A DNA stretch of 64,000 bases from a virus, in the IMG/VR virus record IMGVR_UViG_3300009034_000033, positions 1-64,000 of that record. One strand, 5' to 3'. This document shows, piece by piece, positions 1 through 64,000 of the stretch. Below the pieces are notes generated by a model that did not search any database, was not told the DNA's origin, and saw only the letters and a list, made by a program, of their open reading frames with translations. The translations under genes were made by a program, and so were the position numbers. Positions within the stretch are counted from its first letter, which is position 1, and the number at the start of each line of letters is the position of its first letter.

Positions 1-91
1 TGTTTAATTATAGGAATAATCATATTGACTGCGATAATTCTTGGCATCAATTATTGCTTCATCCAATAAAATTGAAAATGAGGAAAATGAA

Positions 92-697
92 ATGAGAAGG
101 AAAATAAAAATAACTTCTGTAGATTGGTCTTTAATGGGTGTATTTGGTTTTATACTCCTTTTAGGAACCAGCGCATTTTTCATTTCTTCATATCTATCTT
201 CTCTAAATAAGCCATCAAATGAGGAGACAAATGGGGAGACAAAATATGGGACCAACTTGGTATCCATCGACGGAAAAGGTATTGTAATATCAGATCCCCC
301 CTTCCCAGATCCCACATTAACATTTTTCCCAACCTATACCAAGAAATCGGTATTAACATCATGTGTGGATCCCAAAACTAATTTCTATTTCACTATCACC
401 TTCGAAGAAATGGAAAACATCCGAAAGGCTGCCGCAATCTCGCTTTCTGTCTTTCTGGATACTCAAAAGCTTGTAGATAGTGGGAATGTTATAATATCCA
501 AAAAAGTCATCACAGATTCAGAAACAGGCGAAATTCGATTGGAAACTGACGAAGAGTACGGGGAACGATGTAAAGAATGGGATAAAGAATGGAAAGCCCA
601 GTTAAAAAGATACGAAGAGATCCTCAAAATTATCTCTAGGCCATTGATTGATACATTAGATCCGAGAGACCTAAACAATGTGAAAATTGGGGGCTAG
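92..697 (+). CDS. Single-pass membrane protein, unknown function
   Basis: I do not recognise this 201-residue protein. A basic N-terminus precedes one hydrophobic segment at about residues 12-36, followed by a long hydrophilic domain that is acidic and probably helical near its C-terminus. That arrangement fits an N-in, C-out anchored protein. I start at the ATG at 92 because GAGG lies just upstream; an in-frame TTG at 41 has no such support. It opens the rightward block of small genes. Confidence 0.7.
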   Translation: MRRKIKITSVDWSLMGVFGFILLLGTSAFFISSYLSSLNKPSNEETNGETKYGTNLVSIDGKGIVISDPPFPDPTLTFFPTYTKKSVLTSCVDPKTNFYFTITFEEMENIRKAAAISLSVFLDTQKLVDSGNVIISKKVITDSETGEIRLETDEEYGERCKEWDKEWKAQLKRYEEILKIISRPLIDTLDPRDLNNVKIGG

Positions 698-751
698 ATG
701 AGGCAATATGGGGTCCGATGGGATTCTAATGAGTAATGGGGTGATTTAATT

Positions 752-865
752 ATGATTATTTCTCTATTGATTGCAGCAATAAAGGCTATTGTTTTGGGGG
801 GTGGCGGGATTATTCTGTGGTCTATTGGCGTTCGGCATGCTATGGGAATTAAGGATAGAAAGTAA
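752..865 (+). CDS. 37-residue membrane peptide
   Basis: This short reading frame starts at an ATG preceded by GGGGTGA. It encodes a mostly hydrophobic peptide with a GGGG stretch in the middle and a basic C-terminus (GIKDRK). Its TAA is followed immediately by the ATG of the next gene, which argues for translational coupling and for the frame being real. A small single-span membrane peptide is likely; no function can be assigned. Confidence 0.6.
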   Translation: MIISLLIAAIKAIVLGGGGIILWSIGVRHAMGIKDRK

Positions 866-1471
866 ATGTTACTGAACTCCTCAGCGCTCAATATCTTAAT
901 CATAGATCCAAAATGGCATGAAGTATTCTTTGCTATTCTTAACCAATATGGATGCTTAAGACAATTGGACCATGAAAGACGCGAATTAGAAATTGCCAAT
1001 ATAGATGGAACAGAGCATGGACAGGAAAGATTTTGCTATTCTTGGTCTCAATATCATCTTACTTTCAGTGAATATATATGGAAAAGACATTGGTATTCCC
1101 CCTGGACAAAAAGAAGAATTCCGAATGGTATCTTAGATTATAAGATGTGTGGATCTGAAGATGAGACCAAAGATGAGACCAAAGATGAGACCAAATATGG
1201 AATCGAAGATGAGATTAAGGATGGGAAGAGATTTTTACCTGAACTAACAAATCGATTTTATTTGGAGAGTTCCACTGACAGACCTTGGACCATGAAAGTT
1301 TGCTGGGTAGATTGGGACTTGCTTGCTAGTATTCCAGATATTGAGGAATGGTTAAAAGAAGTGTGTGGAAGGTATGAAGAAACTATAAAAAGTCGTAAGG
1401 AAGAGTTAAAAATATTTGAAGAGTACATCGCCAATATGGCAGATATATCAATAAAGGGAAAGGATCAATAA
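866..1471 (+). CDS. Hypothetical protein with DETK repeats
   Basis: I do not recognise this 201-residue protein. Its N-terminal half is rich in Trp and Tyr. A run of tetrapeptide repeats (three DETK units, then related acidic-basic units) lies at about residues 98-117. The C-terminal third is predicted helical and charged. It abuts the preceding stop codon directly and is followed two bases later by the next ATG, so it sits inside a tight operon. Confidence 0.65.
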   Translation: MLLNSSALNILIIDPKWHEVFFAILNQYGCLRQLDHERRELEIANIDGTEHGQERFCYSWSQYHLTFSEYIWKRHWYSPWTKRRIPNGILDYKMCGSEDETKDETKDETKYGIEDEIKDGKRFLPELTNRFYLESSTDRPWTMKVCWVDWDLLASIPDIEEWLKEVCGRYEETIKSRKEELKIFEEYIANMADISIKGKDQ

Positions 1472-1472
1472 T

Positions 1473-1868
1473 ATGACTAATGATACAATCTCCAGAAAAC
1501 CGAGAAGAAAAGTAGTCAAAGAAATTGAAGAGGTTGAAAAAGCTGAAGAAGCAAAAGATTTGTCTATAATGAGGCATTCCTTGAGCTTGAATATAATGAG
1601 ACAAGCTTTTGGTGAATTGGATGGTAAAATACCACGAACCGGATCTTTGGAAGAAGAATTTCCTTTGGAACAAAGAAAAGGAAATCTATCTTGGCAATTA
1701 CTCGGTCTTCTTTTGAAAAAGACTGAGAAAAGAGACAGAATAGACCTCCCAGCAATAGGCAATATGCTAAGAAAAAGAATAGGTAGAAAATCTTTATCTG
1801 TCTCATTAAGATATTCCAAAAGAGGCAAAGTAGCTGGAATTTATGTATTTATGGAAGGAGCAAAGTAA
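1473..1868 (+). CDS. Hypothetical basic protein
   Basis: I do not recognise this 131-residue protein. The N-terminus (residues 1-30) alternates basic and acidic patches, and the C-terminal half is strongly basic with many Arg and Lys. A nucleic-acid-associated role is possible but is only an inference from charge. The start codon lies two bases after the stop of the preceding gene. Confidence 0.6.
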   Translation: MTNDTISRKPRRKVVKEIEEVEKAEEAKDLSIMRHSLSLNIMRQAFGELDGKIPRTGSLEEEFPLEQRKGNLSWQLLGLLLKKTEKRDRIDLPAIGNMLRKRIGRKSLSVSLRYSKRGKVAGIYVFMEGAK

Positions 1869-1912
1869 AAACCCCAGTAAATAGTTCAACGAGGATAGCG
1901 GCGGTGATTACG

Positions 1913-2158
1913 ATGAAAGGTTTAGCAAGAGATTTACTTGCGGCCTTTTGGCGATTGGTGGCAGCTTTATTCAGTCTTATAGTAATCTTCCTGAGTTTTG
2001 CAGTTCTAATTTATCTTATTTGTTTTATTATCTATCTTATATGGACAAAACCCAATGCATGGGGTTTCTTTGTAGTCTATTTTTCTTTCTGTTTTATGTG
2101 GGGATCAGCGTTGATAGGAAGTTTTATTGGAGCATGTATGAAAGGAAAGGTGAAATAA
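1913..2158 (+). CDS. Small two-helix membrane protein
   Basis: About 81 residues with two long hydrophobic segments separated by a short polar turn (TKPNAWG) and a basic C-terminus (KGKVK). I chose the ATG at 1913, with GGCGGTGA upstream; an in-frame GTG at 1904 is possible. The topology is holin-like, but it lies far from the M15 peptidase and the late genes, so I only call it a membrane protein. Confidence 0.6.
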   Translation: MKGLARDLLAAFWRLVAALFSLIVIFLSFAVLIYLICFIIYLIWTKPNAWGFFVVYFSFCFMWGSALIGSFIGACMKGKVK

Positions 2159-2163
2159 TCTAA

Positions 2164-3261
2164 ATGACGAATGGTCAAATACCAGTTATTGTAGTTGAAG
2201 CTTTGAATCTTCCAGAAGCCTGGGAAAAGATGGCGATCCAAGTTTTTCAAAGAGGGACCTGGATTAAGACCCCTTTTGATGAAGAAGGGGAAAAACCTTC
2301 TCTTGACTGTACCGGAATCGTCAAAGTCATAAATCCTATGACTGAGCCAAGGATTCACAAGAATATTCAGAATTCTTACGAAGGTTTGATAATATATGCG
2401 GAAAACTTTATTCATGGTTTCCAAAACCATCTCTCGAAGTTTTTTACATATATGTATTCCCAAAGATTTCATCAGTATTTTGGGATAAATCAATTTGATC
2501 TCCTGATTCATAAGGTGATAGAAAAGCCTCTTTCTCGCCAAAACCAAATGTGTACTTGGGATCCTAACAAAGATTTCAATCCAGAATATCCTCAATCAGA
2601 AGGTCCTCCATGTCTTCAAAGAATCTGGGTTCGATTGTTGGAAAATGATGCAGGACAACTAATTCTGAATATGAATACTCATTGGAGAAGTCGTGATCTT
2701 TGGAAAGCTTGGTTCGAAAATGCTTTTGCGGCAGTTTCCCTTCAAGCTTATCTTGCTAAGACTATATCAGAAAGACTGGGAAAATCTGTTGCACCAGGGA
2801 GATATGTGGATGTTTCAGATTCTCTCCATATTTATGGAAGGGATCAGAACGAGGAAGAAATAAAGAAGATGTTGACTAGAAGCTATCTTAGCCGTTCAAT
2901 ATCTTCTAAGGATCCAGTCTTTCTCGGAGAAAAAGCTAGCGCAATGGCAAAGATTGAGGTATTCAAAGAAGCGGAAGAAAGGGCAGAATTTCAAAGACTT
3001 CAAGCATTGAGTTTGGAAGTCGAAGCTAGCGCGAAAGAAGACATCGAAAGAGTGGTCAAAGATGAGGACAAAAAGAAGGAAGAAACAAGAGGAAAAGTCG
3101 AAGGAGAAAAAGCTGAAACGAAGAAAGAAGAAAGTCCCAAGGTGGAAACGGTAGTAAGAAAAAGTACCAAGAAAAGGAGTGATAAAGGAACCACTAAACC
3201 AAAGTCTCAAACTCAGAAATCACGAACTCCGAAAAAAGATACAAAAGAAAAGAATGAATAA
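2164..3261 (+). CDS. Thymidylate synthase superfamily protein, archaeal type, with Lys/Glu-rich tail
   Basis: Residues 1-230 look like the divergent thymidylate synthase family known from archaea. PPC (Cys150) matches the catalytic cysteine motif. THWRSRD (172-178) matches the Arg-Ser-x-Asp substrate motif, and SDSLHIYGRD (218-227) matches the conserved His-x-Tyr. The family transfers a one-carbon unit to C5 of dUMP; some phage relatives hydroxymethylate dUMP or dCMP instead, so the substrate is uncertain. Residues from about 262 to 365 are an unusual highly charged extension rich in Lys and Glu, with no counterpart in ordinary ThyA. dCMP deaminase and dUTPase-like genes near 14 kb could supply dUMP. 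The gene ends in a TAATG overlap with a 58-residue frame. Confidence 0.75.
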   Translation: MTNGQIPVIVVEALNLPEAWEKMAIQVFQRGTWIKTPFDEEGEKPSLDCTGIVKVINPMTEPRIHKNIQNSYEGLIIYAENFIHGFQNHLSKFFTYMYSQRFHQYFGINQFDLLIHKVIEKPLSRQNQMCTWDPNKDFNPEYPQSEGPPCLQRIWVRLLENDAGQLILNMNTHWRSRDLWKAWFENAFAAVSLQAYLAKTISERLGKSVAPGRYVDVSDSLHIYGRDQNEEEIKKMLTRSYLSRSISSKDPVFLGEKASAMAKIEVFKEAEERAEFQRLQALSLEVEASAKEDIERVVKDEDKKKEETRGKVEGEKAETKKEESPKVETVVRKSTKKRSDKGTTKPKSQTQKSRTPKKDTKEKNE

Positions 3262-3437
3262 TGGTTAAGTTTACAGTAAGTAAAACTTTGAGCAAATGGA
3301 TTCATGGTTTCAACGCATGGTCAGAAATGTGTATCACTGCAAAAGGAGTGTCCTTAAGAGTACTAGGGGCTTGTATTTGGCGAGTTGTCTTCAGATTACA
3401 ATGGAAAATCCCAAGTAGCCCTTATTCCCTGTATTAG
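3261..3437 (+). CDS. 58-residue basic protein
   Basis: The ATG overlaps the stop of the thymidylate synthase-like gene (TAATG), which suggests translational coupling. The peptide is basic with several Trp residues and resembles no family I know. Its last codons form the left arm of the terminator stem at 3409-3474, so this is the final gene of the rightward operon if it is expressed. Confidence 0.5.
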   Translation: MVKFTVSKTLSKWIHGFNAWSEMCITAKGVSLRVLGACIWRVVFRLQWKIPSSPYSLY

Positions 3438-3474
3438 TCTCCGAAGAGAAATAAGAGGTTAGGGCTACTTGGGA
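3409..3474. terminator. Convergent transcription terminator stem
   Basis: A perfect 13-bp inverted repeat pairs 3409-3421 (TCCCAAGTAGCCC) with 3462-3474, enclosing about 40 nt. It sits exactly between the last rightward gene and the end of the leftward operon. Read leftward, the stem is followed by a T-rich stretch (ATTTTCC), as expected for an intrinsic terminator. Read rightward, no T-run follows. Confidence 0.6.
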
Positions 3475-3577
3475 CGAGAGATTTCATTCTAAAAAAGTAA
3501 GGAAAAATTTATATTCCAGACATTTCAATCACCCTACCTTTCTTGCTCCCCGTTCATTGTTTGTGCAATCAGACTAT

Positions 3578-4270
3578 TCAACGAGGATTCCACCAAACTG
3601 TTCTTTCTGGATCTGGACAAGGTTCAGGAATTGATTTTGGGATACTCATATTCATCCGACAGACAGGACATTGGGTTACTCTTTTTTGACAGAAATTGCA
3701 GAAAAGAATTTCTCTATGACTGTCAAAGAAACATTTATCCTTCTCCACATAACAATTACAATAAGGACATTTGAAAAGTTCTTGAGTAACGTCTATTTCT
3801 TTTCGAAATAGAATCTTATCTATCTCTAGTCCTTCTGTTGTCAATTTGATGGAGATAGTATTCTCGATCACACACAAAGATTGGATAACCTTTTCACCTA
3901 CTTCAAGAGCATGGAAAGTAGGATCAGGATCAAGATAAACACAGACATCCCAAGGTTTAAGATTTTGATTTGGAACTTCTCTTATAATTCTTAAACCCAA
4001 TACTTGATTTAATTGACCTATGCAAGTATCATCAAATCCTGAATAGCCAATTGCTTTCCCAGATTTTATCAAAGCTTGTTCCGCTATTTCAGGTAGATAA
4101 AGAGTATTTGGCCAATGGCCCATCTTTTCTGCTATTGCTTTTTTGGCCCTTTCTATGTCACAAAAAGGCCCCATATCTTCCATCAAAGAAATTTCTGCGG
4201 ATACCGAATCCCAAAATATCGAAGCTTGGATAGACATGAGATAAAAGGGTTCCTTTATTATGCTTTTCAT
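3578..4270 (-). CDS. Hypothetical protein with C-terminal zinc ribbon
   Basis: This 230-residue protein is not recognised overall. The C-terminal third carries CPYC, then CNFC and CPVC pairs, consistent with one or two zinc-binding ribbons. The middle (about residues 50-130) has the pattern PNTLYLPEIAEQAL followed by a beta-rich stretch, vaguely like the C-terminal half of phage coat proteins, but I would not assign it. The SD is GGAGGCGATA directly before the ATG. It is the last gene of the leftward early region. Confidence 0.6.
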   Translation of the reverse strand: MKSIIKEPFYLMSIQASIFWDSVSAEISLMEDMGPFCDIERAKKAIAEKMGHWPNTLYLPEIAEQALIKSGKAIGYSGFDDTCIGQLNQVLGLRIIREVPNQNLKPWDVCVYLDPDPTFHALEVGEKVIQSLCVIENTISIKLTTEGLEIDKILFRKEIDVTQELFKCPYCNCYVEKDKCFFDSHREILFCNFCQKRVTQCPVCRMNMSIPKSIPEPCPDPERTVWWNPR

Positions 4271-4287
4271 TATCGCCTCCTAATTTT

Positions 4288-4330
4288 CCCCCCTAACTAA
4301 CTTTCTACCCCAGGGATTTATTAACATTTA
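4288..4330 (-). repeat. Intergenic hairpin, family A copy 1
   Basis: On the minus strand the conserved AATGTTAATAAAT is followed by CCCTGG pairing, with G-U wobbles, to TTAGGG. The 3' arm runs into a G-rich stretch upstream of the SD of the gene starting at 4270. Three related copies lie at 4606, 6194 and 6946. Confidence 0.6.
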
Positions 4331-4334
4331 GATA

Positions 4335-4583
4335 TTATCTTCCTGATCTGTAGAGTTCGAATGCAATCGCCAATCTTTCTTCGTACATACTCATCACTGA
4401 TCCAAAACTCTCTTCGCATAATTCTTCTGCCGAATCCAAGCAGGCTCTCATGTGTTCGACATTTGCTTCGTGAGTATTTAGATCTTGAGGGTATTCTTTG
4501 GCTCTAATAGCAGGAATATTGAGAATTATGCAACTAAGAATCATTCCTACAATTACTGAAATAATCATTTTTGGCCATGTCAT
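4335..4583 (-). CDS. Small exported or membrane-anchored protein
   Basis: 82 residues beginning with a signal-like hydrophobic segment (about residues 5-28) ending in Ala-Lys, followed by a short acidic helical domain with two cysteines. A periplasmic location is inferred from the signal. The small size and neighbourhood near the M15 peptidase would suit an accessory lysis or superinfection protein, but there is no direct evidence for either. Confidence 0.55.
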   Translation of the reverse strand: MTWPKMIISVIVGMILSCIILNIPAIRAKEYPQDLNTHEANVEHMRACLDSAEELCEESFGSVMSMYEERLAIAFELYRSGR

Positions 4584-4605
4584 TTATTTTCATCTCCTTA
4601 ATTAT

Positions 4606-4646
4606 TCCCTGGCTAAAAATTTAGCTCAGGGATTTATTAACATTTA
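4606..4646 (-). repeat. Intergenic hairpin, family A copy 2
   Basis: Read leftward, CCCTG and GCTAAA pair with TTTAGC and CAGGG around a tiny loop, preceded by the conserved AATGTTAATAAAT. It lies between the M15 peptidase and the small exported protein, just upstream of the latter's ribosome-binding site (AAGGAGATG). Confidence 0.6.
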
Positions 4647-4649
4647 GCT

Positions 4650-5060
4650 TTAATTTGGGCTTATACTTCTTTTCCCTCGAATATCACAATGAAGAAAAGT
4701 ATCATAAATTATTACGCATGGATAATATCTTTGATTGATCTCGATAAATCTGGGCGTAATAGGACCACGAGAAGGACTTTTATCAATAGCTTTCCCAAAC
4801 CTATGAAAGCTATTATCTTTACTTCCCACAGCTCGATTATGAGTCAGACATCTATTCCAAGAATGGACATCAACGGGTTCACAAAATTCTGTTCTTGTTA
4901 TATATTCAAGTAAGAGCAATTTGGGCTGGAGAATAATCAATCCACAGCCACATCTACAAGCCATTTCCCATCCTTGGAAAAAAGGAATTATATCTCTATA
5001 CATATAATGAGAAAGTGGAAAAGCTCTGAGATCTATCTTGCTAATTATTTCTGGACTCAT
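4650..5060 (-). CDS. Peptidase M15-family endolysin
   Basis: 136 residues with the M15A (VanY/D-Ala-D-Ala carboxypeptidase-like) signature. HNRAVGSKDNSFHRFGKAID holds the first zinc ligands (His in SFH, Asp in AID). FLHCDIRG near the C-terminus supplies the second His and the Asp-x-Arg. The usual SxHxxGxAxD spacing is intact. Small stand-alone M15 proteins of about this length serve as endolysins that cut peptide bonds in peptidoglycan. It has no signal peptide, so release would rely on a holin; a candidate lies at 62091. It is about 57 kb away from that candidate in this window. Confidence 0.8.
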   Translation of the reverse strand: MSPEIISKIDLRAFPLSHYMYRDIIPFFQGWEMACRCGCGLIILQPKLLLLEYITRTEFCEPVDVHSWNRCLTHNRAVGSKDNSFHRFGKAIDKSPSRGPITPRFIEINQRYYPCVIIYDTFLHCDIRGKRSISPN

Positions 5061-5065
5061 TATTT

Positions 5066-5106
5066 TCCCCCTAATCAGTTATCTTATCATGGGATTTTGC
5101 TAGTTT
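5066..5106 (-). repeat. Intergenic hairpin, family B copy 1
   Basis: Minus-strand copy of the CCCATGAT element: CTAGCAAAATCCCATGAT followed by a G-run that forms the SD of the endolysin gene. The outer stem is weak here (three base pairs). This copy lies after the preceding stop and is not translated. Confidence 0.5.
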
Positions 5107-5111
5107 ATTCC

Positions 5112-5480
5112 TTAGAAATATTTCTTATCCAATCTCTTATTTTCTTTATCACTCAAAATACAACAACTCCCCTCATTCTCTTCCCATTGACTAGCATGTT
5201 CAATAAGTTGAGAAGCAATATCTCTCCAAAATGCTTTTACCCCTTCACCTTGCATTTGATAGAAACATAGAGCTGTGGCTGGACTATGTTGTCTCGCGAG
5301 TTTCTCAGCAAGATTTGCAAGATGTGGTCTTCCTTCATACAAAGCTTCTGCAAGCTGGTCCATGGTTAAAGTAGCATTGTGATCTATCGGTAAAGGTTGC
5401 ATTCCCTTTGCTTCCAACCGATTCCTAATAAGATATGCTCGCTCTTGATCTGTCATTGATTTTCTTTTATCTTTTGACAT
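5112..5480 (-). CDS. Hypothetical protein
   Basis: 122 residues, predicted mostly helical, with a basic N-terminus (MSKDKRKS) and scattered cysteines near the C-terminus (SCC). I do not recognise a family. The start has an upstream AGGGAG-type SD. It is followed by hairpin B1 and the M15 peptidase. Confidence 0.55.
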   Translation of the reverse strand: MSKDKRKSMTDQERAYLIRNRLEAKGMQPLPIDHNATLTMDQLAEALYEGRPHLANLAEKLARQHSPATALCFYQMQGEGVKAFWRDIASQLIEHASQWEENEGSCCILSDKENKRLDKKYF

Positions 5481-5572
5481 CTGAAACTCCCTTCAAATAT
5501 TCGAGTGAGTCCTTCTATTTGGTCCATGAATAAAATCAATTATTATTGTCTGACTTAATGCCCAGGGCTATC

Positions 5573-5605
5573 TTTTTTAGGGCGTCTGTGGATCAATTTG
5601 GAGTT
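5573..5605 (+). repeat. Dispersed element E, inverted copy
   Basis: The plus strand reads TTAGGGCGTCTGTGGATCAA in the 148-bp gap between two leftward genes. The same block occurs in minus orientation near 11545 (TTTAGGACGTCTGTGGATCA) and, more diverged, near 54190. No coding or promoter role is evident. Confidence 0.45.
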
Positions 5606-5628
5606 TATTTAACCTGGATTTCTGTAAT

Positions 5629-6183
5629 CTAATCAGGGGGAAGGATAGGAATTGATGATAATTGTTCTTTGAATTCTCCTTTTTCATATCGTTTGAATCG
5701 AAGTATATTCTTTCCCAATTTATTGAGATATGCTTCTTCCAAATCAATCCCTAATTGATTGCACGTGATTATCAGATAAATAAAGAGATCAGTTATTTCT
5801 TCTACCAATTCTCCTTTTATTTCTTCTAAAGCGAAGTCCCCTCGAAGGACTTTCTTAACCAGATTTGCAGCCTCTCCTAATTCGCTTGTCATGCAAACAA
5901 TTCGAAAAGATAATAACTCAAGATTTTTCTCAGTTATAGTAACGCCCCAATCAAAGGTCCCTGAATGTTTTTGATCAAACTCGTTTTGCATCTCCATCAA
6001 TTCTTTGAGACTTAATTTTTCTCCATCTTTTTCTTTCTTTTCTGATCCTACTTGTACTGAAATAGTCTCAAGAGAAAAACCTTCGCCTTCAGGAGGTGGT
6101 TTAGGATTTGGATCCTTAGGTGGATCAGGCCATGGACGTGAAGATTTTACTTTTTCTCCGTCATTTTCTTTTCTCTTTTTCAT
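5629..6183 (-). CDS. MazG-like nucleotide pyrophosphohydrolase
   Basis: 184 residues. The first 60 are Lys/Pro/Glu-rich low complexity. From about residue 75 an all-alpha MazG fold follows, with SELGEAANLVKKV (the ExxE motif) and EEITDLFIYL (ExxD), the two Mg-binding helices. The family hydrolyses (d)NTPs to (d)NMP and PPi. Phage members adjust the nucleotide pool or remove alarmone-like nucleotides; the substrate cannot be read from the sequence. The proline-rich N-terminal extension is unusual for the family. Confidence 0.75.
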   Translation of the reverse strand: MKKRKENDGEKVKSSRPWPDPPKDPNPKPPPEGEGFSLETISVQVGSEKKEKDGEKLSLKELMEMQNEFDQKHSGTFDWGVTITEKNLELLSFRIVCMTSELGEAANLVKKVLRGDFALEEIKGELVEEITDLFIYLIITCNQLGIDLEEAYLNKLGKNILRFKRYEKGEFKEQLSSIPILPPD

Positions 6184-6193
6184 TTCTTGATCT

Positions 6194-6235
6194 CCCCCTG
6201 GCTAACATTTTACCCCAGGGATTTATTAACATTTA
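6194..6235 (-). repeat. Intergenic hairpin, family A copy 3
   Basis: CCCTGG (6215-6220 on the minus strand) pairs perfectly with CCAGGG (6196-6201). The 3' arm continues as GGAG, the SD of the MazG-like gene, so the hairpin can mask part of the ribosome-binding site. It is preceded by the conserved AATGTTAATAAAT. Confidence 0.65.
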
Positions 6236-6283
6236 ATTAGATTTCTCCTTGACCAGTCCCCCTGCCATAGGATTTTTGGTTTA

Positions 6284-6658
6284 TCAGTCTCTCTCAAGAT
6301 TTGCCAGAAAGGACTCGACTGCTTGATCAATATATCTCTTGGCAATCTCTACTTTTTCTTTTGAACTAGCTACCCATTCTGCCAAATAGCAACCGCCCTC
6401 TTTTTCTATTTGAACAGTTTCCTTTTTACTGAATTTGACAGATTGTCCTTCTATCTCGACAACTCCTTCTTCGATCTCCAGCTCCACATAAGGACAATAA
6501 GTCAGAAGATATTTGATCTCCTCGTCTGGTTCGTCTGTCATTGTAGCATATAGATCACAAGCGAAATCCAAGATATGCTTGGTTATTATATCATAGACAT
6601 TCTGGATCCCCTCAACTGGAGTTTCTTTGACCTTTTCCAATAAATATTCTTTAATCAT
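6284..6658 (-). CDS. Hypothetical protein
   Basis: 124 residues, acidic, mixed helix and strand, with no motif I recognise. The upstream region carries GAGGG close to the ATG, and the gene starts nine bases after the stop of the preceding gene. It belongs to the run of small genes punctuated by family A and B hairpins. Confidence 0.5.
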   Translation of the reverse strand: MIKEYLLEKVKETPVEGIQNVYDIITKHILDFACDLYATMTDEPDEEIKYLLTYCPYVELEIEEGVVEIEGQSVKFSKKETVQIEKEGGCYLAEWVASSKEKVEIAKRYIDQAVESFLANLERD

Positions 6659-6667
6659 TTTTCCCTC

Positions 6668-6886
6668 TCAGTTTCCCCCCTGGCTAGTTCCCCGATCATG
6701 GGATTTTGCCAGTTTTCCCGCTTCCGAATTTTCAATAGTCTTTATCAATGCCTCCAAAGCTGCCATTTCATGTTGTGTCCTGTTATCCCGCACTAATTCC
6801 GCAAGACAAGATCCAATTCGATCCTGGGATACCAAGACTTTACTAGGCTGTCCATCATAGTATAAAATTACATTTTCATTTGGCAT
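6668..6886 (-). CDS. Hypothetical protein with hairpin-encoded tail
   Basis: 72 residues, unknown. The last dozen codons (KSHDRGTSQGGN) are the translated form of hairpin element B2, which also provides the SD for the next gene. The same kind of tail ends the proteins at 6989 and 7785. The tail is therefore probably dictated by an RNA element rather than by protein function. Confidence 0.5.
   Translation of the reverse strand: MPNENVILYYDGQPSKVLVSQDRIGSCLAELVRDNRTQHEMAALEALIKTIENSEAGKLAKSHDRGTSQGGN
6676..6715 (-). repeat. Hairpin element, family B copy 2 (coding overlap)
   Basis: CTGGC (6680-6684) pairs with GCCAG (6708-6712), enclosing CCC/GGG around ATGATC. The element covers the 3' end of the 72-residue gene and ends in the G-rich SD of the gene at 6658. 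Confidence 0.65.
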
Positions 6887-6904
6887 TTTTCTCTCTCCAT
6901 TTTA

Positions 6905-6942
6905 TTCCCTGACTATGCTACCTATCATGGGATTTTATCAAC
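6905..6942 (-). repeat. Hairpin element, family B copy 3
   Basis: Noncoding copy with the conserved AAAATCCCATGAT core, followed by TCAGGGA just upstream of the start at 6886. It lies directly beside family A copy 4, so the 100-bp gap between the genes at 6886 and 6989 consists almost entirely of the two elements. Confidence 0.55.
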
Positions 6943-6945
6943 TTT

Positions 6946-6984
6946 TTCCCTGACTAACATTTTAGCTCAGGAATTTGTTAACCT
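6946..6984 (-). repeat. Intergenic hairpin, family A copy 4
   Basis: Read leftward, CCTGA-CTAA (with one bulged G) pairs with TTAG-TCAGG. The flank is the diverged GGTTAACAAATT. It is in tandem with element B3. Confidence 0.55.
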
Positions 6985-6988
6985 TTTA

Positions 6989-7270
6989 TCAACTTTCCCC
7001 CTGACTAGCTTCATTATCATGGGGTTCCTTAGTTTTCTCTCCTTCATCTCCCCCTTCTAACCAGTCTTTTTCTCCCTCTTCAAATTCCCCAAAATATTCT
7101 TTCACCATTTTGATAGCTTTTCTTTTGACCATTCCTTTAACCTTGGTTTTTTCTTCATCAGTTAAGGGTTCTGAACCTCGTCTATGGCATATATAGAATT
7201 CAATATCAGCTGATTCTACAGCGCCTTTTAATAATTCATAGAGTCTTTCTTTGAAATCTTCAGTTTTCAT
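6989..7270 (-). CDS. Hypothetical acidic protein
   Basis: 93 residues, helical and charged, with no family recognised. The C-terminus KEPHDNEASQGES is encoded by hairpin element B4. The start overlaps the end of the preceding gene by about 11 bases, indicating coupling. Confidence 0.5.
   Translation of the reverse strand: MKTEDFKERLYELLKGAVESADIEFYICHRRGSEPLTDEEKTKVKGMVKRKAIKMVKEYFGEFEEGEKDWLEGGDEGEKTKEPHDNEASQGES
6997..7034 (-). repeat. Hairpin element, family B copy 4 (coding overlap)
   Basis: A copy of the CCCATGAT element read as the last codons of the 93-residue gene. CTAAG and CTTAG-like flanks are less well paired than in copies 2 and 5. It ends in CAGGGGG. Confidence 0.5.
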
Positions 7271-7454
7271 TCAAATCCCTCCTTAATCTTTCTCGATTTG
7301 CTATATTATCACAGACTTCACACTCAAACTCAAACGGACAACAACGACAAGCAAAAGGTAAAACATAGTAAAGAGTTTCAGTCGTCCCAATACTAGGATG
7401 CGGAATATCTATTCCTATTTCTTTGAATTTTCTTGCAATATCATGGATTGTCAT
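7260..7454 (-). CDS. Small Cys-rich protein
   Basis: 64 residues from the ATG at 7454, which has GGAAGGAATTG upstream; a TTG nine bases earlier is in frame. It contains CRCCPFEFECEVC, a compact cysteine cluster related to the CxxCPxxxxCE knuckles seen in several other proteins of this phage. Metal binding is likely; function unknown. Start and end overlap both neighbours. Confidence 0.55.
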   Translation of the reverse strand: MTIHDIARKFKEIGIDIPHPSIGTTETLYYVLPFACRCCPFEFECEVCDNIANRERLRRDLNEN

Positions 7455-7788
7455 CGGAATCAATTCCTTCCGTTAACAACCTCCAACCCTCTTCTTCAAA
7501 CCATTCCTGGCCTTCTTCGAGTGTTGAAGCCCATTTCCCGTCTTTCGCGTCATTAGCCAGCCTAGGAAATCCTGCTGCTTCCAAATCATTAACCAATGCG
7601 ATCGTAGGATAAGCGATGGGCGTTTTGTAATCATCATAATATCCTTCCTCAGCTCTAGTTATTATGTTCTCTAATCTTTCGTCGTTTACAGCTTTTAGAT
7701 CTCTCACCAATCTATCAACCGTTGATAACTTTTTCTCTTCTTCCTTAGCTTTTCTTCTCTTCTTTACAGGTCCTAGTGGTTTTTTCAT
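7441..7788 (-). CDS. Hypothetical protein with basic N-terminus
   Basis: 115 residues. The first 25 are strongly basic (KKRRKAKEEEKK); the rest is helical and acidic. Not recognised. The ATG overlaps the stop of the preceding gene (ATGA), and the SD lies in hairpin element B5. Confidence 0.5.
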   Translation of the reverse strand: MKKPLGPVKKRRKAKEEEKKLSTVDRLVRDLKAVNDERLENIITRAEEGYYDDYKTPIAYPTIALVNDLEAAGFPRLANDAKDGKWASTLEEGQEWFEEEGWRLLTEGIDSDDNP

Positions 7789-7985
7789 TTTTCCCCCTGA
7801 CCATGCTTCCGATCATGGGATTTTTCATGGATTATTTCAATCCTGTTGGATTCTACAAAACCAACTATCTCATACCATCCTTCTAATGAACTGCCATCAA
7901 TGAGTTTTTCTGGTATTCCTGTCAATTCTGATAGCAATTTTGGATCCTTTATTTGGTCCCCTATATTCTCTTCGGTAAAAATCAT
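7785..7985 (-). CDS. Hypothetical protein with hairpin-encoded tail
   Basis: 66 residues, unknown. The last codons (KSHDRKHGQGEK) are the translation of hairpin element B5, and the stop overlaps the next start. It follows the HAD-family gene with a short gap. Confidence 0.5.
   Translation of the reverse strand: MIFTEENIGDQIKDPKLLSELTGIPEKLIDGSSLEGWYEIVGFVESNRIEIIHEKSHDRKHGQGEK
7793..7832 (-). repeat. Hairpin element, family B copy 5 (coding overlap)
   Basis: CCATG (7801-7805) pairs with CATGG (7826-7830). In copy 2 the same helix is CTGGC/GCCAG, so the stem is changed on both sides while pairing is kept. The core CCCATGATC is conserved. Confidence 0.65.
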
Positions 7986-8027
7986 TCTTATCTATTCCTT
8001 CAAAGAAAGGTCCGGATGAAGATCTTT

Positions 8028-8903
8028 CTAAATAACCACTTCAGCGGTGAACTTGGTTCTAATCTTATCCAAATCTTTTCTTTCAATATACACATCCAAA
8101 TAAAGTCCTGGAACTCTATAAGATATAAGAGGACTGGACCAGATTTTATTCTCCCCACAAAAGACTGTGAAAGCAGTCGCTTCACTTTTGTTAATCCGAA
8201 TTCGAGTTTTCCCTTCTATCGGTGATCCATTCTCTTTGAAAATCCTATTCTCGACTGGATAAGTTTTATCTCTCTTCCTACAATGATCTTCCCAGAATTC
8301 ACTAGCCTTAAGGTGTAAAGAAGCAAGATATGTTTGTACTTCATCGGGAAGATCAGTGGAAAAAATAGAGATCCCGTATTTGACATATTCATAGATAATT
8401 TCAATTGCTTTATCCAAAGGATCATCAGGATCTCCTTCTTCTTGCACTATCTCGTCTCTTTCCCATCTCTCGACAAAATTATCTGTAGTTAAGATAGCTT
8501 TTTCTCTCAAAGTTTTCCCCCAATCGCTAAAGAATCCATCATCCCCCAAAGCTTTAACTTGATCTCTTAATCTATCAATATCTCCTGTGAAACGAATAGC
8601 TCGATCATCTATATACACGTTGGCGATTGGTTTACCTGGATTCTGGCCTAGAAATTCTGGATTTACATTGATATAGTGATATGGTATTTGATACTTGGTA
8701 CACCAAAGATCGGTCTCATGACTCCCTCTACTAGTAAAGACAATAATTTTCCAGCCTTCGTCTATCCAATCTTGAATAAGTTCTTTCATCCCTGGTGTTG
8801 GTTCACCGATATGATCCTTTCCTTTCCAACCGTCATATTGAGCCAGAACACCGTCAAGATCTATGGCTATAAATCCTTTGAATTTTTTACCTTTGCTTGT
8901 CAT
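8028..8903 (-). CDS. HAD-superfamily phosphatase with C-terminal extension
   Basis: Residues 8-130 form a short HAD domain. AIDLDGVLA gives the nucleophile Asp and general-acid Asp, IVFTSRG gives motif II Thr, and NVYIDDRAI gives motif IV. This layout resembles phage 5'-nucleotidase or PNKP-like phosphatases. Residues 150-291 are a separate domain I do not recognise, with a helical part followed by a beta-rich tail. A role in nucleotide or RNA-end dephosphorylation is an inference from the HAD class; the substrate is unknown. Confidence 0.7.
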   Translation of the reverse strand: MTSKGKKFKGFIAIDLDGVLAQYDGWKGKDHIGEPTPGMKELIQDWIDEGWKIIVFTSRGSHETDLWCTKYQIPYHYINVNPEFLGQNPGKPIANVYIDDRAIRFTGDIDRLRDQVKALGDDGFFSDWGKTLREKAILTTDNFVERWERDEIVQEEGDPDDPLDKAIEIIYEYVKYGISIFSTDLPDEVQTYLASLHLKASEFWEDHCRKRDKTYPVENRIFKENGSPIEGKTRIRINKSEATAFTVFCGENKIWSSPLISYRVPGLYLDVYIERKDLDKIRTKFTAEVVI

Positions 8904-8915
8904 TCTTTTTCCCCT

Positions 8916-9677
8916 TTATCTTATCAATCCCTGCTTCCTTGCTTTAACCGCTTCATATTCCACAGAATCCCAAATATCTATCCTAGACTTGTCGATTACA
9001 TTGTGTATTTTTCTGGTATTTTTCATATCCGGATCTACTAAAGTCAGATAAAAATTCGAGAATTCTATGTAATATCTTAATTCTTTACATGCTTCTCTGA
9101 AAAGATCTCTTCTACTATTCTCTATAAAATTAGCATGACTAGTTCCTTTCAAACAGCCAGATAGCATGAAATTGGATATATCCATGAAATTCCATGGACG
9201 AGTACCAAAGAAATAATTTTCTACAAATATCACATTGGAAAAAATAATAATATCCTTATAATCGAGATTATCTAATATCCATCTAGTTTCTTGCCATAGT
9301 TGTGGATAAGCTCCTGGACACCCACCCATAATATGCAAGACATTGAAATTTATTCCGTGTTCTAATATTGCTATTTTTCTGAATTGCATAAAGGCAAAAA
9401 CCAATTCTCTCGCCAAAATATATTTATCTTCTTTCAAATTATCCACGTAGCAATATTTACATCGAAGAGGGCATCCAGCAATTTGAACTATGAAATGATA
9501 TTCATAATCCTCTACTTTTCCCCCAAATAATTCCTTCATTCTAACCCAAGAATGGTCTGGAATCTTGGCTCGCCCCACATTACACACTCTGAAAAATTCG
9601 TCGTGAAGTACAATGTCGTGAGAATCTTCAATATCTTTTAACTGATATTTGCCTAAAGATGCGATAGGATAAGTCAT
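8916..9677 (-). CDS. Radical SAM protein
   Basis: 253 residues from an ATG with GAGGAAAA upstream. CPLRCKYC is the canonical CxxxCxxC motif that binds the [4Fe-4S] cluster and S-adenosylmethionine. LHIMGGCPG may be the SAM-contacting glycine-rich strand. The protein is short for the superfamily and lacks extra cysteine clusters. Possible roles include a nucleotide or glycan modification or activation of a glycyl radical enzyme; nothing in the sequence decides between these. It indicates an oxygen-poor host cytoplasm. It is two bases downstream of a 64-residue helical gene. Confidence 0.75.
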   Translation of the reverse strand: MTYPIASLGKYQLKDIEDSHDIVLHDEFFRVCNVGRAKIPDHSWVRMKELFGGKVEDYEYHFIVQIAGCPLRCKYCYVDNLKEDKYILARELVFAFMQFRKIAILEHGINFNVLHIMGGCPGAYPQLWQETRWILDNLDYKDIIIFSNVIFVENYFFGTRPWNFMDISNFMLSGCLKGTSHANFIENSRRDLFREACKELRYYIEFSNFYLTLVDPDMKNTRKIHNVIDKSRIDIWDSVEYEAVKARKQGLIR

Positions 9678-9679
9678 AA

Positions 9680-9874
9680 TTATTTTTCCTCGATATATTC
9701 CCAACCAAAGTTTTCAGATTTCTTTCTTCGTAGTTTGACTAATTTGACCAGTTCTCTAATTAAGTTGATTTCAGCAGTTGTTGGCTCAGACATATCTCTT
9801 GGCGACACTTTGGCCATTTCTTCGTGAATCTCATCTATCCTTGTATCTATCTCTTCTATCGATTGGTATTCCAT
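9680..9874 (-). CDS. Small helical protein
   Basis: 64 residues, predicted as two charged helices, possibly coiled coil. Not recognised. It overlaps the end of the upstream gene by 19 bases and is followed after two bases by the radical SAM gene, so co-translation is likely and a partner role is conceivable. Confidence 0.5.
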   Translation of the reverse strand: MEYQSIEEIDTRIDEIHEEMAKVSPRDMSEPTTAEINLIRELVKLVKLRRKKSENFGWEYIEEK

Positions 9875-10176
9875 TTACTTTTTGCTTCCTCATTGGCCAA
9901 GGAAGGATCATCTTTTAATCTTGGCTTATAATTATATCCATCAGGTCTAATTGGAACACCATAGATCCCTTTATTAGCTTTCCAGTAAATGTGAGATGCT
10001 CCACAATCACAACAAGCGATATGACAAACTTTTCCAAATCCTTCATACTCTTCATAATCAGAATAACAAGGACGATCATTTCTGGTCCATCTTACCTCCC
10101 ATGGAAATAGTCGTAGATTTATTTCCCCTAAGATCTGAATCAGATAAGTGATTAGACTATATAGCAAAAGTCTCAT
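9856..10176 (-). CDS. Hypothetical protein with possible N-terminal membrane helix
   Basis: 106 residues. Residues 1-25 are hydrophobic (LLLYSLITYLIQIL). The remainder has CHIACCDCGASHIYW, a small cysteine cluster, and ends in charged residues. The start overlaps the stop of the upstream gene (TAATG). Function not assigned. Confidence 0.55.
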   Translation of the reverse strand: MRLLLYSLITYLIQILGEINLRLFPWEVRWTRNDRPCYSDYEEYEGFGKVCHIACCDCGASHIYWKANKGIYGVPIRPDGYNYKPRLKDDPSLANEEAKSKWNTNR

Positions 10177-10538
10177 TAGAATTTAGCTCCTTCAGATTCC
10201 AAACCAAGAATAAATTTATAGAAAGCACAATCATTTCTTTGATTACATTGAATGCATCCATCTATTGCGTCAGAAAGTCCTTCTTTTGCCCAATCTTTTG
10301 CGAATTCTCTGCCGTACTCTATCATTTTTTGAAAAAGTTCGCCTTTCTTTCCTTTAGATACTTTTTCAAAAAGTTGATCCGATTTTCTCTCGAAGACTGC
10401 CATCAGATAAAAATAAAGTGGAAGAGGTAATTCAGAATAAGCATCTTCAATCATCCGAGAAATTCTATCCTTATAAGCTAAAAATTTGGCGACGTCTCTG
10501 TCAACTCTTAGACTTCCATTATCCAGTAATCTTCCCAT
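10176..10538 (-). CDS. Helical protein with Cys knuckle
   Basis: 120 residues from the ATG at 10538, preceded by GAGGGAAA; a longer frame exists but has no ribosome-binding site. Near the C-terminus CIQCNQRNDC matches the CxxCxxxxxC knuckle repeated in other proteins of this phage. Mostly helical otherwise; unknown function. Confidence 0.55.
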   Translation of the reverse strand: MGRLLDNGSLRVDRDVAKFLAYKDRISRMIEDAYSELPLPLYFYLMAVFERKSDQLFEKVSKGKKGELFQKMIEYGREFAKDWAKEGLSDAIDGCIQCNQRNDCAFYKFILGLESEGAKF

Positions 10539-11010
10539 TAGATTTTCCCTCATCAAGAAAACAAAGTAAGTAATTTTTAATTGATGTAGAAATCCCACCA
10601 ACTCTTATATGTTTATATCCTAAAGCAGGCAATATAAATCCTAAAATATGATTAAGTGGCATCTCGTATTTATCTAATATATCCAATATAGTTCCACAAT
10701 TTACATAAGATAAAGAAGAAGGATTAACGAATGGAATGGAATTAAAGAAACCTCTAATTGAATTAAGAAGACTATTAACTTTTTCTACGGAAATTATATC
10801 TTCCTCGTCTTTCTTCTTCATTTCATAGTCTGAAGGTGTCTTAACAAAATAGATAACTTCCATATCATTTACTTCATTTGATAAATCTGTTATTGATTTC
10901 ATAAGTTGACCATCTGGTCTAAGATGATAACCTTGCGCAATAGCCTCTTCAGAATCTAATACATTGCCTTCTTTATCCATCACTTTGAAAGTTATTGTCA
11001 TTGGGATCAT
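10519..11010 (-). CDS. Hypothetical protein, shares C-terminal domain with the 11572 gene
   Basis: 163 residues. Residues about 75-145 match the C-terminal domain of the 341-residue protein at 11572: KVNSLLNSIRGFF versus KVDRLLHSIRSFF, then ILDILDKYEMPLNHIL versus ILDLLDHFKMPLNYIL, both ending in ILPALGYxxI. This is a paralogous domain of unknown function. The ATG at 11010 has AAAGGG upstream. Confidence 0.6.
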   Translation of the reverse strand: MIPMTITFKVMDKEGNVLDSEEAIAQGYHLRPDGQLMKSITDLSNEVNDMEVIYFVKTPSDYEMKKKDEEDIISVEKVNSLLNSIRGFFNSIPFVNPSSLSYVNCGTILDILDKYEMPLNHILGFILPALGYKHIRVGGISTSIKNYLLCFLDEGKSNGKITG

Positions 11011-11449
11011 GGTTAATCCCTTTCTCTTTTTTTGGTTTTAGAATTGGAAAATATAAGTTGAAATATGGATCCAATTCTGGAATACTTATTTTATGGAAAC
11101 CACTTTTTCTTTCTAAAAAAGATCCAGTTTCTCGACCTATTAGAACATTATAAGAACCACTTTCTGTCGGTGTTCCCGGATAACAATATCCAATAGAAGT
11201 TGGTCCATAGATTTCTTGTACTCTACCATCATCAAAGCGATAGAAATATTGAATCCTAGCGAATTTCTCTGTTTCTGGTTCTCTTATATCGATACATGGT
11301 TTTTCTATTTTTTCTTGATCTTTTTCATTACTACGAACCTTCTCCTGGCATTTTCTAATACTGAAAAAGATCCCTGTTCCCAAGAATAGCAAAACAGCGA
11401 AGATAAGACTTCCGTAAGCAATTACATTGATCTTTGTATTACTCGACAT
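10973..11449 (-). CDS. Single-pass membrane protein
   Basis: 158 residues from the ATG at 11449, with GGAGAGAT at ideal spacing. One transmembrane segment (about residues 8-30, ending in a Phe-rich stretch) is followed by a Lys/Glu linker and a beta-rich extracytoplasmic domain with two cysteines. Same architecture as the first gene of the window, but without obvious sequence similarity. Confidence 0.6.
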   Translation of the reverse strand: MSSNTKINVIAYGSLIFAVLLFLGTGIFFSIRKCQEKVRSNEKDQEKIEKPCIDIREPETEKFARIQYFYRFDDGRVQEIYGPTSIGYCYPGTPTESGSYNVLIGRETGSFLERKSGFHKISIPELDPYFNLYFPILKPKKEKGINHDPNDNNFQSDG

Positions 11450-11514
11450 TCTTATCTCTCCATTCATTCAATAATCAATTCTATTTTTCAATTTTACATC
11501 TAGCATAATTATCT

Positions 11515-11560
11515 CTCGTATCCCCAGGACTTCATATTTGATCCACAGACGTCCTAAAAT
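11515..11560 (-). repeat. Dispersed element E, minus-strand copy
   Basis: The minus strand reads AGGAC, then GTCTGTGGATCAAATATGAA, then GTCCT. The flanks can pair as a 5-bp stem. It lies about 60 bp upstream of the gene starting at 11449. Related copies are at 5573 (opposite orientation) and near 54165. Confidence 0.45.
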
Positions 11561-11571
11561 TCTTTTTCTGA

Positions 11572-12597
11572 CTAATCATCCTCGTCTTCGCCTTCTATTG
11601 ACTCTAAGGAGCCATCAGACGCTTCAATATAAGTATACCCTAAAGCTGGTAAGATATATTGGAGAATATAATTGAGAGGCATTTTGAAATGATCCAACAA
11701 ATCTAGTATAGTTTCACAGTCTTGAGGGATCCCATAAGTAGAAGTGAAAGGAAGAGTGCCAAAGAAACTTCTGATTGAGTGGAGAAGCCTATCAACTTTT
11801 TTTCTGGAAATCTTAGCTTTCTTTTCCTCTACCCATGCTTCCAATGGCGGATCTTCTGTTATACTTGATCTTTGTGAAATTATCAGATTTTCAAAGTCAT
11901 GCATTTTATCACACAATTCGCAACGAATAACTCCACTAGGAATATCTTTTCTATTTACTATATGCCAATGACGACTATTACAACATGGAGTGACTTTGAT
12001 TGGTCTTTTTTCTTCTTCTATTTCTTGTCTTCTTTGATAAGCTTCAATCCCACCACCATATTTTTCCATTGTCTTTCTAATTTCTTCAGCCCATTGAATA
12101 TCCGTCATAGCACAAATTTGGCGAAGATTCCAGAAAGCCATCCAAAGCTTGCCAAGAGATCGTTTTACCATTATCATTTCTTCCCTAGTAACTGGACCAG
12201 CTACAGGAATCATACAATGAATAAACGCTAGATTTTCTGAGAAACCTTTTGTCTCATCAGTTTTCATAGGTCCATCTCGTTGGATTACATTATCAACTTC
12301 ACAATATTCTACAACTGGACACACGGTACAATCCTCGTCTGTTGAAATCAAGGATTCCATAGAATGACCATGAACCGCCAATAAACTTCTACAATAAATA
12401 CGGCTATTAGTATTCTTTGAATTTTCCATTTCTTTTTCCCTTTTTCTTTTATCAGATTGAATTTCACATTGCTCATAGACCGGACATTGAAGACAATCTT
12501 CAATGTCTTGAATCAAAGTAAAACCATGTTTATCCATCAGTTTAATGCAATATTCATATTCGCCATCGGAATCAAACGGAGTTCTCATAGTCTCCAT
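11572..12597 (-). CDS. Cys-knuckle protein with C-terminal paralogous domain
   Basis: 341 residues, unknown function. The N-terminal half has two copies of a knuckle, CLQCPVYEQCE and CTVCPVVEYCE, about 60 residues apart. A further C4-type cluster (CCNSRHWH...CELC) lies in the middle. The last 75 residues repeat the domain found in the 10519 protein. Several metal-binding sites in one protein suggest an interaction scaffold, but this is only an inference. Confidence 0.6.
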   Translation of the reverse strand: METMRTPFDSDGEYEYCIKLMDKHGFTLIQDIEDCLQCPVYEQCEIQSDKRKREKEMENSKNTNSRIYCRSLLAVHGHSMESLISTDEDCTVCPVVEYCEVDNVIQRDGPMKTDETKGFSENLAFIHCMIPVAGPVTREEMIMVKRSLGKLWMAFWNLRQICAMTDIQWAEEIRKTMEKYGGGIEAYQRRQEIEEEKRPIKVTPCCNSRHWHIVNRKDIPSGVIRCELCDKMHDFENLIISQRSSITEDPPLEAWVEEKKAKISRKKVDRLLHSIRSFFGTLPFTSTYGIPQDCETILDLLDHFKMPLNYILQYILPALGYTYIEASDGSLESIEGEDEDD

Positions 12598-12600
12598 TTT

Positions 12601-13701
12601 CTATCTCCATTTAGATTGCAAAAAATCATATTCCTTCTTGGTATAAATTTCTATAAATTCAACCTCAATATCTCTCCAAGAAGGATAACCGGTTTTGAAA
12701 ATCTGTTTCACAGAATACCTAGCTCCCGCCATCCCCATCTTGATTGCATCCCAAGTATACATACCAGCCATAAAACAAGCAGAATAAATCGCGGCTAAAG
12801 TATCGCCAGCTCCACAAGGATTGATGTTACCCAAAACAGGTTTAGTTGGAATATCAATTCGTTCCATCTTATTAACATTCGTATAAATAGAAACCCCTTC
12901 TTCTTTTCTTGTCAAAATTATATACTCGCTATGAGTTTTATAAAAGAGACGACTAACATCTATATTCGAAGGATCAGTCATCAGTCCTGCATCAAGTAAT
13001 TCATTCGGTTTCTCTTTCTCGCTATCTATGTACACATCAACTTTTTTTAATTCTTCTTGGTTAAGAATAAGATGGGCTATATCATCAAAAGTATGTATTC
13101 TTTCTCTTGAGGTTCCGAAAATCCCTATCCCTAAAGTCTTCCCTAAAGAAACAACTTTCTCTATAATTCTGGTAGTACAGACTCCATTACCTTCTTCATT
13201 ATAGTCAGCAATGACTATAAAATCACATTTAGGACCAATGATAGAAATATTCTCCAAAAGTTGTTTCTTTACTCGTTCAGAGATCGGATCGGTTGCAGAA
13301 TCAATTCTCATCAAATGATGGCCAATAGGTAAGAAATGCTTTCCAAATACAGGTGTTTCATCTTCAACCATATAGTCTGTATGGATTCCTTTATTTAATA
13401 ACAATCTCTCAAGAACAACCCTATCCCAATCAGTTCCAAGAATATCGCTATAATCAAATGGTTTTCCCCAAATGCCACAAGCCCAGGTTTCAACGCCTAA
13501 ATGGGCTAGATTAAAAAGAAGATTGCCTCCACCACCAGGATTATAGGTTCTTATTTTTTTAGGATACCTGAAAATTGGTAATCCTTCAATCTCTCGAGAC
13601 TCCCCTTTATAAAATCCTATAGTATTTATATCCAGAGCTATATCACCAACAAGGAGACATTTCAAATTTCTAACTTTCTCTTCTAATTGACATAAACTCA
13701 T
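12601..13701 (-). CDS. PfkB-family heptose-7-phosphate kinase (HldE N-domain-like)
   Basis: 366 residues. NPGGGGNLLFNLAHLG (about 53-68) corresponds to the substrate loop of HldE/RfaE kinases (PGGAANVAxNxAxLG). NPCGAGDTLAA (about 297-307) is the PfkB active-site signature with the catalytic Asp. In bacteria this enzyme phosphorylates heptose-7-phosphate at O1 to give the 1,7-bisphosphate. The C-terminal nucleotidyltransferase domain of HldE is absent. GmhB-like (15752) and GmhA (35876) genes in the same genome supply the adjacent steps, which strengthens the assignment over ribokinase or fructokinase. Confidence 0.75.
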   Translation of the reverse strand: MSLCQLEEKVRNLKCLLVGDIALDINTIGFYKGESREIEGLPIFRYPKKIRTYNPGGGGNLLFNLAHLGVETWACGIWGKPFDYSDILGTDWDRVVLERLLLNKGIHTDYMVEDETPVFGKHFLPIGHHLMRIDSATDPISERVKKQLLENISIIGPKCDFIVIADYNEEGNGVCTTRIIEKVVSLGKTLGIGIFGTSRERIHTFDDIAHLILNQEELKKVDVYIDSEKEKPNELLDAGLMTDPSNIDVSRLFYKTHSEYIILTRKEEGVSIYTNVNKMERIDIPTKPVLGNINPCGAGDTLAAIYSACFMAGMYTWDAIKMGMAGARYSVKQIFKTGYPSWRDIEVEFIEIYTKKEYDFLQSKWR

Positions 13702-14426
13702 TTTTCTTCTTCCTCTATTGGCCGAATCCCGAAAGTCTTGTCGACTACTATTTTGGGGGGATTGAGCAATGTCTGTTTTATTAAAAGTTCTCTCTCTATT
13801 TTGGCTATTTGTGCACGTTTATAATTTTTTCTCCATTTATCCATATAAGCAATTTTGATTTCTTCGGGAGAAAGTTCTCTCTTGAAAAAGATACAATTTA
13901 TAAGAAACCATATCTCTTTCATAATATTGGTAAAAGAATCAATATCTATTTCTGCTCCTTCTTCTCGCCAAGGTCTTTTTCGAAGAAGCTGATTTAACTT
14001 ACCGATTTCTACAGTTGTTCGCCAGAAAAGAGAAGGAAATCCTTGGAGAAATTCCAAGGGCAAAGAATAAGGTTCTCCTATTACTCTTTTTTCTCTCATT
14101 TCACCGAGAAAATTCCATTTGGATAGATCACTCTGTAAATTAGTCAAAATGACTAATTCCAGATAATAGAAGAGACTATCGATCAACTCATCTTTTGGAG
14201 GCCAAAATTCAACCATAGTTTTATTCTCTCCAGCTGCTTCCCAGCAAGCCATATCAGCTTCAGTCAATTCTTGAATAATGCGATAGGAGATAGCTCTTAT
14301 CCAACTTTGTCCCTCCACAGAATCAAGATCTAAAGGAATTTGAACGATACCTTCCAGATCTTGGTAAAGGACCAGTAGTTCGCCATGTTTAGCTAGAAGG
14401 AATTCAGTGTCTAATTTTTCTGCCAT
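13698..14426 (-). CDS. All-alpha dUTPase-like protein
   Basis: 242 residues. RIIQELTEADMACWEA (ExxE-type) and KDELIDSLFYYLEL (ExxD with a following hydrophobic helix) are arranged as in dimeric dUTPases of the MazG superfamily. Towards the C-terminus LSPEEIKIAYMDKWRKNYKR matches the conserved Y..K...N..R helix of that family. It would convert dUTP to dUMP, feeding the thymidylate synthase-like enzyme and limiting uracil in DNA. The ATG overlaps nothing upstream; the stop overlaps the kinase gene start. Confidence 0.6.
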   Translation of the reverse strand: MAEKLDTEFLLAKHGELLVLYQDLEGIVQIPLDLDSVEGQSWIRAISYRIIQELTEADMACWEAAGENKTMVEFWPPKDELIDSLFYYLELVILTNLQSDLSKWNFLGEMREKRVIGEPYSLPLEFLQGFPSLFWRTTVEIGKLNQLLRKRPWREEGAEIDIDSFTNIMKEIWFLINCIFFKRELSPEEIKIAYMDKWRKNYKRAQIAKIERELLIKQTLLNPPKIVVDKTFGIRPIEEEEK

Positions 14427-14453
14427 TTATTTTATTCTCCCTTTTCTTCAATA

Positions 14454-14900
14454 TTAGGAATGTATTACTTCCCAACATCTATTAACATCTATCCCAGCTT
14501 CTTGTAATAAATCCAAGGATTTATTGGAAGGATAATCTTCCCAATAAGCAATTTCTTTTATTCCTGCATTTATTATAAGCTTGGCACAGGAAAGGCATGG
14601 TTTATGAGAGCAATACAGAATTGCTCCTTTCAATCGAATTCCCTCTCGAGCTGAATTTGCTATACAATTGGCCTCAGCATGTGCCCCTGGACATTTATCC
14701 AAATTTTCTCCAGCTTTTGAATCTCGACGAACACAGGTCTCTTTTGTACAATGTTTAATCTTTCTTGGAACACCATTATAACCTGTCCCAATTATTGAAC
14801 CATCTTGGGAAGTGACAATGGCTGCAGTCTGACGTCTTAAACAAGTGGATTCTGATTTAAGAACATCAAGCATTAGTTTGATTGTGTGAAGATCTTTCAT
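14454..14900 (-). CDS. dCMP deaminase
   Basis: 148 residues from the ATG at 14900; a TTG nine bases earlier is in frame. HAEAN (His74, Glu76) and PCLSC (Cys102, Cys105) form the zinc site and proton shuttle of the cytidine/deoxycytidylate deaminase fold. TGYNGVPR is the typical substrate-binding stretch, and the insertion with extra Cys/His (HCTKETCVRR) is common in phage T4-type enzymes. It converts dCMP to dUMP for thymidylate synthesis. Confidence 0.9.
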   Translation of the reverse strand: MKDLHTIKLMLDVLKSESTCLRRQTAAIVTSQDGSIIGTGYNGVPRKIKHCTKETCVRRDSKAGENLDKCPGAHAEANCIANSAREGIRLKGAILYCSHKPCLSCAKLIINAGIKEIAYWEDYPSNKSLDLLQEAGIDVNRCWEVIHS

Positions 14901-15168
14901 CTTCTTCAAATTCCTTTGCTGTAATTTGAGCTTCTATTTCTTCTAAAGTTCGCTGTTCCCCAGCTTCAAATCCTTCTTCGAATCCTTCTCGATATATTCT
15001 TTCCATTTCAATCATAATATCATCAAGCGCTTTATCGTATTCCCAATATCCAAGATTTCCATAATCTACAATATCGATTTTGGATCCTAAAATATCCGCT
15101 ATTTTCTCTCTTTCTGATCTGAGATCTATTTGAATTTCGACAAACCCTTCTGGATTCTGTGTAACCAT
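14866..15168 (-). CDS. Hypothetical acidic helical protein
   Basis: 100 residues, acidic, with a probable amphipathic helix (EGFEEGFEAGEQRTLEEIEA). Not recognised. It overlaps the phosphatase gene upstream and the deaminase downstream, so it sits in a translationally coupled trio. Confidence 0.5.
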   Translation of the reverse strand: MVTQNPEGFVEIQIDLRSEREKIADILGSKIDIVDYGNLGYWEYDKALDDIMIEMERIYREGFEEGFEAGEQRTLEEIEAQITAKEFEEDERSSHNQTNA

Positions 15169-15587
15169 TCTTTGTGTGCCTTATTGATATTGACTCGATC
15201 ATATTTTCTCTTCATCATTTCTTCAACTTCATTGAAGGATCTGGAAAGTTTGTAGCTCAAATAAGTTCCAGCAATAAAACAAGAACGACTAGCCCCTTCC
15301 CAACAATGGACCAAAACATGGGTTCTATATGTAACCAGAAAATCGAGACTTAAAATTGCCATAAGATACTCTTCTAATGTATTCCCTGGTCCATCTGTCA
15401 ATCCAGCATGAATATATGTCAATCTTCGGGAATGTTTTTGGATCTCAAAACAATCATCTGCCACGTTTAAGACCGCTTTTATTGGTGGTTTGAAAAGAGG
15501 ACTATCACCTGCTTTCATTTCCCCTTCAACAAAAGATACTGCTTCTAATGCCTTTCCAACCCAGATCCCTGGAAATATTTCTACCAT
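15126..15587 (-). CDS. Dual-specificity protein phosphatase
   Basis: 153 residues matching the DSP fold. VHCWEGASRS (His94-Cys95...Arg101) is the HCx5R phosphate-binding loop, and Asp65 in GLTDGPGN is placed to be the general acid. N-terminal FPGIWVGKALEA and AVLNVADDC match typical DSP strands. Such enzymes dephosphorylate Tyr/Ser/Thr or, in some clades, RNA 5' ends, sugars or lipids. Its host or phage target is unknown. A GGAGGG SD overlaps the end of the preceding 52-residue gene. Confidence 0.8.
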   Translation of the reverse strand: MVEIFPGIWVGKALEAVSFVEGEMKAGDSPLFKPPIKAVLNVADDCFEIQKHSRRLTYIHAGLTDGPGNTLEEYLMAILSLDFLVTYRTHVLVHCWEGASRSCFIAGTYLSYKLSRSFNEVEEMMKRKYDRVNINKAHKEWLHRIQKGLSKFK

Positions 15588-15591
15588 AATT

Positions 15592-15750
15592 TTATCCCTC
15601 CGGCCAAGCTGAATGTGGAGAAATTGGAGTTATAGAATTCTCGTAATCCTCTCTCCAAAAAGCTATTTGATCCCAATATCTTTTCTTTCCTTCAGCAATT
15701 TCGGAGAGTAAGACTATTAGGATTAGAATTAGTTCTGATTTCTCTTCCAT
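15592..15750 (-). CDS. 52-residue protein
   Basis: A short frame between the GmhB-like and phosphatase genes. It starts one base after the preceding TAA and ends in GGAGGGATAA, which contains the SD of the following gene. The N-terminal half is hydrophobic (LILILIVLL), the C-terminal half polar and aromatic. The tight packing on both sides supports it being expressed. Confidence 0.55.
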   Translation of the reverse strand: MEEKSELILILIVLLSEIAEGKKRYWDQIAFWREDYENSITPISPHSAWPEG

Positions 15751-15751
15751 C

Positions 15752-16489
15752 TTATTCTCTAAAATAGTAATAACAGTTGGGATTAGAACAATAATAGCAA
15801 CCTGTTCCTTTATGTTTAATCAATGGTTGATTGCATTCTTGGCAAAGGAGTTCCTTTCCTTCTTTTTTTCTCCAATTTCTTCCAAGAACTATATCCACAG
15901 CATCCAACAAATCCTCAGCAATGTAGTCAGCACCAGGCGCTATCTTATCTTCCTCAGGACAAAAATTAAGGGGAATATGAACGGTAGTACAACAAGCTTC
16001 ATTTCCTGCTATTATATCTGTTGGATTATCGCCTATCATATAACTTTTTTCAAGTATTATTCCCAGATCCTTCGCTGCTTGGAGAAGCATAGTTGGTTTA
16101 GGTTTTCTACATTCACAAGGAATTGCTGGATCGTGAGGACAGTAATAAGCTTTGATAATTTGACCTCCACTGCTCCATATTTCCCTAGCCATATAAAGGG
16201 AAATATCTTTCAAAGTACCGATTTCCATAAATCCTCTTTCGACTCCTTCTTGATTCGAGATTACTACAATTGGCCAACCTGCTATAGTAAGTTCTCGAAT
16301 TGCTCGCTTTGATCCTGGACGAAAGTAGAATTCATTCATTTCAGTAATAAGATGAAGATCTGGATTACCAGAACTTCTATCGTTCTCATTCACACAACCT
16401 TCTCTATCAAGAAAAACTACCCCTCGATCCAAAGAGTTGAAATCTGAAGGGGGATGGTGCCAAACATCGATCATTGCTAGTCTTGTCAT
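15752..16489 (-). CDS. GmhB-like heptose-bisphosphate phosphatase with zinc ribbon
   Basis: 245 residues. The HAD core resembles GmhB: FLDREG (about 26-31), ISNQEGV, the zinc loop CPHDPAIPCECRKPKP, and GDNPTDIIAG. GmhB removes the 7-phosphate from heptose-1,7-bisphosphate. The second motif I aspartate (usually DxD) is Glu here, which could lower or change activity. After the HAD domain a C-terminal zinc ribbon (CQECNQPL...CYYCSNPNC) is fused, a domain normally seen in topoisomerases and not in GmhB. It may also act on another sugar phosphate. Confidence 0.75.
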   Translation of the reverse strand: MTRLAMIDVWHHPPSDFNSLDRGVVFLDREGCVNENDRSSGNPDLHLITEMNEFYFRPGSKRAIRELTIAGWPIVVISNQEGVERGFMEIGTLKDISLYMAREIWSSGGQIIKAYYCPHDPAIPCECRKPKPTMLLQAAKDLGIILEKSYMIGDNPTDIIAGNEACCTTVHIPLNFCPEEDKIAPGADYIAEDLLDAVDIVLGRNWRKKEGKELLCQECNQPLIKHKGTGCYYCSNPNCYYYFRE

Positions 16490-16501
16490 TTTTTCCTTCC
16501 T

Positions 16502-16594
16502 TTAACATCGAGATAGAATGGCCAAAAGGATAACGATTAGAACCACTCCTAAGCATATGGATAAATTCCAAAAAAATTTAGATGCAAATATCAT
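16502..16594 (-). CDS. 30-residue membrane peptide
   Basis: A very short frame with a strong SD (AAGGAGAA) six bases before its ATG. It encodes one hydrophobic helix (LGVVLIVILLAIL) with a basic, aromatic N-terminus. It lies between the SbcC-like and GmhB-like genes with no room for another gene. Likely a small membrane protein. Confidence 0.5.
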   Translation of the reverse strand: MIFASKFFWNLSICLGVVLIVILLAILSRC

Positions 16595-16605
16595 TGGTAT
16601 TCTCC

Positions 16606-18366
16606 TTAAAGAATCTCTTCTACTGTCGAAATCCCATCCTTTTTTCGAACCATCAAGATTCGATCCCAAATTGCTGAATCTTTCAGATCATCTAAGTGAG
16701 TAATCACAAAAATAGACCGATTGCTAGATTTTTTCTCGCTTTGAAGTAATTCCAGAATTCCATCGCATCCTATGTCATCTAAACCCGAAAAAATTTCATC
16801 TAAGAATAGAAGAGAAACTGGACAAATTTTTTGGATATATGAAGCCAGAGAAAGAAGGATTGCTAAATCAATTCTTTTTCTTTCGCCTCCTGAGAGAGAA
16901 TGGTATCTTCGATCATCTTCTTCGATAAAGACTGAGAAATTTTCTCGTTGATCTCCTGCTTTAGTTTTTCTTCTGGTATCGAAACTTAAATTAAATTCTG
17001 GAGCTAAAAATCCAAGATATTCTTTCCCTTTCAAATTAAGATGAGGCAATGTTTGGTCAGCCAAAAAAGAAATAATTCCCTTAGCTCCAAAATTTTCAAC
17101 CCAGAAATTTACTAGATTTAATTGTCTCTGAAGTTTTCTCCTTTCCCTATCGCTCTTTTTCTTTTTACTTTCTACTTTAACCAAAGCTATTTCTATTTCC
17201 TTAATTCTGTTCTCAGCAGATTTCACGAGATTAAGACTTTGGGAGAAAGATTCCTGAACCGCTACAATCTGAGTTTTTAATCTATTAAGATCTGCATCTA
17301 TTTCTTTTATACCATCCTCTGCTTTCTCTCTGTCCCCTTCCACCTTAAAATAATTGGCTTCTATCTCTGCAAGTTGACTTTGGAACCCTTTTCTTTTTTC
17401 TTTTTTTCTTGCTAATTTTTTATAAGGTAAAGCTGAGCGTAGTTTTTCCCTCTGATCATCTGATACTGCTTGTTTACAGAGAGGACATTGCGCTTCTATT
17501 TGATAAAGAGCGTCCTCGCCCCTAGCAATCTCATCTTCGAGACGTTTTATCCCAGCCAAAAAAGTTTCATATTCGGTCCTTAGGCGTTCACGAATTTTTG
17601 GTTTAAGCCTTTGATCCAGGGAATCGAGTGAAAATTGCAGCTGTGTCCGTTTTTGGGTTAATGCGAGTCTCTCAGCTATAAATTGACGCTTTTTTTCTTC
17701 TACTTCTTCTTGGATCTGTTCGATGGATATTAAAAGATGTTCTTTACTCAAAGTCAGTTCGCTTCTCAAGGTTTCAATTGCCCCTTCAGAAAATGAAATA
17801 TTCTTTTCAATAACCTCTATCCCATTTTCTATTTCCCGAGAAATAGTTTTAGCTAGTTTTTGATAGATCTGAAATCTTTCAAGTCTAAGAATTTCTATTA
17901 GAATTTTCTTTCGGAATTGATCGGCTGAATTGGCAAAAGTTTCAAATCTATCTTGTGGAAGATAGATTGCGGATGCAAAAAGGTCAGAGGAGATAGGGAA
18001 ATTGAAATCTGGTATTCTTTCTCCATTCTTTCCAGTTATCTCGAAAAATGGTTTAGATTTAACTCTCCCTCGATAAAAAGTATAAGGATTTCCTCTAAAA
18101 TCAAAACTAGCTCTGACTAAGCAATCTTCGTTGGGAAGTTTCTCTCTTGAGACTACTTCAGTAGATCTACATCCTCTCGAAGTTTTTCCGAATAGACAAA
18201 AATAAAGGGCTTCGAAGATTGTAGATTTTCCAGATCCATTAGAAGAAGAGAAAGCTGAATCTTCATTCTCTCCCAAAATCAAAGTAAGAGATTTAGGAAA
18301 TAAATCAATATGAGTCTGTCTATGAGAGAAAAAATTCTCTATTTGGATCGACTTAAATTCCAACAT
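16606..18366 (-). CDS. SbcC/Rad50-like recombination ATPase (T4 gp46 type)
   Basis: 586 residues with SMC-like order. Walker A NGSGKST lies near residue 43-49. Two coiled-coil arms flank a zinc hook (CPLC). The signature SLSGGERKRIDLAI and Walker B LLFLDEIFSGLD come near the C-terminus. The size matches T4 gp46 more closely than cellular SbcC. With the gp47-like nuclease it would process DNA ends for recombination-dependent replication. It overlaps the nuclease gene by 14 bases, as is usual for this pair. Confidence 0.9.
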   Translation of the reverse strand: MLEFKSIQIENFFSHRQTHIDLFPKSLTLILGENEDSAFSSSNGSGKSTIFEALYFCLFGKTSRGCRSTEVVSREKLPNEDCLVRASFDFRGNPYTFYRGRVKSKPFFEITGKNGERIPDFNFPISSDLFASAIYLPQDRFETFANSADQFRKKILIEILRLERFQIYQKLAKTISREIENGIEVIEKNISFSEGAIETLRSELTLSKEHLLISIEQIQEEVEEKKRQFIAERLALTQKRTQLQFSLDSLDQRLKPKIRERLRTEYETFLAGIKRLEDEIARGEDALYQIEAQCPLCKQAVSDDQREKLRSALPYKKLARKKEKRKGFQSQLAEIEANYFKVEGDREKAEDGIKEIDADLNRLKTQIVAVQESFSQSLNLVKSAENRIKEIEIALVKVESKKKKSDRERRKLQRQLNLVNFWVENFGAKGIISFLADQTLPHLNLKGKEYLGFLAPEFNLSFDTRRKTKAGDQRENFSVFIEEDDRRYHSLSGGERKRIDLAILLSLASYIQKICPVSLLFLDEIFSGLDDIGCDGILELLQSEKKSSNRSIFVITHLDDLKDSAIWDRILMVRKKDGISTVEEIL

Positions 18367-19345
18367 CTATTTCTTGCTCCTTAGCTTTCTCTATAATTGC
18401 AAAGCCCCATTTCTCCAAACTATCTTTATTCAAATCAGTTTGAACCAGTTCAAGAAATTTTCTAATAAGAGCATCTATTTCGAGATTCCCTTCTAGTCTC
18501 GTTTCAATCTTTGTTTCTGGAAGACTTTTCTCGATAAAGTATTCACAACCAATTGGTATATTTCCATTAAAAGCAGTGAGTTCAAAATCACTTGGGACTT
18601 TGAGTTTTACTATACAATCTTCATAGTCTTCTGGAGAAAAAAGATTTTCTGGATCATATTCCAAGATTTTATATTTTCTAGCTTTCTTTAATTGCACCCA
18701 TTTTAATTTGAGACTTTCTGTATCCAATATAACACAAAGCTTTTTTTGGCCAGTTTCCCCAAAGGAAAGTTGGAGAGCAGAACCTACATAATGATAATTT
18801 CCGATACTTTGATAACGATGATAATGTCCCAGTAATCCTATTTCGAAAAAATCTCTCAATTCCTTAACAGAAATTTCCTCTTTCAATTTCATATCCGTAG
18901 CATCCAAAGTTCCTTCAGCCAAAGCTATGTGACCTAAAAATACATCTGCTTCTTCCCACATAAAGGTCCCTCGATTGAAAGGATAACAGAAAAAAGATTT
19001 TCCGCCAAGTTCCAGCATTTCTGGGATTTCTATCACTTTTCCCAATTCCTTAAAAGGTTCAAGAACAGTATATTTCCCAGATAGATCATGATTACCGACT
19101 AAGAAATATAACTGGAATCGTTCAAGGTCTCGAAAAGCTGAATAAATTCTTGACAGTAGCTCAACAGAAATAGTCCCCACTTTATGAAATAGATCGCCGA
19201 GAGAGAATATTGCAGCAACTTTCTCTTGATCAGCTATTTCTGCTATTTCTTCAATCGTATTTAGAATATCCTCAAGAATTCCTTGAGATGAAAGATTTCT
19301 ATAAGTTTTTCTGGCATGTAGATCAGCAAAAAATAGTATTTTCAT
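18353..19345 (-). CDS. SbcD/Mre11-like nuclease (T4 gp47 type)
   Basis: 330 residues. FADLHARKT, SLGDLFH and VGNHDLSG are the metal-binding phosphoesterase motifs I-III, and GHYHRYQ and LGHIALAEG supply later histidines. Partner of the adjacent SbcC-like ATPase. The ATG has no purine-rich SD: the preceding bases are CCCCCC-ACAAATCC. The 5' leader forms a 12-bp stem (19359-19370 with 19408-19419), so translation may be controlled. Confidence 0.88.
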   Translation of the reverse strand: MKILFFADLHARKTYRNLSSQGILEDILNTIEEIAEIADQEKVAAIFSLGDLFHKVGTISVELLSRIYSAFRDLERFQLYFLVGNHDLSGKYTVLEPFKELGKVIEIPEMLELGGKSFFCYPFNRGTFMWEEADVFLGHIALAEGTLDATDMKLKEEISVKELRDFFEIGLLGHYHRYQSIGNYHYVGSALQLSFGETGQKKLCVILDTESLKLKWVQLKKARKYKILEYDPENLFSPEDYEDCIVKLKVPSDFELTAFNGNIPIGCEYFIEKSLPETKIETRLEGNLEIDALIRKFLELVQTDLNKDSLEKWGFAIIEKAKEQEIDVGI

Positions 19346-19358
19346 GGATTTGTGGGGG

Positions 19359-19419
19359 GAGAGAGATCTTATCTAACTCAGGCAATGGGGGCAAATATTG
19401 ATTAAACAAGACCTCTCTC
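19359..19419 (-). promoter_or_regulatory. Leader stem before the SbcD-like gene
   Basis: GAGAGAGGTCTT (minus strand, 19419-19408) pairs with AAGATCTCTCTC (19370-19359) over 12 bp including one G-U. The loop is 37 nt. The stem ends in a C6 run 14-19 bases upstream of the ATG, and no SD is present. Confidence 0.45.
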
Positions 19420-19423
19420 GAGA

Positions 19424-20431
19424 TTATTTACCCGCCTTTCCTAATCTCTCCAGAAGATTTTCGATTGATTCTTCTTCATCCTCATCTTCATCCTCATCTT
19501 CATCCTTATCCTCATCGTCATCTTCATCTTCGTCTTCATCTATTGGCTTTTTCTTGGGAGTCCGACTTGGAGTCCGTTTTTTCTTTTTCTTTGGTTTATC
19601 TTCTATCTCATCCTCATCCTCATCCTCATCTTCATCCTCGTCCTCGTCTTCTTCTGGTTCCTTTCTTGCTTTTGATTTTTTTCGAGGTTTATCTTCATCC
19701 TCATCGTCTTCTCTATCATCCCTTCTGCCTTTTTTCTCGATCCAAGCTTCAAGGAGTTCTTCCAACTTATCTGGATCTGTTTCAGGAGAGATAGATCTCA
19801 AATCAAATCGATTCTCAAGCAATTCATCCAAGTCTTCTTGAGAATCTGCGATTGAACTAGGATTTCGTCTGAATCTGATTGAAGGATATTCGGTGTTTAG
19901 TCCAGTTCCTGTTCTTTCCACCGTAACATCAAAACCATCAACCGGATGGACTATATCATCTCCCCAATCTGGATCTCTCAAGTGAGCTAGGAATTCTTTC
20001 AGAAAAGTATTGCCAGAAGAGTAAATCTGGACCCCAGCATCCTCATCTTCCCTATCAAGTATATTGAAGAAAATTCTTCTGGTTCCAGATAATGGATGAT
20101 CTCTGCCTCCCCTTTTTTCCACATATATACAGATTGGACACTTTTTCTTTCCAGGACAAGTCAATGGAATAGGTCCTAGTCCATAATGCAGAAAGACCTT
20201 GCGATAAGGAACCCTTTCTCCGGATAAAGGGGGTAAAACTCGAATTCTATTTTTCCCTTCAGCCGGTTTCCACCAAGGAATATTGTATTCGCCTGATAAT
20301 TCGGCTTCTTGCTGATCATCCTCAACTTCATCCATATCAATTTCATAATCCGGTTCATACTTTAATGCTGCTCTTTTTGCTTTAGCCATTTTTCTCTCCA
20401 ATGCTTGTAATCTTGCCCAATTGCTTCTCAT
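19424..20431 (-). CDS. gp32-like single-stranded DNA-binding protein with very long acidic tail
   Basis: 335 residues. WWKPAEGKNRIRVLPP, KVFLHYGLGPIPLTCP and KKCPICIYVEKR match the OB-fold and zinc site of T4 gp32-like proteins. From about residue 240 the chain becomes alternating acidic (DED runs) and Lys/Arg/Pro blocks, ending in ENLLERLGKAGK. gp32 has a short acidic tail that recruits replication partners; here it is roughly a hundred residues. The repetitive codons make a poly-Ser shadow frame on the other strand that is not a gene. It overlaps the U32-like gene by 4 bases. Confidence 0.82.
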   Translation of the reverse strand: MRSNWARLQALERKMAKAKRAALKYEPDYEIDMDEVEDDQQEAELSGEYNIPWWKPAEGKNRIRVLPPLSGERVPYRKVFLHYGLGPIPLTCPGKKKCPICIYVEKRGGRDHPLSGTRRIFFNILDREDEDAGVQIYSSGNTFLKEFLAHLRDPDWGDDIVHPVDGFDVTVERTGTGLNTEYPSIRFRRNPSSIADSQEDLDELLENRFDLRSISPETDPDKLEELLEAWIEKKGRRDDREDDEDEDKPRKKSKARKEPEEDEDEDEDEDEDEDEIEDKPKKKKKRTPSRTPKKKPIDEDEDEDDDEDKDEDEDEDEDEEESIENLLERLGKAGK

Positions 20432-21519
20432 CTTAGATTTTGATACCCGATTTTCTCAAGATACCTTTCACAATAAGTACAACTGCCGCAAGCTAGATCA
20501 CAATAGAACCCTTTCATATCATCTCCTATACAGAAAGGAGAATTTTTGATGAAAGAATCAAACTTTAATCCTTTGCTTGGAATAAAGAATTTAGGTCCTA
20601 TTGGTTTTCCCTCTCTTTCTATATTCTCAAGATGAGCCCAGAGGTCAAGTAAATTACCATCATACTCACCAGAAAGATAAATTCTTGCCACCCTTTCTAT
20701 GTATTTGGTAGGATGAGTTCTACCAGTTAATTTATAATTCTTTATCCTAGCGGCCATTCTATAATCTTCAAACCATTGAGGTAGAATAAATCTTGCTTTC
20801 AACCATTCGACTGGATCATTTCTGTCTTTAATACAGCGACCATGAGGATAAGTATCAAATTCAGTTTCACGATAAGTTTGGATTGATTGGAGATCATAAC
20901 AATATTTTCTATCTGGACATTGGAAAGAACAGAATTCGTTAAGAAGTAATTCTATTCTAATCCCTAGTTTTTTGCCAACGTCTACGAATTCTCTGAGAAG
21001 TGGAAAATTCCGATTTGAATAAAGATGCATGCAGATTTTATCTATAGTAGGGGCACGTTCCTTCAATTTTCGCATTTGGGAAGGAGACATTACTTGGGTT
21101 ACTGTAGAAATCTCGATCGGAAGTTTATATCTTTCTGAAAATACTTCCATGAGAAGAGGATGGCAAATAGTCAATCTGGTTATTAGCTCACTTTTAACCA
21201 AATAATCCAATTTAGCCAATTCAGGACTTGAACCTAAACTAAACCCAAGATCCCTCAAAGTTCTTATAACTGATCTGTTCACAGTATAGTTGAATTCAAT
21301 ATCTCTGTCTCTGAGATCGGTTAAGATAGTCATTACTTGGTTGAGAGAAGTAGCTCGAAGACGGGATTTTTGGCGAACAGAACCTAATCCGATTCCTGGA
21401 ACCGAACCATATACTTCAGTTATTCTAATTCCTGTTTTCTCTCCTATCTCTCGATTTGCTTTATCGAGAATTGTAGGCAATTCTGGATCAAAATTGAAAC
21501 CACAGTTTATACTGATCAT
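20428..21519 (-). CDS. Peptidase U32-like Fe-S protein
   Basis: 363 residues. The N-terminal half resembles the TIM-barrel of the U32 family (ITEVYGSVPG, LTICHPLLMEVF, ICMHLYSNRNFPLLREFV). LLNEFCSFQCPDRKYC and YCDLACGSCTYC provide cysteines like the [4Fe-4S] ligands of UbiU/UbiV, TrhP and RlhA. Those characterised members carry out oxygen-independent hydroxylations of ubiquinone precursors, tRNA or rRNA. A phage copy lying between SSB and polymerase genes might modify nucleic acid, but this is inference. Confidence 0.6.
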   Translation of the reverse strand: MISINCGFNFDPELPTILDKANREIGEKTGIRITEVYGSVPGIGLGSVRQKSRLRATSLNQVMTILTDLRDRDIEFNYTVNRSVIRTLRDLGFSLGSSPELAKLDYLVKSELITRLTICHPLLMEVFSERYKLPIEISTVTQVMSPSQMRKLKERAPTIDKICMHLYSNRNFPLLREFVDVGKKLGIRIELLLNEFCSFQCPDRKYCYDLQSIQTYRETEFDTYPHGRCIKDRNDPVEWLKARFILPQWFEDYRMAARIKNYKLTGRTHPTKYIERVARIYLSGEYDGNLLDLWAHLENIEREGKPIGPKFFIPSKGLKFDSFIKNSPFCIGDDMKGFYCDLACGSCTYCERYLEKIGYQNLR

Positions 21520-21773
21520 TTTGGTTCCTCACTCCCCAAGATAAATACAGTTGAACCTGTTTCATTGTCACGAAATTGGGATACTTTGAAATCACGAGGT
21601 AAGCTTTGGATAAGATCATCTCCAATTGAAAGTCTTCCACCATTTTTAGAACAGAGAGCAGCTATCCAATACATTACTTTTCTTTCCATCTCCCTCTCTC
21701 CTTCTTCTTTTCCGCTCTGATATATTCGTTCAAAAAGTTTCTTGATTTCTTCTTCAAATTCTGTAAGATCCAT
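21516..21773 (-). CDS. Hypothetical protein
   Basis: 85 residues from the ATG at 21773, which overlaps the polymerase stop (TAATG) and has GGAG upstream. The N-terminal half is an acidic helix (DLTEFEEEIKKLFERIYQSG). Unknown; coupled to the polymerase and to the U32-like gene. Confidence 0.55.
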   Translation of the reverse strand: MDLTEFEEEIKKLFERIYQSGKEEGEREMERKVMYWIAALCSKNGGRLSIGDDLIQSLPRDFKVSQFRDNETGSTVFILGSEEPK

Positions 21774-23590
21774 TATATTTTCTCCATATTTTTCCAATCA
21801 AGTCCGACCTTAATATCGACTTCAAAAGGTATTGGTAAATCTCTTCCAAAGGAGACCATTTCTTTTTTCAAAATTTCTATTACTCGAGAGACCTCGGCTT
21901 TCGGACTTTCTACTACTATAGAATCATGGATAAACATGATTGATCTAGCTTCCATTTCTTTCAATTTATCATCTACACTAGTCATTCCAAGCAAAGCAAA
22001 ATCAGAAGCAGTGCCTTGAATAATTGTATTGACAGATTGTTTTAGAATTTCAGCTCTCACTACAGCATTTACAGATCCTTGACTTAGTTCAGGAAATCGT
22101 CTTTTTCTTTTCGTTAAACTAGTTACTTCTTTGTCTATCATTACCCTTCTATGCTGATTCTGTACCCATTTATTGACTTTAGAGAATCTTGTATAATACC
22201 TTTCTATCAAACTACCTGCTTCATCCGGTTCTATTTCCAGATCTTCAGCTAAGCTTATTTTTCCCATTCCATAGAGAATAGCATAATTAAGAGTTTTTGC
22301 TTTCCTTCTTTCTTCATCAGTAACATCAACCAAATCCTTTCTAAAGAGAAAAGCAGCAATTTCCCTGTGTGGATCTTGTCCAGATAAGAAAGCATTCATG
22401 AGGTTTTCATCCTTAGAGTACAAAGCCATAACACGAAGTTCAAACTGAGAATAGTCGCCTTCTACAAAAAACCAACCTTTTTTAGGAACAAAGAGACTTC
22501 GAATCTCTCCGTCCCTTGGAATGTTTTGTACATTTGGGTTAGAGCAGCTCGATCTGCCCGATCTGGTCCCCCAAATTCGATAGTCTGGATGTACTCTCCC
22601 GTCTTCCTCAACTTGGGCGCTCAGATTGGAAAAATAGGTATCAAGCAACTTGGTTTTCTTTCGCCAAAGAAGAAGACCTTTGGGAAATGGATGGTCTAGT
22701 TTTTCCAGAACCGCTTCTTTAGTAGAAGGTTGCCCTTTTGGTGTCAACTCTGAAGGCGTTAAACCTAAGACATCAAAAAGGAATTTTCTTAGAGCCAGAG
22801 GAGATTTTAGTTTTAGATCTGGATAACCTTTATTTCGAGCTGTTTTCATCAAAGCTTTTCGGAGTTCTTCTTCCTCATTTCTAGTTTCAGTTTCCATATC
22901 AAAAAGCTTATCCTCGTCTATCTCCACCCCAACATTTTCCATTCGTGCTAAGGAAATAGAGGCAAAAGTGATCAACTCCCAAAGGGGAATCATTTCTAAT
23001 TTCTTTAATTCTCCTTGGATGATTTCATACAAAGCTAGAGTAAGTCGTGTATCCGAACAATTATATCTTAGAATCTCCTCTGCTGACTTACCTTTCAAGA
23101 CACCGTCATCTGGAAACTCGATTACTGGATAAGAAGTAAATTCTCTCCCCAAGTATTTTAGACTCCGTTTTCTCCTCGGATCTTCGTCTAAAAGATAAAA
23201 ACCGAGTAAGGTATCATATTTGAAATTGGAGGTCAAAATCATTGCTGCTTCTTCGAGATAGATTACATCGAATTTTCCATTGTGAGCTATTTTAGAAGGT
23301 GGCGAATTCAAGATTTCCGAAAGGATCCTCTGATTCAATTCACCAGAGAATGAACCGGAACCACTAAGCATCAGACCTCCAAGATAATTAGGCGAAGCAA
23401 AAGCAACTGATATGACCTCTGCTTCTTGGTCCCTTGGATTAAGACCGGTAGTTTCAATATCAAAAGCAAAGTACGGTTCCTTTCCCAGGATTTTTATAGC
23501 TTCTAATGCTTTTTCTCCTGTGTCTATTATCTCGAAAGGAAAATCAGCCTCTGGTTCCAATTTTTCAAAAGATCCAAATGATTTTTTCAT
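21773..23590 (-). CDS. Family A DNA polymerase
   Basis: 605 residues from the ATG in the TAATG overlap with the kinase gene. The 3'-5' exonuclease is complete: DIE (Asp44, Glu46), HNGKFD (Asp108) and YNCSD (Tyr176, Asp180). The polymerase has motif A DYSQFELR (Asp379), O-helix RRKAKTLNYAILYG with Lys432 and Tyr436, and motif C HDS (Asp556). Tyr436 is at the position of Phe762 in E. coli Pol I. Tyr there, as in T7 polymerase, is associated with weak discrimination against dideoxynucleotides. There is no 5' nuclease domain. This is the replicative polymerase of the phage. Confidence 0.93.
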   Translation of the reverse strand: MKKSFGSFEKLEPEADFPFEIIDTGEKALEAIKILGKEPYFAFDIETTGLNPRDQEAEVISVAFASPNYLGGLMLSGSGSFSGELNQRILSEILNSPPSKIAHNGKFDVIYLEEAAMILTSNFKYDTLLGFYLLDEDPRRKRSLKYLGREFTSYPVIEFPDDGVLKGKSAEEILRYNCSDTRLTLALYEIIQGELKKLEMIPLWELITFASISLARMENVGVEIDEDKLFDMETETRNEEEELRKALMKTARNKGYPDLKLKSPLALRKFLFDVLGLTPSELTPKGQPSTKEAVLEKLDHPFPKGLLLWRKKTKLLDTYFSNLSAQVEEDGRVHPDYRIWGTRSGRSSCSNPNVQNIPRDGEIRSLFVPKKGWFFVEGDYSQFELRVMALYSKDENLMNAFLSGQDPHREIAAFLFRKDLVDVTDEERRKAKTLNYAILYGMGKISLAEDLEIEPDEAGSLIERYYTRFSKVNKWVQNQHRRVMIDKEVTSLTKRKRRFPELSQGSVNAVVRAEILKQSVNTIIQGTASDFALLGMTSVDDKLKEMEARSIMFIHDSIVVESPKAEVSRVIEILKKEMVSFGRDLPIPFEVDIKVGLDWKNMEKI

Positions 23591-24123
23591 TATAGCCATC
23601 CTCTGTATTCGATGAAATCCATAAGAGCTTTTCTGCAGTCAAATATGGAGTTGCGGGTATTCACTCTTATAACTGGTCTAGGAACAAGTAAAGGAAGAAG
23701 ATTCAGATATTTTTCTTTTATTTTGCCATCCATTTCATAATCCAATTCAAATTTCTCTTCTTCTCCTCTATCTATTTTGGCAAAAAAGGGGCAATAACAA
23801 TAGATGATAGCCATTCTGATATTCCAAGATTTTCCTCTCTCAAAAAGACGCCAATCCGGATAATGTCTGAAGATTTTACCATAGACCATATCTGAAATCC
23901 AAACAACCCTATCCAACACCAAATTCTCTACATTCTTATCAATTAAAGATTCAAGATATTCCATTTCTTTTTGATCATATCGTTCCCAAGCTTCTATATC
24001 ATATAAATCTGGAGGTCTTCCTTGGCCTGTACCTCGGAAATATTCATATCCCGATAAAGACGCAAATTCCTTAGCTAGAGTTGTCTTTCCTACTAACTCT
24101 CCGCCTTCGAATATCAACCACAT
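23590..24123 (-). CDS. Thymidylate kinase-like dNMP kinase
   Basis: 177 residues. FEGGELVGKTTLA is the P-loop with the usual Glu/Gly context of thymidylate kinases. LVLDRVVWISDMVYG contains the DR motif that contacts the nucleotide. The LID region is short. It would phosphorylate dTMP or a related dNMP to the diphosphate. Not all TMK specificity residues are evident, so another dNMP is possible. It overlaps RusA upstream and the polymerase downstream. Confidence 0.7.
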   Translation of the reverse strand: MWLIFEGGELVGKTTLAKEFASLSGYEYFRGTGQGRPPDLYDIEAWERYDQKEMEYLESLIDKNVENLVLDRVVWISDMVYGKIFRHYPDWRLFERGKSWNIRMAIIYCYCPFFAKIDRGEEEKFELDYEMDGKIKEKYLNLLPLLVPRPVIRVNTRNSIFDCRKALMDFIEYRGWL

Positions 24124-24532
24124 TTCTTTTCTCCTTCCAGATTGAAACGACTATTCTTGGATTGCTTGGATCTCGTTCTCTAGTCATATCTCTCACTAAA
24201 AAGAAATAATCGTCTATTCCCAAGCCCTGCTTTAATCCGTTCAAAATCAATCGGTGTCTATTACTAATATCTCCTGAGTGCACATTGCCTTTGTCAAAAT
24301 GATTCAACTCAACAACTATCCAAAAATCCTTTGAGATTATAGGTTCCCAATCCTCTGGTAATTTCTCTTTAATAGCTTTTTCTATTAGTCTCAAATATTC
24401 TCTTGCTTTTATAGTAGTATAAATCCTCTTTCCTGCTCTAGCTCTGGTATTTATACCAAAACTATGATTTGCTGAAGGACCAATAGGTAAAGATATAGTT
24501 AAAACAAATTCTCTGTCTTCTCGGATGCTCAT
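24071..24532 (-). CDS. RusA-like Holliday junction resolvase
   Basis: 153 residues. SANHSFGIN near the N-terminus, GDISNRHRLILNGL and GIDDYFF in the second half match the RusA fold, in which the Asp residues in GDxxN and DD bind Mg. RusA cuts four-way junctions in phage DNA, often before packaging. The 52-base overlap with the kinase gene is long but both frames have good starts. Confidence 0.75.
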   Translation of the reverse strand: MSIREDREFVLTISLPIGPSANHSFGINTRARAGKRIYTTIKAREYLRLIEKAIKEKLPEDWEPIISKDFWIVVELNHFDKGNVHSGDISNRHRLILNGLKQGLGIDDYFFLVRDMTRERDPSNPRIVVSIWKEKRNVVDIRRRRVSRKDNSS

Positions 24533-25452
24533 TTTATTACCTCGATTATGTAATAGTACGAAGATTCATACAAGACTTCAAAAGAAATTGCGAAGGATCT
24601 CAATTCTTCTTTGAACTGGTTAAGAGTGGATAGATAACCATGGGTGAAAAGTTTCAACTGTATTTGGAATAGAAGATAATCCAATTCAGAAAAACCTAAA
24701 AATTCTCGAATAATTTTCGTTCCTTCCATTTCACCCAAAAAACTGAGAATAATATCTCTTTCATCTCTACTTCTGCCATGTAACACATCTGAAAGAATAA
24801 ACAGATTTGGTCCTCCACTACTTTCTGCTCTTGCTTTTATTGCTTCCCAAGTTTTTTCATTAGTCAAATCACCTATTATGCCAAAGTCATAGTTAGAAAC
24901 ATAAGATTCAGATTCTGCTATCCTTGTCAATCTTCCTATCTCGACCATTATATCATTTCTATCTACCAAAACACCTTCTCTTATAATACCATCGTCTTTT
25001 AACAACCTTAAAGCAATTGCTGGACCTCCACCTAAATCAAAACCGGTAGAAAATACTCTGCCTTTAAGAACATCAGAAATCCAAGGTTTTACAGCTAAAT
25101 GACGAAGCTGAAGCATTCCAAGATAGGCTCTAACATCAATATTTTCGTGGGTATTTATTTCGCCGGAAGAAGTAGCATAAGGCGATAGTAGGAAGGATTT
25201 TTCTCTCCATCTTTCTTCAATATTCGATTGATATTTCAAAATAGCTCCAATATCGAAATTTTGGATAGGAAAATTGGGAAGATTTAATTCATGCAAACAT
25301 CTTATAACTTCGATAGAAAAGTTTGGATGGATTGAATCTATATCTGAGAGATTGGCTTCTATATCTGGTAAAGTTTCTAAGAGAAGTTTCAATCTGCTTT
25401 CTCCAAGAAATCTTAAAAAATTCCGTAAGGTTTGAAGATCAGCACATCTCAT
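24529..25452 (-). CDS. Class I SAM-dependent methyltransferase
   Basis: 307 residues from an ATG overlapping the UDG stop. FDLGGGPAIALRLL (about 137-150) is motif I, and GVLVDRNDIMVEIGR is the acidic loop after strand 2. LFILSDVLHGRSRDERDIIL corresponds to the helix region of small-molecule O-methyltransferases. The N-terminal 130 residues resemble the helical dimerisation domain of that class. The substrate is unknown. There is no DNA-methylase catalytic motif (NPPY or PC). Confidence 0.65.
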   Translation of the reverse strand: MRCADLQTLRNFLRFLGESRLKLLLETLPDIEANLSDIDSIHPNFSIEVIRCLHELNLPNFPIQNFDIGAILKYQSNIEERWREKSFLLSPYATSSGEINTHENIDVRAYLGMLQLRHLAVKPWISDVLKGRVFSTGFDLGGGPAIALRLLKDDGIIREGVLVDRNDIMVEIGRLTRIAESESYVSNYDFGIIGDLTNEKTWEAIKARAESSGGPNLFILSDVLHGRSRDERDIILSFLGEMEGTKIIREFLGFSELDYLLFQIQLKLFTHGYLSTLNQFKEELRSFAISFEVLYESSYYYIIEVIK

Positions 25453-26048
25453 AATTCTATCCTTTCCCAATAATAATCAATCAACTCAACAAATCGTCGA
25501 ATATAGGCTGAAAGAATCAGTTTACTGGCACCTCGCATAATATATGAAGGATGATACATTGGTACAACAGTGAAAGTACCATTCCAATATTTCTGGTGGA
25601 CAAAATCAGAGATCTTTACCCTTCCAAGAAAAGCAGAAGTCGCATCTGCACCAAGAGGTATAACTAGAGTTGGATTCAAATATTCTATTTCTTTGATAAG
25701 AAAGGGAACACAAGCATTTTTCTCTTCAGTTTTTGAGGCTCGATTTCTGGGGGGATGGCATTTAACCAAATTGGTAGTAAAAAGATTGGATTTTTTCTTT
25801 GCTAGGGATCTTTTGAAGATTTCATCTAAAATCAAGCCCGATCCACCAGTGAATGGTATTTGAGTAGACATACAAGCTTGGCAAAGTGATTGGCCTATCA
25901 ATACAATAGGACTTTCTTTATTTCCATAACCAGGAGCAGATTGAGTAGAACCGCGAATATTAAGTCCTTGACATTTTCTACAGTTTCTAATTGCAGCTTC
26001 TAATTCATCCCAACCAATGGGTTCAAAATCTTCATTTTCTTTAGCCAT
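25449..26048 (-). CDS. Uracil-DNA glycosylase, family 4-like
   Basis: 199 residues. CRKC near residue 18-21, the later TNLVKCHPPRNR and a further Cys match the Fe-S ligand pattern of family 4 UDGs. PFTGGSGLILDEIF and MYHPSYIMR (His-Pro-Ser) are active-site motifs. Motif A is atypical (IGQSLC instead of GExPG). The enzyme removes uracil from DNA, consistent with a phage that keeps dUTP low and does not use uracil in its genome. Confidence 0.75.
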   Translation of the reverse strand: MAKENEDFEPIGWDELEAAIRNCRKCQGLNIRGSTQSAPGYGNKESPIVLIGQSLCQACMSTQIPFTGGSGLILDEIFKRSLAKKKSNLFTTNLVKCHPPRNRASKTEEKNACVPFLIKEIEYLNPTLVIPLGADATSAFLGRVKISDFVHQKYWNGTFTVVPMYHPSYIMRGASKLILSAYIRRFVELIDYYWERIEL

Positions 26049-26164
26049 ATTATTTCCTTTTTAGAGAAAGGGTAGGGATAGAGAAATGAGATTATATGTT
26101 CTTTCCCTTTAGTTAAAGTTGCTCTTTTCTCTACCCCTTTTCCCAGAATCAAAGCCAAGTCAGA

Positions 26165-26698
26165 TTACTTCTTGGTCTTTTTTGGCGGAGTCTTCTTCTT
26201 CTTCTTTGTTGAAGCCGAAGTTGACGAGGACTTTTTCTTCTGTGTCCCACCGCTCTTTTTCGGAGTTGGCTTTGGTTCCTCTTCCTGGTCCTTTTTCGGT
26301 CTTCCTCTATCACGTTCGACGATGGTTACATCATCATCATCTTTGTATCTGTTCCGATACCAGGCCAAGCAAGCTGCAGTAGTCCTAGCTCCCGGGATCT
26401 CTTCGCGGATTATCTCTGCCAGTTCACCGAAAGTCTTTTTGGCCAGAGTCTTGTCCTGCAAGAGTCTGAGAGCTACATCCTTTACACCTGAAACTCTCTT
26501 GACTTTCTTCTTTTCCGGTTTCTCGTTTTTTTCCTCAGTCAGACCTTTGGATCTGGTTGCGCATTCTTCCTGGTCTTCACAGATCTTGCATTCTGGTGAA
26601 TCTTCGAGGTAAAGACCTTTCTGAAAGCATTCAGTCTTTTCATCTTCTTCCGCTGTTTCATCAGTTACTTTTTCTTCTTTCACTTTCTTTTCTGCCAT
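26165..26698 (-). CDS. Basic-tailed protein with WYxxxY domain
   Basis: 177 residues from the ATG with AAGGAGAAA upstream. It has an acidic N-terminus and a knuckle CKICEDQEEC. A domain at about 85-135 (KKTFGELAEIIREEIPGARTTAACLAWYRNRY) resembles the C-terminus of the 32360 protein. A Lys/Ser/Pro-rich basic tail ends KKTKK. Such tails bind nucleic acid in histone-like proteins. It may be a phage DNA-organising or regulatory protein, but no specific function can be assigned. Confidence 0.6.
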   Translation of the reverse strand: MAEKKVKEEKVTDETAEEDEKTECFQKGLYLEDSPECKICEDQEECATRSKGLTEEKNEKPEKKKVKRVSGVKDVALRLLQDKTLAKKTFGELAEIIREEIPGARTTAACLAWYRNRYKDDDDVTIVERDRGRPKKDQEEEPKPTPKKSGGTQKKKSSSTSASTKKKKKTPPKKTKK

Positions 26699-26699
26699 T

Positions 26700-27188
26700 T
26701 TAATTTTTCTCCTTTTCTTCAGATTTTTCCCAATCAATTTCAGTTAAATCGGTATCATCTGAAGATTTCCCTCCGTATCCATAACGGAGAAAGATAATAA
26801 GTTGATTCAAAGTCGCTGTTTGATTACCAATGGATATTCTAATAGCATCCCTCCTTGAAATAAGCTGTTCTAAGATCGAAATAGGAAACCATAGAAGTGT
26901 ACGTTGAATTAGATCTCGAGAATTTTTTGCTTTCAAAATTGCTACTTTTCCCTTTCCCAAAATCTCTACTTCATACGGATTATCTTTTCGTCTTATTTTA
27001 TAAAGGTAGCCTTCAAATTTACTTCTACCTTCAACTCTAACAATATGGCTATAATCAACTTGGAAAGAATAGTTGGGGAATTTCTTTTCCCATTCTCTAA
27101 GAATGGTATCAAATCTTCTATCAAACTGATAAACCCAGATCAGGGTATTATTGATCTTTTTTATTCCCATTCTCAAAGAAAGTTTCAT
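26700..27188 (-). CDS. Hypothetical protein
   Basis: 162 residues, beta-rich first half and an acidic C-terminus. Not recognised. The ATG overlaps the stop of the sigma-like gene (ATGA) with AAAGGGA upstream, so the two are probably co-translated. Confidence 0.55.
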   Translation of the reverse strand: MKLSLRMGIKKINNTLIWVYQFDRRFDTILREWEKKFPNYSFQVDYSHIVRVEGRSKFEGYLYKIRRKDNPYEVEILGKGKVAILKAKNSRDLIQRTLLWFPISILEQLISRRDAIRISIGNQTATLNQLIIFLRYGYGGKSSDDTDLTEIDWEKSEEKEKN

Positions 27189-27844
27189 TTGGTTTCCCTT
27201 TCTATTTCTTCCTTCAGTTTTCTTGCTTTGTCCCGAATCTCCTTTCTACATTTAGTATATCTCGTGAGAGACAAATTCAAACTCGTTCTAATTATTTCCC
27301 CCGAGATTTTTATTGTATCAGCATTGTATACATGGTGTCCTTGAGCTCTCAAATGTGCTTTTCTAAGTCGTCTTTCTTCAGCTATTTGAAGAGTTTTTTC
27401 CGAAGGACTTTCAATTTCGGAAAAAACTCGAAGAGCATCTGGACTTAGTCTTTGTTTCAAAGCATATTCAAAGGACTCAATTTCAATTTCTGCTTCAATT
27501 TCTAATCTTTCTTCTAACAACTCCTTTCCCATTAACCGTATCTTTTCCTCGAATCTTTTTGGAGTGCCCCAATGATCACGAATTAAGGTTAAGACGTGCA
27601 ATTTAGTTGCTCTCGCCAAAATTTTATCGAAATTAGGTCGATCTCCATAATCTCTTTCAATCTGGAGAGAAATCAAGAAAATTTCTTGGAGCAAATCTTC
27701 TTGTTCAAGGAAAGGATTGCCTGCAATTTTGTGCTTAAAAGCTAGAGCCTCGAAATATTCTTGATAAGGGGAGAGTTCAGAATCTTCTTCTTCATCTTCT
27801 TCAGCCCTAACTTTGCCATCAATTTTGGGCGTTCTCCTTACCAT
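27185..27844 (-). CDS. Divergent sigma-70-like factor
   Basis: 219 residues. Residues about 30-98 look like sigma region 2: hydrophobic helix YQEYFEALAFKH, then EQEDLLQEIFLISLQIERDY (the D-L-x-Q-E motif) and NFDKILARATKLHVLTLIRDH. The C-terminal part, LRKAHLRAQG and LNLSLTRYTKCRKEIR, could be the region 4 helix-turn-helix. Similarity is visible by pattern only. It would direct host RNA polymerase to phage promoters, perhaps those near 35 and 37 kb, but no promoter link is shown here. Confidence 0.5.
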   Translation of the reverse strand: MVRRTPKIDGKVRAEEDEEEDSELSPYQEYFEALAFKHKIAGNPFLEQEDLLQEIFLISLQIERDYGDRPNFDKILARATKLHVLTLIRDHWGTPKRFEEKIRLMGKELLEERLEIEAEIEIESFEYALKQRLSPDALRVFSEIESPSEKTLQIAEERRLRKAHLRAQGHHVYNADTIKISGEIIRTSLNLSLTRYTKCRKEIRDKARKLKEEIERETK

Positions 27845-27856
27845 CTTTTCTCCTTT

Positions 27857-28150
27857 TTAGCAGACGATTCTCTTTATACGTTCAATCTTGCTTTGGAGAG
27901 AAGAGGCTGCTTGGGTTGAATAGAGAAATTGTTCTTTTGCTGTATCCAACCCTTGTTGTTTAAGATTGAGTTTAGCTTTGAGATTATCCAGAACTTCTTG
28001 GAATTCTGAAGCAATTGATTCTCCCAGCATTTTTGCAGGATCCAATATTTTGAGATCCCCTGTAGAAGCTGCCGTTCGAATCATTTTGATTAAGCGGATT
28101 TTATTAACTCTAAAGTCCGCAGTAATTAGAGCCTCAGGGATTGGGGGCAT
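27857..28150 (-). CDS. Hypothetical helical protein
   Basis: 97 residues with a long coiled-coil-like C-terminal half (LKAKLNLKQQGLDTAKEQFL). Not recognised. It lies upstream of the sigma-like gene with a 12-base gap. Confidence 0.55.
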   Translation of the reverse strand: MPPIPEALITADFRVNKIRLIKMIRTAASTGDLKILDPAKMLGESIASEFQEVLDNLKAKLNLKQQGLDTAKEQFLYSTQAASSLQSKIERIKRIVC

Positions 28151-28164
28151 TCAGTTCACCTCCT

Positions 28165-28362
28165 TCAACTATTTCTTTTCGTATCATTCAAGACAAAGCC
28201 AATGATCTCTTGAAAGATCCTGTCATCTCTCAAAGCTTCTTCGAGTGCATCCCAGACTTGATCTTTTGTAGAGCCAAAGAATTCATCTTCTCTTGGATTA
28301 AGTCTTTCGAATCGTTCTCTGGTCAAAACAATTCTTTTAGGTGTTCTTCTTACTCTTGCCAT
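28165..28362 (-). CDS. Small basic protein
   Basis: 65 residues from the ATG at 28362 with AGGTGATAGGA upstream. The basic N-terminus (ARVRRTPKRIVLTRERFERL) resembles DNA- or RNA-binding tails and is similar in style to the start of the sigma-like protein (VRRTPK). Unknown function. Confidence 0.5.
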   Translation of the reverse strand: MARVRRTPKRIVLTRERFERLNPREDEFFGSTKDQVWDALEEALRDDRIFQEIIGFVLNDTKRNS

Positions 28363-28371
28363 TCCTATCAC

Positions 28372-29019
28372 CTAATCCCTTTTCTTATAATCAGAAACTT
28401 CTTGAACATTGCCTTTCCTGGTTTCTTTTTGACTGACCTCAACTCTAAATCTACCTCTAAGTTGTGGTTCCTGATCAGGTTTTGCTTTCCTTTGAAGACC
28501 ATAGGTTTTCCAATAGCTATCGAAATCAAGATCCCGAAAACCTAATTGGAAAGGAATGTCTTTCATGATTGCCCAAGGTTTAATCCTACTACTGAAGTAA
28601 GAAGGACTACAACCTACCATTGGTTTCCCAATATTCATGCCACCCTTTTCAAGGTAAGTTAGAAATTGAGCAAGGGATTTGAGAGAAGTCTTAACTTCGT
28701 GTGTTTCTCCGGTGATATAACTACCACATTCCCTTTCAACTTCTTCTCCCCCATCAGAAACTTTCTGAGTAGGGAAGGTTTCAGCGATTCGATCCCAAGC
28801 TTCTCTTGAAACTCCGATAAGCATTTTTATTGGAAAACTAGCGAAAATAGAACCGTTTCTATATTTCGGCTTTTTTTGGATACAATATACTCTATCTCCC
28901 CAACTCATTCTGGAGAGTTGACGAAGGGAAACTCTTCTTGAAATTCCGAATTTTTTCCCTTCTTTGGCAAAGTTCTCAATTGAATAATATTTCTTACCGA
29001 TCCAATGAATCCAATCCAT
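28372..29019 (-). CDS. Hypothetical phage protein
   Basis: 215 residues. The N-terminus (WIGKKYYSIENFAKEGKKFG then SRRVSLRQLSRMSWGDRVY) looks like a conserved phage hypothetical family, but I cannot name it. The C-terminal half is basic and beta-rich. Five bases separate it from the zinc-finger gene upstream. Confidence 0.5.
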   Translation of the reverse strand: MDWIHWIGKKYYSIENFAKEGKKFGISRRVSLRQLSRMSWGDRVYCIQKKPKYRNGSIFASFPIKMLIGVSREAWDRIAETFPTQKVSDGGEEVERECGSYITGETHEVKTSLKSLAQFLTYLEKGGMNIGKPMVGCSPSYFSSRIKPWAIMKDIPFQLGFRDLDFDSYWKTYGLQRKAKPDQEPQLRGRFRVEVSQKETRKGNVQEVSDYKKRD

Positions 29020-29023
29020 ATTT

Positions 29024-29263
29024 TTACCTCTCTTTAATTTTTGGAGTTCGAGGAGTTCTGGCTACCACGTCTTTTATACTTTCTTTTACAAATCTTTCAA
29101 AGGAATCTTCATCTACAACCCCCTTTTTAAGATTCTCTTTGTGTTCCAATGTTCCAATATGTCTGCCCCAATTCTCCCTTCCAACTGATAGATCGCAATA
29201 TTTACACCAAATATTACAAGGGAGATTTGCGAAATATCTTTCTACTTCATCTTTGGAAAGCAT
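29024..29263 (-). CDS. C2H2 zinc-finger protein (U1-like spacing)
   Basis: 79 residues. CKYC followed by 12 residues, then His, five residues and His (GRHIGTLEHK) gives the spacing of U1/matrin-type C2H2 fingers, which is rare in bacterial viruses. The remainder is charged. It could bind RNA or DNA; the target is unknown. Confidence 0.6.
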   Translation of the reverse strand: MLSKDEVERYFANLPCNIWCKYCDLSVGRENWGRHIGTLEHKENLKKGVVDEDSFERFVKESIKDVVARTPRTPKIKER

Positions 29264-29272
29264 ATTATCTCC

Positions 29273-29584
29273 TTAATAAAGGGGTACTGACCAGAATTCT
29301 CTACATCTATCACAACCATGATCCATATTACCAGAATCTGGTCCTGCTTCAGAAAAATCTACCAAAACATGGCCTTTGATAGAACAAATGATTCTTCCCA
29401 CCACTCTATATTTAATGAGATAATAGATTTCTGAAATAACAGACCAGATAAGACCGCGTTTGGTTGGAGTCTTTTGTTCTCTTGTTATTTCACCAGTATC
29501 ATAATCCCAATCCGCTTGACATTCATTGAGATAAACAAATCTCTGAAATCCGATCCATTCTCTGAATTTCTTTAGAATTCCCAT
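29273..29584 (-). CDS. Hypothetical protein with CxxC
   Basis: 103 residues with a central hydrophobic stretch (IWSVISEIYYLIKY) and C-terminal CDRC. Not recognised. Its leader contains the large inverted repeat at 29651-29734. Confidence 0.5.
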   Translation of the reverse strand: MGILKKFREWIGFQRFVYLNECQADWDYDTGEITREQKTPTKRGLIWSVISEIYYLIKYRVVGRIICSIKGHVLVDFSEAGPDSGNMDHGCDRCREFWSVPLY

Positions 29585-29650
29585 TTTTCATCTCTCCTTT
29601 GAAAACAAAATATCAAACCAATTTCTCCCGGTTCAAATTTGGCCCAAAAT

Positions 29651-29734
29651 GGTCCCTCAGCCATCTTAGAATATCATTTAAGATATTGTATCAACTAATT
29701 TCATTTATAATCTTAGAGGGATGGCTGTGGGATC
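29651..29734 (-). promoter_or_regulatory. Long RNA stem-loop in the 29585-29737 gap
   Basis: Bases 29653-29665 pair with 29720-29732 (13 bp with one T-T mismatch), capped inside by AATATC/GATATT. It starts four bases after the upstream stop codon. A second hairpin (CCAAATTT...AAATTGG) follows before the next start. No T-run marks it as a simple terminator; leader control or RNA processing is possible. Confidence 0.5.
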
Positions 29735-29737
29735 CGG

Positions 29738-30043
29738 TTAATTCATTTGGAGATGATAGCAGATCTCTTTACCTCGTTTTGATACTTTGACAGCTATCTT
29801 CTTTGTATGTATCATCTCCCAAAGAGCGAAATATGTCTTTTTTCTTAGCTTTGCTGGATCAGCAAATACTTTAGTATGCTTTGAGAGTTTTACTTTGTGT
29901 TGGATAGCAGCACAGATCTCAGAGACAGTTGCTGCACTACCATCCTTTGAAATTTCTTCCAAGACTTCATAAGTGAAATAACCCCAAGAGGCTATTCGAA
30001 AAGGATTTCCTTTCTTCTGTTTCTTTTTCTTTTTTGTTGCCAT
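29738..30043 (-). CDS. Probable winged-helix protein
   Basis: 101 residues. The basic N-terminus (ATKKKKKQKKG) is followed by a domain whose pattern (FTYEVLEEISKDGSAATVSEICAAI and later LWEMIHTKKIAVKVSKRGKEI) fits a winged helix with a beta wing. A DNA-binding or transcriptional role is inferred. Confidence 0.5.
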   Translation of the reverse strand: MATKKKKKQKKGNPFRIASWGYFTYEVLEEISKDGSAATVSEICAAIQHKVKLSKHTKVFADPAKLRKKTYFALWEMIHTKKIAVKVSKRGKEICYHLQMN

Positions 30044-30044
30044 T

Positions 30045-30293
30045 TTATCTCCTTATTCTTTGTCCGGATTGGAAAAATTTCTTATCAATTCCATCCGAAA
30101 TAGTTGGTTCACAAACCCCCAAGAATTCGATTGAATTTTTGGCTTCTTCTAAGGAAATCATCTTAGCTCGAGATTCTCCATCAAAGATCAATACTCTTTT
30201 GGTTAAAGTTTGAGCAAAAACATCTTGATCTTTGTAGAATCCAAAACCAAGAGAAACTGAAGATTTTACTTTCGCTTTAAGCCATTTTGCCAT
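30045..30293 (-). CDS. Hypothetical basic protein
   Basis: 82 residues, mixed alpha/beta, basic at both ends. Not recognised. One base separates it from the winged-helix gene start region; it forms part of the small-gene array. Confidence 0.45.
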   Translation of the reverse strand: MAKWLKAKVKSSVSLGFGFYKDQDVFAQTLTKRVLIFDGESRAKMISLEEAKNSIEFLGVCEPTISDGIDKKFFQSGQRIRR

Positions 30294-30296
30294 TTT

Positions 30297-30623
30297 TCAT
30301 TCTCCAGTTTTGGGATAAAATTCAAGCTTTCTCATACCTCCGAATATAGTTTGAATTTCAAATTCCATTCCACATTGCTCAAGAAGCCAAATGAGTCCGT
30401 GAGGTCCTTCACCTCTATAACCAAATGAAAAACCGTCAAGAACCAAAATAGCTTCAGAACCATGGATATAAGTGGAAAATTCATCACTGATTTCCATTAT
30501 TACAACTTTGATAATTCTTCCCAGTTCACCGCGATATTTGAGAAACTGTTCCTTACTATATTCGGTTACACCAGCAGGAAATTCGTCTTGATAGATTTCT
30601 CTTTTCAATCCTTGACTGCCCAT
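30297..30623 (-). CDS. Hypothetical protein
   Basis: 108 residues, alpha/beta, with no known motif. GGGGAGGTG lies upstream of the ATG. This gene is directly downstream of hammerhead-like element 1; cleavage there would leave it on an RNA with a 5' hairpin. Confidence 0.5.
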   Translation of the reverse strand: MGSQGLKREIYQDEFPAGVTEYSKEQFLKYRGELGRIIKVVIMEISDEFSTYIHGSEAILVLDGFSFGYRGEGPHGLIWLLEQCGMEFEIQTIFGGMRKLEFYPKTGE

Positions 30624-30666
30624 GCATTTTCACCTCCCCTTTACAAAAATTTGGAGATTGGTATTA

Positions 30667-30765
30667 TCTGAAGAGATTTGGCTGCTCATTCAGCTTCAAG
30701 CCACCACGCTTGAAGGATAGAACATAAACCACCTCCTTTTTATGTTCTATTTCGCTTTAGTCAGA
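30667..30765 (-). ncRNA. Hammerhead-ribozyme-like RNA, copy 1
   Basis: Minus-strand order: C-GAAA (30754-30750); a 12-bp stem III (30750-30739 with 30728-30717, AUAG.../...CUAU) whose loop is AAGGAGGUGG; a single C at 30716, the cleavage-site position; an 8-bp stem I (30715-30708 with 30701-30694) with loop GUGGUG; then CUGAAUGA (30693-30686). G-C and C-G pairs open stem II, with UCUGA/UCAGA (30761-30765 with 30667-30671) closing it. Compared with the hammerhead core CUGAUGA there is one extra A. It begins at the stop codon of the 30757 gene. Activity is untested. Confidence 0.65.
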
Positions 30766-31095
30766 GTGAATGGATAGAGTTGAATCTTGAGAGATTGCTT
30801 CTCCAGTTTCAATGTCTATCATTATTCCATTTCTAATTTTCACTGTTTTTGGCCAATTATCAAAACCGATTTGAATCTTCTCTCTAGCTGCTCTAAGAGC
30901 TGATCTATCTTCAGTAAATTGACCAAGATTAGTGATTCTGGTCTCTCCGTGATGCAGATCACATTCGATCAACAAATAGATTTCCCCTTCCCCTCCTTTA
31001 AGAATACTATCCACAAAAGCTGCTGCTTCTACATAAGTATTCAAAGGATAGCGGGCTTTATCTCTCAAATCTCTGATTGCTTCTTCTCTAGTCAT
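30757..31095 (-). CDS. Hypothetical protein
   Basis: 112 residues, alpha/beta. It contains YLLIECDLHHGETRITNLGQFTEDR-like strands with a His-His pair; no family identified. Its last codons and stop form the 5' part of hammerhead-like element 1. Confidence 0.5.
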   Translation of the reverse strand: MTREEAIRDLRDKARYPLNTYVEAAAFVDSILKGGEGEIYLLIECDLHHGETRITNLGQFTEDRSALRAAREKIQIGFDNWPKTVKIRNGIMIDIETGEAISQDSTLSIHSD

Positions 31096-31128
31096 GGTTT
31101 AATCCGTCCCTTCTATATTCTTAATACA

Positions 31129-31398
31129 TTATCCTAACAAACTTCCTACAGCTTTGGCATGATTATCTCTTGCTCTAGCAAACTGAAATCCTCTGGTTTT
31201 ATCGGTAAACTTCTTATATATGCCAGTCGGTTTATAGAACACTATTACACAATCATCATACAAATAGGCTTCTACTTCTCGACTTCTATATTCATAAAGT
31301 TTCTTGAATCCCTTTGGAGCACAGTTAACTTTTTCTCCATCATCATACCAATTTATTTTTGCCTCAAATTCAGCGGCTTTTATTTGATGATCATTCAC
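31129..31398 (-). CDS. Hypothetical protein (GTG start)
   Basis: 89 residues from a GTG with GGAGGT at good spacing, the SD being inside the end of the preceding 27-residue gene. The beta-rich core (VEAYLYDDCVIVFYKPTGIYKKF) is vaguely like KTSC-type small domains, but I would not assign it. Confidence 0.5.
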   Translation of the reverse strand: MNDHQIKAAEFEAKINWYDDGEKVNCAPKGFKKLYEYRSREVEAYLYDDCVIVFYKPTGIYKKFTDKTRGFQFARARDNHAKAVGSLLG

Positions 31399-31402
31399 TT
31401 TT

Positions 31403-31486
31403 CTACCTCCATCCTCGTTTGAATAGAAAACCGAGAAAAAGTTCGATCGCCATTCCCGAGGAAATAATAACTACCGAATAAATCAT
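31403..31486 (-). CDS. 27-residue membrane peptide
   Basis: A tiny frame with a very strong SD (AAGGAGGGGG). It encodes a hydrophobic peptide ending in basic residues (FKRGWR). It ends just before the GTG of the next gene and begins after hammerhead-like element 2. Its good signals make it a plausible small membrane protein. Confidence 0.5.
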   Translation of the reverse strand: MIYSVVIISSGMAIELFLGFLFKRGWR

Positions 31487-31501
31487 TCTAACCCCCTCCT
31501 T

Positions 31502-31610
31502 TTTTATCTGACGAACATTGGCTGCTCATTCAACCCAAATCCACCACGATGTGACGATAGAGACCGGAATCATTTCAAATCCCTCCTCTTCATTTTAGTT
31601 CTGATAATCA
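31502..31610 (-). ncRNA. Decayed hammerhead-like RNA, copy 2
   Basis: Aligns with copies 1, 3 and 4: CUAU-C with the C at 31556, the GUGGUG loop at 31547-31542, and UUGAAUGAGCAGCC. However, core C3 is U, the CGAAA segment reads CUAAA (and contains the upstream gene's stop), the first stem I pair is G-G and another pair is C-U. Stem III is imperfect. It probably no longer cleaves. Confidence 0.5.
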
Positions 31611-31939
31611 AAAAATTCTATTTTACACTTGCATTTTTTAGATTTCAAGATTTCAATCTGTTCTTCGAGAGTCTGCCATTCCTCTACATTACCTCCATAG
31701 CAAACTCTTTTTTTCATTTTCATCGGATTAAAACCACGTGAAAGCATTTCCTTCCTAACCAGGTAAAGGATATGCCATAATTTTTCTGGACAGTTTTCGA
31801 ATACAAGAGTTTGTGGATGATTTCTCCATCCTTTAAGATTATTAGTTATTACAGAATAGATTGTCCATCCTTCATGCCACATAGATCTTAAATGTATGTC
31901 GCATAAATATGGAATCAACTTTTCATCCCATATTCTCAT
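31595..31939 (-). CDS. Hypothetical protein
   Basis: 114 residues from the ATG at 31939, which has AAAGGATGAT upstream; an earlier in-frame ATG at 31975 lacks an SD and lies right after hammerhead-like element 3. Rich in Trp, Cys and Lys near the C-terminus (KSKKCKCK). Not recognised. Confidence 0.5.
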   Translation of the reverse strand: MRIWDEKLIPYLCDIHLRSMWHEGWTIYSVITNNLKGWRNHPQTLVFENCPEKLWHILYLVRKEMLSRGFNPMKMKKRVCYGGNVEEWQTLEEQIEILKSKKCKCKIEFFDYQN

Positions 31940-31984
31940 AGTATCATCCTTTATTAACCAACGACCGTAACCCATAAAAGTATT

Positions 31985-32065
31985 CTGAATATTGGCTGCT
32001 CATTCAGCCCAAATCCACCACGATTTGGGGATAGGGGGTTAAACCCCCTATTTCGCAATATTCAG
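31985..32065 (-). ncRNA. Hammerhead-ribozyme-like RNA, copy 3
   Basis: The most compact copy. C-GAAA (32055-32051); 9-bp stem III (AUAGGGGGU/ACCCCCUAU, loop UUA); cleavage-position C at 32030; 8-bp stem I CCCAAAUC/GAUUUGGG with loop GUGGUG; core CUGAAUGA (32007-32000). Stem II has two pairs, an AGCC bulge, then nine pairs (32057-32065 with 31985-31993). Every stem sequence differs from copy 1 but pairing is retained. It lies about 70 nt past the 32134 gene. Confidence 0.68.
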
Positions 32066-32071
32066 TTGTAG

Positions 32072-32136
32072 ATCTATCGTTTTAGCTCCATTTTATTATA
32101 TCTCCTTAGTTAGATTTCCTTGATTAAATCTCCTTA
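32072..32136 (-). repeat. Three tandem AACTAAGGAGAT-like repeats
   Basis: On the minus strand the motif AACTAAGGAGAT, AATCAAGGAAAT, AACTAAGGAGAT recurs every 14-15 nt right at the stop codon of the 32134 gene. The last copy would serve as SD for a five-codon frame (MELKR). No larger gene follows before the ribozyme-like element. Confidence 0.4.
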
Positions 32137-32325
32137 GTTGGAGAATGGGAATTTCCCAAGTTTGAGAAATCCGAGACGAACTTTGGCTTCAGAAACCCGC
32201 AAAGATCCTGCTCTTTTTCCATTTATTCGTCTTATCATTTCTATCCAACCTTTTCTGCCGATAGACTGATAAGATATGCATGGATCATGCTTATTCAGAT
32301 TTCTGATCAGTCTTTCTTTTCTCAT
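32134..32325 (-). CDS. Small basic protein, paralogue of the 34142 gene
   Basis: 63 residues from an ATG with GGGGGAAAAG upstream. It starts MRKERLIRNLNKHDP and continues with YQSIGRKGWIEMIRRI, parallel to MRKEKLLKLLNERDP and YESAGRGLIRMFHKKI in the 34142 protein. Function unknown. Confidence 0.55.
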   Translation of the reverse strand: MRKERLIRNLNKHDPCISYQSIGRKGWIEMIRRINGKRAGSLRVSEAKVRLGFLKLGKFPFSN

Positions 32326-32359
32326 TTTTCTTTTCCCCCTTATCTGAATTAGATTTTTC

Positions 32360-33247
32360 TTACTTTTGCCTTGGTAGAAGATTGTGAGATTCCTTATACT
32401 TAGCATAATACCAAGATATGGATTTAGCTGAAGTCTTGGAATTAAATTCTTTCCTTGCTTCTTCTGCGATTTCAGTATAAGATTTCTCAGTTTGATTGGA
32501 ATCTGCAAGAATATCAAGGACAAAGCTTTGAATGGTTACTTTCTTCGATTTCTTCTCTTTATCCACTGCTTTCCTTAGAGTATCTTTCCAACCATCAACA
32601 TATCCTTCTAAGATGTTAGTTGTACCAGTCATAAGTAGACCGATTTGCCTAGAATCCAAAGGTTTTCTCTTATCCCAGAGGACAGAGATTTTTTCAACTT
32701 CAAATTCTATTTCTTCCTTTCCTCGAGAATCCAAGGAAATTGCTACTACAACCTCGACTATTTCGTTTGAGAGTGTATAGCGCCTTTCTTTGAGACTTCC
32801 GGTATAATGTGTAACTTTGAAATCCGGAAATAGTACCTTTACTTTTTCCAGATCAGATTTTTCGGTCTCTTCTTTTTCTCTTCTTCTTCTAAGAACAGCA
32901 TCATACTCAAACATCATTTTCTTAGTCTTTTGAACTAGTTTTTCTTTATTGGGTTTATTCCAAGTTCGATTTTTCAGGTTATAAGAAAGACCTATCCAAG
33001 ATTTGAGTTTAAGCTTATACTCAGAAGATGAAAAGGTTATTCTCATTCCACTTGGAACGTTTCTGAATTTATAGGAACTATCATAAGTTGGATGGATATT
33101 TACGAAGATCACGCCTTCTACAGTATTTATTTCAACAGTAGTTTTGTCTCTTTCTTTTCTTACTGCTAAACCACTGGTTCTCAACATTTCAAAAACTTCG
33201 TGGGCTATTTCCAATTGAGTCTGATTCGAATATTTTTCATTTTTCAT
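32360..33247 (-). CDS. Hypothetical protein with C-terminal WYxxxY domain
   Basis: 295 residues. The N-terminal 200 residues are beta-rich and basic, unknown. The C-terminal 60 (YTEIAEEARKEFNSKTSAKSISWYYAKY) match the domain in the 26165 protein and resemble a small helical DNA-associated domain. The leader holds the perfect palindrome CGCGTGTACACGCG beside the SD TAAGGAG. Confidence 0.55.
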   Translation of the reverse strand: MKNEKYSNQTQLEIAHEVFEMLRTSGLAVRKERDKTTVEINTVEGVIFVNIHPTYDSSYKFRNVPSGMRITFSSSEYKLKLKSWIGLSYNLKNRTWNKPNKEKLVQKTKKMMFEYDAVLRRRREKEETEKSDLEKVKVLFPDFKVTHYTGSLKERRYTLSNEIVEVVVAISLDSRGKEEIEFEVEKISVLWDKRKPLDSRQIGLLMTGTTNILEGYVDGWKDTLRKAVDKEKKSKKVTIQSFVLDILADSNQTEKSYTEIAEEARKEFNSKTSAKSISWYYAKYKESHNLLPRQK

Positions 33248-33262
33248 TGAATTGTCTCCTTA

Positions 33263-33276
33263 CGCGTGTACACGCG
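33263..33276 (-). promoter_or_regulatory. GC palindrome before the SD, copy 1
   Basis: CGCGTGTACACGCG is a perfect 14-bp palindrome just upstream of TAAGGAG and the ATG at 33247. Upstream flank AACTTATCATTTAAT is shared with copy 2. Confidence 0.6.
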
Positions 33277-33303
33277 ATTAAATGATAAGTTTTTAATCTT
33301 TCT

Positions 33304-33398
33304 GATGAGATGGCTTACTCATTCAGCTTACACCAACCACGATGTAAGGATAGGACATGAATCACCTCCTTTCAAGTCCTATTTCGTTTTTCTCAATC
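33304..33398 (-). ncRNA. Hammerhead-ribozyme-like RNA, copy 4
   Basis: C-GAAA (33386-33382); stem III AUAGGAC then a mismatch then UGAA, paired to UUCA and GUCCUAU, with loop AGGAGGUGA; cleavage-position C at 33349; 8-bp stem I CUUACAUC/GGUGUAAG with one U-G and loop GUGGUU; core CUGAAUGA (33326-33319). The second stem II pair is U-A where copies 1 and 3 have C-G. Stem II is closed by GAU-GAGA/UCUC-AUC (33391-33398 with 33304-33310). Its 5' end overlaps the stop of the 33393 gene. Confidence 0.65.
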
Positions 33399-33629
33399 TA
33401 CAACACAAGTAGAGGTCCCTCGACCACCGTGTTCTCTATCTTCAACTGTCATTCGGTACCTTGTGCAAGGCCCATTTTTGCCAGAGGTATACCATTCAAC
33501 ATATACTTCATCAGTAGAAGGTTCATTGTAAAGTTTTACTGGAATGCCCATACAAAGTCTTGACAATTCGGCAACCAGCATATAAAGATCCTCAATCTGT
33601 TTTCCTGTGTTCAAATCCATCGCTATCAT
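33393..33629 (-). CDS. Hypothetical protein
   Basis: 78 residues, alpha/beta (VKLYNEPSTDEVYVEWYTSG). Not recognised. Leader type D (GAATTTGAAAGGGGAAAAG) precedes the ATG at 33629. The stop codon is part of hammerhead-like element 4. Confidence 0.5.
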   Translation of the reverse strand: MIAMDLNTGKQIEDLYMLVAELSRLCMGIPVKLYNEPSTDEVYVEWYTSGKNGPCTRYRMTVEDREHGGRGTSTCVVD

Positions 33630-33660
33630 TTTTCTTTTCCCCTTTCAAATTCTATTTATT
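33630..33660 (-). promoter_or_regulatory. Conserved leader D, copy 1
   Basis: AATAGAATTTGAAAGGGGAA then AAGAAAA directly before ATG. Two near-identical leaders lie at 33847 and 34093; the AAAGGGG is the SD. Confidence 0.5.
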
Positions 33661-33663
33661 GAT

Positions 33664-33846
33664 TTACTTATACTGTTTGGTATATCGCTCATATTCTGGT
33701 AACAGGTCATTGACACATTCATTGCAATAGAAGATGTGATCTCCTATTTTTCTATGTGCATCCTTAAAAATTGGATGCTTTGAGTATCTACCAAAAGTCA
33801 TTACTGATCCATGCTTTTCGCATATTGGAGATTTTTCTTTAGCCAC
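33664..33846 (-). CDS. Small zinc-ribbon-like protein
   Basis: 60 residues. CEKHG near the N-terminus and CNEC near the middle could form a zinc ribbon (C-x2-H ... C-x2-C). The C-terminus is Tyr/Lys-rich. Leader D precedes the ATG. Confidence 0.55.
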   Translation of the reverse strand: MAKEKSPICEKHGSVMTFGRYSKHPIFKDAHRKIGDHIFYCNECVNDLLPEYERYTKQYK

Positions 33847-33880
33847 TTTTCTTTTCCCCTTTCAAACTCTGTTTATTTTT
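33847..33880 (-). promoter_or_regulatory. Conserved leader D, copy 2
   Basis: AAACAGAGTTTGAAAGGGGA followed by AAAGAAAA and the start codon. Differs from copy 1 at only a few positions. Confidence 0.5.
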
Positions 33881-33885
33881 TCGTC

Positions 33886-34092
33886 TTAGCCATCAACCCA
33901 AGTTGATGCTCGATTTCTGATACTAGCGGCATCTCCGATTAAACCTCTGAAAATTTGACTGATCTTTTCCGAAGGAATTGAAGTATTTGCTACTGCTTCT
34001 TTCAAGTTATCAATACCCTCCTGAATTTTCTTAAGATCTCTCTCCATTAAAGGGATAACATATTCTTGGATTGTTTCTCGTTTGACTGCCAT
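33886..34092 (-). CDS. Small helical protein
   Basis: 68 residues, almost entirely helical (VIPLMERDLKKIQEGIDNLKEAV), possible coiled coil. Not recognised. Leader D precedes its ATG. Confidence 0.5.
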   Translation of the reverse strand: MAVKRETIQEYVIPLMERDLKKIQEGIDNLKEAVANTSIPSEKISQIFRGLIGDAASIRNRASTWVDG

Positions 34093-34128
34093 TTTTCTTT
34101 TTCCCCTTTCAAATTCTATTCATTGGTT
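34093..34128 (-). promoter_or_regulatory. Conserved leader D, copy 3
   Basis: GAATAGAATTTGAAAGGGGA followed by AAAAGAAAA and the start codon. Third member of the leader family. Confidence 0.5.
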
Positions 34129-34141
34129 GTTGATCTGTTAC

Positions 34142-34312
34142 CTAAGAAAAGTAAGTGTAAAGTCTTTCTCTCATCTCATTCAAAGTAAAAGGACCGTGTC
34201 CTCTTCCTTTGATTTTCTTATGAAACATTCTGATCAAGCCACGACCAGCTGATTCATACCCGAATATAGGATCTCTTTCATTTAGCAATTTCAAAAGTTT
34301 TTCTTTTCTCAT
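34142..34312 (-). CDS. Small basic protein, paralogue of the 32134 gene
   Basis: 56 residues from the ATG at 34312, placed after the CGCG palindrome and AAGGGAG. MRKEKLLKLLNERDP is the shared N-terminus with the 32134 protein. A longer frame exists upstream but would run through the palindrome. Confidence 0.55.
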   Translation of the reverse strand: MRKEKLLKLLNERDPIFGYESAGRGLIRMFHKKIKGRGHGPFTLNEMRERLYTYFS

Positions 34313-34330
34313 TTGAATTTGCTCCCTTCG

Positions 34331-34342
34331 CGCGTGCACGCG
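34331..34342 (-). promoter_or_regulatory. GC palindrome before the SD, copy 2
   Basis: CGCGTGCACGCG, perfect palindrome, next to GAAGGGAG. Flank AACTTATCATCTAAT matches copy 1 with one change. Confidence 0.6.
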
Positions 34343-34361
34343 ATTAGATGATAAGTTTTGA

Positions 34362-34625
34362 TTAGCTGATACTGAATTTGAGTTCGTCTTCGAGTTCGAT
34401 TACCTTGATTCCCCTTCTTTCCACTCTTTTCTTTAGAGCTGTATATTCAACTTTCCAAGAGGATTCAAGTTGGTAGATTTTCCTATTCATCCAAATTTCA
34501 TTCAACCTAGTCATCCATTTAAGATCATGGTAATCGAATTCCTTTGAAATTCTCTGTTCTAATTTTTCAATCTGTAGCTTCTGTTGATAGAGCACTTTGC
34601 TTATTGTTTCTTTTGTAGTAGCCAT
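34362..34625 (-). CDS. Helical protein
   Basis: 87 residues from the ATG at 34625, which follows the third CGCG hairpin and AAGGAG. Coiled-coil-like throughout (ISKVLYQQKLQIEKLEQRIS). The in-frame extension to 34694 crosses the hairpin and is probably not translated. First gene after the leader at 34.7-35.0 kb. Confidence 0.5.
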   Translation of the reverse strand: MATTKETISKVLYQQKLQIEKLEQRISKEFDYHDLKWMTRLNEIWMNRKIYQLESSWKVEYTALKKRVERRGIKVIELEDELKFSIS

Positions 34626-35022
34626 TGAAATTCTCCTTCGCGCGTATGCGCGATATAGATGATCTTTTGTCCAGCGTAAAATAGAAGTTGGCATACTAGG
34701 ACTCGCACATTAGAAAGAGACATTCTTTCTAACCTTCTATCTGAAATCTTATATCCGAAAAGTTTTAACTCGATCACTATCTGAACAGGTCGTGTTAGGG
34801 ATGATCGTCGGATTTTATCTAATGAATGAAGAGTAACTATCCGATCTTTTCTTTATGGTTGAACTTTGTTTCAATTCCCTTTTTTCAGATGTCTCCGGAT
34901 TTCCCTTTTAATGAAGGTCTGTTCACTTCAATTGGCCTCTTGGGAATTGAGGTAGGTTGTCAATGGTCAACCTTTTTTCAACTTTCATTCATTTTTCAAA
35001 AGAGCTTGTTGTTACATCAGTA
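34626..35022 (-). other. About 400-nt leader without genes
   Basis: No convincing gene. It would be the transcribed leader downstream of the putative promoter at 35.02 kb. It contains an 8-bp hairpin TTAGAAAG/CTTTCTAA (34710-34732), a longer-range TCGGAT/ATCCGA pairing near 34800-34845, and GGTTGACC/GACAACC-type pairing near 34955-34975. Confidence 0.4.
34639..34652 (-). promoter_or_regulatory. GC hairpin before the SD, copy 3
   Basis: CGCGC (34639-34643) pairs with GCGCG (34648-34652) around a 4-nt loop, next to GAAGGAG. The spacer differs from copies 1 and 2 but the arms remain complementary. Confidence 0.6.
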
Positions 35023-35031
35023 ATTATACCA
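35023..35031 (-). promoter_or_regulatory. Putative extended -10 promoter
   Basis: TGGTATAAT on the minus strand is a perfect extended -10 (TGnTATAAT). No good -35 hexamer is seen, as is common for this class. It reads into the operon at 34.6-30 kb. Repeats R1 and R2 lie 40-110 bp upstream and could be activator sites. Confidence 0.5.
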
Positions 35032-35065
35032 TAAAAAGGGGATTTCGCGAAATAAAAAATGGACC

Positions 35066-35133
35066 TCGTAAAACCTGGAATAGCCGGGGTTTAGGAAATC
35101 CTATTCTGTAAAGACTGGAATGGCAAGGGTTTA
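35066..35133 (-). repeat. Direct repeats R1 and R2
   Basis: Two copies of a 27-bp block, core GCTATTCCAGGTTTTAC and GCCATTCCAGTCTTTAC on the minus strand, 38 bp apart. A third copy with full dyad symmetry (TGTAAAG...CTTTACA) is at 36960. All lie upstream of leftward operons. Confidence 0.5.
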
Positions 35134-35137
35134 GAGA

Positions 35138-35160
35138 AAGGCCTTTTTGAGGCCTTTTCT
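35138..35160. terminator. Bidirectional hairpin AAAGGCCT/AGGCCTTT
   Basis: An 8-bp stem with a five-base loop, followed by T residues on the plus strand. It lies between the terminator at 35228 and the promoter region. Confidence 0.45.
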
Positions 35161-35211
35161 TCAAAAAAAGCCTTTTTTAAGATAAAAGTCTTGCTCTACA
35201 AGACTTTAGAA

Positions 35212-35253
35212 GAAAACAAAAAGAAAACCGCCCTAATAAGTTCATTAGAGCGG
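35212..35253 (-). terminator. Intrinsic terminator after the 35301 gene
   Basis: Stem CCGC + CTAAT (35228-35237, one mismatch) pairs with ATTAG + GCGG (35244-35253). On the minus strand it is followed by TTTTCTTTTTGTTTT, 50 nt past the stop of the 35301 gene. Confidence 0.7.
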
Positions 35254-35300
35254 CCTTCTTCTACTCTCCCCTTGGGCTTAGGAGCCCCGATCAGATTTGA

Positions 35301-35699
35301 CTACTCATCTATAAGTTCTTCACGATCTTCCACATCCACAATCTCTCTGGCTTCGCTTTTTGAAGATCCGTAAAGAGTTTTCTCCATTTCCTGTTCAAAC
35401 TGTCTTAAGAAATGGATCTCCTTTTGGATGTATTCCATTCTTTGGACTTGGTGGGATATTTTCTCTGAAATATAAAAGAGATCTGGAAGATCTTGATCCG
35501 GTATTTCTGTTGATCTCTTACTTTCCTTTGGTGAAGACGGAAGGGTTTTTCCGATCAAAGGACCAGTCATCCTACCCAGCTTTTCCGTTGCAGTCTTTAC
35601 ACCATGGTAAGTAGATTGAACAAGATCATCCATTCTTTTCATTTCATCTTTGATCACTTGAACTATATTCTCAACATTTCCTATGTCTGCTGAATTCAT
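35301..35699 (-). CDS. Hypothetical coiled-coil protein
   Basis: 132 residues. Helical N-terminus (MNSADIGNVENIVQVIKDEM), a Pro/Ser-rich middle and an acidic tail (VDVEDREELIDE). Not recognised. Its leader folds into a three-way-junction RNA. Last gene of the gmhA operon, followed by an intrinsic terminator. Confidence 0.55.
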   Translation of the reverse strand: MNSADIGNVENIVQVIKDEMKRMDDLVQSTYHGVKTATEKLGRMTGPLIGKTLPSSPKESKRSTEIPDQDLPDLFYISEKISHQVQRMEYIQKEIHFLRQFEQEMEKTLYGSSKSEAREIVDVEDREELIDE

Positions 35700-35729
35700 T
35701 ATCGTCTTCCTTTCCCTTTAGAAGCGACT

Positions 35730-35822
35730 GGGAAAGTTGAAGATTAAAGGTAAGTGACACAGTCTCTTACTTTCGTGATATTATTCCACCGGATCTTTTA
35801 GTGGTTGGAATCTTCAACTCCC
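35730..35822 (-). ncRNA. Three-way-junction leader RNA
   Basis: P1: 35736-35745 with 35809-35818 (10 bp) extended by GGGA/TCCC. P2: CCAC/GTGG (35786-35789, 35801-35804). P3: GTAAG and GAC with GTC and CTTAC (35750-35770) extended by AAA/TTT. It sits in the 176-nt gap between gmhA and the 35301 gene. It matches no riboswitch class I know and has no hammerhead core. Confidence 0.5.
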
Positions 35823-35875
35823 CCAATTTTGCAGTATTTGCAGTAACATATAGACTATCTCGCAGTCTCAAAATT

Positions 35876-36481
35876 TCATGTGTCTAAAGATACAAACTGC
35901 TCGATTAAATCAGCAACGATATGTAGGATAGTAATATGGACCTCCTGGATCCTCAAAACATCATTGCTAGGTATTATGATTCTAAAATCAACTAGATCCT
36001 TTATCGTGCCTCCATTGTTACCTAAGAGACCAATAGTATTTAGACCTATTTCTTTAGCCGCTTCCAATCCTCGTATTACATTCTTGGAATTACCAGAGGT
36101 TGAGATTCCTATTGCTAAATCTCCATCTTTTCCCAAGGCTTCGATTTGACGAGCGAAGATTTCCGAAAAGCCAAAATCATTAGAAAGAGCGGATAGAATT
36201 GAAGAGTTAGTAGTTAAAGCAATAACTGGTAAAGGAACACGTTCTATTCTACATTTTCCTACCAATTCGCCAGCAAAATGTTGAGCATCTGCTGCACTCC
36301 CCCCGTTTCCGAAGATATAGATTTTTTGATCATTCTTTATATGCCAGTAAATCTGTTTCGCCATTTCAGCTATTTCTTTAGGCATATTTTGAGCCACTGT
36401 TATCTTCAGATGAGCAGACTCCATAAGTTGTTTTTTGACCTTTCCACTTAACCGAGTTAGAGACCAATAAGCTTGAGTCAT
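35876..36481 (-). CDS. gmhA: Sedoheptulose-7-phosphate isomerase
   Basis: 201 residues from an ATG overlapping the preceding stop (ATGA). SIS-fold hallmarks: IFGNGGSAADAQHFAGELVG, ISTSGNSKNVIRGLEAA, and EVHITILHIVADLIE with the catalytic His. Length and motifs match GmhA throughout. It converts sedoheptulose-7-P to D-glycero-D-manno-heptose-7-P, the substrate of the PfkB kinase at 12601. Phage gmhA genes are known but uncommon; together with kinase and phosphatase they form a near-complete pathway. Confidence 0.88.
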   Translation of the reverse strand: MTQAYWSLTRLSGKVKKQLMESAHLKITVAQNMPKEIAEMAKQIYWHIKNDQKIYIFGNGGSAADAQHFAGELVGKCRIERVPLPVIALTTNSSILSALSNDFGFSEIFARQIEALGKDGDLAIGISTSGNSKNVIRGLEAAKEIGLNTIGLLGNNGGTIKDLVDFRIIIPSNDVLRIQEVHITILHIVADLIEQFVSLDT

Positions 36482-36831
36482 TTTCCCTTTCCCTTTCTTG
36501 CATGTGCATGCCAATGATCTTTTATATTTCTCCGTTCTTCATCCACATAAAAATCATCGGTTCCAAAAAATTCTTTGGCAGCCATTTTCAAAGATTCGAT
36601 CATCTGTTTTTTGTGTTCTTCCAAAAGTGAAATGGTATGCCATTTATAAATAACCATAGGAACTTTACAAGTTTCACAGATAACTACTTTCCAAAAAGGT
36701 CCGAAAAATTTCTTCAACCAAAGTGTCTTTTCTTTGAGAAAACAGAGAGAACAATTTGATTTTAGATTTTGATTATTCGGCAATCTGTCCACCTTTTTCC
36801 AAAGGAAGGAAAGACCCTTCCTACTCTTCAA
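36478..36831 (-). CDS. Cys/His-rich protein
   Basis: 117 residues. CSLC and CETCKVPMVIYKWH suggest a zinc ribbon, and the C-terminus has DHWHAHARK, a further His cluster. Not assigned. Overlaps gmhA by four bases and heads this short operon. Confidence 0.55.
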   Translation of the reverse strand: MKSRKGLSFLWKKVDRLPNNQNLKSNCSLCFLKEKTLWLKKFFGPFWKVVICETCKVPMVIYKWHTISLLEEHKKQMIESLKMAAKEFFGTDDFYVDEERRNIKDHWHAHARKGKGK

Positions 36832-36885
36832 TTCCTTGATTTTCTAGGACTTTTAGGCTCAAAAAACCGTTTTATCTAAAGTAGA

Positions 36886-36942
36886 AAGAGTCAAGAAAAA
36901 ATAAAAAAAATTGAGAGTAGGAAGATCACTTCCCACTTCCTA
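36886..36942 (-). terminator. Terminator of the late operon
   Basis: TAGGAAG/CTTCCTA (36918-36924 with 36936-36942), then TCTCAATTTTTTTTATTTTT on the minus strand. It is about 300 nt past the last structural gene. Confidence 0.55.
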
Positions 36943-36959
36943 TCTGTGAAACTTATGTA

Positions 36960-36988
36960 TGTAAAGCCTGGAATGCCAAGACTTTACA
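36960..36988. repeat. Repeat R3 with dyad symmetry
   Basis: TGTAAAG and CTTTACA flank CCTGGAATGCCAAGA; the inner block matches R1 and R2. Likely a protein-binding site upstream of the gmhA operon. Confidence 0.5.
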
Positions 36989-37250
36989 TACAGTCAAAAT
37001 TTGGGTATAGAATAGTTAACATTCTATCCTAAATTGGTTTTATACAGTAAATAGGGCCCAGAATGGGACGTCAGCATTTTAGTATTAAACATCCAGCCAA
37101 CTTCAAAATAGGACCCAGAAGGGGCCAAATTTTGGCCAAAATTTTGACCGTTAAGGGACTTACTTCAATTTTCCCTGGATTACCCCTGGAAAAACTCTTT
37201 CTTTGGCTTAAATAACGCATGAAGGACCCCAGATTCAAAATACCCCTTAA

Positions 37251-37745
37251 TTAAGCCCCGATTATTTTTCTCAATTCGATTATTAGACAAGTCAAATATC
37301 CATCAGTTCCACCATTATATTCGATCCAAATACCTCCTCCAGCTAGTGCTTTTATATGCCAAGAATCACTAATTAAAGGAACAATCATTCCCTCTTCTGA
37401 AGTAGAAAGTAGATGAAATGCAGGATCAAGATATGCTTCATTACCAGCAAAATAATATGGCATTGGAAAGGGGCCACCACCTGAATCGCCTGCTCTTACT
37501 ATATAGATATACGATCCTACATAATTTCTTCCAACATCATAAGTTTTTGTCTGTCCTGGAGTGAATGTCTCATTATCGATAACTAGTTCTTTATCTGAAT
37601 GACGCCAATTATAACTTGTGTTCCTGGCTAATTTTCTACCGAATTCTGCTGACCAACCGCCTTTATAAGGGATCAACATATCTGTTATTGTAAAGGCATC
37701 AGTTTCAGGAACTAAGTCTTCCCAATTATCCCAATCATCTGCCAT
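37251..37745 (-). CDS. Putative tail protein
   Basis: 164 residues, beta-rich with many Gly, Tyr and Trp (GRNYVGSYIYIVRAGDSGGG), ending the structural operon. No family recognised, but composition and position suit a receptor-binding or tip-associated protein. Confidence 0.5.
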   Translation of the reverse strand: MADDWDNWEDLVPETDAFTITDMLIPYKGGWSAEFGRKLARNTSYNWRHSDKELVIDNETFTPGQTKTYDVGRNYVGSYIYIVRAGDSGGGPFPMPYYFAGNEAYLDPAFHLLSTSEEGMIVPLISDSWHIKALAGGGIWIEYNGGTDGYLTCLIIELRKIIGA

Positions 37746-37762
37746 TCAAATCACCTTCTTTC

Positions 37763-39301
37763 TTACCATGCCACAAATATTTCTTCTATCCCATTACCCC
37801 ATCTATCTTGAGTTCCGTAGTCTGGATTTATTATAAAATTATGATTTCCATCAGGATCAAAACCAACTTCAACTCCAGAATAATGAGGATCGGTTGAATA
37901 AGCCCGACCAGCAAAACCAAAACGGTGTATCCATAAATCAAAATTATCGGCAGTTATTCCATAACCATCCCCTTGATCTACTTCAGAGCAGGCAATCATA
38001 AATTTACCTGTCATTGTTGAAGCATCTCTGGTTTCAATTGCGATTGATTCATTAGGAAGATTTTTTCCTATCTTAACGATTTCGAAATATTTAGAAATAA
38101 TGAAATGAGCCCGATCAGTTAGACTAACTACATTTCCTAGTTCCTCTGTTAAAGCAGTTCCAGCTTCTATATACGATAATTCACCATTTAGCTTTTGGTA
38201 AGGTTCAGAAAATCTCGCCAGTAATCTATCTGATAAAAGTTCAAGACTTGCATCCGCAATTTCCCATCGAGTTTTGAGTTCCTTTGTTTTTTTTCCAAAT
38301 CTACCGATAGAATAACTAGCTGAAAAAGGTCCCACAACTCTACTCGTTGGACCCACTTCCCAAATTACTTCATTAAATATATCTTCATAAGAAATAACAA
38401 CACTTGAGGTGTATAATTGTCGTGGATCACTATCAATATTGCCTGTATAAGCATTTACAGTCCCAAAACTTCTTTCTGGAGATGGAACATAAAATTTCAA
38501 TTTACCATTTGGAGCAGTAAACATATAGCCGCCAACAATTTTTAAGAGATCTTGGATCATCTCTAATAAATTTGAACCCTTTTCCCAAAGAGTATCACTA
38601 ACTAGAGTATGAATAGTTGCTGAATAAGCCAAGTCAAAAGAAGTAGTATCTATTATATCTCCATAAGTAGAAGTATCAAAATTATACCACTTAAGTCCAT
38701 AAGTTCCATTTTTTACATAAACTTCCTCAATTAAATATTTGATTATATGGAGAGGATTCAAAGAAAGTAAAGCAGTTCCAGCAACCAAAGCTGCATTAAA
38801 AGTAATATCGGCCGTAATTTCCCAATCCATTAAATCTTTTACAGGATCGTATACAGAAAGGACACATACATATTGATCAGTAGTTATAAGTTCATAGAGT
38901 TTGCCTTGGAATTGAGTGGCTATATCCGTTTCCAAATCTGGTCCCCAACCACATCTAATTCTAATCCAAGTCCAGAGAAAATCTTTATCTGCAATTAAAG
39001 AAGCTGGATTATCTTCCGAATATCTATCTCCTGTATTAGTAAGATAAACCCTAACATTTCCTATCCGTGAAACTCCGTAATCTTTTTCAAGATATTGATT
39101 TATAGTTCCAATTTCAATTTCATCTGAATCAAGAGCATAAGCAGTCGCATCTACCAAAATTCCAATTTGACGAGCTGGGACAGTCCGACCATATTTGATC
39201 TGGACATCAATATCTTCCTGAGTATATTGAACTACAACTAATCCAAGAAGTACGCTTCTGGAAAAGGCTCCTGAAATTTCAGTTTCTTGTACATCCGACA
39301 T
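37763..39301 (-). CDS. Tail tip or baseplate-like protein
   Basis: 512 residues. The N-terminal half contains a long alpha/beta region with ITTDQYVCVLSVYDPVKDLM, and the middle has LLEMIQDLLKIVGGYMFTAP. It resembles phage tail proteins with repeated hub-like beta domains, but I cannot name the family. The C-terminus is Gly/Asp-rich. Its place downstream of the fibre genes supports a structural role. Confidence 0.5.
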   Translation of the reverse strand: MSDVQETEISGAFSRSVLLGLVVVQYTQEDIDVQIKYGRTVPARQIGILVDATAYALDSDEIEIGTINQYLEKDYGVSRIGNVRVYLTNTGDRYSEDNPASLIADKDFLWTWIRIRCGWGPDLETDIATQFQGKLYELITTDQYVCVLSVYDPVKDLMDWEITADITFNAALVAGTALLSLNPLHIIKYLIEEVYVKNGTYGLKWYNFDTSTYGDIIDTTSFDLAYSATIHTLVSDTLWEKGSNLLEMIQDLLKIVGGYMFTAPNGKLKFYVPSPERSFGTVNAYTGNIDSDPRQLYTSSVVISYEDIFNEVIWEVGPTSRVVGPFSASYSIGRFGKKTKELKTRWEIADASLELLSDRLLARFSEPYQKLNGELSYIEAGTALTEELGNVVSLTDRAHFIISKYFEIVKIGKNLPNESIAIETRDASTMTGKFMIACSEVDQGDGYGITADNFDLWIHRFGFAGRAYSTDPHYSGVEVGFDPDGNHNFIINPDYGTQDRWGNGIEEIFVAW

Positions 39302-39303
39302 TA

Positions 39304-39786
39304 TTATGGCCTTCTAAGTTCAATTTCCCAAGTAACTTCAAAAACTCCAGTTGGCAGTTTATTGATAGAGAAATCACTTACATAAGCTAGCATAACACCA
39401 CTTACTGCAGCATTAAAAACTCCCGCTTCAGTTAAAGTCCCCGTTGCTTCTCCTGGATTAAAAGTAGTTCGGTATCGAACAACGGGCCAAACTGAAGATC
39501 CTCCAACTACAGCAAAACTTGTGCTTGTGGGGAATCCATTATCAAAACCTTTTCTCGTAAGTTCTGTGGCTAATGTTTGATCAGTTATTCCTTGACCACT
39601 TCCTGTTCCAACCGCTATATAAGACATTTGATCTTGGCCACCATCTGCCAAATAATTACATAAAAAATCAAGTCCTACATTACAGGTTAAATTCTTAATT
39701 TCGAATTCTTCTATCTTTCCATTCTGAATAAGACGACCAAACATTCGCCCGCTTAATTTTATTGAATCCTTTGGTTCTTTTTCCAT
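39304..39786 (-). CDS. Tail fibre domain protein
   Basis: 160 residues from the ATG with AGGTG upstream. YIAVGTGSGQGITDQTLATEL and the AGVFNAAVSGVMLAYV pattern are typical of short phage tail-fibre or collar proteins. It begins two bases after the stop of the 861-residue protein. Confidence 0.6.
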   Translation of the reverse strand: MEKEPKDSIKLSGRMFGRLIQNGKIEEFEIKNLTCNVGLDFLCNYLADGGQDQMSYIAVGTGSGQGITDQTLATELTRKGFDNGFPTSTSFAVVGGSSVWPVVRYRTTFNPGEATGTLTEAGVFNAAVSGVMLAYVSDFSINKLPTGVFEVTWEIELRRP

Positions 39787-39788
39787 AT

Positions 39789-42374
39789 CTACACCTGCCA
39801 ATTTGATCCACTTACAAGAGTCCACGTGTCAAGAGATGTTTTTTTAATCACAACTTCATATCTTTGACTATGCCAATTATTTTCAAAAGAAAACCACTGT
39901 GCCTGACTTTGATTATTAGTACAAAAAGAAACATTATAACCTATTGGTTGTGCATACCACAATAATACTGGATTAGCAGGGGTACCGCCGCCGCCACCTA
40001 TTGGAACTTGAAATACTCCCATTTGTTGTCTCGAATAAAATCTCCATCCTTCTTTTGACCAATCATAAATAGCAGGTATATCTGTACCATGGGGCATTAC
40101 TGAATAACAATCAGGACCTGGTTGCCAATAGGAATAATATAACCAAGGATCTGATGCAGCTGCCGAAAGATCTATTGTAATTTCGTCTCCTATATCACCA
40201 GTACATCCTCTAATATAGAAAGACCAGCTCATGCGCAAAGCGATTATAGCTTGACCATTTACGCCTGGATCATCAGGAGAAGGAGTTCTATCTAGTCTAA
40301 CACGATCTGGACGATCATAGCTAGTAATTGTATAAGTACCAGAGACAAAACCTGTTCCTCCTGAAATAAAGATAGTTTGCTCCACCATACTTTCTGAAAA
40401 AATATCGCTTGAACTATCGAGAAAACGACTGCCTGCTTCGGGTGTAGATAAAGGTATCAATGTTAATGCGTCTTCTACATCAAAATGTCCACCATCTCCA
40501 ACTAAATCCGCATCAATTTCAAATCTTCCACCTTGTTCAGCAATTCCACACGTATAACAAGGAGCAGGTTCTACGTCATTAGACAATACGTGAGGAAGTC
40601 TAATCATAATATGACCTGAAACTCGCATCTTCATAAAAACTCCGCCATTACCACCATTAGAAGTAAAGGCAGCTGTTCCCGCATAACAATTGGCAACAAG
40701 ACCTGATTTATTCACAGAAAATGTAACTATAGTATACTGGCTTGCTCCCAAAGCTCCTGATCCTTGACTAGGAGATAACCAATCGGGCGTATTTACACTC
40801 CAATTCAATGTACCTGTACCAAGATTCGTAACTGTAATTGTTCTTTGAAGTAAATTCGGTCCATAATCTATTGTAGAACCAGATGTAGGATATAATCCTA
40901 AAACAGGGACACCTGCTCCTGCCACTTCCATATCTACAGGAATGTCAGTATCGCCATCATTAGATGTAAATTCTAAAACTTCTTCGTAATCGCCAGGGAG
41001 CAAACTAGTTCTATTTACAGTAAAAGTAACTATAGTAGAATTTCCCGGTTGAATTGTGCCCGAAGGTATGTCTGGGGTTATCCACGTTTCAACAGTTGAA
41101 GTTAAGCCTGTTCCAGGAGCAACCGCTGCATCCACTATAACAGTGTTAGTATTGGTATAAGTTATAATTTCAAAATCATCTCTACCAACAATGGTAATAA
41201 TTCTCCCTACCATTTGAGGTGTAAATCCACCAGTAACCGATGTTATAGTTGTAGATCCATCAGCAACGACATCATCTAATTCTAGTGGACAAACTACTTC
41301 CCAAGTAAGTGTACTGCCGCCAGTATTAGAAACTGTAATTTCTTCAGTAACAAGACCTGCTCCAAAATCCAATGAACTAGGACTAAGATCTAATACAGAT
41401 GGAGATGCAGGATTTGTGAAAATTGGGGTAGCTTCATCTCCTATATAGATAGTTTCTCGTTGAAGTAATTTATGAATATAATAAGCCCAAAGAGCATCTA
41501 TTTTCAATGCCAATCTCACATACTCTTCAGGTGTATCAATTACAACTGTTGCCCGTACCCAGAAAGAAGTAATTTCATCAACACTAAGATTGGGTAAATC
41601 TAATGCTGCACCAGCAATCGCACTATCGAGACCGACTTGGGAAGTCGCAAGCTTTATCCAAGTTTCTTGGCCAGATCCTACTAAATCTATCGGGGTAATA
41701 GAAACGGATGTTAAAAGAAGATCTCCATCATTTTTTATCCAAAGCTGAAGATCTTTTGTATCCCCTAAATCTCCTCTAAAATAATTTGGAGGAAATGCAA
41801 AGATAGGATTGGCATCAGAATATACGTTTATACAAGAACCAGTTTCAAAAAGATTACCACTATATTCTATGACAACCAATTCGGCTGAAGGAATATTTGA
41901 TACCATGCTTATTCTGCCAGCCAATGATCCTGAAGTTTTCAATAATCCTGTCACAATACTGATAGCAGGAATTTGTCCTCGCATAAATTTCGTCACTAGA
42001 AAAGACGAAGATAAATTGGATACGATAGCTATAGTCCCAGATAAAGCTTTTAGATTGGTTGTGAGAATTCCTATAAGAGAAGATATTGCATCAATTGAAC
42101 CGGAGAGTGCCTGTGTAAGGGATAGGATTGCTGATGTAGTTGCTATACCAGCTATAGTTCCTGATAATGAATAAGTTACGACTAAACCAGCTGCTGTAGT
42201 TACTACAGTATCTATGGATCCTGATAAGAAACATTCAAGGGTTAAAGATGCTGATGTGGAAGAAACTGCGTTAATTGAGCCGGATAATTCAACCGCAGCC
42301 CCTGCTGTCTGCCATGATCCTTGGTAGGTTAATTTTTGCCACGATCCTTGGTATTCCTGTGATTGAGGAGCCAT
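39789..42374 (-). CDS. Large virion protein with 20-residue repeats and BACON-like domains
   Basis: 861 residues. Residues 1-30 repeat YQGSWQ twice. About residues 30-170 comprise some seven units of 20-21 residues beginning LSGSI or LSGTI. Then follow a domain shared with the 44678 protein, two immunoglobulin-like repeats (SLDFGAGLVTEEITVSNTGG, and a second with NLGTGTLNWSVNTPDWLSPS) resembling BACON domains, and small SVTGGFTPQMVG modules also present in the tailspike next door. The arrangement suggests an extended adhesin that contacts glycans or the host surface. Confidence 0.6.
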   Translation of the reverse strand: MAPQSQEYQGSWQKLTYQGSWQTAGAAVELSGSINAVSSTSASLTLECFLSGSIDTVVTTAAGLVVTYSLSGTIAGIATTSAILSLTQALSGSIDAISSLIGILTTNLKALSGTIAIVSNLSSSFLVTKFMRGQIPAISIVTGLLKTSGSLAGRISMVSNIPSAELVVIEYSGNLFETGSCINVYSDANPIFAFPPNYFRGDLGDTKDLQLWIKNDGDLLLTSVSITPIDLVGSGQETWIKLATSQVGLDSAIAGAALDLPNLSVDEITSFWVRATVVIDTPEEYVRLALKIDALWAYYIHKLLQRETIYIGDEATPIFTNPASPSVLDLSPSSLDFGAGLVTEEITVSNTGGSTLTWEVVCPLELDDVVADGSTTITSVTGGFTPQMVGRIITIVGRDDFEIITYTNTNTVIVDAAVAPGTGLTSTVETWITPDIPSGTIQPGNSTIVTFTVNRTSLLPGDYEEVLEFTSNDGDTDIPVDMEVAGAGVPVLGLYPTSGSTIDYGPNLLQRTITVTNLGTGTLNWSVNTPDWLSPSQGSGALGASQYTIVTFSVNKSGLVANCYAGTAAFTSNGGNGGVFMKMRVSGHIMIRLPHVLSNDVEPAPCYTCGIAEQGGRFEIDADLVGDGGHFDVEDALTLIPLSTPEAGSRFLDSSSDIFSESMVEQTIFISGGTGFVSGTYTITSYDRPDRVRLDRTPSPDDPGVNGQAIIALRMSWSFYIRGCTGDIGDEITIDLSAAASDPWLYYSYWQPGPDCYSVMPHGTDIPAIYDWSKEGWRFYSRQQMGVFQVPIGGGGGTPANPVLLWYAQPIGYNVSFCTNNQSQAQWFSFENNWHSQRYEVVIKKTSLDTWTLVSGSNWQV

Positions 42375-42379
42375 TTTTC

Positions 42380-43840
42380 TTAACCAACCGCCAATCTCAT
42401 GCCAAATCCATTGGGATTATCAACACCACTAAAATCATAACAAGATTCCCAATCACCACCAACATCATTATTCCCATCAGTAGGATCTGTCGCTAGTTCA
42501 ATCTCAGTTGCACTGACATAAGTGACGACCATATAATTTCCAACAACAAAATGACCACCATCACCAGTGTCTAATACAGTAATACTTTTACCCACCATTT
42601 CAGAATCAAAATCACCAGTAGCACTTGTGACAGTATAAGTAGGACCAGTGTGATCAGAACAAACTAAATCTGTTCCAGATATAAATCCAGCAAAACCAGG
42701 ATCGTCTGCTGTAGGATCGTCTCCCTTATCGACATTTGTTGTGTCTGCATCATTTCCATGCCAATTATTATAATTAAAATCATTGGACTTAAAAAGAGAA
42801 TTTCCGTGTGCCCCCACTGTATTATTTTTGAACTGGTTATTCCATACTTTATTCAAATATCCGTTCAATAATTCGATTCCGACTCCATTGTTATAGAATG
42901 TGCATTGTTCAACGCTCATTCCATATTGTGAATTTAAGAATATACCATATCCGCAAGAGTCGAATGTACATTTGATAAAATTTCCATTGGTAGCATTGAG
43001 TAATACTCCATAAGTATCACAATCATGGATATAGGTCCGAACAATCGAGCAACCACCAGAATAAGCTAAACCTCTACCTTTAGGATTTCTTATATCGCAA
43101 TCTTCTACATGATTAAATGATGAAAGAGATAATGCATAGGCTCCTGCTGTAGCCCCGGTATTTATAAATTCACAATTCTTAGTCACTCCATAACTTCCTG
43201 CATTACACACAAAGCTCGAGTTTGATCCTGTGAACCTAAGATTTTTTCTGACCCAGTGAATCCCAAGATTACGAAAGTAGTTCACTCCTGTGTCAATTTG
43301 GGGCCTGTCGTCGCCAGATGGGTTATCTCCGAGAGTTGTATCAAAACCCTCAATTGTGATAGGAAGGGCTGATGTTCCTGCTTTACTAATATAAACAGTA
43401 GCTGGAATAGCGTATGCAGAACCAGCTTTTTTGATATAGAAAGTATTTCCTGCCACTCCCTTTTCAAAAAGAGAATCTTGAACCGTAAGTACTGCACCAC
43501 CCACTCTACCAGTTACCCCTGACTTCGATGCACCTGCACTTCGATCTATAGTAATATTATTAGTATCTGTATAAACTGTAATTTGATAATAGTCCTCAGT
43601 AACACCGCCCCCTGTTAAAAAGATCCCGTTTCCAACCATAGCAGCTGTGAAACCACCGGTGACGGATGATATACCTGTTCCAGCGCCATCTGTGGCAATA
43701 TCATTCAATGGTCCCAACTGTGGTGATGCTTGATTACTATAATCTATAGATGTACCTGGATCTAAATCTGCAAAAAGTGCACCATTACCATCATTTCCAT
43801 CACTTCTAATAACCCAATGAGATGCAGCATCTACGCTCAC
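42380..43840 (-). CDS. Right-handed beta-helix tailspike-like protein
   Basis: 486 residues. After an N-terminal module (SSVTGGFTAAMVG), residues about 150-350 show parallel beta-helix rungs (NCEFINTG, DCDIRNPKG, RTYIHDCDTYGV, KCTFDSCGYGIFLNS, QCTFYNNGVGIELL), as in NosD/pectate-lyase folds. A second SVTG-like module and a Gly-rich end follow. Such proteins form trimeric tailspikes that bind or cleave surface polysaccharide. No catalytic residues can be picked out. Confidence 0.7.
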   Translation of the reverse strand: MSVDAASHWVIRSDGNDGNGALFADLDPGTSIDYSNQASPQLGPLNDIATDGAGTGISSVTGGFTAAMVGNGIFLTGGGVTEDYYQITVYTDTNNITIDRSAGASKSGVTGRVGGAVLTVQDSLFEKGVAGNTFYIKKAGSAYAIPATVYISKAGTSALPITIEGFDTTLGDNPSGDDRPQIDTGVNYFRNLGIHWVRKNLRFTGSNSSFVCNAGSYGVTKNCEFINTGATAGAYALSLSSFNHVEDCDIRNPKGRGLAYSGGCSIVRTYIHDCDTYGVLLNATNGNFIKCTFDSCGYGIFLNSQYGMSVEQCTFYNNGVGIELLNGYLNKVWNNQFKNNTVGAHGNSLFKSNDFNYNNWHGNDADTTNVDKGDDPTADDPGFAGFISGTDLVCSDHTGPTYTVTSATGDFDSEMVGKSITVLDTGDGGHFVVGNYMVVTYVSATEIELATDPTDGNNDVGGDWESCYDFSGVDNPNGFGMRLAVG

Positions 43841-43858
43841 AGTTTACACCTTCTTTAT

Positions 43859-44659
43859 TTAAGTCATTGTAACATCTAAAGCACCATCAGCAAACGTTGC
43901 AATATCTCCACTACCAATCGTTTTTGAAACGCTCAAAGCAGCATGTCCAAGAACATTTCCAGCCGTCAAATGGTCTGTAATAGCAAAATGAGTAATTAGA
44001 CCCCAAGAAGCCGTTGCTGTGATAAAGGTAATGGCTCCAGTATTTTCAGATGCACCACCAGCGGCAGCATCCCAGGAATTATGATTTTTCCTTGCATACG
44101 AACCAATTCCAAATGGTTCCTTCGCCTGTAAATCAGTTCCTGAATCTCCATCTGCTATTGCTTCATCCGCTAACGCAACATAGAGATTTGTTGGAGATGA
44201 GTAAGGACTAGTCTTCAATACATGATCTAGTAAAGCATTCGCCAGATAAGTACTTATAGCCCCTGCACTCCATTCAATATCTAAATTGCCAGCGAGAAAT
44301 TCAGCACTATCTTCATCATCGACTGTCTTACTCTGTGATAAGGAACCATAGGCTAAGAAATTACCCCCTGTAATTGCATCAAAGAGGGCAAAATGCGTGA
44401 TGAGTCCCCACGAAGCTGTCGCAGTTGGGAATGAGACTCCATTTGTGTTTGCAGTCGCTCTATTGGCAGCGACATCCCAAGCATTACAGACAACTCGCGC
44501 ATAAGATCCAATACCTGTTGGTTCGTCTATTGATACCCCTGTTTCGCCAGGATCAGCTCTGGAAAGTGCAACGTAGATATTGGCAGGAACAGGAAAATCT
44601 CCTACTTTAAGAATATGATCCAATAATTCTATTTCTAAAGCATTGCTGAACGATCCCAT
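43859..44659 (-). CDS. Tail fibre protein with two tandem domains
   Basis: 266 residues made of two copies of a known phage fibre domain. Copy one starts LLDHILKVGDFPVPANIYVA, copy two LLDHVLKTSPYSSPTNLYVA, each followed by IGSYAR, then TATASWGLITHFA and a closing strand. The duplication lies within a single gene. Confidence 0.75.
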   Translation of the reverse strand: MGSFSNALEIELLDHILKVGDFPVPANIYVALSRADPGETGVSIDEPTGIGSYARVVCNAWDVAANRATANTNGVSFPTATASWGLITHFALFDAITGGNFLAYGSLSQSKTVDDEDSAEFLAGNLDIEWSAGAISTYLANALLDHVLKTSPYSSPTNLYVALADEAIADGDSGTDLQAKEPFGIGSYARKNHNSWDAAAGGASENTGAITFITATASWGLITHFAITDHLTAGNVLGHAALSVSKTIGSGDIATFADGALDVTMT

Positions 44660-44677
44660 AATCTAAACTCCTTCCTT

Positions 44678-45124
44678 TTAAGGAATTACTGGAAAAGACA
44701 TTCCTGAAATTCGTAAAACTAATGAAGTTATATTTGCAGCAGCAGCCCCTAAAGCGACAGATGTTCTAAGCCAAAAAGATACCGATTCATTGGGCTGAAG
44801 AGTTGGAAGAAGTAGTCTTTGACCAGCGATAGCGCTATCTAAACCAGATTCAGTAAGGGCGAGTTTTAACAAAGTCTCTTTTCCCTCTACAGCAGTATCG
44901 AAAGGGACAACTTGAAAATCAGCCACCCCTTCTAATGTCCTTAAAACTGTTGGTCCATCATTTTGGAGAAAAACCCTTTTCTCTCTAGTTTGACCTAAAT
45001 CAATATCAAAAAGCCAAGGAGGATATTGCCAAATAGGGTATGTATAATCGCCATCTTTTGAAAAAGCTTGAGAGAATTGGCTATCTTCATATAAATTGAT
45101 AACTGCAAGAGAGGTATCACTCAT
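44678..45124 (-). CDS. Virion protein related to the 861-residue protein
   Basis: 148 residues. QNDGPTVLRTL, SGLDSAIAGQRLLLPTL and FWLRTSVAL correspond to KNDGDLLLTSV, VGLDSAIAGAALDLPNL and FWVRATVVI in the 39789 protein. A shared beta-sandwich domain is likely. Overlaps the next gene by four bases. Confidence 0.6.
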   Translation of the reverse strand: MSDTSLAVINLYEDSQFSQAFSKDGDYTYPIWQYPPWLFDIDLGQTREKRVFLQNDGPTVLRTLEGVADFQVVPFDTAVEGKETLLKLALTESGLDSAIAGQRLLLPTLQPNESVSFWLRTSVALGAAAANITSLVLRISGMSFPVIP

Positions 45125-45498
45125 TTTTGGATTAAAGTGAAACCTAAATCATAGGTTCCACCCCTTTGGAGATCTGGTTTGACTTCATCTTGAGCTAGAT
45201 AGACAGTATAATAATCACCAGTATCTGAATCTGGATAAAATCTGAAAAAGGCTTCATCAAAAAAACTGCCAAGAGAATTGGCCATTGAAAGAGAAATATT
45301 TCTAAAAAAAATATCCCATCTTACCTTCTCTATAACATGTTTCCTAGCAAAAACAACTCCCAAACGAACATGGCTAATTGTGATATAAATTTTATGGGGC
45401 GGATATAATAATTCTGCATTATCAGAAGGAAGAGAAGGATACTCTTCCCAAATATAAGGACTTCCACCAGCATAAACATCAAATTTTGGTAAACCCAT
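45121..45498 (-). CDS. Tail protein after the tape measure
   Basis: 125 residues from the ATG in the TAATG overlap with the tape-measure stop. Beta-rich with GLPKFDVYAGGSPYIW and ERVRWD-like segments. Its position matches the distal tail proteins of siphoviruses; family unclear. Confidence 0.5.
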   Translation of the reverse strand: MGLPKFDVYAGGSPYIWEEYPSLPSDNAELLYPPHKIYITISHVRLGVVFARKHVIEKVRWDIFFRNISLSMANSLGSFFDEAFFRFYPDSDTGDYYTVYLAQDEVKPDLQRGGTYDLGFTLIQK

Positions 45499-48400
45499 TA
45501 TCCAGTTCTCCATTGTTTCTCAATTTGTTCATTATAAGGTACCATTTTTTCTCCAAGTTTAAGAAGATGTTCTCGATCGGCTGTATTTATCCATCCATCA
45601 ATATTGATTGTTTGATTTATTATTACTTGGGCACCAAGTCTATCTTGAAACATTGGAGCAGCTGAAGCTGGAGCAGGGATTGTTTCTGGAAATTGAGGTG
45701 GAGCTGGTTGCATTCGAGTAGCTCCAGCCATTTCAGCTACTTCAGCTTCTCTCGCAGTTTGCCATCTTTCTAGTAATCCTGTCTCGATTCCGAGTTGACG
45801 ATATTCTTTTATCTGTTCTTGAAGTCTTTGTGTTTCTAAACCAGCTCGACCTCTTTCAAATGAAATAATATCTGCTTGAATTTTCTTTTCTGCTCTTGCT
45901 TTTTCCTTTCTAAATCTCTCTGATTCTTTGGCTGCCTCTCTTTGTTCCTTCGCTGCATTTCCAACTAATCCAGCCGCTATTTCTCCAGCAGCTTCTGCCG
46001 CTACGGCTGCCACAGTCAAAGTCTTGGCTTGTTTCCCTAAAGCTTCAGCCTCAACCATTAAAGCCCCGGCTTCAGCAAAACCGAGTAAAGATTTAGCACC
46101 AGCAATACCAGCTCTTACCAAGTCTCCCTGGAGAGCAAATTCTGCTGCCATTCTTGCCATCTTTTGTCCATGAAGACGGGCTTCGAGAGAAGCAGTTTCT
46201 ACAAATCCTTTCTGTCTAGTTTTTTCAAAAGCTTGAGTAAGAAGATATTGTGAGAGAAGTTTTGAACCCCATCTAATTATAGAAGCAATTGCCCTCAACC
46301 AACCGCCTTCTTGCGAAGAAAAAATGTCTTCTCCCAAATCTATAACAAGTCCTGCATATCCGCTAAATAGATTTTGCATTTCACTGATTTTGGCTTCTTC
46401 TAATTCTATTATTCTTTCGACTTCAGCTTGTTTTATTTCTTCAGTTTGAACCCTTCTCATATCTTCTAAAAGGACTTTATTAACTCCCATTTCTTCATAT
46501 CTGGCAATTTCTTGATCTATAGCGAACATGGCTTTTTCGAAATCATCCATCCTAATGGTGGCTAGAGTATTTCTCAAACTTTCTTCTGCACTTTGAATCT
46601 TATCTATCTTGACTTGAGCAGCTTTGGTTTCTTCTTTATCATAGAATTCATTTATAGCTTTTTGTCTTGCCCTTCTATAATCTTCCAAAGCAATTCCTTC
46701 AGCCCCTCTCGTCTCCCATTGTTCTATTTCCATTTCCAAACCTTTTAGAGCAGCCTCTCTTCGATTTCCTTCTGCTTCTAATATTTTTATTTCTAAGGAT
46801 TTTTTCAGATTTAATTTTTCCAGATTAGTAGCTTCATCTTTAGATAATTCTGCCGCTCTAAATTGATCCATCTCAGCGGCATAAATACTTTGAGCTATAG
46901 CTAAATCTCCATATAATCCAACGTTTTCTAGTCTCCTTAATTCGGTTTCTTTCTTAAAAGCTTCTGTTTCTTTTCCTTGAGCACGAAGAAGGGCGATATT
47001 GGCTCTCATTCGTATCTTCATTGTTTCTAAACTCTCTTGGAGAATAGCTTTAAGTCTTGCTCTTGAATTAGCGAAAAAATTCTGAGCATATTTAGCATTG
47101 ATTCCTTCAAGTTTCAATCTCTCAATTTCTCTAATTGCTACCGTTGCTTCCGCATCATCCTTCGCCATTTCAAGTTTTTCTGCAGTCCATCTTCGAAGTT
47201 CAGCTTTTTCGAATTCGATCTCTGAGAGAGTTAATCTTTCAAGTTCCATATTCAAAGCTTCTCTTAATTGTATTATTTCTTTAGGAACTACTTCCTCAGG
47301 CGGAGGTGGTGGGGGAGTTGGAGGACCAATAAATGGCTGTTCTTTTGTAGCCGCACTAAGTCTATCTATTTCCTCTCTCAAATTCTTTACCCGATCTACA
47401 TGAATCCGCATTTGTTTTAAGAGATAATATTGTTCTCTTCTGTATTCCTTAGAAGTTATAGTTCCTTCTTTTCTCGCTTCAATCAACCCTATCAATCTTT
47501 TTCTATGGCTGGCTATAATTCTTATATGGCTAATTTCTGCTCCGATCAAAGCTCTTACAGCATCTTTTTCTTCTGTAAGTCCTTCAGTTACTTTTTCAAT
47601 TTCCAACTGAGCCATTTCTTCTCTAAATTTTCTGGTTTCGTCAGCAGCCCCTTTCATCTGTTTTTTCAAAAGAACTAGACCAGTTATAAGCAAACCCCCA
47701 GCTGCTAAAGCTAAACCAACTGGTCCCATAGCTGCCATAAGAGTCGTATGAGCAAGAGCAAAACCTTTTATAGCTATCGCAGCTCCAGCAATAGCTTGAG
47801 TAAAAGTTATGATTTGAGTAGCAAGACTGCCTAAAATCATAAGACCAGCTAAAGCTAAAATCATTTTCCCGTGTTCAAGAGTAAATTCAGCTACTCTAAA
47901 AGTTACTGAAGCTAAAGTTTTTCCAAAACTAACCATTTTCTCAGTCCATATTCTAATCGTTTCCACATCCAGAGTCTGGAAAAATCTAGCTACAATATCT
48001 CCCATTCTACCAAATTCTTCAAGAATAAAAGGACCAACTACAGCCAAAGCTTCAGAAATTCTCATGATCATGGCTTTAGCAGCTTCTCCCCATCCTTCAA
48101 ATATATAATCAAATCTCCCACTTTCAATAACTGTAATTGCTCTACTCATTTCGGCTGTTATAGTTTGAAAGAGATCTTCAAACATGGGAATTACTAAATC
48201 TCCGATAGCTTCTCGAAGGTCTCCCATATAATTTTTCATTTGAATCCAATAACCCATAAAGTTTCTTAATTGGGCTTGAGCTGCTCCACCGAATTTTGTA
48301 TTGAGAAGTTCCATTGCAACTGCTGCTTTTTCAGAAGCGGTTGCATTTTTATCTACTAAACCAGAGGATGCTCTCAATTCGGGTATATATCTTCCTAACA

Positions 48401-48881
48401 TTTCAATCGATCCGGCTAAAGCCATACCCACATATTTGGCAGAAGTAGCATAATCCATGTGTTTAGCAGCGGCTAAATCATAGACTGTCATGACATATTC
48501 CATACTTTGACCTAAATCGCCGGTATAAGTGGTCAAATCCTGAAGGACATAAGCTGTTTCAACATCTCCGTAACGAGTTAAAGCTTGGAGCTCGTCAGCG
48601 AGACCTTTTACATCATCTCTAACTGAAATCCAAGAAGTTCCCGTTCTTTCGACTTGATCCGCCAAAAGATCGAAAGTTTCTTGTTGTTTTGCAGCTTCGA
48701 AAGCCAGTTTTGTAAATGCCCCAATCGCTATTCCAGCAGAAGCTGCGAGTCCAGCTCCAGCTATAGCTACAGTCCTAGCCATTGCAGAAAAAATTCCAGA
48801 AGTAGAAGAAGACAACTTTCTAAAAACTCCAGTCGCTCTATCTACCCCTCTTATTAAAATCGCGACTTCAGGATTTGGCAT
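45498..48881 (-). CDS. Tape measure protein
   Basis: 1127 residues. The N-terminal part has the usual tape-measure helical domain (GVDRATGVFRKLSSSTSGIF), a hydrophobic region (about 355-420, GLALAAGGLLITGLVLL), then long charged coiled coils. At about 1.5 angstrom per residue a tail near 170 nm is expected, fitting a siphovirus. Small tail genes and the tail tube lie upstream. Confidence 0.88.
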   Translation of the reverse strand: MPNPEVAILIRGVDRATGVFRKLSSSTSGIFSAMARTVAIAGAGLAASAGIAIGAFTKLAFEAAKQQETFDLLADQVERTGTSWISVRDDVKGLADELQALTRYGDVETAYVLQDLTTYTGDLGQSMEYVMTVYDLAAAKHMDYATSAKYVGMALAGSIEMLGRYIPELRASSGLVDKNATASEKAAVAMELLNTKFGGAAQAQLRNFMGYWIQMKNYMGDLREAIGDLVIPMFEDLFQTITAEMSRAITVIESGRFDYIFEGWGEAAKAMIMRISEALAVVGPFILEEFGRMGDIVARFFQTLDVETIRIWTEKMVSFGKTLASVTFRVAEFTLEHGKMILALAGLMILGSLATQIITFTQAIAGAAIAIKGFALAHTTLMAAMGPVGLALAAGGLLITGLVLLKKQMKGAADETRKFREEMAQLEIEKVTEGLTEEKDAVRALIGAEISHIRIIASHRKRLIGLIEARKEGTITSKEYRREQYYLLKQMRIHVDRVKNLREEIDRLSAATKEQPFIGPPTPPPPPPEEVVPKEIIQLREALNMELERLTLSEIEFEKAELRRWTAEKLEMAKDDAEATVAIREIERLKLEGINAKYAQNFFANSRARLKAILQESLETMKIRMRANIALLRAQGKETEAFKKETELRRLENVGLYGDLAIAQSIYAAEMDQFRAAELSKDEATNLEKLNLKKSLEIKILEAEGNRREAALKGLEMEIEQWETRGAEGIALEDYRRARQKAINEFYDKEETKAAQVKIDKIQSAEESLRNTLATIRMDDFEKAMFAIDQEIARYEEMGVNKVLLEDMRRVQTEEIKQAEVERIIELEEAKISEMQNLFSGYAGLVIDLGEDIFSSQEGGWLRAIASIIRWGSKLLSQYLLTQAFEKTRQKGFVETASLEARLHGQKMARMAAEFALQGDLVRAGIAGAKSLLGFAEAGALMVEAEALGKQAKTLTVAAVAAEAAGEIAAGLVGNAAKEQREAAKESERFRKEKARAEKKIQADIISFERGRAGLETQRLQEQIKEYRQLGIETGLLERWQTAREAEVAEMAGATRMQPAPPQFPETIPAPASAAPMFQDRLGAQVIINQTINIDGWINTADREHLLKLGEKMVPYNEQIEKQWRTG

Positions 48882-48885
48882 TTTG

Positions 48886-49185
48886 TTATCCCCTACGTCT
48901 AAAGAATCCTCTTCTTTTTCCTTTTCCTTGGCTTTCTATATCCCTTTTCGCCTTTTCTTGTTTTTGATTTAACCAAGCATTTCTTTCTTCTGATACTATT
49001 TCAAGATACCTCATAATAACTTCCGGTTGTTGATCAATTCCACCAGAACAAGGTAACTCTATCTCTTTTGCTAAAAGACATCTATTATATAATTTTACAA
49101 CTAGTTGGATCCAACGTGGAATTTCATCTAAACCCTTTAACTTCAAGCCGCGAGAAGCTTCTGATTGTATCAAATACATTCTCAC
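48886..49185 (-). CDS. Candidate tail assembly chaperone 2
   Basis: 99 residues from a GTG, basic at the C-terminus (KGKRRGFFRRRG). It lies between the 49194 gene and the tape measure, where siphoviruses encode the second chaperone, often by a -1 frameshift. The frame is open about 40 nt into the end of the upstream gene, but I see no slippery heptamer there. Reinitiation at the TGA/GTG junction is as likely. Confidence 0.5.
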   Translation of the reverse strand: MRMYLIQSEASRGLKLKGLDEIPRWIQLVVKLYNRCLLAKEIELPCSGGIDQQPEVIMRYLEIVSEERNAWLNQKQEKAKRDIESQGKGKRRGFFRRRG

Positions 49186-49193
49186 GGCTTCTC

Positions 49194-49613
49194 TCAGTCC
49201 AATTCCTGCTCCTCGGTCAAAATATTCATATCATTGATTTTATTAAGGATTCTTTTTTGAACCCAAGGAGACAATCGTCTGAGGGCTTTAAGAGTAGGTT
49301 TAACTGGATTTCCATTATCTTCCACATTATCCCATTTCTTAACTGCAGCTTCTAGTTTTCTTTCGGCTGCTATTCCAGCCCTAAGGACTGAAGTTCCGTC
49401 TTTAGAAAAAGAGTAAATTTCATCTCTGATCCGATTTACAGTATCAGAAGGAAGATAAGCAAGATATATTGTCATCTTTTCTGCTGCTTCCTCTTCTACC
49501 GGAAGACCTTTAGAATCCGTTTCAACTGGTCTCCCAGTGGAAGGATCGAAATAAATATCTAAAGGGACTAAATCAGATTCAGAAGGTTCCTCAGCTAAAA
49601 GTTTGAACGGCAT
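49194..49613 (-). CDS. Candidate tail assembly chaperone 1
   Basis: 139 residues, acidic N-terminus and helical C-terminus (WVQKRILNKINDMNIL). Position after the tail tube and before the tape measure is that of gpG-type chaperones. No sequence motif confirms it. Confidence 0.5.
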   Translation of the reverse strand: MPFKLLAEEPSESDLVPLDIYFDPSTGRPVETDSKGLPVEEEAAEKMTIYLAYLPSDTVNRIRDEIYSFSKDGTSVLRAGIAAERKLEAAVKKWDNVEDNGNPVKPTLKALRRLSPWVQKRILNKINDMNILTEEQELD

Positions 49614-49647
49614 AATATTCTCCTTTCCCTTTTAATTTCAGTTATTC

Positions 49648-50625
49648 CTAATATGACGCTATATCATTATCATAAACAACTGAAACTACTTTTGAATCAG
49701 TAGAATAGTACAATGCTTCAAAGGCAACGGTGTAAACTGCTCTTTCACTTGCTCCTGAAATTTCAGGTAGCGGAAGAGAAGTTATTCGAGCATTTGGAAC
49801 ATCTATCTCTAGTCGATAAAAAGCAGTGCCCATTGAATCACCAAGCCAAACTGCTCTAATATCCAATTGTTGATTGGCAACGAAGCTATTATATTCAGCC
49901 AAACTCTCAAATTCTCTGTCAAATTCTCCAGTTACAAGAAGTCTTCCAACTGGAAGATCAGCAATATAGAGAGATGAGTTGGCAGTAACTTTATCCGTTA
50001 CCAAATCATTGCTGATTACAAATTGGATTCTTTCCAAGTCTGGATCATAGACAGGAGTTGCGGCATTTAGCCCTATATATGCAGAGAGTTGGTGGAACAT
50101 GAAAGGATCATATTCAAATTCTGCAAGACTTGGAGCAAGAGCAGCTTGATCATCTTCTTTCTGAGCAAATCCTTCTGGCGTTGCTATCAAAGCTTCTCGA
50201 GGACCGTTTGCCAAAGTAAGCGAGTTTATTCTCGCTCCAACATATCTCTTGGTAGGATTAGCACTGACATTCCTATCCAGAGATAAGGAGAATGATGGCA
50301 AAGTAGAAACATGAGAAAAAGTGTGTCTTTTTTCGCCCGATCCACCATCTGGATGATTGATAGTAGAGACAGCCCCCAAAGCCCATTTGAGAATTTCGCC
50401 AAAATTTCTTCCTTCCACCCACTGTTCCCAATCAAAGGTATAATCAAGACCAGTTAAAGGACTTCTATATCTCCATCTTTGTCCAGTGGCTCGATCATCA
50501 TCAACTTTAGTGGGAGTGGTAGGAGAACCAGCTCTCAAAGGCGCAATATATCGAGTTGGAGCAACTCCGACTCCATATTGACTTTCTTCTCCTACGCCTA
50601 AAGCTCCTTCCCATTGCATACCCAT
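49648..50625 (-). CDS. Major tail tube protein
   Basis: 325 residues. A beta-rich sequence with GVGEESQYGVGVAPTRYI at the start and VAFEALYYST near the end, typical of siphovirus tail-tube subunits. Between tail completion genes and chaperones, the expected place. The length would leave room for an extra surface domain. Confidence 0.7.
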   Translation of the reverse strand: MGMQWEGALGVGEESQYGVGVAPTRYIAPLRAGSPTTPTKVDDDRATGQRWRYRSPLTGLDYTFDWEQWVEGRNFGEILKWALGAVSTINHPDGGSGEKRHTFSHVSTLPSFSLSLDRNVSANPTKRYVGARINSLTLANGPREALIATPEGFAQKEDDQAALAPSLAEFEYDPFMFHQLSAYIGLNAATPVYDPDLERIQFVISNDLVTDKVTANSSLYIADLPVGRLLVTGEFDREFESLAEYNSFVANQQLDIRAVWLGDSMGTAFYRLEIDVPNARITSLPLPEISGASERAVYTVAFEALYYSTDSKVVSVVYDNDIASY

Positions 50626-50643
50626 TATAAAAAACCCCCTTCA

Positions 50644-51108
50644 CTAAGCTTGTCTTCCCTTTACCTTAATTAAAATAGGAATATTTACACCATAACAAAA
50701 TTCTTGGTCTCCCCCGAATTCTAAAGTAGCATATTCTATAGCGCCATCATAGAAAACATCATAACCTAAAGCTGCGATCCCATCGTCTTCTTCGATGATA
50801 ATCGCCACTTCGTCAGCTAGATTAGAGGCATTTACGAAACTTTCCCATATATCTCCCGTATATTCAAAACAGCCTATCAGAAGATGGAAAATTCGATCGG
50901 TAGCTATTACTTTTCTTTTACTAGCCCTCATATATTCCCGATCCTCGGTACTAGCTCGAATTATGATGCAAGGAAACTCGATCAATTGAGGAGAAACTCC
51001 CCCCTTATATATTTTCTCAACTGTTGCAAGACTTCCACCTGCCCCCATATATGTCTCAAAAATAGTTTCTAAAGAATTGACAGCTTCAACCATTGTAAGA
51101 ACAGACAT
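50644..51108 (-). CDS. Tail terminator-like protein
   Basis: 154 residues, alpha/beta. Its position just before the tail tube fits a tail terminator or completion protein. Weak evidence from sequence itself. Confidence 0.5.
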   Translation of the reverse strand: MSVLTMVEAVNSLETIFETYMGAGGSLATVEKIYKGGVSPQLIEFPCIIIRASTEDREYMRASKRKVIATDRIFHLLIGCFEYTGDIWESFVNASNLADEVAIIIEEDDGIAALGYDVFYDGAIEYATLEFGGDQEFCYGVNIPILIKVKGRQA

Positions 51109-51109
51109 T

Positions 51110-51649
51110 TCAGTCTCCTATAATATGATTTTTGAAAACTCTCTTTATTTCTTCCACATCTTCTTTTTGAAACAAAAGAAAAGGTCGAGCAGGAATGCCA
51201 GGGTGACTGACTCTGCTTCTATATAAAGGACCATCAGTAGTTATAAATCTCAAAACTCTTGCTCTTTTAGGAGTTATAATACTCGGAGAAGTTCCCGCTT
51301 GATGAGTTGCTGCATAAACAAGAGCTGATCCCATTTTAAGAGAATTCCTACTTAAGGTATAAACACTACCTTTTCCTGTTGTGCTTAATGTCGAAAGTTT
51401 TAACATGCCAGATTTTTGTAAAGGATTTCGGTTCCCTCCGCCTCTTTTAGCAATTGTATTGGGCGCAAGAGGATTCCAACGAGGCCTTCCTCGCGCTCTA
51501 AAATTCCTGTCTATAGATCTTATCATCCAAACTCCACTTTTTTTGAGAGCAGGACGCAAATCTTTCCCTTTTAATTCAGCAATTCTAAGAAAATGTTGCA
51601 ATTGTTTATCGTCTATTGTCACTTTCAAATCTACTAAAGCTCCAGGCAT
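51110..51649 (-). CDS. Phage virion morphogenesis (tail completion) protein
   Basis: 179 residues from the ATG at 51649; the longer frame overlaps the epimerase gene. IDRNFRARGRPRWNPLAPNT, PLQKSGMLKLS, YAATHQAG and IPARPFLLF match the P2 gpS/Mu gpG-like tail-completion family. Confidence 0.72.
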   Translation of the reverse strand: MPGALVDLKVTIDDKQLQHFLRIAELKGKDLRPALKKSGVWMIRSIDRNFRARGRPRWNPLAPNTIAKRGGGNRNPLQKSGMLKLSTLSTTGKGSVYTLSRNSLKMGSALVYAATHQAGTSPSIITPKRARVLRFITTDGPLYRSRVSHPGIPARPFLLFQKEDVEEIKRVFKNHIIGD

Positions 51650-51677
51650 TGGTCTCTTTTTCTCCAAATAAAGAATC

Positions 51678-52634
51678 CTAATAAAATTTCCGATAAAATT
51701 CAATAGTGTCCGTTACTATTTTCATCAGATCAAACTGTGGTGCCCATTTAAGTCTCTCTTGAATTTTCCCTATATTGGGCAATTTATCAAAGGCTTCTGC
51801 ATAGAGTTTTCCAAATATTTCTTTTGGATTTACATAATCTATCTCAGATTCACTTTTGACTTTATTTTTTACCAAATGAGCCAGATCTCCAATTGTTATC
51901 ATATTCTCTATATTACCAATGTTCCAGATCTCATTTTTCTCTTCCGATCTAGCTATTTTCAAAATTCCATCTACAATATCTAAGACATGAGTAAAAGCTC
52001 GTTGCTGAGTACCTGAGCCAAAGACTGAGATAGGTTCATTTTTCAAAGCCGCAGTAACAAATCTTGGAAGAACAAAACCCCCATCAGGTTTTTGTCTAGG
52101 ACCAGCTATATTGAAAGGTCTTATAATATGGTATCTGAGTTCGCTTACTCTCGCTTTATTTATAGTCATTATCTCCGCTAAAAGTTTTCCTGCTCCATAT
52201 TCAGTTCTTATTTCTATTTGTCCAGGGATAATTTTACGTACATTTTCAGTAAAAATTCCATCTCGACCATAGACTTCAGAAGTGGATATTAGTATAAGAT
52301 CTGCATCTTTTTCCAAAGCAAAATCTATGACTGTTTTGGTATCTTTTATTATTTTATAGGCCATTTCACCAGCGTGAGCTAAAACTCCAGCAGGTCCTAC
52401 TGGAGAAGCTAAATGAAAGATCGTATCAAAATCACCAATTGCTCCAGTTGGAAGGAAACCCGCTAATGGACAAAGAGCAATTGAGCAATCACTATAATCT
52501 TCGAAAAAGTCTGGCTCAACGGCATTAGTAGAAAGATTGTCGATGATTCCGATTTGAGTTTCTTCTTCTAATAATCTTTCTGTTAAATGAGATCCAAGAA
52601 AACCTAAACCGCCTGTAATCAATGCTCTTGTCAT
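51678..52634 (-). CDS. NAD-dependent sugar epimerase/dehydratase
   Basis: 318 residues. GGLGFLGSHLTE is the Rossmann GxxGxxG motif. STSEVYG and YGAGKLLAE contain the catalytic Ser/Thr and YxxxK. PFNIAGPRQKPDGGFVLPRF is typical of UDP-glucuronate decarboxylases and dTDP-glucose dehydratases. It makes or converts a nucleotide sugar. HldD-like epimerase is possible but its usual motifs are not clear. Confidence 0.8.
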   Translation of the reverse strand: MTRALITGGLGFLGSHLTERLLEEETQIGIIDNLSTNAVEPDFFEDYSDCSIALCPLAGFLPTGAIGDFDTIFHLASPVGPAGVLAHAGEMAYKIIKDTKTVIDFALEKDADLILISTSEVYGRDGIFTENVRKIIPGQIEIRTEYGAGKLLAEIMTINKARVSELRYHIIRPFNIAGPRQKPDGGFVLPRFVTAALKNEPISVFGSGTQQRAFTHVLDIVDGILKIARSEEKNEIWNIGNIENMITIGDLAHLVKNKVKSESEIDYVNPKEIFGKLYAEAFDKLPNIGKIQERLKWAPQFDLMKIVTDTIEFYRKFY

Positions 52635-52644
52635 AATTATAACC

Positions 52645-53340
52645 TCAAAAATCTATATTCCATTTTTTCAAAAAATAATCTCTATTTAATTTAGCTTTTT
52701 CTATTTGACCAGGAATTCGGTGGCGAGTATTCGAAACTGCATGATCAAATCTTTTACCCCCATGTTCAATCACACAATTCTGAGCAATAGCAAATCTATA
52801 ATCCAATCTTTTAATCTTTTCACAGTAATCTCTATCTTCTCGGCCAATCACCCCTTTCCGATAAGCTATATCCATAAAACCTACCTCGTTTATTACTCTT
52901 CTAGGTATATAAGTTCCACAACCCATTCCAATATCATTTCTGGTAAATTTTATTTCTTCTCCAGTTTTATTTTCCGGATGTTGATCTCGATTCATTACAT
53001 TGGTTGAAATAGGAGCCAGAATTCCTATCTCTCTATGTTCTTGTATTATTGCATGCATTATTATGTCTATATCCTCAGTCACTATATAAATATCATCATT
53101 GAAAACGATTACATCGCTAGGAAAAGTATAGCCAAGACCACAATTGATAGCCATGCAAAAAGCAAAAGGCTGAGGGGCTGGGATATAAGTAAAATCATGG
53201 AAATCTTTTTTTATACTCTTCGATAAACCATCATCTACTACTAAAAGTGGAGAATATCGAACTTTCTCAAAATAAGATTCAGCGAAGATCTCAAAAATAT
53301 CATCGAATTTGGCTGTAACAATACACCAAACAGGAATCAT
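52645..53340 (-). CDS. GT2-like glycosyltransferase
   Basis: 231 residues. VIVFNDDIYI provides a DxD-like motif (NDD). GMGCGTYIPRRVINEVGFMD matches the acceptor region of rhamnosyltransferase-like GT2 enzymes, and GREDRDYCEKI supplies the ED motif. Four-base overlap with the upstream gene. Confidence 0.7.
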   Translation of the reverse strand: MIPVWCIVTAKFDDIFEIFAESYFEKVRYSPLLVVDDGLSKSIKKDFHDFTYIPAPQPFAFCMAINCGLGYTFPSDVIVFNDDIYIVTEDIDIIMHAIIQEHREIGILAPISTNVMNRDQHPENKTGEEIKFTRNDIGMGCGTYIPRRVINEVGFMDIAYRKGVIGREDRDYCEKIKRLDYRFAIAQNCVIEHGGKRFDHAVSNTRHRIPGQIEKAKLNRDYFLKKWNIDF

Positions 53341-54152
53341 TTTCTTGGTTTCCTTGGCTTGGTCCTGACAAGAACGCCTCCATTAAAAGTCGACAGAGGA
53401 TAACTATTCAATTCCTTGTCTAATTGAAAAGTATTTGTAGAAGAAAGAAAATCTTCAACTGATCCGAGTGGATCTGCTTTGAAATCCCAGTGTCTTTCTT
53501 TTTTGAATTCATCAGAAACTATTCTGCAATATGTATCACAGACAAGAAAGTAGGATCCTTTCATAATAAATCTTTCATAAATCTCCAACTCTTCTCTCAC
53601 ATAATCTCTGTCATGATCAGAATCCAAAAATACAACAACTCGCTTTCTGGAATCTATAGATTTTGACAGATGGTCGAGAATTTTAGGATCGGTAGACTCG
53701 CCATTGAGCATTATAATTTCAATGCCCCATTTCTGCATTGCCAAAGCTTTTGCTTGGATTCTTGGTCCTTGAGTTATTTCAGGATTGCTTTTATCTATTG
53801 TATAAATTTGCCCTTTTTTCCTTCCCAAATGATGAAGGAGTGAGGCTAGATAAAGAGAAGTTCCCCCAAACGCTGTGCCAGTCTCGATGATTATGTGTGG
53901 ATTGGCTTTAATTATAGCCTGTTGAATTAAGAAATAATCAATAGGAAATTGAACAGAAGAAATTCCATAAAATTTCTGCCACATCCATCTATGCCAAGAA
54001 GCTGCTTCAAGCCAAAGATTACTAAGTACGACTAAGGTCTCAGTATCGTCAATTCCAAAAGGAATTACCGCGCCTGATTCATCAATCTTATTTCCTTCTA
54101 TCGGTTGAGAAGTTTGTATAACTATATCTTGCACGTTAATGTCTCCTCTCAT
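53337..54152 (-). CDS. CmcI-like cephalosporin hydroxylase/methyltransferase family protein
   Basis: 271 residues. IIIETGTAFGGTSLYLASLL is SAM-binding motif I, IYTIDKSNPEI follows strand 2, and VVFLDSDHDRDYVREELEIY matches the CmcI/RmbI-type metal site. Related enzymes in sugar clusters O-methylate rhamnose or similar sugars. The gene has its own leader with a TATAAT and element E. Confidence 0.7.
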   Translation of the reverse strand: MRGDINVQDIVIQTSQPIEGNKIDESGAVIPFGIDDTETLVVLSNLWLEAASWHRWMWQKFYGISSVQFPIDYFLIQQAIIKANPHIIIETGTAFGGTSLYLASLLHHLGRKKGQIYTIDKSNPEITQGPRIQAKALAMQKWGIEIIMLNGESTDPKILDHLSKSIDSRKRVVVFLDSDHDRDYVREELEIYERFIMKGSYFLVCDTYCRIVSDEFKKERHWDFKADPLGSVEDFLSSTNTFQLDKELNSYPLSTFNGGVLVRTKPRKPRK

Positions 54153-54164
54153 TGTACTCTCTCA

Positions 54165-54205
54165 TGGTTCCACAGGATTTCATATTTGGCCCACAGAGGA
54201 CTTAT
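54165..54205 (-). repeat. Dispersed element E, diverged copy
   Basis: Minus strand: AAGTCCTCTGTGG, then GCCAAATATGAAATCC. It resembles the 11515 copy (GTCTGTGGATCAAATATGAA). It starts about three bases after a TATAAT at 54214-54209, which could be a promoter -10. Confidence 0.4.
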
Positions 54206-54249
54206 TTGATTATAGCTGATACATAATATCATTTGACGTCATTGAGATC

Positions 54250-55164
54250 CTATATTGGCCCAGATTTTAATTCTGTTTCTGGGGTTCGTCTTTTCCATCT
54301 ATCCGGAATAAAAGTTGGAAATTTATCTGGCCAATTCCAGATTTCTTCCACCGATTTTCCAAACCAAGGATGCGTTCTAATTTCAATTGGATGATCTTCA
54401 GGCATCATTTTTACCATTCGATCGAAAGGATATTTTGGAATCTGATCTCGATACTCTTCTAAAACAGGGGGAGCTAAGACTTTGTATTTGATATTAGGTC
54501 TTTTATTAGGAAAAAACCAATTCAATTGTCTTACTGTAAAAATTCTCTTTACATAAGTTCGATACCATGTACTGACATAACCATAATGATAAAAAGGGAT
54601 TCCAGTTCTTTTCGAAGTAAAGATTCTGTGAATTTCTTGGCCTCTCAGCATTGGGAAAATATGCCAATTAGAATATGTCAATTCTGGATGATTTTTATAG
54701 AGTCTCAAAGTAAAATTACCATGAGCATCAGTATATCTGTAGTCAAAAGATCCCTTGAAAAGATAGTGTTGGAGTTCTATGACAGAAAATTCCGGTAAAA
54801 TATCAGCAATTTTCTTAAAATCTTCCAGATCTATGAATTCGTCGTGATCTCTTATTACTATGACTTCGCTGTCTTTCAATAACTCAAGTCCTTTTTGTCT
54901 TAATTCCCTTTTGTCTTTGACTTTGCCAAGAGGATAATATTTTATAATTCCTAAAGGATCAGGAAATGAATCAATCACTTCTTTGGTTCCATCAATAGAT
55001 AACCCATCTTCGGTAGAAATCTGTGGATCGGAAAAAGAATCTGCTCCTTCTACTATAGCAATTTTAGAGCCAGGAAAAGCTTCAGCTAAACTATAAGTAT
55101 TTAGAAGAGAATACCAAAGATAATCCCCTCCATTTAGAACAATTGACATAAAACCGAAAATCAT
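54250..55164 (-). CDS. GT2-like glycosyltransferase paralogue (short)
   Basis: 304 residues. SIVLNGGDYLWYSLLNTYSL, GLSIDGTKEVIDSF and IRDHDEFIDLEDF follow the scheme of family-2 transferases (nucleotide-binding strand, DGT motif, acidic metal-binding motif). The next gene upstream has the same domain with 35-40 percent similarity by eye. Target unknown. Confidence 0.65.
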   Translation of the reverse strand: MIFGFMSIVLNGGDYLWYSLLNTYSLAEAFPGSKIAIVEGADSFSDPQISTEDGLSIDGTKEVIDSFPDPLGIIKYYPLGKVKDKRELRQKGLELLKDSEVIVIRDHDEFIDLEDFKKIADILPEFSVIELQHYLFKGSFDYRYTDAHGNFTLRLYKNHPELTYSNWHIFPMLRGQEIHRIFTSKRTGIPFYHYGYVSTWYRTYVKRIFTVRQLNWFFPNKRPNIKYKVLAPPVLEEYRDQIPKYPFDRMVKMMPEDHPIEIRTHPWFGKSVEEIWNWPDKFPTFIPDRWKRRTPETELKSGPI

Positions 55165-55171
55165 ATTTCAC

Positions 55172-56551
55172 CTAATCATTTCTTTTCAGAGCCTTCATCC
55201 ACAGATTAGTGCCCCTTGCCATTAGATTAACAACTTCTAGGTTATGATTAGAGACCAGATTTTTTATAGCTCCTTTGGAAGGAACCGAAAAATGTTGAAG
55301 AGGACTCCAAAGAAAATGTCTTTTATCTTGAGTCCAGGAAGCTTCAGGATCTGGCCACGTCATTATTAAAGCGCCTCCAGGTTTTAACCACAATGATAGA
55401 TTTTTTATAGCTTTTATAGGGTTTTTTACATGCTCAAAAGCATCTATTCCGAAGACAAGATCAAAGGAATTTTTTGGAAACCATGCTTCTTCAAGAGTAG
55501 CTCTAACCATTTTCAAACCTAATTTTCGACCATGTTGTACAGCAAAAAGGGAAGGATCTAATCCCCAACATTCATTTTCCGAATTCAAATGACTAAGGAC
55601 TAAACCAGGTCCAGAACCAAATTCTAAAATTCTAAGAGCTTGGAAACTATGGGTTAAGACCACTCCTTTGTCGCCTGTAAGAGTTAAAAAAGCAGGTTGA
55701 CTGTGTATAGCTTCTCTAGTTAAACCTGAAAAAGGATGATTTCGCATAATCTTTGGATGATATTCCAATGTAACAGGTTCTAAATCAGAGAAATGAAGTT
55801 TGGGGGAGATCTCGCCTCCTTGAAAAAATGGCTCTCTAGCTTCTATCCATTCTATTGGATCTACTACTTTCCAAGTTGGAATTTGCCTGATTGATCTATG
55901 ATACCAATTTTTCTCTTTGATTTCTCTCGTTCGATCTTTCTTAAATCGTCTTAAGGAACGAATAGAACCATATCTATAAATGGGTACATCCATTCTAAGG
56001 AAGGTGCCAGTTTCTCGGAATTTGCCGGTATCTACTACTTCAATAAATTTATGCCATTCAACAAAACCAATTCCACCTATATTCTTTATTATTTTTTCAG
56101 AATAAGAAGAAAAACTATCAGGAATTTTATATCCGAAATCACCCCAGAAATCGATATGTTTAAGATCAACGACATCTGTATTATTTATTCTTTGATCTAT
56201 TCGAAGAAAATCCTCCGGTTTTATAATTTCGTCTTCTTCTCTTAGAAAGATATAATCCATGTCTCCTCGATGTTTTAGAAATTCATTTAATAAATGTCTT
56301 CTATCTCCAACCTTTCCTAACTTTACATGTTTAATTCTATCAGATTGAAAAGAATTTATTATAGCTCCAGTACCATCCACTGACAAACCATTCTTTAATT
56401 CAGATTGATCATAGAAATTATCGCTACCCTCTATCACTATAATCTCAGATCCATCAGCTAAATTGCAGAGATCTAAGGTATTGAGAAGAGAATACCAAAG
56501 ATAATATCCACCATTAAGTACAACATAACAAAAAGAATAAGTATGTCTCAT
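55172..56551 (-). CDS. GT2-like domain fused to a SAM methyltransferase
   Basis: 459 residues from the ATG with GAGGAAAA upstream. Residues 1-290 parallel the 54250 protein (VVLNGGYYLWYSLLNTL, GLSVDGTGAIINSF, LREEDEIIKPEDF). From about 310 a class I methyltransferase follows: RILEFGSGPGLVLSHL, CWGLDPS, FDLVFGIDAFEHVKNP, LKPGGALIMTWP. The methyltransferase lacks the zinc ribbon usual in its family; a ribbon of that kind ends the upstream GT9 gene. Confidence 0.75.
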   Translation of the reverse strand: MRHTYSFCYVVLNGGYYLWYSLLNTLDLCNLADGSEIIVIEGSDNFYDQSELKNGLSVDGTGAIINSFQSDRIKHVKLGKVGDRRHLLNEFLKHRGDMDYIFLREEDEIIKPEDFLRIDQRINNTDVVDLKHIDFWGDFGYKIPDSFSSYSEKIIKNIGGIGFVEWHKFIEVVDTGKFRETGTFLRMDVPIYRYGSIRSLRRFKKDRTREIKEKNWYHRSIRQIPTWKVVDPIEWIEAREPFFQGGEISPKLHFSDLEPVTLEYHPKIMRNHPFSGLTREAIHSQPAFLTLTGDKGVVLTHSFQALRILEFGSGPGLVLSHLNSENECWGLDPSLFAVQHGRKLGLKMVRATLEEAWFPKNSFDLVFGIDAFEHVKNPIKAIKNLSLWLKPGGALIMTWPDPEASWTQDKRHFLWSPLQHFSVPSKGAIKNLVSNHNLEVVNLMARGTNLWMKALKRND

Positions 56552-56561
56552 CAGATTTTCC

Positions 56562-57956
56562 TCAATGAGATTTATAAATAGAAAGGACTTCGCTTGCCAT
56601 TCTCTTGTGATATTCCTGTTTTCCAGGGGTAAAATAATCTCCAGAAAACTTACCTGCGCCTCCACTAAAATACTCTTCTTCATAATCTACTGTTAACATA
56701 CGAGGATCAGAATATATACTGGAACAGGAAAGACATCTATAAAAATCAACTCGCTTCTCATAAATTTCCGAAAACCATTTACCTTGAATAGAATTTTCTA
56801 TCTTACCTGGCGAATTACAGAAGGGACAATGAATATTTGTAATTCTGGCAATTCTCCGAACATATTTCCCTTTTCCTTCTATAAAATCAAGAAAAGTTCT
56901 TAAGACTCTTTCGGGGGTAAGCAAATACATACATCTTCCAGAACGATAAGATCCACTCAAATTTGAACATTCAGGACAAGGATTATGTACATCTCCACAA
57001 GGGATACAATCAAGCTCAAATTCTGGGTATAGAGCAACAGTATTAGGATAATATTTAATCCTATTTTCTGGTTTAATATTTCCGAATAAAGCAAGAGTTG
57101 GAATCCCAAAAATAGAGGCCAAATGGAGAAGACCAGAATCTGGAGCAATGAAATAATCACACAATTCCATAGCACAAGCACATTCTAAAAGAGTTGTCCT
57201 ATCTATGAAATTCAAAAGATGATCACCGTTCCATTGATTCAATTTATAATTCCAATGATCTTGACCAAATAAAGCAACCTCGAATCCTTCATTCACTAAA
57301 CCTTGGATAAGATCGCCTAAGTAATCAAAAGGATAAACCCTAACAGGAGAAGCAGAAGTAGTCTGAATTCCTACCAAAGATCTATTAGAATCTCTTCCCC
57401 CTTTTTCCAAGATAGCTTGACCTTTCATTTTCAACTCAGAGGGAAATTCCAAGAAATCATATTTATAATTTGCTAAAGATCCAGCATATCGACCAAAGAT
57501 CTCAGTTCTTACTTTCTCATTTCTTCTGTCCTCTCTTTCTGGAACCCAACATAAATCGACCGTTCCATCATACCTAGAAAAATTCGATTTAACATCTCCG
57601 AAAACTTGGTTTAAGAATGGAAACTGTTCTACAATTGGGGTATAAAGAAGATCAGAATAAAAATCTACCTTTGTTTTAGGATGAGCATAAGCCAAGGGAT
57701 AGGCTAAAAAATATGCACAGGCAATAACATCACCAAAACCTCTATTCCGGATCACAGCAATATGTTGACCTGTTCTTGCTAAAGCTTCTAAATGACCTCC
57801 TTGTTTTATTCCTTTTACTCTAAAACCTGGATAAGCTGCCATAAGTCTAGTCGCATCTTCTACTCTAACGTCTCTAGCAATCCCTCGTCTAAAACGACCG
57901 AAATGAGTTGCTATTTCTCTTAAATTACCTTCCCAAGTTATTTGTACTGTTCCCAT
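56562..57956 (-). CDS. GT9 (heptosyltransferase-like) protein with C-terminal zinc ribbon
   Basis: 464 residues. IAVIRNRGFGDVIACAYFLA starts the first Rossmann domain. DSGLLHLASIFGIPTLALFG is the GT9 nucleotide-sugar motif, seen in ADP-heptose transferases. It ends in a zinc ribbon (CPFCNSPG...CLSCSSIYSDPR then DYEEEYFSGG) that normally begins a methyltransferase. With gmhA, the heptose kinase and the GmhB-like gene it suggests heptose transfer. Confidence 0.8.
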   Translation of the reverse strand: MGTVQITWEGNLREIATHFGRFRRGIARDVRVEDATRLMAAYPGFRVKGIKQGGHLEALARTGQHIAVIRNRGFGDVIACAYFLAYPLAYAHPKTKVDFYSDLLYTPIVEQFPFLNQVFGDVKSNFSRYDGTVDLCWVPEREDRRNEKVRTEIFGRYAGSLANYKYDFLEFPSELKMKGQAILEKGGRDSNRSLVGIQTTSASPVRVYPFDYLGDLIQGLVNEGFEVALFGQDHWNYKLNQWNGDHLLNFIDRTTLLECACAMELCDYFIAPDSGLLHLASIFGIPTLALFGNIKPENRIKYYPNTVALYPEFELDCIPCGDVHNPCPECSNLSGSYRSGRCMYLLTPERVLRTFLDFIEGKGKYVRRIARITNIHCPFCNSPGKIENSIQGKWFSEIYEKRVDFYRCLSCSSIYSDPRMLTVDYEEEYFSGGAGKFSGDYFTPGKQEYHKRMASEVLSIYKSH

Positions 57957-58046
57957 TAGATTAAATCCTCTTCTCCCAAGTAAAGGGAAAAGAAAAAATG
58001 AAACCTTGGAAGAAGAGGACCTCCGACTATATATTCAAAGAACGGA

Positions 58047-58967
58047 TTACGATCCGGTTCCAGTTAAAGCGCCGACCATCAGATAGCCTGCTTCTGCGCA
58101 AACTAACTTCTGAGTCTGAATAACAGAAACCTCGTAAACTGTTCCTCTGCTTTCTTCATCTCTCCAATCACGAGTGATGTAATTCTGAGACCGTATAGTC
58201 AAGCCCAAAGACATCATCTGAAGAGAAGGTGCACCGTCGATATACGCGACCAGAACATTATCATTCCATATATCCGATATGCTCGCTGTCTGGCCTTCCA
58301 TTGAAGTATCTTCAATTGGGTAAGCTACGACAGGCTTAAGTCCCCAGATTCTTGGCGGCAATTCGCCTTTCTCTGCATATTCCTTGAAAGGAGTGTAGGC
58401 CAGATTTTTCAACCAGACCAACAGGGCTTGAGCAGTCTCTTCGTTCAGGACCATGGTATTTGCGTTCTTGCCACAGTTCCTTCTCACAGTTCTCTTTGCC
58501 TGATTAACGTCCGCGTGTGGATCTTGACCACTAGTTGCATTCCACGGAGTCACAACATTGTGGAAATACGGGATAAAAGATGTGCTCTGAGCGATCGCCT
58601 GGACAGCTTTCTCCGCTCCTCTCCGAATCATTGACGTTAAGAATTCGACTGAAGAAATAGCTGGCTTTATCGCGACATCCGCATTATCCCGAACTCTATC
58701 TGGAACCAGATGACTCAACGCCTCCTCTTCGCAACTATAGTCAACTGGTGTAGCTGCCCAATCAACTCGATTGGATTTGGTTCCAATGGCTCTCCTGGTC
58801 TTGACATCTCGTAGATGTTCTCTTCCGAATTTCCAGTATTTGTCTGCTTCTTTCGTCACAGCCAAAGGTGGAAATATTATTTCTCCAACAAAACCAGGTT
58901 CACCGTATTTGATTGCCACATTGGAAAGAGGTACACTAACATGAACTTCTCCAACGTTCTTAGGCAT
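58047..58967 (-). CDS. Major capsid protein
   Basis: 306 residues, HK97-fold-like. KYGEPGFVGEIIFPPLAV in the N-arm, TMVLNEETAQALLVWLKN in the middle and QNYITRDWRDEESRG with a beta-rich C-terminus are typical of coat proteins of siphoviruses lacking a cleaved delta domain. Base composition is slightly richer in GC than the neighbours, as in highly expressed genes. Decoration protein and scaffold are upstream. Confidence 0.8.
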   Translation of the reverse strand: MPKNVGEVHVSVPLSNVAIKYGEPGFVGEIIFPPLAVTKEADKYWKFGREHLRDVKTRRAIGTKSNRVDWAATPVDYSCEEEALSHLVPDRVRDNADVAIKPAISSVEFLTSMIRRGAEKAVQAIAQSTSFIPYFHNVVTPWNATSGQDPHADVNQAKRTVRRNCGKNANTMVLNEETAQALLVWLKNLAYTPFKEYAEKGELPPRIWGLKPVVAYPIEDTSMEGQTASISDIWNDNVLVAYIDGAPSLQMMSLGLTIRSQNYITRDWRDEESRGTVYEVSVIQTQKLVCAEAGYLMVGALTGTGS

Positions 58968-59028
58968 TCGTTTTCGCCTCCTTCAACTTTTTAAGTCTTA
59001 CTATCTATTATTAAATCGACAGATTGAT

Positions 59029-59430
59029 TTACAGTTTACTAGGATCCTTTTGCTCAAAGACCCAGCATGAGATCACATCACCAGTAACTCCAGGCTCCTC
59101 AGCTTCACCAAGAAGACCGTTGCTTGAAGCGGCTGTATACTTTCGAGCAGTTCCTGCAGCAGCGGCAACTTCGAGATAATCCCCAGCAGCCACTGTTCCA
59201 GCGAGTTTCACTTTTGCTCTTCCACCCTTCACAACAGCGGTCGTCTGTTCTGTTCCGGATTGTGGAGTGGACCAGATAACTCCTAATATATCAATCGCTC
59301 CCGCAGCGCCAGGGAGTGCACAATGCTCGTAATCTGTACCTCGGACCACTATTCTTTCTTTGGAACCTGACAAATCTACATCCGAAAGATAGGTCTCGAT
59401 GTATTGTTCCTTTTCTCCTAGTCTAGCCAT
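59029..59430 (-). CDS. Capsid decoration protein
   Basis: 133 residues, beta-rich with GGRAKVKLAGTVAAGDYLEV, the pattern of small head-decoration proteins (DUF2190-like). Adjacent to the major capsid gene. Confidence 0.7.
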   Translation of the reverse strand: MARLGEKEQYIETYLSDVDLSGSKERIVVRGTDYEHCALPGAAGAIDILGVIWSTPQSGTEQTTAVVKGGRAKVKLAGTVAAGDYLEVAAAAGTARKYTAASSNGLLGEAEEPGVTGDVISCWVFEQKDPSKL

Positions 59431-59450
59431 TATTAGTTAACACCTCCATC

Positions 59451-59903
59451 TTAAGAATCAGTGTCTTCTCCGTATCTTAGATCATCATCGTCAGGGTGAT
59501 ATGCCCAAGCTTCAACATCGCCAAGATCGAATATAGGAGTGAAATCTTTAGTTGAGGAGTCTATTATGTCTGGAATATCTATATCGTTTATAGAAGCTCC
59601 CATTTCTAGTAGTTTAAGCAATCTCTCTCCTTCGTCTCGGTAGTCTCTCACCCATTCAAAAAGTCCTTCTTGAACCTGTTTAGCATATATTCGTTTTAAT
59701 TCTTTATATGTAGCGAAATATTTAGAAATCGCTGTTAATACTGGTGGAATAGGAGCAGTGAAAGGAACAGTATATCCAATTATTCCAAGACGTAAATCGA
59801 TCTCTATATCTGCATCCACAATGAATTTAGTTATATATGCAGACTCATTCGAAGGGATTGCTTTGTGAGTATCAAGGACGTCCTGATAAACAGAATATGC
59901 CAT
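59451..59903 (-). CDS. Head-tail connector protein
   Basis: 150 residues. Helical N-terminus (DTHKAIPSNESAYITKFIVDADIEIDLRL) with later helices, as in Mu gp36-like connector proteins (DUF1320). Acidic tail. Lies between scaffold and decoration genes. Confidence 0.6.
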   Translation of the reverse strand: MAYSVYQDVLDTHKAIPSNESAYITKFIVDADIEIDLRLGIIGYTVPFTAPIPPVLTAISKYFATYKELKRIYAKQVQEGLFEWVRDYRDEGERLLKLLEMGASINDIDIPDIIDSSTKDFTPIFDLGDVEAWAYHPDDDDLRYGEDTDS

Positions 59904-59958
59904 TTCAACATCTCCCCTAAAAAAGAAAAGTAAAATCCCTTTTCTTCCGTATCCTTGT

Positions 59959-60642
59959 CTATTTCATTGTCTTCACTTTGTCGCCCAGTTCCTGGTAAAC
60001 CTGAGCAAGAGCATCTGGATACGAGATCTTCTTTTCTTCGACCCTCTTTATAACCAGGTTATGGATTTCCAAACCTGTAAGGACCTCGTTGTCTTCTTCG
60101 TTAACTGAATATTCTTTCTTGGTTCGCTCTATCTGAGCCTGGGTGGTAATAACAGCACCATCGCCTTCAGAACTCGAAAGCTCTTCGAATTCTACCAGTT
60201 TGGGAAGACGATCTATTACCGATTTCACCAGATCAAGTTGGGAAAGCTCCATTTCTTTTACTTTCCCGTCTTTGTCCGCTTCAGAATATTTGACAATAGT
60301 TCCAGCGTCTGTACTCTGAAGCAGGGCTTCCAAGGGAGTTTCGAAAACCGGGAGAATCTTGCCTTCAGCTTTCTTCTCAGTCATAAATACCCGGATCTCA
60401 TCATTTCTCTTGGTTGTGGCAGCTTCCTGCAATGCCACATCTTTCGTCTTCATCGCTTCATCTGCCGCTTCCAACTTGCCATCTCTATCTTTGATTTCAT
60501 CTTCTTTGGCTTTGATCTCAGTCTCTTTGGCCAAGATCTCTTCGTCTTTGTCTTTGACTGCAGTCGTTAGTTCTGCAACTGTAGCCTTCATAGTTGCCAT
60601 TTCTTGTCTCATTACTTCGAGTTGTTCTGGGGTAACAGCCAT
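59959..60642 (-). CDS. Internal scaffold protein, nested in-frame
   Basis: 227 residues. An ATG at 60642 lies within the protease gene, preceded by GGAGGTG at 9-base spacing. The product MAVTPEQLEVMRQEMATMKA... is a coiled coil with repeated Glu/Lys heptads, as expected for a scaffold. The arrangement is like lambda C/Nu3 and Mu I/Z. Confidence 0.6.
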   Translation of the reverse strand: MAVTPEQLEVMRQEMATMKATVAELTTAVKDKDEEILAKETEIKAKEDEIKDRDGKLEAADEAMKTKDVALQEAATTKRNDEIRVFMTEKKAEGKILPVFETPLEALLQSTDAGTIVKYSEADKDGKVKEMELSQLDLVKSVIDRLPKLVEFEELSSSEGDGAVITTQAQIERTKKEYSVNEEDNEVLTGLEIHNLVIKRVEEKKISYPDALAQVYQELGDKVKTMK

Positions 60643-61614
60643 TATTTCTACACCTCCATAGAATTTAATTGGATTGCCACTATTTTCCTGATACAACTTT
60701 TCAATAGCAGGCAATGTTTTAACGGCAGGGACATCGGCTCCAAGAAGAGCAACAGCAGCTAAAACCTTCTTATATATTTTTCCAACCTGATCCTTATATG
60801 GCATATAGATTTCAGGCGAGATTCGCGAATAGGCTCCAGCTTCTACCAGTTCAGCAATTCGTTTGGGAACTTGTTTGATTGAAGCAAGAAGCACTTTGCC
60901 CTTCCTCTTCAATTCCGTCACTTTTCCTAAAGCAGGCATACCACTTGGAAGGAATTTTTTCTGTTCTTTCTTAGTCAAATGACCAAGTTTGAATGGGGGA
61001 ATGACTAGTCCTTCCAAAAGGCCAAAATTTTTCACTAGTTCATCGAGATCAGTTTCTACATATTCATCTCCATTGTGCGTCCCTGTCTCGAATATCGGTA
61101 TATCGATCAATTCTCTAGTCTCAAGAGCAAAATTCTTTGTATCAGAATTCTCGCTCTCTCCCTCATAATATTCTAATGGTAATATATATATTTCTTCCTC
61201 TTCTTTATTTTCCCCCATTTTCTTTATCATTTTATAATAAGGCGATTTGCCCTCAGGATAATAATCCGGTTTTGGTCCTTTTGGGTAAATCCCTTTGATT
61301 GGAAAACAAGGGGAACCATCTGCTGAAACTGCAAAACCTAATAAGAGAGGATTCTCACAATCCGGACAAGCTTTCGCAAAATCTTCTGTATATTTTCCTA
61401 TATATCCACAGCTAAAACAGAAGATTATATTAGGTTCGTCATATCTTGGCGTTGGATGATATGGATAAAATCCTTCCGCGCTCCTTTCAAGACTGAAAGA
61501 ATAATATCCTGGAAATTGAATACCTCCATCGCCAATCTTAGGAGTCCGTATCTTGGATTTTTGAAAAAGCGCCAAGATTTCATCGTCTGTTAAGTCAAGA
61601 TCAACGACTGGCAT
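59959..61614 (-). CDS. Mu gpI-like protease-scaffold protein
   Basis: 551 residues from the ATG with AAAGGAG upstream. Residues about 190-310 match the phage I-like protease: TGTHNGDEYVETDLDELVKNF, PPFKLGH, KVLLASIKQVPKRIAELV, GAYSRISPEIY. The C-terminal third is a coiled coil (scaffold). The N-terminal region carries zinc-binding CFSCGYIG...ACPDC, which is not typical. Confidence 0.75.
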   Translation of the reverse strand: MPVVDLDLTDDEILALFQKSKIRTPKIGDGGIQFPGYYSFSLERSAEGFYPYHPTPRYDEPNIIFCFSCGYIGKYTEDFAKACPDCENPLLLGFAVSADGSPCFPIKGIYPKGPKPDYYPEGKSPYYKMIKKMGENKEEEEIYILPLEYYEGESENSDTKNFALETRELIDIPIFETGTHNGDEYVETDLDELVKNFGLLEGLVIPPFKLGHLTKKEQKKFLPSGMPALGKVTELKRKGKVLLASIKQVPKRIAELVEAGAYSRISPEIYMPYKDQVGKIYKKVLAAVALLGADVPAVKTLPAIEKLYQENSGNPIKFYGGVEIMAVTPEQLEVMRQEMATMKATVAELTTAVKDKDEEILAKETEIKAKEDEIKDRDGKLEAADEAMKTKDVALQEAATTKRNDEIRVFMTEKKAEGKILPVFETPLEALLQSTDAGTIVKYSEADKDGKVKEMELSQLDLVKSVIDRLPKLVEFEELSSSEGDGAVITTQAQIERTKKEYSVNEEDNEVLTGLEIHNLVIKRVEEKKISYPDALAQVYQELGDKVKTMK

Positions 61615-61640
61615 ACATCTCACTCCTTTGGTAAAGATTC

Positions 61641-62069
61641 TTATTTCAAATCCTCGACATCAGTAACACAAAATTGAATTTCTGATAAATCGCAGATTCC
61701 GTGTTCTTCAAAGAATTTTTGTTCTTCTTTAGTTGCTTGTGGAACAGGAATCTTAATGTAAATTTCTGATTCACTTGCTTCCTTCTTTTCCTCAGCAGGT
61801 TCAAACAATATGAATTTGATTTCATTATCTTTCAGCCATTTCCTAGCTTCGGTCTCTGTCCAGTGTTTTATATCGAATCGCAATGACTGTAATATTGGAG
61901 GATCACTTGGTTTAGCTTTACCTATCAATTTTCCCCAGATGACATTTACAGTTTGAGGGACCTTTATCCTTCCACCATATATAGTTCCCCCTGCCACAGT
62001 TCTATATGCATCTTTATCAAATCGATTGGGAGATTGTATTCTTGCAGCATGATGACCTGGAAATGGCAT
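61641..62069 (-). CDS. Conserved head-region protein
   Basis: 142 residues. RIQSPNRFDKDAYRTVAGG, VIWGKLIGKAKPSDPPILQ and WTETEARKWLKDNEIKFILF form a pattern I associate with a domain found beside phage prohead proteases. Function not known. Confidence 0.6.
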   Translation of the reverse strand: MPFPGHHAARIQSPNRFDKDAYRTVAGGTIYGGRIKVPQTVNVIWGKLIGKAKPSDPPILQSLRFDIKHWTETEARKWLKDNEIKFILFEPAEEKKEASESEIYIKIPVPQATKEEQKFFEEHGICDLSEIQFCVTDVEDLK

Positions 62070-62090
62070 TTTATAAGTCCCCCTTTATTT

Positions 62091-62393
62091 CTATCCTAGC
62101 TGTTTCTTTATAGCCTGTTTGATCGTCTTAATATAATCAAAACCAGCACTAGCTAAAGCAGCAGCAACTAGACCATTAAAAACAGATTGTAAAAATCCGA
62201 TTCCCTGAATCCTTCCACCAATTATTGCTGCCAAGATTGCGATTGAGATGCTCAGGAGAGCCCCGAATTTCTTCCGTGTGAATCCTTTAGGACTGAAATC
62301 GATCAATAGCTCAGTTAGACCACCTGCAATGACCATATAGACCAAAGTAAGGGCATCTAACTTAAAACCCAATTTAGATAATATTTCTAGCAT
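62091..62393 (-). CDS. Holin-like membrane protein
   Basis: 100 residues with two or three membrane helices (LTLVYMVIAGGLTELLI; GALLSISIAILAAIIGG; VFNGLVAAALASAGF) and a basic C-terminus. Topology and neighbours (small anchored proteins) suit a holin. Confidence 0.65.
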   Translation of the reverse strand: MLEILSKLGFKLDALTLVYMVIAGGLTELLIDFSPKGFTRKKFGALLSISIAILAAIIGGRIQGIGFLQSVFNGLVAAALASAGFDYIKTIKQAIKKQLG

Positions 62394-62408
62394 AGTTATT
62401 GTCTCCTT

Positions 62409-62741
62409 TTATTTTGATTCTATCTTTTCTCGATGAGTTTCAATAACCCCCACAAAATCACTATGGCAAGTTTTACAGCTTGTCCCTTCCGAATGACATA
62501 TCATGCAATCTTGATTTGTCTTTCGCAATATTTCCATCTGAGCTCGAATAGTTTCTGGATCCACAGAAAACTCAGACATTGATTTATCTATTTCACCCTT
62601 CTCTTTCTCCAACATTTTCAATTTCTGTTCATGTTCCACAATGATATAATTCAATAATTCTTTCTCAAAATGAAAATACATTATAAGACATATTACAAAT
62701 ACCGATAAAATTCCGATAATCAAAATTCGAATATCTTTCAT
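62409..62741 (-). CDS. Membrane-anchored protein with two CxxCH motifs
   Basis: 110 residues. N-terminal hydrophobic helix (residues 5-25), a coiled-coil stretch, then CMICH and CKTCH, seven residues apart, near the C-terminus. CxxCH is the covalent heme c motif when exported. Alternatives are a zinc site or disulphides. Confidence 0.65.
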   Translation of the reverse strand: MKDIRILIIGILSVFVICLIMYFHFEKELLNYIIVEHEQKLKMLEKEKGEIDKSMSEFSVDPETIRAQMEILRKTNQDCMICHSEGTSCKTCHSDFVGVIETHREKIESK

Positions 62742-63088
62742 CTGTTAATTAAACCTTTGAGAAACTCGTGTTGTTGATCCATACGCTCAATAAGCCGTTC
62801 TGATATTTTCTCAATTTCTTTAACAATGTTACTATATCTTTCATCAGAAAGCCAACGTAAATTCTTGACCTCTTGCTTCGTTTCCGCAAATGCTAATTGT
62901 ATTGCTAATATTTTTGCCCCATTAGAAATTATTCTTATCTCGCTCGCTCCTAATTTTTGAACATAGATTGTACCAATTACACCACAAATAGACAAGAGTG
63001 CCATTAACAATATCGTTACTATATTACTCTTAAGCCATTTCATATTCGATCTGCCTGTCTCCGAATTTTCCTTTGATTCTCTTGTCAT
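62738..63088 (-). CDS. Small single-pass membrane protein
   Basis: 116 residues. A hydrophobic helix at about 22-42 (IVTILLMALLSICGVIGTIYV) and a coiled-coil C-terminal domain. A start at Met16 is possible. Overlaps the CxxCH gene by four bases; could be a spanin-like or accessory protein. Confidence 0.55.
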   Translation of the reverse strand: MTRESKENSETGRSNMKWLKSNIVTILLMALLSICGVIGTIYVQKLGASEIRIISNGAKILAIQLAFAETKQEVKNLRWLSDERYSNIVKEIEKISERLIERMDQQHEFLKGLINR

Positions 63089-63095
63089 TTTCTTA

Positions 63096-63446
63096 TCACT
63101 TTGACTTTTGCTTATAAATCTCTTTCTTCCACTGTTCTATCCGTTTATGTTCCTGTTTATCAATACAATACCGATCCAATTCAGTATCAGTTTCATACAA
63201 AGATTTGAATTCGAAGCGATCTTCATAAAGAATTAGAATTTGAACGACTTCGTAGAGGGTTATTTTTTCATTTTGATAGTCTTCTAATAGTTTCTGTGGA
63301 TGCTCATTGTACTTCTCTGGAATCGAAGTAATTAGTCCCCCTATTATTATCGTTTTTTCTTCATCTCTTATTGCTGAGGAAATCCAAGGGATAGAGACTA
63401 TAAAGATCACTATAATCGAATAAATCCATTGACGAGAAATCTTCAT
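63096..63446 (-). CDS. Exported small protein
   Basis: 116 residues with a signal-like N-terminus (WIYSIIVIFIVSIPWISSA) and a charged helical remainder ending in Lys residues. GGAGGG precedes the ATG. Function unknown; part of the membrane-protein cluster. Confidence 0.55.
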   Translation of the reverse strand: MKISRQWIYSIIVIFIVSIPWISSAIRDEEKTIIIGGLITSIPEKYNEHPQKLLEDYQNEKITLYEVVQILILYEDRFEFKSLYETDTELDRYCIDKQEHKRIEQWKKEIYKQKSK

Positions 63447-63690
63447 TGCTTGACCCTCCTAAATGTCTCATTCTTTCAACCATATTCTTAATATTATTTA
63501 CAGTTACTTTCTGAACTTCAAATTTCCGATCCAATTCCATATAATGTTTTACATCTTCAAGCTTATTCTCGTTTATCTTATTATTCAATAGAAATATCTG
63601 AAGAACAAGAAAACCAAGAATTGAGAATAAAGCTGCAAGTAATATAGGAATTGCATTACCGACAATTTTCTTCCAAATATCTTCAGCCAT
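63361..63690 (-). CDS. Small single-pass membrane protein
   Basis: 109 residues. Transmembrane helix at about 12-32, then a coiled coil (LEDVKHYMELDRKFEVQKV). Its end overlaps the next gene by 86 bases. Topologically similar to the 62738 protein. Confidence 0.5.
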   Translation of the reverse strand: MAEDIWKKIVGNAIPILLAALFSILGFLVLQIFLLNNKINENKLEDVKHYMELDRKFEVQKVTVNNIKNMVERMRHLGGSSNEDFSSMDLFDYSDLYSLYPLDFLSNKR

Positions 63691-63705
63691 TTTTGACCTT
63701 GCTAT

Positions 63706-64000
63706 TTATTCTGGCGGATCTGTGAAATTCTCCACAATACTAATATCGGTATTGGTCTTTATCGTATCAACGAAAGGTTTTAGAAACTGTCTTATTTTCA
63801 AAGCTTGGGGATCAGTAAGGACAAAGGAGCTGGTCCCAACCATTGCATCACCTGTCAGATTCAGCATTCGATATTGAATCCCTGCTTGCCATTTCCAAAC
63901 TGGAGCAGCAGGTTCGCCTTCCAATACCTGAACCTTTCTAAGATCAACCCCGATTATTTGCATTCGATCCAAGATAATAGTCTTAGGAGCAAATGCATTC
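63706..64000 (-). CDS. Partial gene, 5' end beyond the window
   Basis: Open to the right edge. At least 98 residues with VLEGEPAAPVWKWQAGIQYR. No motif is recognised. A TTG and an ATG inside the frame could be starts, but the frame continues upstream without a stop, so it is treated as truncated. Confidence 0.5.
   Translation of the reverse strand, partial: NAFAPKTIILDRMQIIGVDLRKVQVLEGEPAAPVWKWQAGIQYRMLNLTGDAMVGTSSFVLTDPQALKIRQFLKPFVDTIKTNTDISIVENFTDPPE

Follow-up and report, generated by a model that had tools for sequence, protein, structure and literature searches.

The DNA analyzed here (the window) comprises positions 1 to 64,000 of the 64,722-base virus record IMGVR_UViG_3300009034_000033. 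It carries, all on the minus strand, genes for a GmhA-type sedoheptulose-7-phosphate isomerase (35876 to 36481), an HldE-type (RfaE domain I) PfkB kinase of 366 amino acids without a nucleotidyltransferase domain (12601 to 13701), and a GmhB-type HAD-IIIA phosphatase that ends in a Cys-rich, zinc-ribbon-like tail (15752 to 16489). Profile searches placed these three open reading frames (ORFs) in the families that the original prediction had named for them: the isomerase matched TIGR00441 (2.2e-58, 196.7 bits), the phosphatase matched the GmhB model PRK08942 (1.3e-37, 129.1 bits), and the kinase matched rfaE_dom_I in a family profile ranking (1.2e-26, 93.6 bits). All three proteins scored under the NCBIfam equivalog cut-offs (209.45 bits for the isomerase, 178 bits for the phosphatase, and 345 bits in the curated model TIGR02198 for the kinase), which counts against a role in a heptose route. 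In composition and codon usage, the three genes are ordinary for this contig.

The isomerase matched solved phosphoheptose isomerases with values up to 3e-47 (PDB 1tk9) and is 43% identical to Escherichia coli K-12 GmhA. Residues E83 and H193, presumably the catalytic Glu and His (E65 and H180 in E. coli), were invariant in an alignment of four sequences. Translation likely starts at the ATG at codon 12, which follows the purine-rich stretch AAAGGGAAAGGG and yields exactly the gene limits first proposed; a version with a TTG start extends to 36514. The gene is set apart from the kinase and phosphatase and adjoins tail genes. Another ORF, at 8028 to 8903, carries a PHROGs label as a phosphoheptose isomerase; we rejected this candidate, as its motifs are those of a HAD-like protein and not of a SIS isomerase.

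The best family other than HldE for the kinase, tagatose kinase, scored 29.4 bits compared to 93.6 bits for rfaE_dom_I. With a home-made HldE model of 32 bacterial rows, the kinase scored 113.6 bits, whereas none of six E. coli PfkB kinases with a different specificity exceeded 80.7 bits and none of 50 shuffled sequences exceeded -1.3 bits. Among 33 near-invariant HldE columns the protein keeps 24 (the six E. coli paralogues keep 9 to 17); K106, R118, D120, D151, and Y152 are present, and the nearly invariant R108, K154, and D177 are missing. The predicted structure (pLDDT 83, pTM 0.87) was most similar to HldA (4e84; Z 35.4, rmsd 2.2 over 305), followed by ribokinase as the first non-HldA match (Z 30.1), a ranking that is biased towards HldA by the alignment of HldE rows on which the model was built. 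The protein is 27% identical to its E. coli K-12 counterpart. In a tree of HldE sequences its terminal branch measured 7.1 changes per column and its position had no support, a phmmer search of the PDB gave no match at 1e-3, tblastn against 50,697 phage records gave none, and the kinase as a single-sequence query found nothing in viral contigs. Other viral kinase relatives also scored under the TIGR02198 cut-off (152, 137, and 209 bits). The enzyme appears to be of the HldE type, yet very divergent, and would phosphorylate heptose-7-phosphate at C1.

The phosphatase, 33% identical to E. coli K-12 GmhB, exceeded the cut-off of the wider histidinol-ppas domain (103.9 versus 84.15). It retains the CxH...CxCRKP segment, with C117, H119, C125, C127, and K129 aligning with the E. 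coli residues; we take CxH...CxC to be the zinc loop and K129 to be the motif-III Lys. The second Asp of the HAD DxD motif acts as the general acid/base. The motif reads DRE rather than DRD in the phage protein (E30, codon GAA), whereas Asp occupies the second position in 11 of 11 bacterial GmhB proteins found near hldE, and this substitution may abolish phosphatase activity. The phosphatase and kinase genes belong to one tight co-directional run (16489 to 12601) in which the intergenic distances range from -44 to +27 bases, so that the separate operons proposed originally hold for gmhA and not for these two genes. The same run includes, also on the minus strand, a gene for a dual-specificity phosphatase-like protein (15126 to 15587; PF00782, 3e-12), one for a dCMP deaminase-like protein (14454 to 14909; PF00383, 6e-19), and an ORF (13698 to 14426) that overlaps the kinase start by 4 bases, has no Pfam match, and gave nothing useful in a phmmer search of the PDB.

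A set of genes related to sugar modification, also on the minus strand, sits in the structural module. The GT9 (heptosyltransferase-family) transferase anticipated at 56562 is encoded there (56562 to 57956): it passed the PF01075 gathering score of 22 (4.1e-12, 46.4 bits), its nearest solved structure is WaaF (1psw, 2.4e-6), and it ends in a zinc-ribbon-like stretch. The accompanying cassette encodes a short-chain dehydrogenase/reductase (SDR) that the original prediction had not listed and that is most similar to UDP-glucuronate decarboxylase (UDP-xylose synthase; 51678 to 52634), an RMNT/CmcI-type O-methyltransferase-like protein (53337 to 54152; PF04989, 2.5e-38), and a fusion with a C-terminal class I methyltransferase (55172 to 56683; PF13489, 2.9e-21). 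The major head protein is encoded at 58047 to 58967 (phrog_1005, 1e-47). A thymidylate-synthase-like gene lies at 2164 to 3261.

The original prediction held that the nucleotidyltransferase half of HldE was missing and that no HldD was clearly present, and for this incomplete record both statements stood. The profile search it had suggested for an ADP-heptose synthase elsewhere in the phage detected no rfaE_dom_II in the 64,722-base fragment; in the same record PF00483 was absent and no CTP_transf_like nucleotidyltransferase appeared at E <= 10, a search that was positive for 14 of 14 control genomes. No HxGH motif occurs in the six frames of the window. The sole HldD match in the record (a fragment) was the SDR at 51678, at 66.6 bits, which we rejected as an HldD since it fits UDP-glucuronate decarboxylase far better (4lk3, 1e-34) than HldD (4ej0, 1.3e-9). 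The library scans took in about 35 of the roughly 85 window ORFs, among which a nucleotidyltransferase of a new family may stand unrecognized. The linear record has no terminal repeat and its right end truncates an open ORF; it is therefore incomplete, and the absence of a gene from it is weak evidence.

A contig of a distantly related sister phage (G028, a 40.9-kb fragment) was found with the major head protein alone, at 50% identity, and it encodes a GmhA (192 bits), an HldE-type kinase (152 bits) that is clearer than the window kinase, and a GmhB-like HAD protein with a weak score (44.7 bits), without the Cys loop and without a Pfam family at E <= 0.01. No nucleotidyltransferase was present in this fragment. 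The same distal tail gene lies upstream of a heptose gene in both phages, namely gmhA in the window and the kinase gene in G028, and G028 gmhA adjoins a homologue of the window tail gene at 49648 to 50625. The G028 kinase is found with the E. coli sequence as query; tblastn with the window kinase matched none of 17 relatives, the G028 kinase included, and the kinase tree did not group the two, so they may not be orthologues. The portal region of G028 was matched by no window protein, which, together with the cut ORF and the lack of end repeats, indicates that some kilobases are probably missing from the record. Among 15 relatives found by DNA polymerase, many of them fragments, none had a GmhA, and 15 loci of further capsid or tail relatives, mostly fragments, gave no match to the heptose queries at E <= 1e-3. 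A record named 'Bacteriophage sp.' (MT835828), one of seven matching GmhB, encodes both GmhB and GmhA; we set it aside as phage evidence, as its GHMP-kinase-like, NTP-transferase-GmhB fusion, and flippase-like ORFs resemble a bacterial polysaccharide locus.

We favor, with a probability of about 0.58, the interpretation that the phage supplies the early steps of the ADP-heptose route and the host the activation step, and that the GT9 protein and its cassette decorate a surface glycan. GmhA, the kinase, and the phosphatase would convert sedoheptulose-7-phosphate to heptose-1-phosphate and raise its level; this product would then be activated to ADP-heptose by host HldE or HldC, or by a phage enzyme encoded past the end of the contig; and the GT9 transferase with the sugar-modifying cassette would use ADP-heptose on a surface glycan of the host envelope or virion. 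The phage thus probably boosts or borrows the host sugar supply to decorate a surface. The foremost support is the trio in an independently found relative; with the sequence evidence and the kinase model it upholds the original route from sedoheptulose-7-phosphate towards heptose-1-phosphate, the missing activation holding for the fragment only. The data show the three homologous families with their residues, the lack of a nucleotidyltransferase in the available sequence, and the trio in a relative, whereas what the enzymes act on and whether each is active, the contribution of the host, the acceptor, and any advantage to the phage are inferred. If the host has a bifunctional HldE, a phage kinase without a nucleotidyltransferase would be odd. 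A phage route that is complete, with its nucleotidyltransferase (and perhaps HldD) in the missing part of the genome and its own ADP-heptose, is rather unlikely; in its favor, the record shows the marks of incompleteness described above, and rfaE_dom_II occurs in 19 of 26 other viral records (a set picked by kinase or GmhA that includes near-duplicates), although the sister phage also lacks the domain in its own fragment.

The dCMP deaminase-like gene in the kinase run, the very long kinase branch, the lost HldE residues, and the Glu at the second catalytic position of the phosphatase would all fit a kinase, and perhaps a phosphatase, with another substrate such as a nucleoside or nucleotide, leaving only GmhA in heptose metabolism. 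We consider this improbable, given that five characteristic HldE residues are retained, other PfkB family models score far lower, a single run holds both the kinase and a GmhB-type phosphatase, and the HldE assignment of the kinase is clearer in the sister phage. The deaminase-like gene, its sharing of a run with the kinase, and the thymidylate-synthase-like gene could also point to a heptose-derived sugar as a hypermodification of the phage DNA, which we regard as very improbable; no DNA glycosyltransferase was recognized among the scanned proteins, the genes for the GT9 protein, the decarboxylase-like SDR, and the methyltransferases belong to the structural module, and the sister-phage heptose genes adjoin tail genes. 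Among the uses that the original prediction had inferred (on the virion, the DNA, or the host surface, or against ADP-heptose sensing), gene context, short of proof, argues for a glycan-decorating cassette over DNA glycosylation.

Viral heptose biosynthetic enzymes have been published before (Tang et al. 2024, Science, doi 10.1126/science.adk7314, as described in the commentaries PMC11461863 and PMC11573728), and the enzymes in those viruses, like those proposed here, belong to an NDP-heptose route. That survey was seeded on nucleotidyltransferases and the phosphatase was absent in viruses, according to PMC11461863; the phage described here has the opposite subset, a phosphatase with no nucleotidyltransferase found. 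GmhB-type genes do occur in viral contigs, as this phage and a second IMG/VR contig illustrate (G023, IMGVR_UViG_3300027969_002550). The latter resembles our phage in encoding a GmhB (133 bits) and an HldE-type kinase (137 bits) and differs in that its genes are clustered (L129:3938-6546) and accompanied by a nucleotidyltransferase (104 bits) and HldD (242 bits); no GmhA was found in it. In the accessible portions of PMC7029224 and PMC7824862, the pelagimyophage rfaE and the cyanophage clusters of a PfkB kinase and a HIGH nucleotidyltransferase are likewise tied to surface-sugar synthesis, for which exclusion of rival phages has been proposed; unlike the present set, they are described with nucleotidyltransferases and many glycosyltransferases, and those portions describe no GmhA-kinase-GmhB trio. 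Nor was a phage trio reported in the literature listings and abstract openings on phage-borne heptose routes. Compared to the GmhA-HldE-GmhB-HldD route of E. coli K-12, the phage has homologous enzymes for the same first three reaction types, with divergent residues, and lacks the C-terminal HldE nucleotidyltransferase and HldD.

We suggest only tentatively that these phages form a tailed-phage lineage with a half-pathway of GmhA, HldE-type kinase, and GmhB that ends at heptose-1-phosphate. If so, host ADP-heptose synthesis would be taken over with one step left to the host, or heptose-1-phosphate (or the bisphosphate) would itself be a useful product, and the set would mirror the viral sets reported to date, which have a nucleotidyltransferase without a phosphatase. 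A survey seeded on nucleotidyltransferases can overlook viruses of this kind. The reason for which viruses produce manno-heptose is called unsolved in PMC11573728. A phage lineage with three early enzymes, scattered and shifted between loci and with no activation step found, makes that question testable: a virus with such a half-set should rely on a nucleotidyltransferase of the host and should have its acceptor on the virion or the host surface.

The window spans bases 1-64000 of an IMG/VR virus record that is 64,722 bases long and linear, with no end repeats; at the record's right end an ORF is truncated while still open, and it weakly matches methyltransferases. The window (37% GC) derives from a tailed phage and encodes a major head protein (58047), a head maturation protease (59959), and a DNA polymerase (21773) with matches in at least 5000 phage records. 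On the opposite strand, a thymidylate-synthase-like ORF (2164-3261, plus) has a long basic C-terminal tail and weak matches to phage thymidylate synthases. Another ORF (19424-20431) ends in a very long Asp/Glu-rich C-terminal stretch and adjoins two ORFs that in our reading resemble Mre11/Rad50 (SbcD/SbcC).

Three minus-strand genes are candidates for heptose synthesis. The isomerase (35876-36481) scored 196.7 bits with TIGR00441 and kept, in the alignment, the catalytic Glu and His of GmhA; it overlaps its upstream neighbor by 4 bases and lies downstream of a tail gene (37763-39301) with three small ORFs between. The kinase (12601-13701) ranked rfaE domain I first (93.6 bits; best non-HldE family, tagatose kinase, 29.4 bits), and the phosphatase (15752-16489) ranked PRK08942 GmhB first (129 bits versus 50.5 bits for the HisB N-terminal domain). 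These rankings agree with the families of the original prediction, but none of the proteins reaches its curated equivalog cut-off (209.45, 345, and 178 bits, respectively), so we call them GmhA-type, HldE-type, and GmhB-type and treat them as putative members of these families.

With a profile made from 32 bacterial HldE rows, the window kinase scored 113.6 bits, compared to 409.5 for Escherichia coli HldE, 159.6 for the kinase of G028 (a sister phage contig), and 80.7, 76.3, 70.4, 57.9, 17.9, and 2.8 for the E. coli paralogues PfkB, PsuK, RbsK, FruK, KdgK, and Gsk; all 50 shuffled controls scored -1.3 or lower. The window kinase kept 24 of 33 columns that are at least 95% conserved across 48 HldE rows (G028 kinase, 28; paralogues, 9-17), retaining K106, R118, D120, D151, and Y152 and losing R108, K154, and D177 (E. 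coli numbering). Its AlphaFold model (pLDDT 83, pTM 0.87) best matched HldA 4e84 (Z 35.4, rmsd 2.2, 305 aligned) ahead of ribokinase, the first non-HldA structure (Z 30.1), and Foldseek agreed (5e-23 versus 1.5e-18), with a bias toward HldA because the alignment behind the model consisted of HldE rows. In the tree, the kinase had an end branch of 7.1 without supported placement. We read it as a fast-evolving HldE-type kinase with heptose-7-phosphate as its putative substrate.

Compared with E. coli GmhB, the phosphatase retained both the CxH...CxC loop and the lysine of motif III, but in its DxD motif Glu30 (codon GAA) replaces the second Asp. A search of 80 hldE loci gave 11 bacterial GmhBs, and all 11 have Asp at this position (10 scored by pattern match and one, L029, by visual inspection). 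Its Cys-rich C-terminal tail is absent from E. coli GmhB. The three genes had been placed in separate operons; however, phosphatase and kinase share a single tight run from 16489 to 12601 (gaps of -44 to +27), which makes two of those operons one. The run opens with the GmhB-type gene and continues with a small ORF, a gene resembling dual-specificity phosphatases, a second small ORF, a gene resembling dCMP deaminases, and an unassigned ORF; it closes with the kinase, whose start the unassigned ORF overlaps by 4 bases.

The nucleotidyltransferase half of HldE had been described as missing, and our profile searches for an ADP-heptose synthase concur, with no PF01467- or PF00483-type protein at E ≤ 10 in the incomplete 64,722-base record or in G028, which is likewise incomplete. 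We compared 27 viral records, the window and 26 others that had been selected for a kinase or a GmhA and include near-duplicates. Of these, 9 had a GmhA-type match and 19 had rfaE domain II; a histidinol-phosphatase/GmhB domain occurred in 2 of them, namely the window itself and G023 (IMGVR_UViG_3300027969_002550). Kinase plus nucleotidyltransferase was typical of these records, and the window reverses this. G023 has GmhB, nucleotidyltransferase, kinase, and HldD adjoining in a row (L129:3938-6546). A HAD-like protein of the window (8028-8903) belongs to a PHROGs family labelled 'phosphoheptose isomerase'; its homologue in another record, G010, matches the BT0820 HAD family and adjoins an HldE-type kinase and a nucleotidyltransferase.

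A minus-strand sugar cassette lies between the head and tail genes. The GT9 transferase proposed earlier (56562-57956) is supported as a GT9 domain protein by PF01075 and WaaF 1psw (2.4e-6) matches, and is the sole link from the trio to ADP-heptose use. An SDR (51678-52634) was considered as HldD and rejected, since it fits UDP-glucuronate decarboxylase better (4lk3, 1e-34, versus HldD 4ej0, 1.3e-9); the earlier view that no clear HldD is present stands for this incomplete record. The cassette also encodes a CmcI-type methyltransferase (53337-54152) and a methyltransferase fusion (55172-56683) with a terminal methyltransferase core behind a separate domain of ~300 residues. The GT9 ORF overlaps the fusion ORF by 122 bases and ends in a zinc-ribbon-like stretch; in our reading, such stretches are often followed by a class I methyltransferase. 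Domain shuffling or a frameshift is possible. The fusion and its neighbor (54250-55164) have a common N-terminal domain (VLNGG..LWYSLLNT) with no Pfam match, possibly a glycosyltransferase.

An independent check used the capsid protein as the only query and recovered two contigs at ~50% identity. One, G028 (IMGVR_UViG_3300037424_002340, 40,908 bases), matched nine window structural-region proteins and has a Mu-type portal. It also encodes a GmhA scoring 192 bits, a kinase of HldE type at 152 bits, and, at 44.7 bits, a GmhB-like HAD that lacks the Cys loop; the second contig (11.5 kb) had none of these genes. GmhA was found in 0 of 15 polymerase relatives, many of them fragments. Gene positions are shuffled: the distal tail gene is followed by GmhA in the window and by the kinase in G028, whose GmhA adjoins a homologue of window gene 49648-50625. 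In another tail-gene relative, an ORF that we take to be a TylF-like methyltransferase (L147:5083-5787) directly follows a homologue of the same gene, so sugar-modifying genes recur beside it. A tblastn search with the window kinase did not match the G028 kinase, and we therefore do not claim orthology.

Phage heptose genes in general are already known. According to a commentary (PMC11461863), Tang et al., in a survey seeded with nucleotidyltransferases, found functional heptose enzymes in viruses and the pathway phosphatase absent from viruses and eukaryotes, a statement to which G023 is an exception. Other sources term the viral role unsolved (PMC11573728), list rfaE in pelagimyophages and suggest O-chain modification (PMC7029224), describe PfkB kinases with HIGH nucleotidyltransferases in cyanophage clusters (PMC7824862), and report a huge phage with heptosyltransferase I (PMC10747093). 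A GmhB-bearing subset without nucleotidyltransferase was not found in the literature searched on phage-borne heptose routes. The main doubts concern the divergent kinase, the GmhB Glu, and the incomplete contig. We favor, at a probability of roughly 0.58, a partial heptose route supplied by the phage, whose product the host would activate and whose activated heptose would feed a surface glycan.

Follow-up and report, generated by a model that had tools for sequence, protein, structure and literature searches.

Type II hammerhead ribozymes with an inserted core base between the small genes of a tailed phage

In type II hammerhead ribozymes (Rfam RF02276, Hammerhead_II) the layout is permuted, stems I and III being closed and stem II, of 2 bp, open; they carry GAAA, an A15.1-U16.1 pair, C17, CUGA and a pseudoknot between loop I and the tail. 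This family, including its presence in phages and its grouping around phage genes, was described in 2011 (Perreault et al. 2011, PMC3088659), which leaves little of the novelty that an earlier reading of this locus, made from the sequence only, had implied for such clusters. In the same source, phage transcripts with several hammerheads were cleaved in vitro, one of them also in E. coli, and tandem prophage hammerheads (Clostridium scindens, Azorhizobium and a triple array in Agrobacterium) flank single small genes within one transcript. An insertion after A6 in the catalytic strand CUGANGA was measured there with low activity (Figure 5, S6). A larger array is found in another phage, IMG/VR contig 3300017605_000570 (locus L087/L246), where 24 type II hammerheads lie within 7.6 kb, about one per small gene.

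The locus described here shares the RF02276 architecture, and several ribozyme-like elements flank single small genes in it as they do in the tandem prophages, although the tested prophage elements cleave and the genes differ. The window analysed, 64 kb, is part of a 64.7-kb contig of a tailed phage, a bacterial virus. This phage looks isolated, because no DNA similarity for 28.5-36 kb was found among 50,697 phage records, no relatives of the 295-aa ORF or of the tape-measure protein were confirmed in the viral contigs searched, and its polymerase has distant matches only (up to about 32% identity among the matches listed). The hammerhead copies and the genes around them are as follows.

30297..30623, minus strand: 108-aa ORF (phrog_19231, function unknown) downstream of copy 1
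30671..30759, minus strand: copy 1, intact type II hammerhead with A6a; Rfam RF02276 49.1 bits, independent model 56.7 bits, fold z -2.7; stem II 5' strand 30755-30754, stem III hairpin 30750-30717, C17 30716 (predicted cut on its 3' side), stem I hairpin 30715-30694, core CUGAAUGA 30693-30686, stem II 3' strand 30685-30684, pseudoknot tail GCCA
30757..31095, minus strand: 112-aa ORF of no family upstream of copy 1, its stop codon ending 1 nt short of stem II
31515..31600, minus strand: copy 2, degenerate hammerhead relic; Rfam 13.2 bits, independent model 18.4 bits, fold z -0.9
31595..31975, minus strand: pyrimidine-dimer DNA glycosylase gene (PF03013, E 4.7e-16), between copy 3 and relic copy 2
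31985..32060, minus strand: copy 3, intact type II hammerhead with A6a; Rfam RF02276 43.6 bits, independent model 60.9 bits, fold z -3.3; stem III 32051-32031, C17 32030, stem I 32029-32008, core 32007-32000
32360..33247, minus strand: 295-aa ORF of no family downstream of copy 4
33304..33391, minus strand: copy 4, intact type II hammerhead with A6a; independent model 39.4 bits, E 2e-7, fold z -2.8; stem III 33382-33350 (11/12 pairs), C17 33349, stem I 33348-33327, core 33326-33319
33393..33629, minus strand: 78-aa ORF of no family upstream of copy 4, its stop codon ending 5 nt short of stem II

The sequence-only reading had proposed a four-copy family of type II hammerheads on the minus strand. 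Three intact copies bear this out, but the element placed at 31502-31610 proved degenerate in core, stems and scores. In copies 1, 3 and 4 the GAAA strand (G12 A13 A14 A15.1), the A15.1-U16.1 pair and an unpaired H17 are present, and the closed stems I and III form a three-stem junction with the open stem II. The layout described earlier is seen in all three: after GAA comes stem III with its A-U closing pair, then exactly one unpaired C (30716, 32030 and 33349), stem I of 8 bp with GUGGUG or GUGGUU as its loop, and an open stem II of 2 bp. The second stem II pair is C-G in two of them and U-A in the other, copy 4, where stem II consists of G-C and this compensatory U-A and one additional A stands ahead of GCC. 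The proposed contact between loop I and stem II is better read as UGGU of loop I pairing with GCCA in the tail just past stem II, which is the pseudoknot known from type II hammerheads. Copy 2 does not form the junction: it carries C3U (UUGAAUGA where CUGA is expected) and GAAG for GAAA, and its stems I and III are broken, while A6a, the GUGGUG loop and GCAGCC are retained. Folding z-scores of the intact copies lie between -2.7 and -3.3, as against -0.9 for the relic.

Against Rfam release 15, copies 1 and 3 exceeded the Hammerhead_II gathering score of 37 bits (E = 5e-7 and 1e-5). The covariance check suggested earlier therefore succeeded for these two, but copy 4 was missed, unreported even at E <= 10, and copy 2 stayed at 13.2 bits. 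An independent covariance model, for which 27 canonical hammerheads were taken from other phages and none from the window, gave 60.9, 56.7 and 39.4 bits for copies 3, 1 and 4, respectively (E 1e-12 to 2e-7). Covariation was assessed in an alignment of seven elements with the A6a core, in which stem III was trimmed to its three outer pairs, the only ones of that stem counted, and the extra tail base of copy 4 was left out. All 17 counted pairs, pseudoknot included, form in every sequence (100% pairing), with both-sided changes at 11 of them; none of 500 shuffled controls attained the pairing or covariation score, and slid controls reached 21-48% pairing. The UGGU/GCCA pseudoknot is present in 7/7 elements, one position varying one-sidedly from U-G to C-G. 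The assignment of copies 1, 3 and 4 as type II hammerhead ribozymes is thus well supported by Rfam, the independent model and covariation, and the fourth element is placed as a relic. Chance hairpins were rejected on the E-values and the covariation, an intrinsic terminator on the lack of a U-run past stem III. A mobile repeat was rejected, as no flanking repeats were seen beyond the element, and other weak Rfam matches (snoRNAs, miRNA) fell under their cut-offs and were taken as chance.

The copies differ from RF02276 in the core. All of them read CUGAAUGA, or UUGAAUGA in copy 2, instead of CUGANGA, with one base inserted after A6 (A6a), so that none has exactly one base between A6 and G8. 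Because of this insertion the copies are filed as a variant and not as standard members. Sequencing error as the source of the extra A was rejected, since all four copies have it and other contigs do too. The sequence-only reading had overlooked both this insertion and the Shine-Dalgarno sequence and AUG in stem III described below. The same core was found in five other phage lineages (L009/L032, L057/L245, L203, L211 and L217). The pattern GTGGTGGN{4,9}CTGAATGAG alone matched 75 stretches, mostly by chance, and a stretch was kept only if a hammerhead also formed; when genome contigs were scanned for the A6a core, hammerhead sequence was lacking upstream of all 4 matches. The element here resembles the A6a hammerhead of Perreault et al. 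2011 (PMC3088659), which has an insertion after A6 in the CUGANGA strand, but differs from that element, as far as its published description goes short of the full sequence, in that the insertion occurs in a whole paralogous family and in five further lineages. As the stems in those lineages are fully paired and covary, A6a is rare but apparently retained, and its recurrence argues against a dead end.

The predicted self-cleavage is less secure than had been implied, because A6a, present in every copy, is a core variant with low activity in one measured example (PMC3088659). The elements might accordingly be inert or nearly inert, ribozymes crippled by A6a of which only the hairpin pair, or nothing, is kept. 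The low activity of the measured variant, the visible decay of copy 2 and the additional tail base and stem III mismatch of copy 4 are all in keeping with such relics. Even so, we consider this unlikely: three diverged copies have kept the core, the single unpaired C, the A-U closure and the pseudoknot, covariation in stems I and II is seen both among the copies and between lineages, and CUGA, GAAA and the tail would not be needed if only hairpins were kept.

Gene position bears on what the elements may do. Copies 1, 2 and 4 begin 1-5 nt past a stop codon, that of the glycosylase gene ending 1 nt before relic copy 2; the upstream ORF of copy 3 does not adjoin the element. Among 144 phage type II hammerheads, 114 start within -12 to +1 of the stop codon of the upstream gene, as against 7.5 expected at random positions. 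The 24-copy array follows the same arrangement at gene stop codons, but its members, unlike those of the window, are all canonical CUGAUGA and GC-rich and have no Shine-Dalgarno sequence in stem III. A BLAST search of copy 1 against phages returned chance-level matches only.

From the observed structure, family match, covariation and gene position we infer, with a probability of roughly 0.7, that the hammerheads cut the polycistronic mRNA between small phage genes, probably slowly, with three copies intact and one decayed. In the gaps between small genes, on the sense strand, each intact copy would fold during synthesis of the polycistronic mRNA, with the UGGU-GCCA pseudoknot holding stems I and II together, and would cut 3' of C17. 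The upstream message would then end in the stem III hairpin right past its stop codon, with a 2',3'-cyclic phosphate, and the downstream message would start with a 5'-OH and the stem I hairpin, so that adjacent genes would be parted into units protected by hairpins at their ends. The additional A6a is expected to slow the cut relative to ordinary hammerheads. Against mRNA cutting stand the low activity reported for an insertion after A6, the upstream ORF of copy 3, which lies apart from the element, and the decay of one of the four copies, which indicates that the element is dispensable, at least at the copy 2 site.

A second difference from RF02276 lies in the AU-rich stem III of two copies, which contains a Shine-Dalgarno sequence followed by an AUG.

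30730..30739, minus strand: 10-nt perfect complement of the 16S rRNA 3' tail (AAAGGAGGTG), copy 1 stem III loop
33361..33373, minus strand: 13-nt perfect complement of the 16S rRNA 3' tail (GAAAGGAGGTGAT), copy 4 stem III loop

The AUG of copy 1, at 30725-30723 in the 3' arm of stem III, opens a micro-ORF (MFYPSSVVA) that runs to 30696, and that of copy 4, at 33358-33356, one (MSYPYIVVGVS) that runs to 33323; both span the predicted cleavage site. The 13-nt match is the longest to the 16S tail in the window. Matches of at least 10 nt occur at three sites in 128 kb of strand (64 kb, both strands), two of them in copies 1 and 4 and the third being a gene's own ribosome-binding site. What is new here is that copies 1 and 4 combine a stem III Shine-Dalgarno sequence with an AUG and a micro-ORF spanning the predicted cleavage site, which suggests competition between ribosome and ribozyme.

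Under such competition a ribosome would dock on the very strong stem III Shine-Dalgarno sequence of copies 1 and 4 and start at the AUG, and translation of the 9-11 codon ORF would unfold stems III and I, making translation and self-cleavage mutually exclusive. With a slow A6a core, ribosomes would have time to prevail, and ribosome loading would decide whether two genes share one mRNA or are separated. The length of the perfect matches and the correct spacing of the AUG speak for this, as do the rarity of such matches, with a chance of 2e-4 for one so long in a 34-nt hairpin, and the identity of the AAAGGAGGTG stretch in copies 1 and 4, whose stems differ by compensatory changes. However, stem III of copy 3 has no Shine-Dalgarno sequence; of 141 further phage type II hammerheads, a single one carries AGGAGG in stem III and such a loop with an AUG occurs in none, and no hammerhead of this kind came up when 2.9 million viral contigs were scanned in a targeted way. 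The micro-peptides are, moreover, mostly set by the ribozyme sequence, and copies 1 and 4 are paralogues and hence not independent. We regard ribosome gating as improbable.

The same 10- and 13-nt matches could instead park a 30S or 70S ribosome near the cut 3' end of the upstream mRNA, where it would block 3'-5' exonucleases. This would be a 3'-end counterpart of STAB-SD, an established 5' UTR Shine-Dalgarno element that determines mRNA stability (Agaisse and Lereclus 1996, cited in PMC3997798). That precedent works at 5' ends, however, and a 3'-truncated AUG is more likely to attract ribosome rescue, so that end protection of this sort seems very improbable.

In titles and abstracts from a targeted literature search, no natural link between translation and ribozyme cleavage was described; if the stem III Shine-Dalgarno sequence works, it would be such a link. 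The A6a family provides a natural test for the continued use of a core variant that is considered poor. Combined with the stop-codon rule drawn from 144 elements and the 24-copy array, this locus makes the idea that phages dice their mRNA with hammerheads directly testable.

The sequence-only reading had proposed that an element resembling type II hammerheads occurs four times on the minus strand within 30667-33398. Analysis with Rfam, a covariance model and folding z scores showed that copies 1, 3 and 4 are complete, and reduced copy 2 to a relic.

Features of the hammerhead region
30671-30759, minus strand: copy 1, complete type II hammerhead
31515-31600, minus strand: copy 2, relic
Between copy 3 and copy 2: pyrimidine-dimer DNA glycosylase gene (PF03013, E 4.7e-16)
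31985-32060, minus strand: copy 3, complete type II hammerhead
33304-33391, minus strand: copy 4, complete type II hammerhead

Copies 1, 3 and 4 each contain a stem II of 2 bp, GAAA, a stem III closed by A-U, one unpaired C (C17, the base 5' of the predicted cleavage site), and an 8-bp stem I carrying a six-base loop, then the CUGA strand and, as tail, GCC. Cleavage is predicted 3' of 30716, 32030 and 33349, in agreement with the sequence-only reading. Copies 1 and 3 were detected above the cut-off by the Rfam model Hammerhead_II. A covariance model was built on 27 canonical type II hammerheads from other phages, with window sequences excluded, and run with filters off; it scored copy 3 at 60.9 bits, copy 1 at 56.7, copy 4 at 39.4 and copy 2 at 18.4, the next best site in the window reaching 11.5. 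C3, A15.1 and the bulk of stems I and III are missing from copy 2, whose folding barely beats shuffled sequence (z -0.9); the family therefore consists of three intact members plus a relic. The hammerhead structure of copies 1, 3 and 4 is established, and self-cleavage is predicted.

The virus record (64,722 bases, of which the window is bases 1-64000) was assigned to a tailed phage because it carries a major head protein, tape measure, neck protein, SbcD-like nuclease and DNA polymerase. No close relative was found among isolate phages or in IMG/VR when searched by DNA and two phage proteins. The genes flanking the elements lie on the same, minus, strand and are mainly small and without family. 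Two small proteins near the ribozymes, of 64 and 65 aa (32134-32328 and 34142-34339), are apparent paralogues, and paired 47-nt repeats with palindromes CGCGTGTACACGCG and CGCGCGTGCACGCG (33247-33293 and 34313-34359), possibly operators or leader hairpins, lie directly upstream of two genes. Elsewhere, 4291-7832 holds two families of repeated elements between small minus-strand genes, with four copies around CAGGGATTTATTAAC and five around ATCATGGGATTTT; some bear hairpins and GGGGGAAA-type ribosome-binding sites and were read as candidate regulatory leaders, and neither family had an Rfam match. A 335-aa protein has long Asp/Glu repeats (DEDEDE...) close to its end (19446-19720, minus strand).

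The hammerhead core strand is CUGANGA. All copies in the window read CUGAAUGA, with one extra base between A6 and G8 (A6a). Perreault et al. (PMC3088659) describe an insertion after A6 in natural hammerheads, report low measured activity for it, and attribute this to U4 no longer contacting the A6-N7 phosphate. In IMG/VR, a narrow type II pattern with the canonical core gave at least 120 matches, and a wider pattern with the insertion core gave 21 contigs, 6 of them with genuine hammerheads. A6a hammerheads were found in five lineages of other viral contigs: L009/L032 (a duplicate pair counted once), L057 (complete in L245), L203, L211 and L217. In L009, one A6a copy is adjacent to two without it. 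Across seven A6a elements, aligned with only the outer pairs of stem III kept, all 17 counted pairs form in every sequence, 11 of them with changes on both sides; pairing fell to 21-48% in slid controls. The variant is thus rare, recurrent and structurally maintained, which was taken as evidence that A6a hammerheads function to some degree.

The stem III loops of copies 1 and 4 contain AAAGGAGGTG and GAAAGGAGGTGAT, perfect complements of 10 and 13 nt, respectively, to a general bacterial 16S tail, which may not be that of the host. In both copies an AUG follows at normal spacing in the 3' arm of stem III, opening ORFs (MFYPSSVVA in copy 1, MSYPYIVVGVS in copy 4) that cross the predicted cleavage site and terminate within either stem I or the core. 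AGGAGG and an AUG are also retained in the relic, copy 2. A 10-nt match occurs in 1 of 77 predicted genes of the phage, and matches of at least 10 nt over the two strands of the window number three, namely copies 1 and 4 and that gene; the probability of such a match in 34 random nt is 2e-4. The AAAGGAGGTG stretch is unchanged between copies 1 and 4, which differ by two compensatory changes in stem III and replacement of about half of stem I. Several results speak against a general rule: stem III of copy 3 has no Shine-Dalgarno, AGGAGG occurred in stem III of only 1/141 other phage elements, and two targeted IMG/VR scans found no hammerheads with a stem III Shine-Dalgarno elsewhere. Competition between ribosome and ribozyme at copies 1 and 4 is therefore only a possible extra, and an improbable one.

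The finding is real and mainly of known type, type II hammerheads in clusters between phage genes having been described already; what is new, as a variant, is that a paralogous set has the A6a core throughout and includes two loops with a very strong Shine-Dalgarno.

Position relative to genes was assessed in a sample of 144 type II hammerheads, three of the window and the others of viral loci L009-L203, picked by a loop-and-core pattern, so that the statistics describe that subtype. Upstream ORFs of at least 60 codons were counted, and distance was taken from stop codon end to stem II. In 114 hammerheads the stop codon ended between -12 and +1 relative to stem II (random positions: mean 7.5, maximum 13), and in 72 between -1 and +1, against 1.6 expected; with similar upstream sequences removed, 88/115 remained. 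The next start codon bearing a Shine-Dalgarno lay a median of 20 nt past the core. In the window the gap from stop codon to element is 1 nt for copies 1 and 2 and 5 nt for copy 4. No long ORF ends close upstream of copy 3; in the minus-strand region directly upstream (~32080-32150) the motif AAGGAG recurs, and a good ribosome-binding site precedes an ORF of 5 codons (ATG GAG CTA AAA CGA TAG). A micro-ORF therefore adjoins copy 3 too.

Most likely, each intact copy would fold and cut while transcription proceeds, leaving an upstream message that ends in the stem III hairpin right behind its own stop codon and a downstream message that starts with a 5'-OH and the stem I hairpin. Cutting would probably be slow because of A6a, and a mixture of cut and uncut messages is therefore possible. 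An mRNA-dicing role was proposed by Perreault et al. (PMC3088659), who reported cleavage of three multi-hammerhead transcripts in vitro and of one in E. coli; a later review (PMC6155905) noted that such motifs border small, poorly conserved ORFs and are persistently associated with phage genomes, and considered their role still open. The stop-codon placement fits mRNA dicing, as does an array in phage contig IMGVR_UViG_3300017605_000570, where the 7.6 kb of bases 9935-17519 contain 24 type II hammerheads of canonical form, roughly one for each small ORF and mainly flush with stop codons. This contig is an extreme candidate mRNA-dicing array and an excellent target for experiments.

Follow-up and report, generated by a model that had tools for sequence, protein, structure and literature searches.

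The window considered here, i.e. 64,000 nucleotides of a 64.7-kb IMG/VR phage contig whose source record is linear and incomplete, carries at 51678-57956 a run of six glycan genes on the minus strand, which is also the strand of the head and tail genes. This cassette is located between the genes for the major capsid protein (MCP) and the tail-completion protein; its edges proved exact in the ORF check, and the six co-directional genes reported at this place in the preliminary description were borne out by ORFs as well as Pfam and PHROG matches. A tail tube gene (Phage_tube_2, E 2e-19) is also found among the flanking genes. The features are as follows:

58047-58967, minus strand: MCP, upstream neighbour (phrog_1005, E 1e-47)
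57966-58019, minus strand: hairpin with a 15-16-bp inverted repeat, lying after the MCP stop and ahead of the GT9 start
56562-57956, minus strand: GT9 (heptosyltransferase-type) glycosyltransferase, 464 aa (Pfam Glyco_transf_9, E 4e-12)
55172-56551, minus strand: GT-A-like/class I SAM methyltransferase fusion, 459 aa (Methyltransf_23 in the C-half, E 2.9e-21)
54250-55164, minus strand: GT-A-fold glycosyltransferase by predicted fold, 304 aa, motif IRDHDEF
53337-54152, minus strand: CmcI/rhamnosyl O-methyltransferase family protein, 271 aa (Pfam RMNT_CmcI, E 2.5e-38)
52645-53340, minus strand: GT2-like glycosyltransferase, 231 aa (phrog_2456 glycosyltransferase, E 7e-6)
51678-52634, minus strand: extended SDR nucleotide-sugar dehydratase/epimerase/decarboxylase (Epimerase, E 8e-37; phrog_540, E 1e-47)
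51110-51655, minus strand: tail-completion protein, downstream neighbour (Phage_tail_S PF05069, E 6e-15)

The hairpin in front of the cassette (RNA MFE -29.6 kcal/mol, z -4.0, equalled by 0/200 shuffles) is a possible attenuator or RNA-processing site. Regarding the gene calls, the families given previously hold, while the start of the fusion gene had to be moved from 56683 to 56551, most likely the true start, where an ATG is preceded by a Shine-Dalgarno-like GAGG; the fusion ORF consequently abuts the GT9 ORF and the 122-base overlap disappears. A programmed frameshift joining the two ORFs was dropped, as the fusion has its own ATG and GAGG.

The GT9 protein consists of an N-terminal small beta domain of about 50 aa followed by the GT9 core, with a catalytic-type Asp76 in the motif GFGDV, a four-Cys finger C317/C320/C330/C342 (C-x2-C-x9-C-x11-C) and, at the C-terminus, a zinc-ribbon tail (C377/C380/C408/C411) like those found ahead of class I methyltransferases; one methyltransferase appears to be divided over two ORFs. 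The best PDB match is heptosyltransferase II (1psw, E 1.6e-8) and the NCBIfam matches are heptosyltransferase II/I-like. The predicted structure is a poor model (pLDDT 36), with pLDDT 73-87 in the N-terminal part; no Pfam family matches the N-terminal domain, of which a further copy was found, among the fetched loci, only in the relative L026.

In the fusion protein, the GT-A-like domain covers aa 1-295, with the acidic motif REEDE, and the methyltransferase core extends over about aa 300-440; its N-half shares 34% identity with the protein of the next gene (54250-55164). For the latter, a GT-A fold is predicted by an AlphaFold model (pLDDT 65, with better values for most of residues 1-130; pTM 0.68), which is closest to SunS in Foldseek (E 2e-7) and aligns with WrtF at a VIA Z of about 15 (164 residues, 2.7 A). 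The 52645-53340 protein exhibits the motifs NDD and GREDRDYC and matches NCBIfam rhamnosyltran (E 0.0015) and Pfam GT2 (E 0.029), both GT2 assignments from sequence being weak in Pfam (E about 0.03, below the Pfam cut-off). The CmcI-type protein reaches E 4e-15 against NCBIfam RhmsylMtase, below cut-off. The SDR, with the motifs STSEVYG and YxxxK, seems most like a UDP-glucuronate decarboxylase, its best PDB match being UDP-glucuronic acid decarboxylase 1 (E 1e-34); its identification as HldD was rejected, with 67 bits against TIGR02197 for a cut-off of 274.6 and higher scores for UXS/RmlB-type models. None of the six proteins shows a clear membrane segment (no hydrophobic 19-residue segment above KD 1.64), nor do their Pfam families include a flippase, a lipid-carrier transferase or an oligosaccharyltransferase, which makes a soluble acceptor the simplest assumption.

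Three further genes, outside the cassette, are relevant to heptose:

35876-36514, minus strand: GmhA-like sedoheptulose-7-phosphate isomerase (NCBIfam TIGR00441, E 2.2e-58)
15752-16489, minus strand: GmhB-like heptose-1,7-bisphosphate 7-phosphatase (NCBIfam PRK08942, E 1.3e-37)
12601-13701, minus strand: PfkB-family HldA-like heptose-7-phosphate kinase (TIGR02198 rfaE_dom_I, E 1.2e-26; PfkB, E 1.7e-7)

The window thus putatively encodes the isomerase, kinase and phosphatase steps of NDP-heptose synthesis, these functions being given as putative since all the matches lie below the NCBIfam equivalog cut-offs. A heptose nucleotidyltransferase (HldE C-domain or HddC) was searched for as PF01467 or PF00483, neither of which occurs in this incomplete linear contig; candidates are present in the relatives L080, L039 and L031. 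Being far from the cassette, the heptose genes could serve another purpose. The preliminary description had passed over these genes, and likewise the apparent splitting of a methyltransferase, the likely fusion start and the recurrence among relatives described below.

Codon usage of the cassette lies inside the phage's own distribution, in which the MCP gene is the outlier, and a recent foreign insertion was rejected on this basis. In L026, whose MCP is 46% identical to that of the window, GT9, fusion (4488-5870) and GT-A genes follow the MCP gene in the same order; identity amounts to 45% for GT9 over nearly the whole length and 45% for GT-A, against 48-49% for the neighbouring structural genes, and the GFGDV motif is shared. 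As judged from these sequences, the front genes of the cassette have diverged as fast as the MCP. With 3/6 genes recurring in order behind the MCP, chance is not the explanation for the cassette, and the conserved order together with the similar identities of glycan and structural genes indicates that cassette and capsid module have long been inherited together; considering the phage-like codon usage as well, the six genes are old residents of the phage.

More broadly, a glycosyltransferase (GT) lies within 12 kb of the MCP gene, at various positions, in 16/50 MCP relatives, including 8/15 of the nearest; as nearly half of the nearest lack one there, the trait is dispensable. All the GT matches are on the MCP strand, which is weak evidence since most nearby genes are. 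The placements are diverse: in L047 the tail terminator and the tail tube are separated by GT4-GT4-GT9-radical SAM, L080, L039 and L031 have larger sets at this position, where GmhA, an HddA-like kinase, a nucleotidyltransferase and GT9 are joined in one cassette, L014 harbours GT9-radSAM/MTase-GT2 between portal and protease, and in L092 GT4-GT2 follows the terminator and a gene in the tube position. L026 itself was reached through the MCP alignment only. Single-protein IMG/VR scans with the GT-A and CmcI proteins returned no matches, nor did an alignment of the GT-A pair when run against IMG/VR and GTDB genomes; in tblastn against 50,697 phage records, the GT-A gene and CmcI had no homologue and the GT9 and methyltransferase matches were only partial. 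The MCP scan of GTDB genomes yielded two MAG contigs of weak similarity, one assigned to Desulfobacterales and one to Bathyarchaeota, which are too distant to name the host.

We propose, with a probability of about 0.55, that the cassette builds a glycan and attaches it to a structural protein of the phage itself, late and in the host cytoplasm; this glycan would be methylated and would probably contain heptose. GmhA, the HldA-like kinase and GmhB would convert sedoheptulose-7-phosphate to heptose-1-phosphate, to be activated by a nucleotidyltransferase of the host or of the missing part of the genome. GT9 would then start the glycan by linking a heptose to Ser/Thr in one of the abundant proteins of the virion, the GT-A enzymes would extend the chain with a second NDP-sugar supplied by the SDR, and the two methyltransferases would cap it with O-methyl groups. 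From the gene content and context we infer late expression, the sugars, the order of transfer and the acceptor, for which the MCP would be the leading candidate and the tail tube the second. In mycobacteriophages, capsid and tail-tube C-termini carry glycans, according to PMC12619734. An MCP C-terminal extension with Ser/Thr is clear only in the window (TGTGS, short) and in L026 (QASS); absent from most other GT-bearing relatives, it was set aside as acceptor and kept as a lead only. A more specific version can be put forward tentatively, at less than even odds, namely phage-encoded protein O-heptosylation in a lineage of uncultured tailed phages, where the phage's own heptose precursor, a TibC-like GT9, GT-A enzymes and O-methyltransferases would serve to decorate capsid or tail-tube subunits with methylated heptoglycans, and where different cassettes would have been swapped repeatedly within the head-tail module. 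Of the two options left side by side in the preliminary description, i.e. glycosylated virion proteins or a surface glycan, the comparative evidence favours the former and makes the latter less attractive.

Remodelling of the host surface is nevertheless the likeliest rival, although we consider it improbable: LPS core, O-antigen or capsule would be altered against superinfection or re-adsorption of progeny to debris, late expression merely timing the surface change. GT9 enzymes act more often on LPS, typically as heptosyltransferases, the window GT9 matches heptosyltransferase II/I-like models, and the phage brings its own heptose enzymes. Pelagimyophage GTs and rfaE have been given this interpretation, the authors regarding the GTs as enzymes that modify the O-antigen (PMC7029224). 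Against this, a late operon leaves little time for a surface change, the cassette, unlike Gtr-type serotype conversion, includes neither a clear membrane protein nor a flippase or a carrier transferase, and the recurrent head-tail placement, together with front genes that change as fast as the MCP, better fits a virion target. It is improbable that the genes are unrelated or selfish cargo without a single product, piling up at tolerant sites behind the MCP and between neck and tube: the structural-module gap of L003 does hold 322-aa and repeat proteins, those of L027 and L028 hold 314-319-aa and GmhB-like genes, and cassette contents differ widely among relatives, but the cargo shows a strong bias towards glycan enzymes, L026 retains the GT9/fusion/GT-A order and the domain split, undecayed, with identities of 30-45%, and heptose synthesis, nucleotidyltransferase and GT9 are joined in the cassettes of three relatives. 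Base-modifying genes usually stand among replication genes and not behind the MCP, and we know of no GT9 or CmcI-type enzyme involved in DNA glycosylation. Decoration of a hydroxymethylated phage base against restriction is therefore very unlikely, even if viral GTs can glycosylate DNA, going by the title of Pyle et al. 2024 in PMC12619734, and the phage encodes a thymidylate-synthase-family protein (2164-3261), a dCMP deaminase and MazG-like proteins, since the first of these looks dUMP-type by eye from a conserved Asn and the Pfam matches of the scanned ORFs include no hypermodification family.

If virion glycosylation is indeed the function, it would be widespread across a large uncultured phage lineage, and exchangeable enzyme sets would be placed amid genes that encode their likely targets; by swapping such sets at the head-tail junction, phages would have a route to a varied particle surface. 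To our knowledge, glycosylation of tailed-phage virions is documented in very few lineages. Besides, heptose would connect the assembly of phages with a sugar whose other known occurrences are in LPS and a small number of autotransporters. The idea can be tested, as some relatives have cassettes and others do not.

Among known systems, the Gtr serotype-conversion modules of temperate phages likewise comprise phage-borne GTs, but in Pfam and hydrophobicity analyses the six proteins include no GtrA-type flippase and no membrane GtrB/GtrC. Pelagimyophages and cyanomyophages possess GTs and an rfaE-type heptose gene as in the window; however, many such genes belong to a hypervariable region for host recognition and have been interpreted as modifying the O-chain (PMC7029224), whereas those of the window lie behind the MCP and those of its relatives between tail terminator and tube. 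With the protein heptosyltransferases TibC/AAH (PMC4358343), the window GT9 shares a heptosyltransferase-type GT-B, a beta domain at the N-terminus and a catalytic-type Asp, Asp76 being, by motif, the likely counterpart of TibC Asp-110; its four-Cys finger may correspond to the four-Cys iron finger of TibC. Protein heptosylation by TibC depends on its Asp and four Cys, and the donor, ADP-D,D-heptose, belongs to the product class of GmhA, an HldA/HldE-type kinase and GmhB (PMC4358343). The window GT9 differs in its smaller N-terminal domain, its extra zinc-ribbon tail and its finger spacing, which in TibC is C-x2-C-x15-C-x11-C by residue numbers (PMC4358343), and it is not listed at E 0.1 by the TibC/Aah model TIGR04414; the L080 GT9 reaches E 1.7e-11 with this model, below cut-off, and E 1.6e-4 with TibC chains. 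The TibC substrate is an autotransporter, unlike the virion acceptor proposed here. Finally, decoration of capsid or tail proteins by phage GTs was demonstrated or inferred for mycobacteriophages such as Che8 and Rita (Freeman et al. 2023, as cited in PMC11256854 and PMC12619734), and in Rhodococcus phages a glycosyltransferase is paired with a methyltransferase (PMC13313380). The window has phage-encoded GTs associated with structural genes, in another lineage and with more and different enzymes (GT9, GT-A pairs, CmcI MTase, SDR, and radical SAM in relatives); unlike the mycobacteriophage systems, it carries putative heptose synthesis genes, and its glycan genes stand inside the head-tail module, those of Maravista lying near the 3' end of the genome. 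Virion glycosylation being already known from mycobacteriophages, the window system would be a new variant of that kind.

All six genes that the preliminary description had placed between the major capsid protein (MCP) gene and the tail-completion gene were found, all on the minus strand, in a window that takes in 64,000 bases of a linear, incomplete IMG/VR contig 64,722 bases long. Along transcription, the cassette encodes a GT9 protein with extra domains, a fusion of a GT-A-like domain with a class I methyltransferase, a second GT-A-like protein, a CmcI/rhamnosyl-O-methyltransferase family protein, a GT2-like protein and an extended SDR, whose nearest type is UDP-glucuronate decarboxylase. 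The flanking genes are as follows.

58047-58967, minus strand, MCP (phrog_1005)
51110-51655, minus strand, tail-completion gene (Phage_tail_S), with the tail tube and then the tape measure after it

The codon usage of the cassette is that of the remaining phage genes, and between the end of the MCP gene and the beginning of the GT9 gene lies a strong hairpin (57966-58019; z -4) with no clear U-tract. The fusion gene was confirmed, its start being most likely at 56551 and not at 56683. As for the two GT2-type assignments, both are weak on sequence alone, and the one for the 304-aa protein (54250-55164) gains support from structure: an AlphaFold model built on four homologues (pLDDT 65, better in the N-terminal half) finds its best matches in GT-A enzymes, namely SunS (Foldseek, E 2e-7) and WrtF (VIA, Z about 15).

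MCP alignments led to 80 IMG/VR loci, among which the most informative relative is L026 (MCP 46% identical). Its decoration-type and upstream neck-type proteins are 48-49% identical to those of the window, and GT9 (45%), fusion (30%) and GT-A (45%) genes follow in the same order directly behind the MCP. Next come a GT4, a methyltransferase, a radical SAM protein, a GT2-like protein and an SDR. The SDRs are only 25% identical, the terminal GT2s cannot be aligned and nothing in L026 corresponds to CmcI; the cassette has thus kept its front half, and its back half has been exchanged. Besides, L026 carries an 11-bp inverted repeat right after the MCP stop (2148-2169). The gene upstream of the decoration and MCP genes in the window (59451-59903), putatively neck/adaptor-like by position, has a 49% identical counterpart at the same place in L026, whereas in other relatives an adaptor-like gene is located behind the MCP.

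The N-terminal half of the fusion and the following GT-A protein are paralogues (34% identity across 295 residues). The stand-alone copy retains an acidic DHDE motif, common to L026, whereas the fused copy reads REEDE in the window and DPCE in L026 and may thus be catalytically altered. In the GT9 protein, Asp76 lies within GFGDV, and its N-terminal 50 residues make up a small beta domain, confident within an otherwise poor structure model, for which no Pfam match was found. Its C-terminal end is a zinc-ribbon segment (CPFC...CLSC...YSDP...YEEEYF; 56562-56800) of the kind with which zinc-ribbon methyltransferases typically begin, and the catalytic core ends the next protein (55172-55670), with the GT-A domain between. 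The simplest reading would be that a methyltransferase was interrupted by a GT-A domain and that two neighbouring proteins now carry one half each. The arrangement is identical in L026; the split is therefore old, and the GT9 and fusion proteins may act together.

Fifty MCP-relative records, picked as largely non-redundant, were searched with GT2, GT4, GT9 and SDR profiles and matches were mapped relative to the MCP. Glycosyltransferases lie within 12 kb of the MCP in 16 of the 50, and in 8 of the 15 with MCP identity of at least 34%, counts that are lower bounds since many records are short. Cassette sites vary: the MCP/tail-completion gap (window), directly behind the MCP (L026), between portal and protease (L014), between tail terminator and tail tube (L047), or just behind a tube-position gene (L092). 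Between terminator and tube, L080, L039 and L031 carry some 10-20 genes. Among these are two GT4 genes, GT9, B12-radical SAM, methyltransferases, GmhA, an HddA-like kinase, a sugar-nucleotidyltransferase and GT2, and the tail tube comes after the set; in L039, a SAM synthetase (18363-19484) adjoins the radical SAM and methyltransferase genes within the cassette. No glycosyltransferase cassette was found in L027 and L028 (MCP 41-43%), nor any annotated glycosyltransferase near the MCP of five named phages (MCP 25-28%), where many genes are hypothetical. Although the assemblies are metagenomic, recurrence across independent contigs makes an assembly artefact less likely.

Reading all remaining ORFs outside the cassette uncovered three heptose-type genes, each with a score short of its NCBIfam equivalog cut-off.

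35876-36514, GmhA-like isomerase (TIGR00441, E 2e-58)
12601-13701, HldA-like PfkB kinase (TIGR02198, E 1e-26)
15752-16489, GmhB-like phosphatase (PRK08942, E 1e-37)

No nucleotidyltransferase was found in the incomplete record; the host could provide it. At the contig end, a truncated methyltransferase upstream of the head protease (L023 197-823, at about 64096-64722 of the window's own record and outside the window) suggests that the missing part of the genome holds more glycan genes. GmhB-like proteins also lie between the MCP and tail-completion genes of L027 (7528-8037) and L028 (5986-6510); as their DxD motif reads GRAG, these phosphatases, retained among the structural genes of the operon, are probably inactive. 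Other window genes encode a thymidylate-synthase-family protein (2164-3261) that comes nearest to the methanogen-type model, bears a long lysine-rich tail and is relevant to possible base modification, and an 861-aa tail-region protein with a viral BACON domain (39789-42374).

The reading that would fit these genes best is that virion proteins are modified in the cytoplasm, because the predicted enzymes are soluble, come without carrier, flippase or membrane component and are sited with structural genes, and because the cassette has been passed down together with the capsid module in one branch and other glycan sets take its place elsewhere in the same module. Heptose is the most specific sugar to which the genes point, given GmhA, kinase, GmhB and GT9 in the window, GmhA, HddA-like kinase, nucleotidyltransferase and GT9 in one cassette in relatives, and the match of one such relative's GT9 to the TibC/Aah family of bacterial autotransporter heptosyltransferases; the two methyltransferases of the cassette suggest O-methyl capping. 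Regarding the acceptor, the MCP is a candidate lead to which the cassette's place in the window and in L026 points, as do short C-termini with Ser/Thr: the MCP carries an extra TGTGS in the window and QASS in L026, and in close relatives without the cassette it ends at a conserved LT, without such a short C-terminus. In mycobacteriophages, glycans sit on capsid and tube C-termini (PMC12619734). The tail tube is another candidate, to which the site of the cassette in the L047 group points.

Virion glycosylation as a kind is already known, since it is reported for mycobacteriophages in PMC11256854 and PMC12619734, both citing Freeman et al. 2023; no description of the embedded, exchangeable, heptose-linked cassettes of this lineage was found in the open-licence full texts searched. 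The window GT9 has no match to the TibC-family model, so membership is not claimed. In TibC, mutation of the candidate catalytic base Asp-110 or of the iron finger (Cys-339/342/358/370) abolishes protein heptosylation (PMC4358343); the window GT9 has Cys317/320/330/342, spaced C-x2-C-x9-C-x11-C against C-x2-C-x15-C-x11-C in TibC, and its Asp76 would correspond to Asp-110 by motif.
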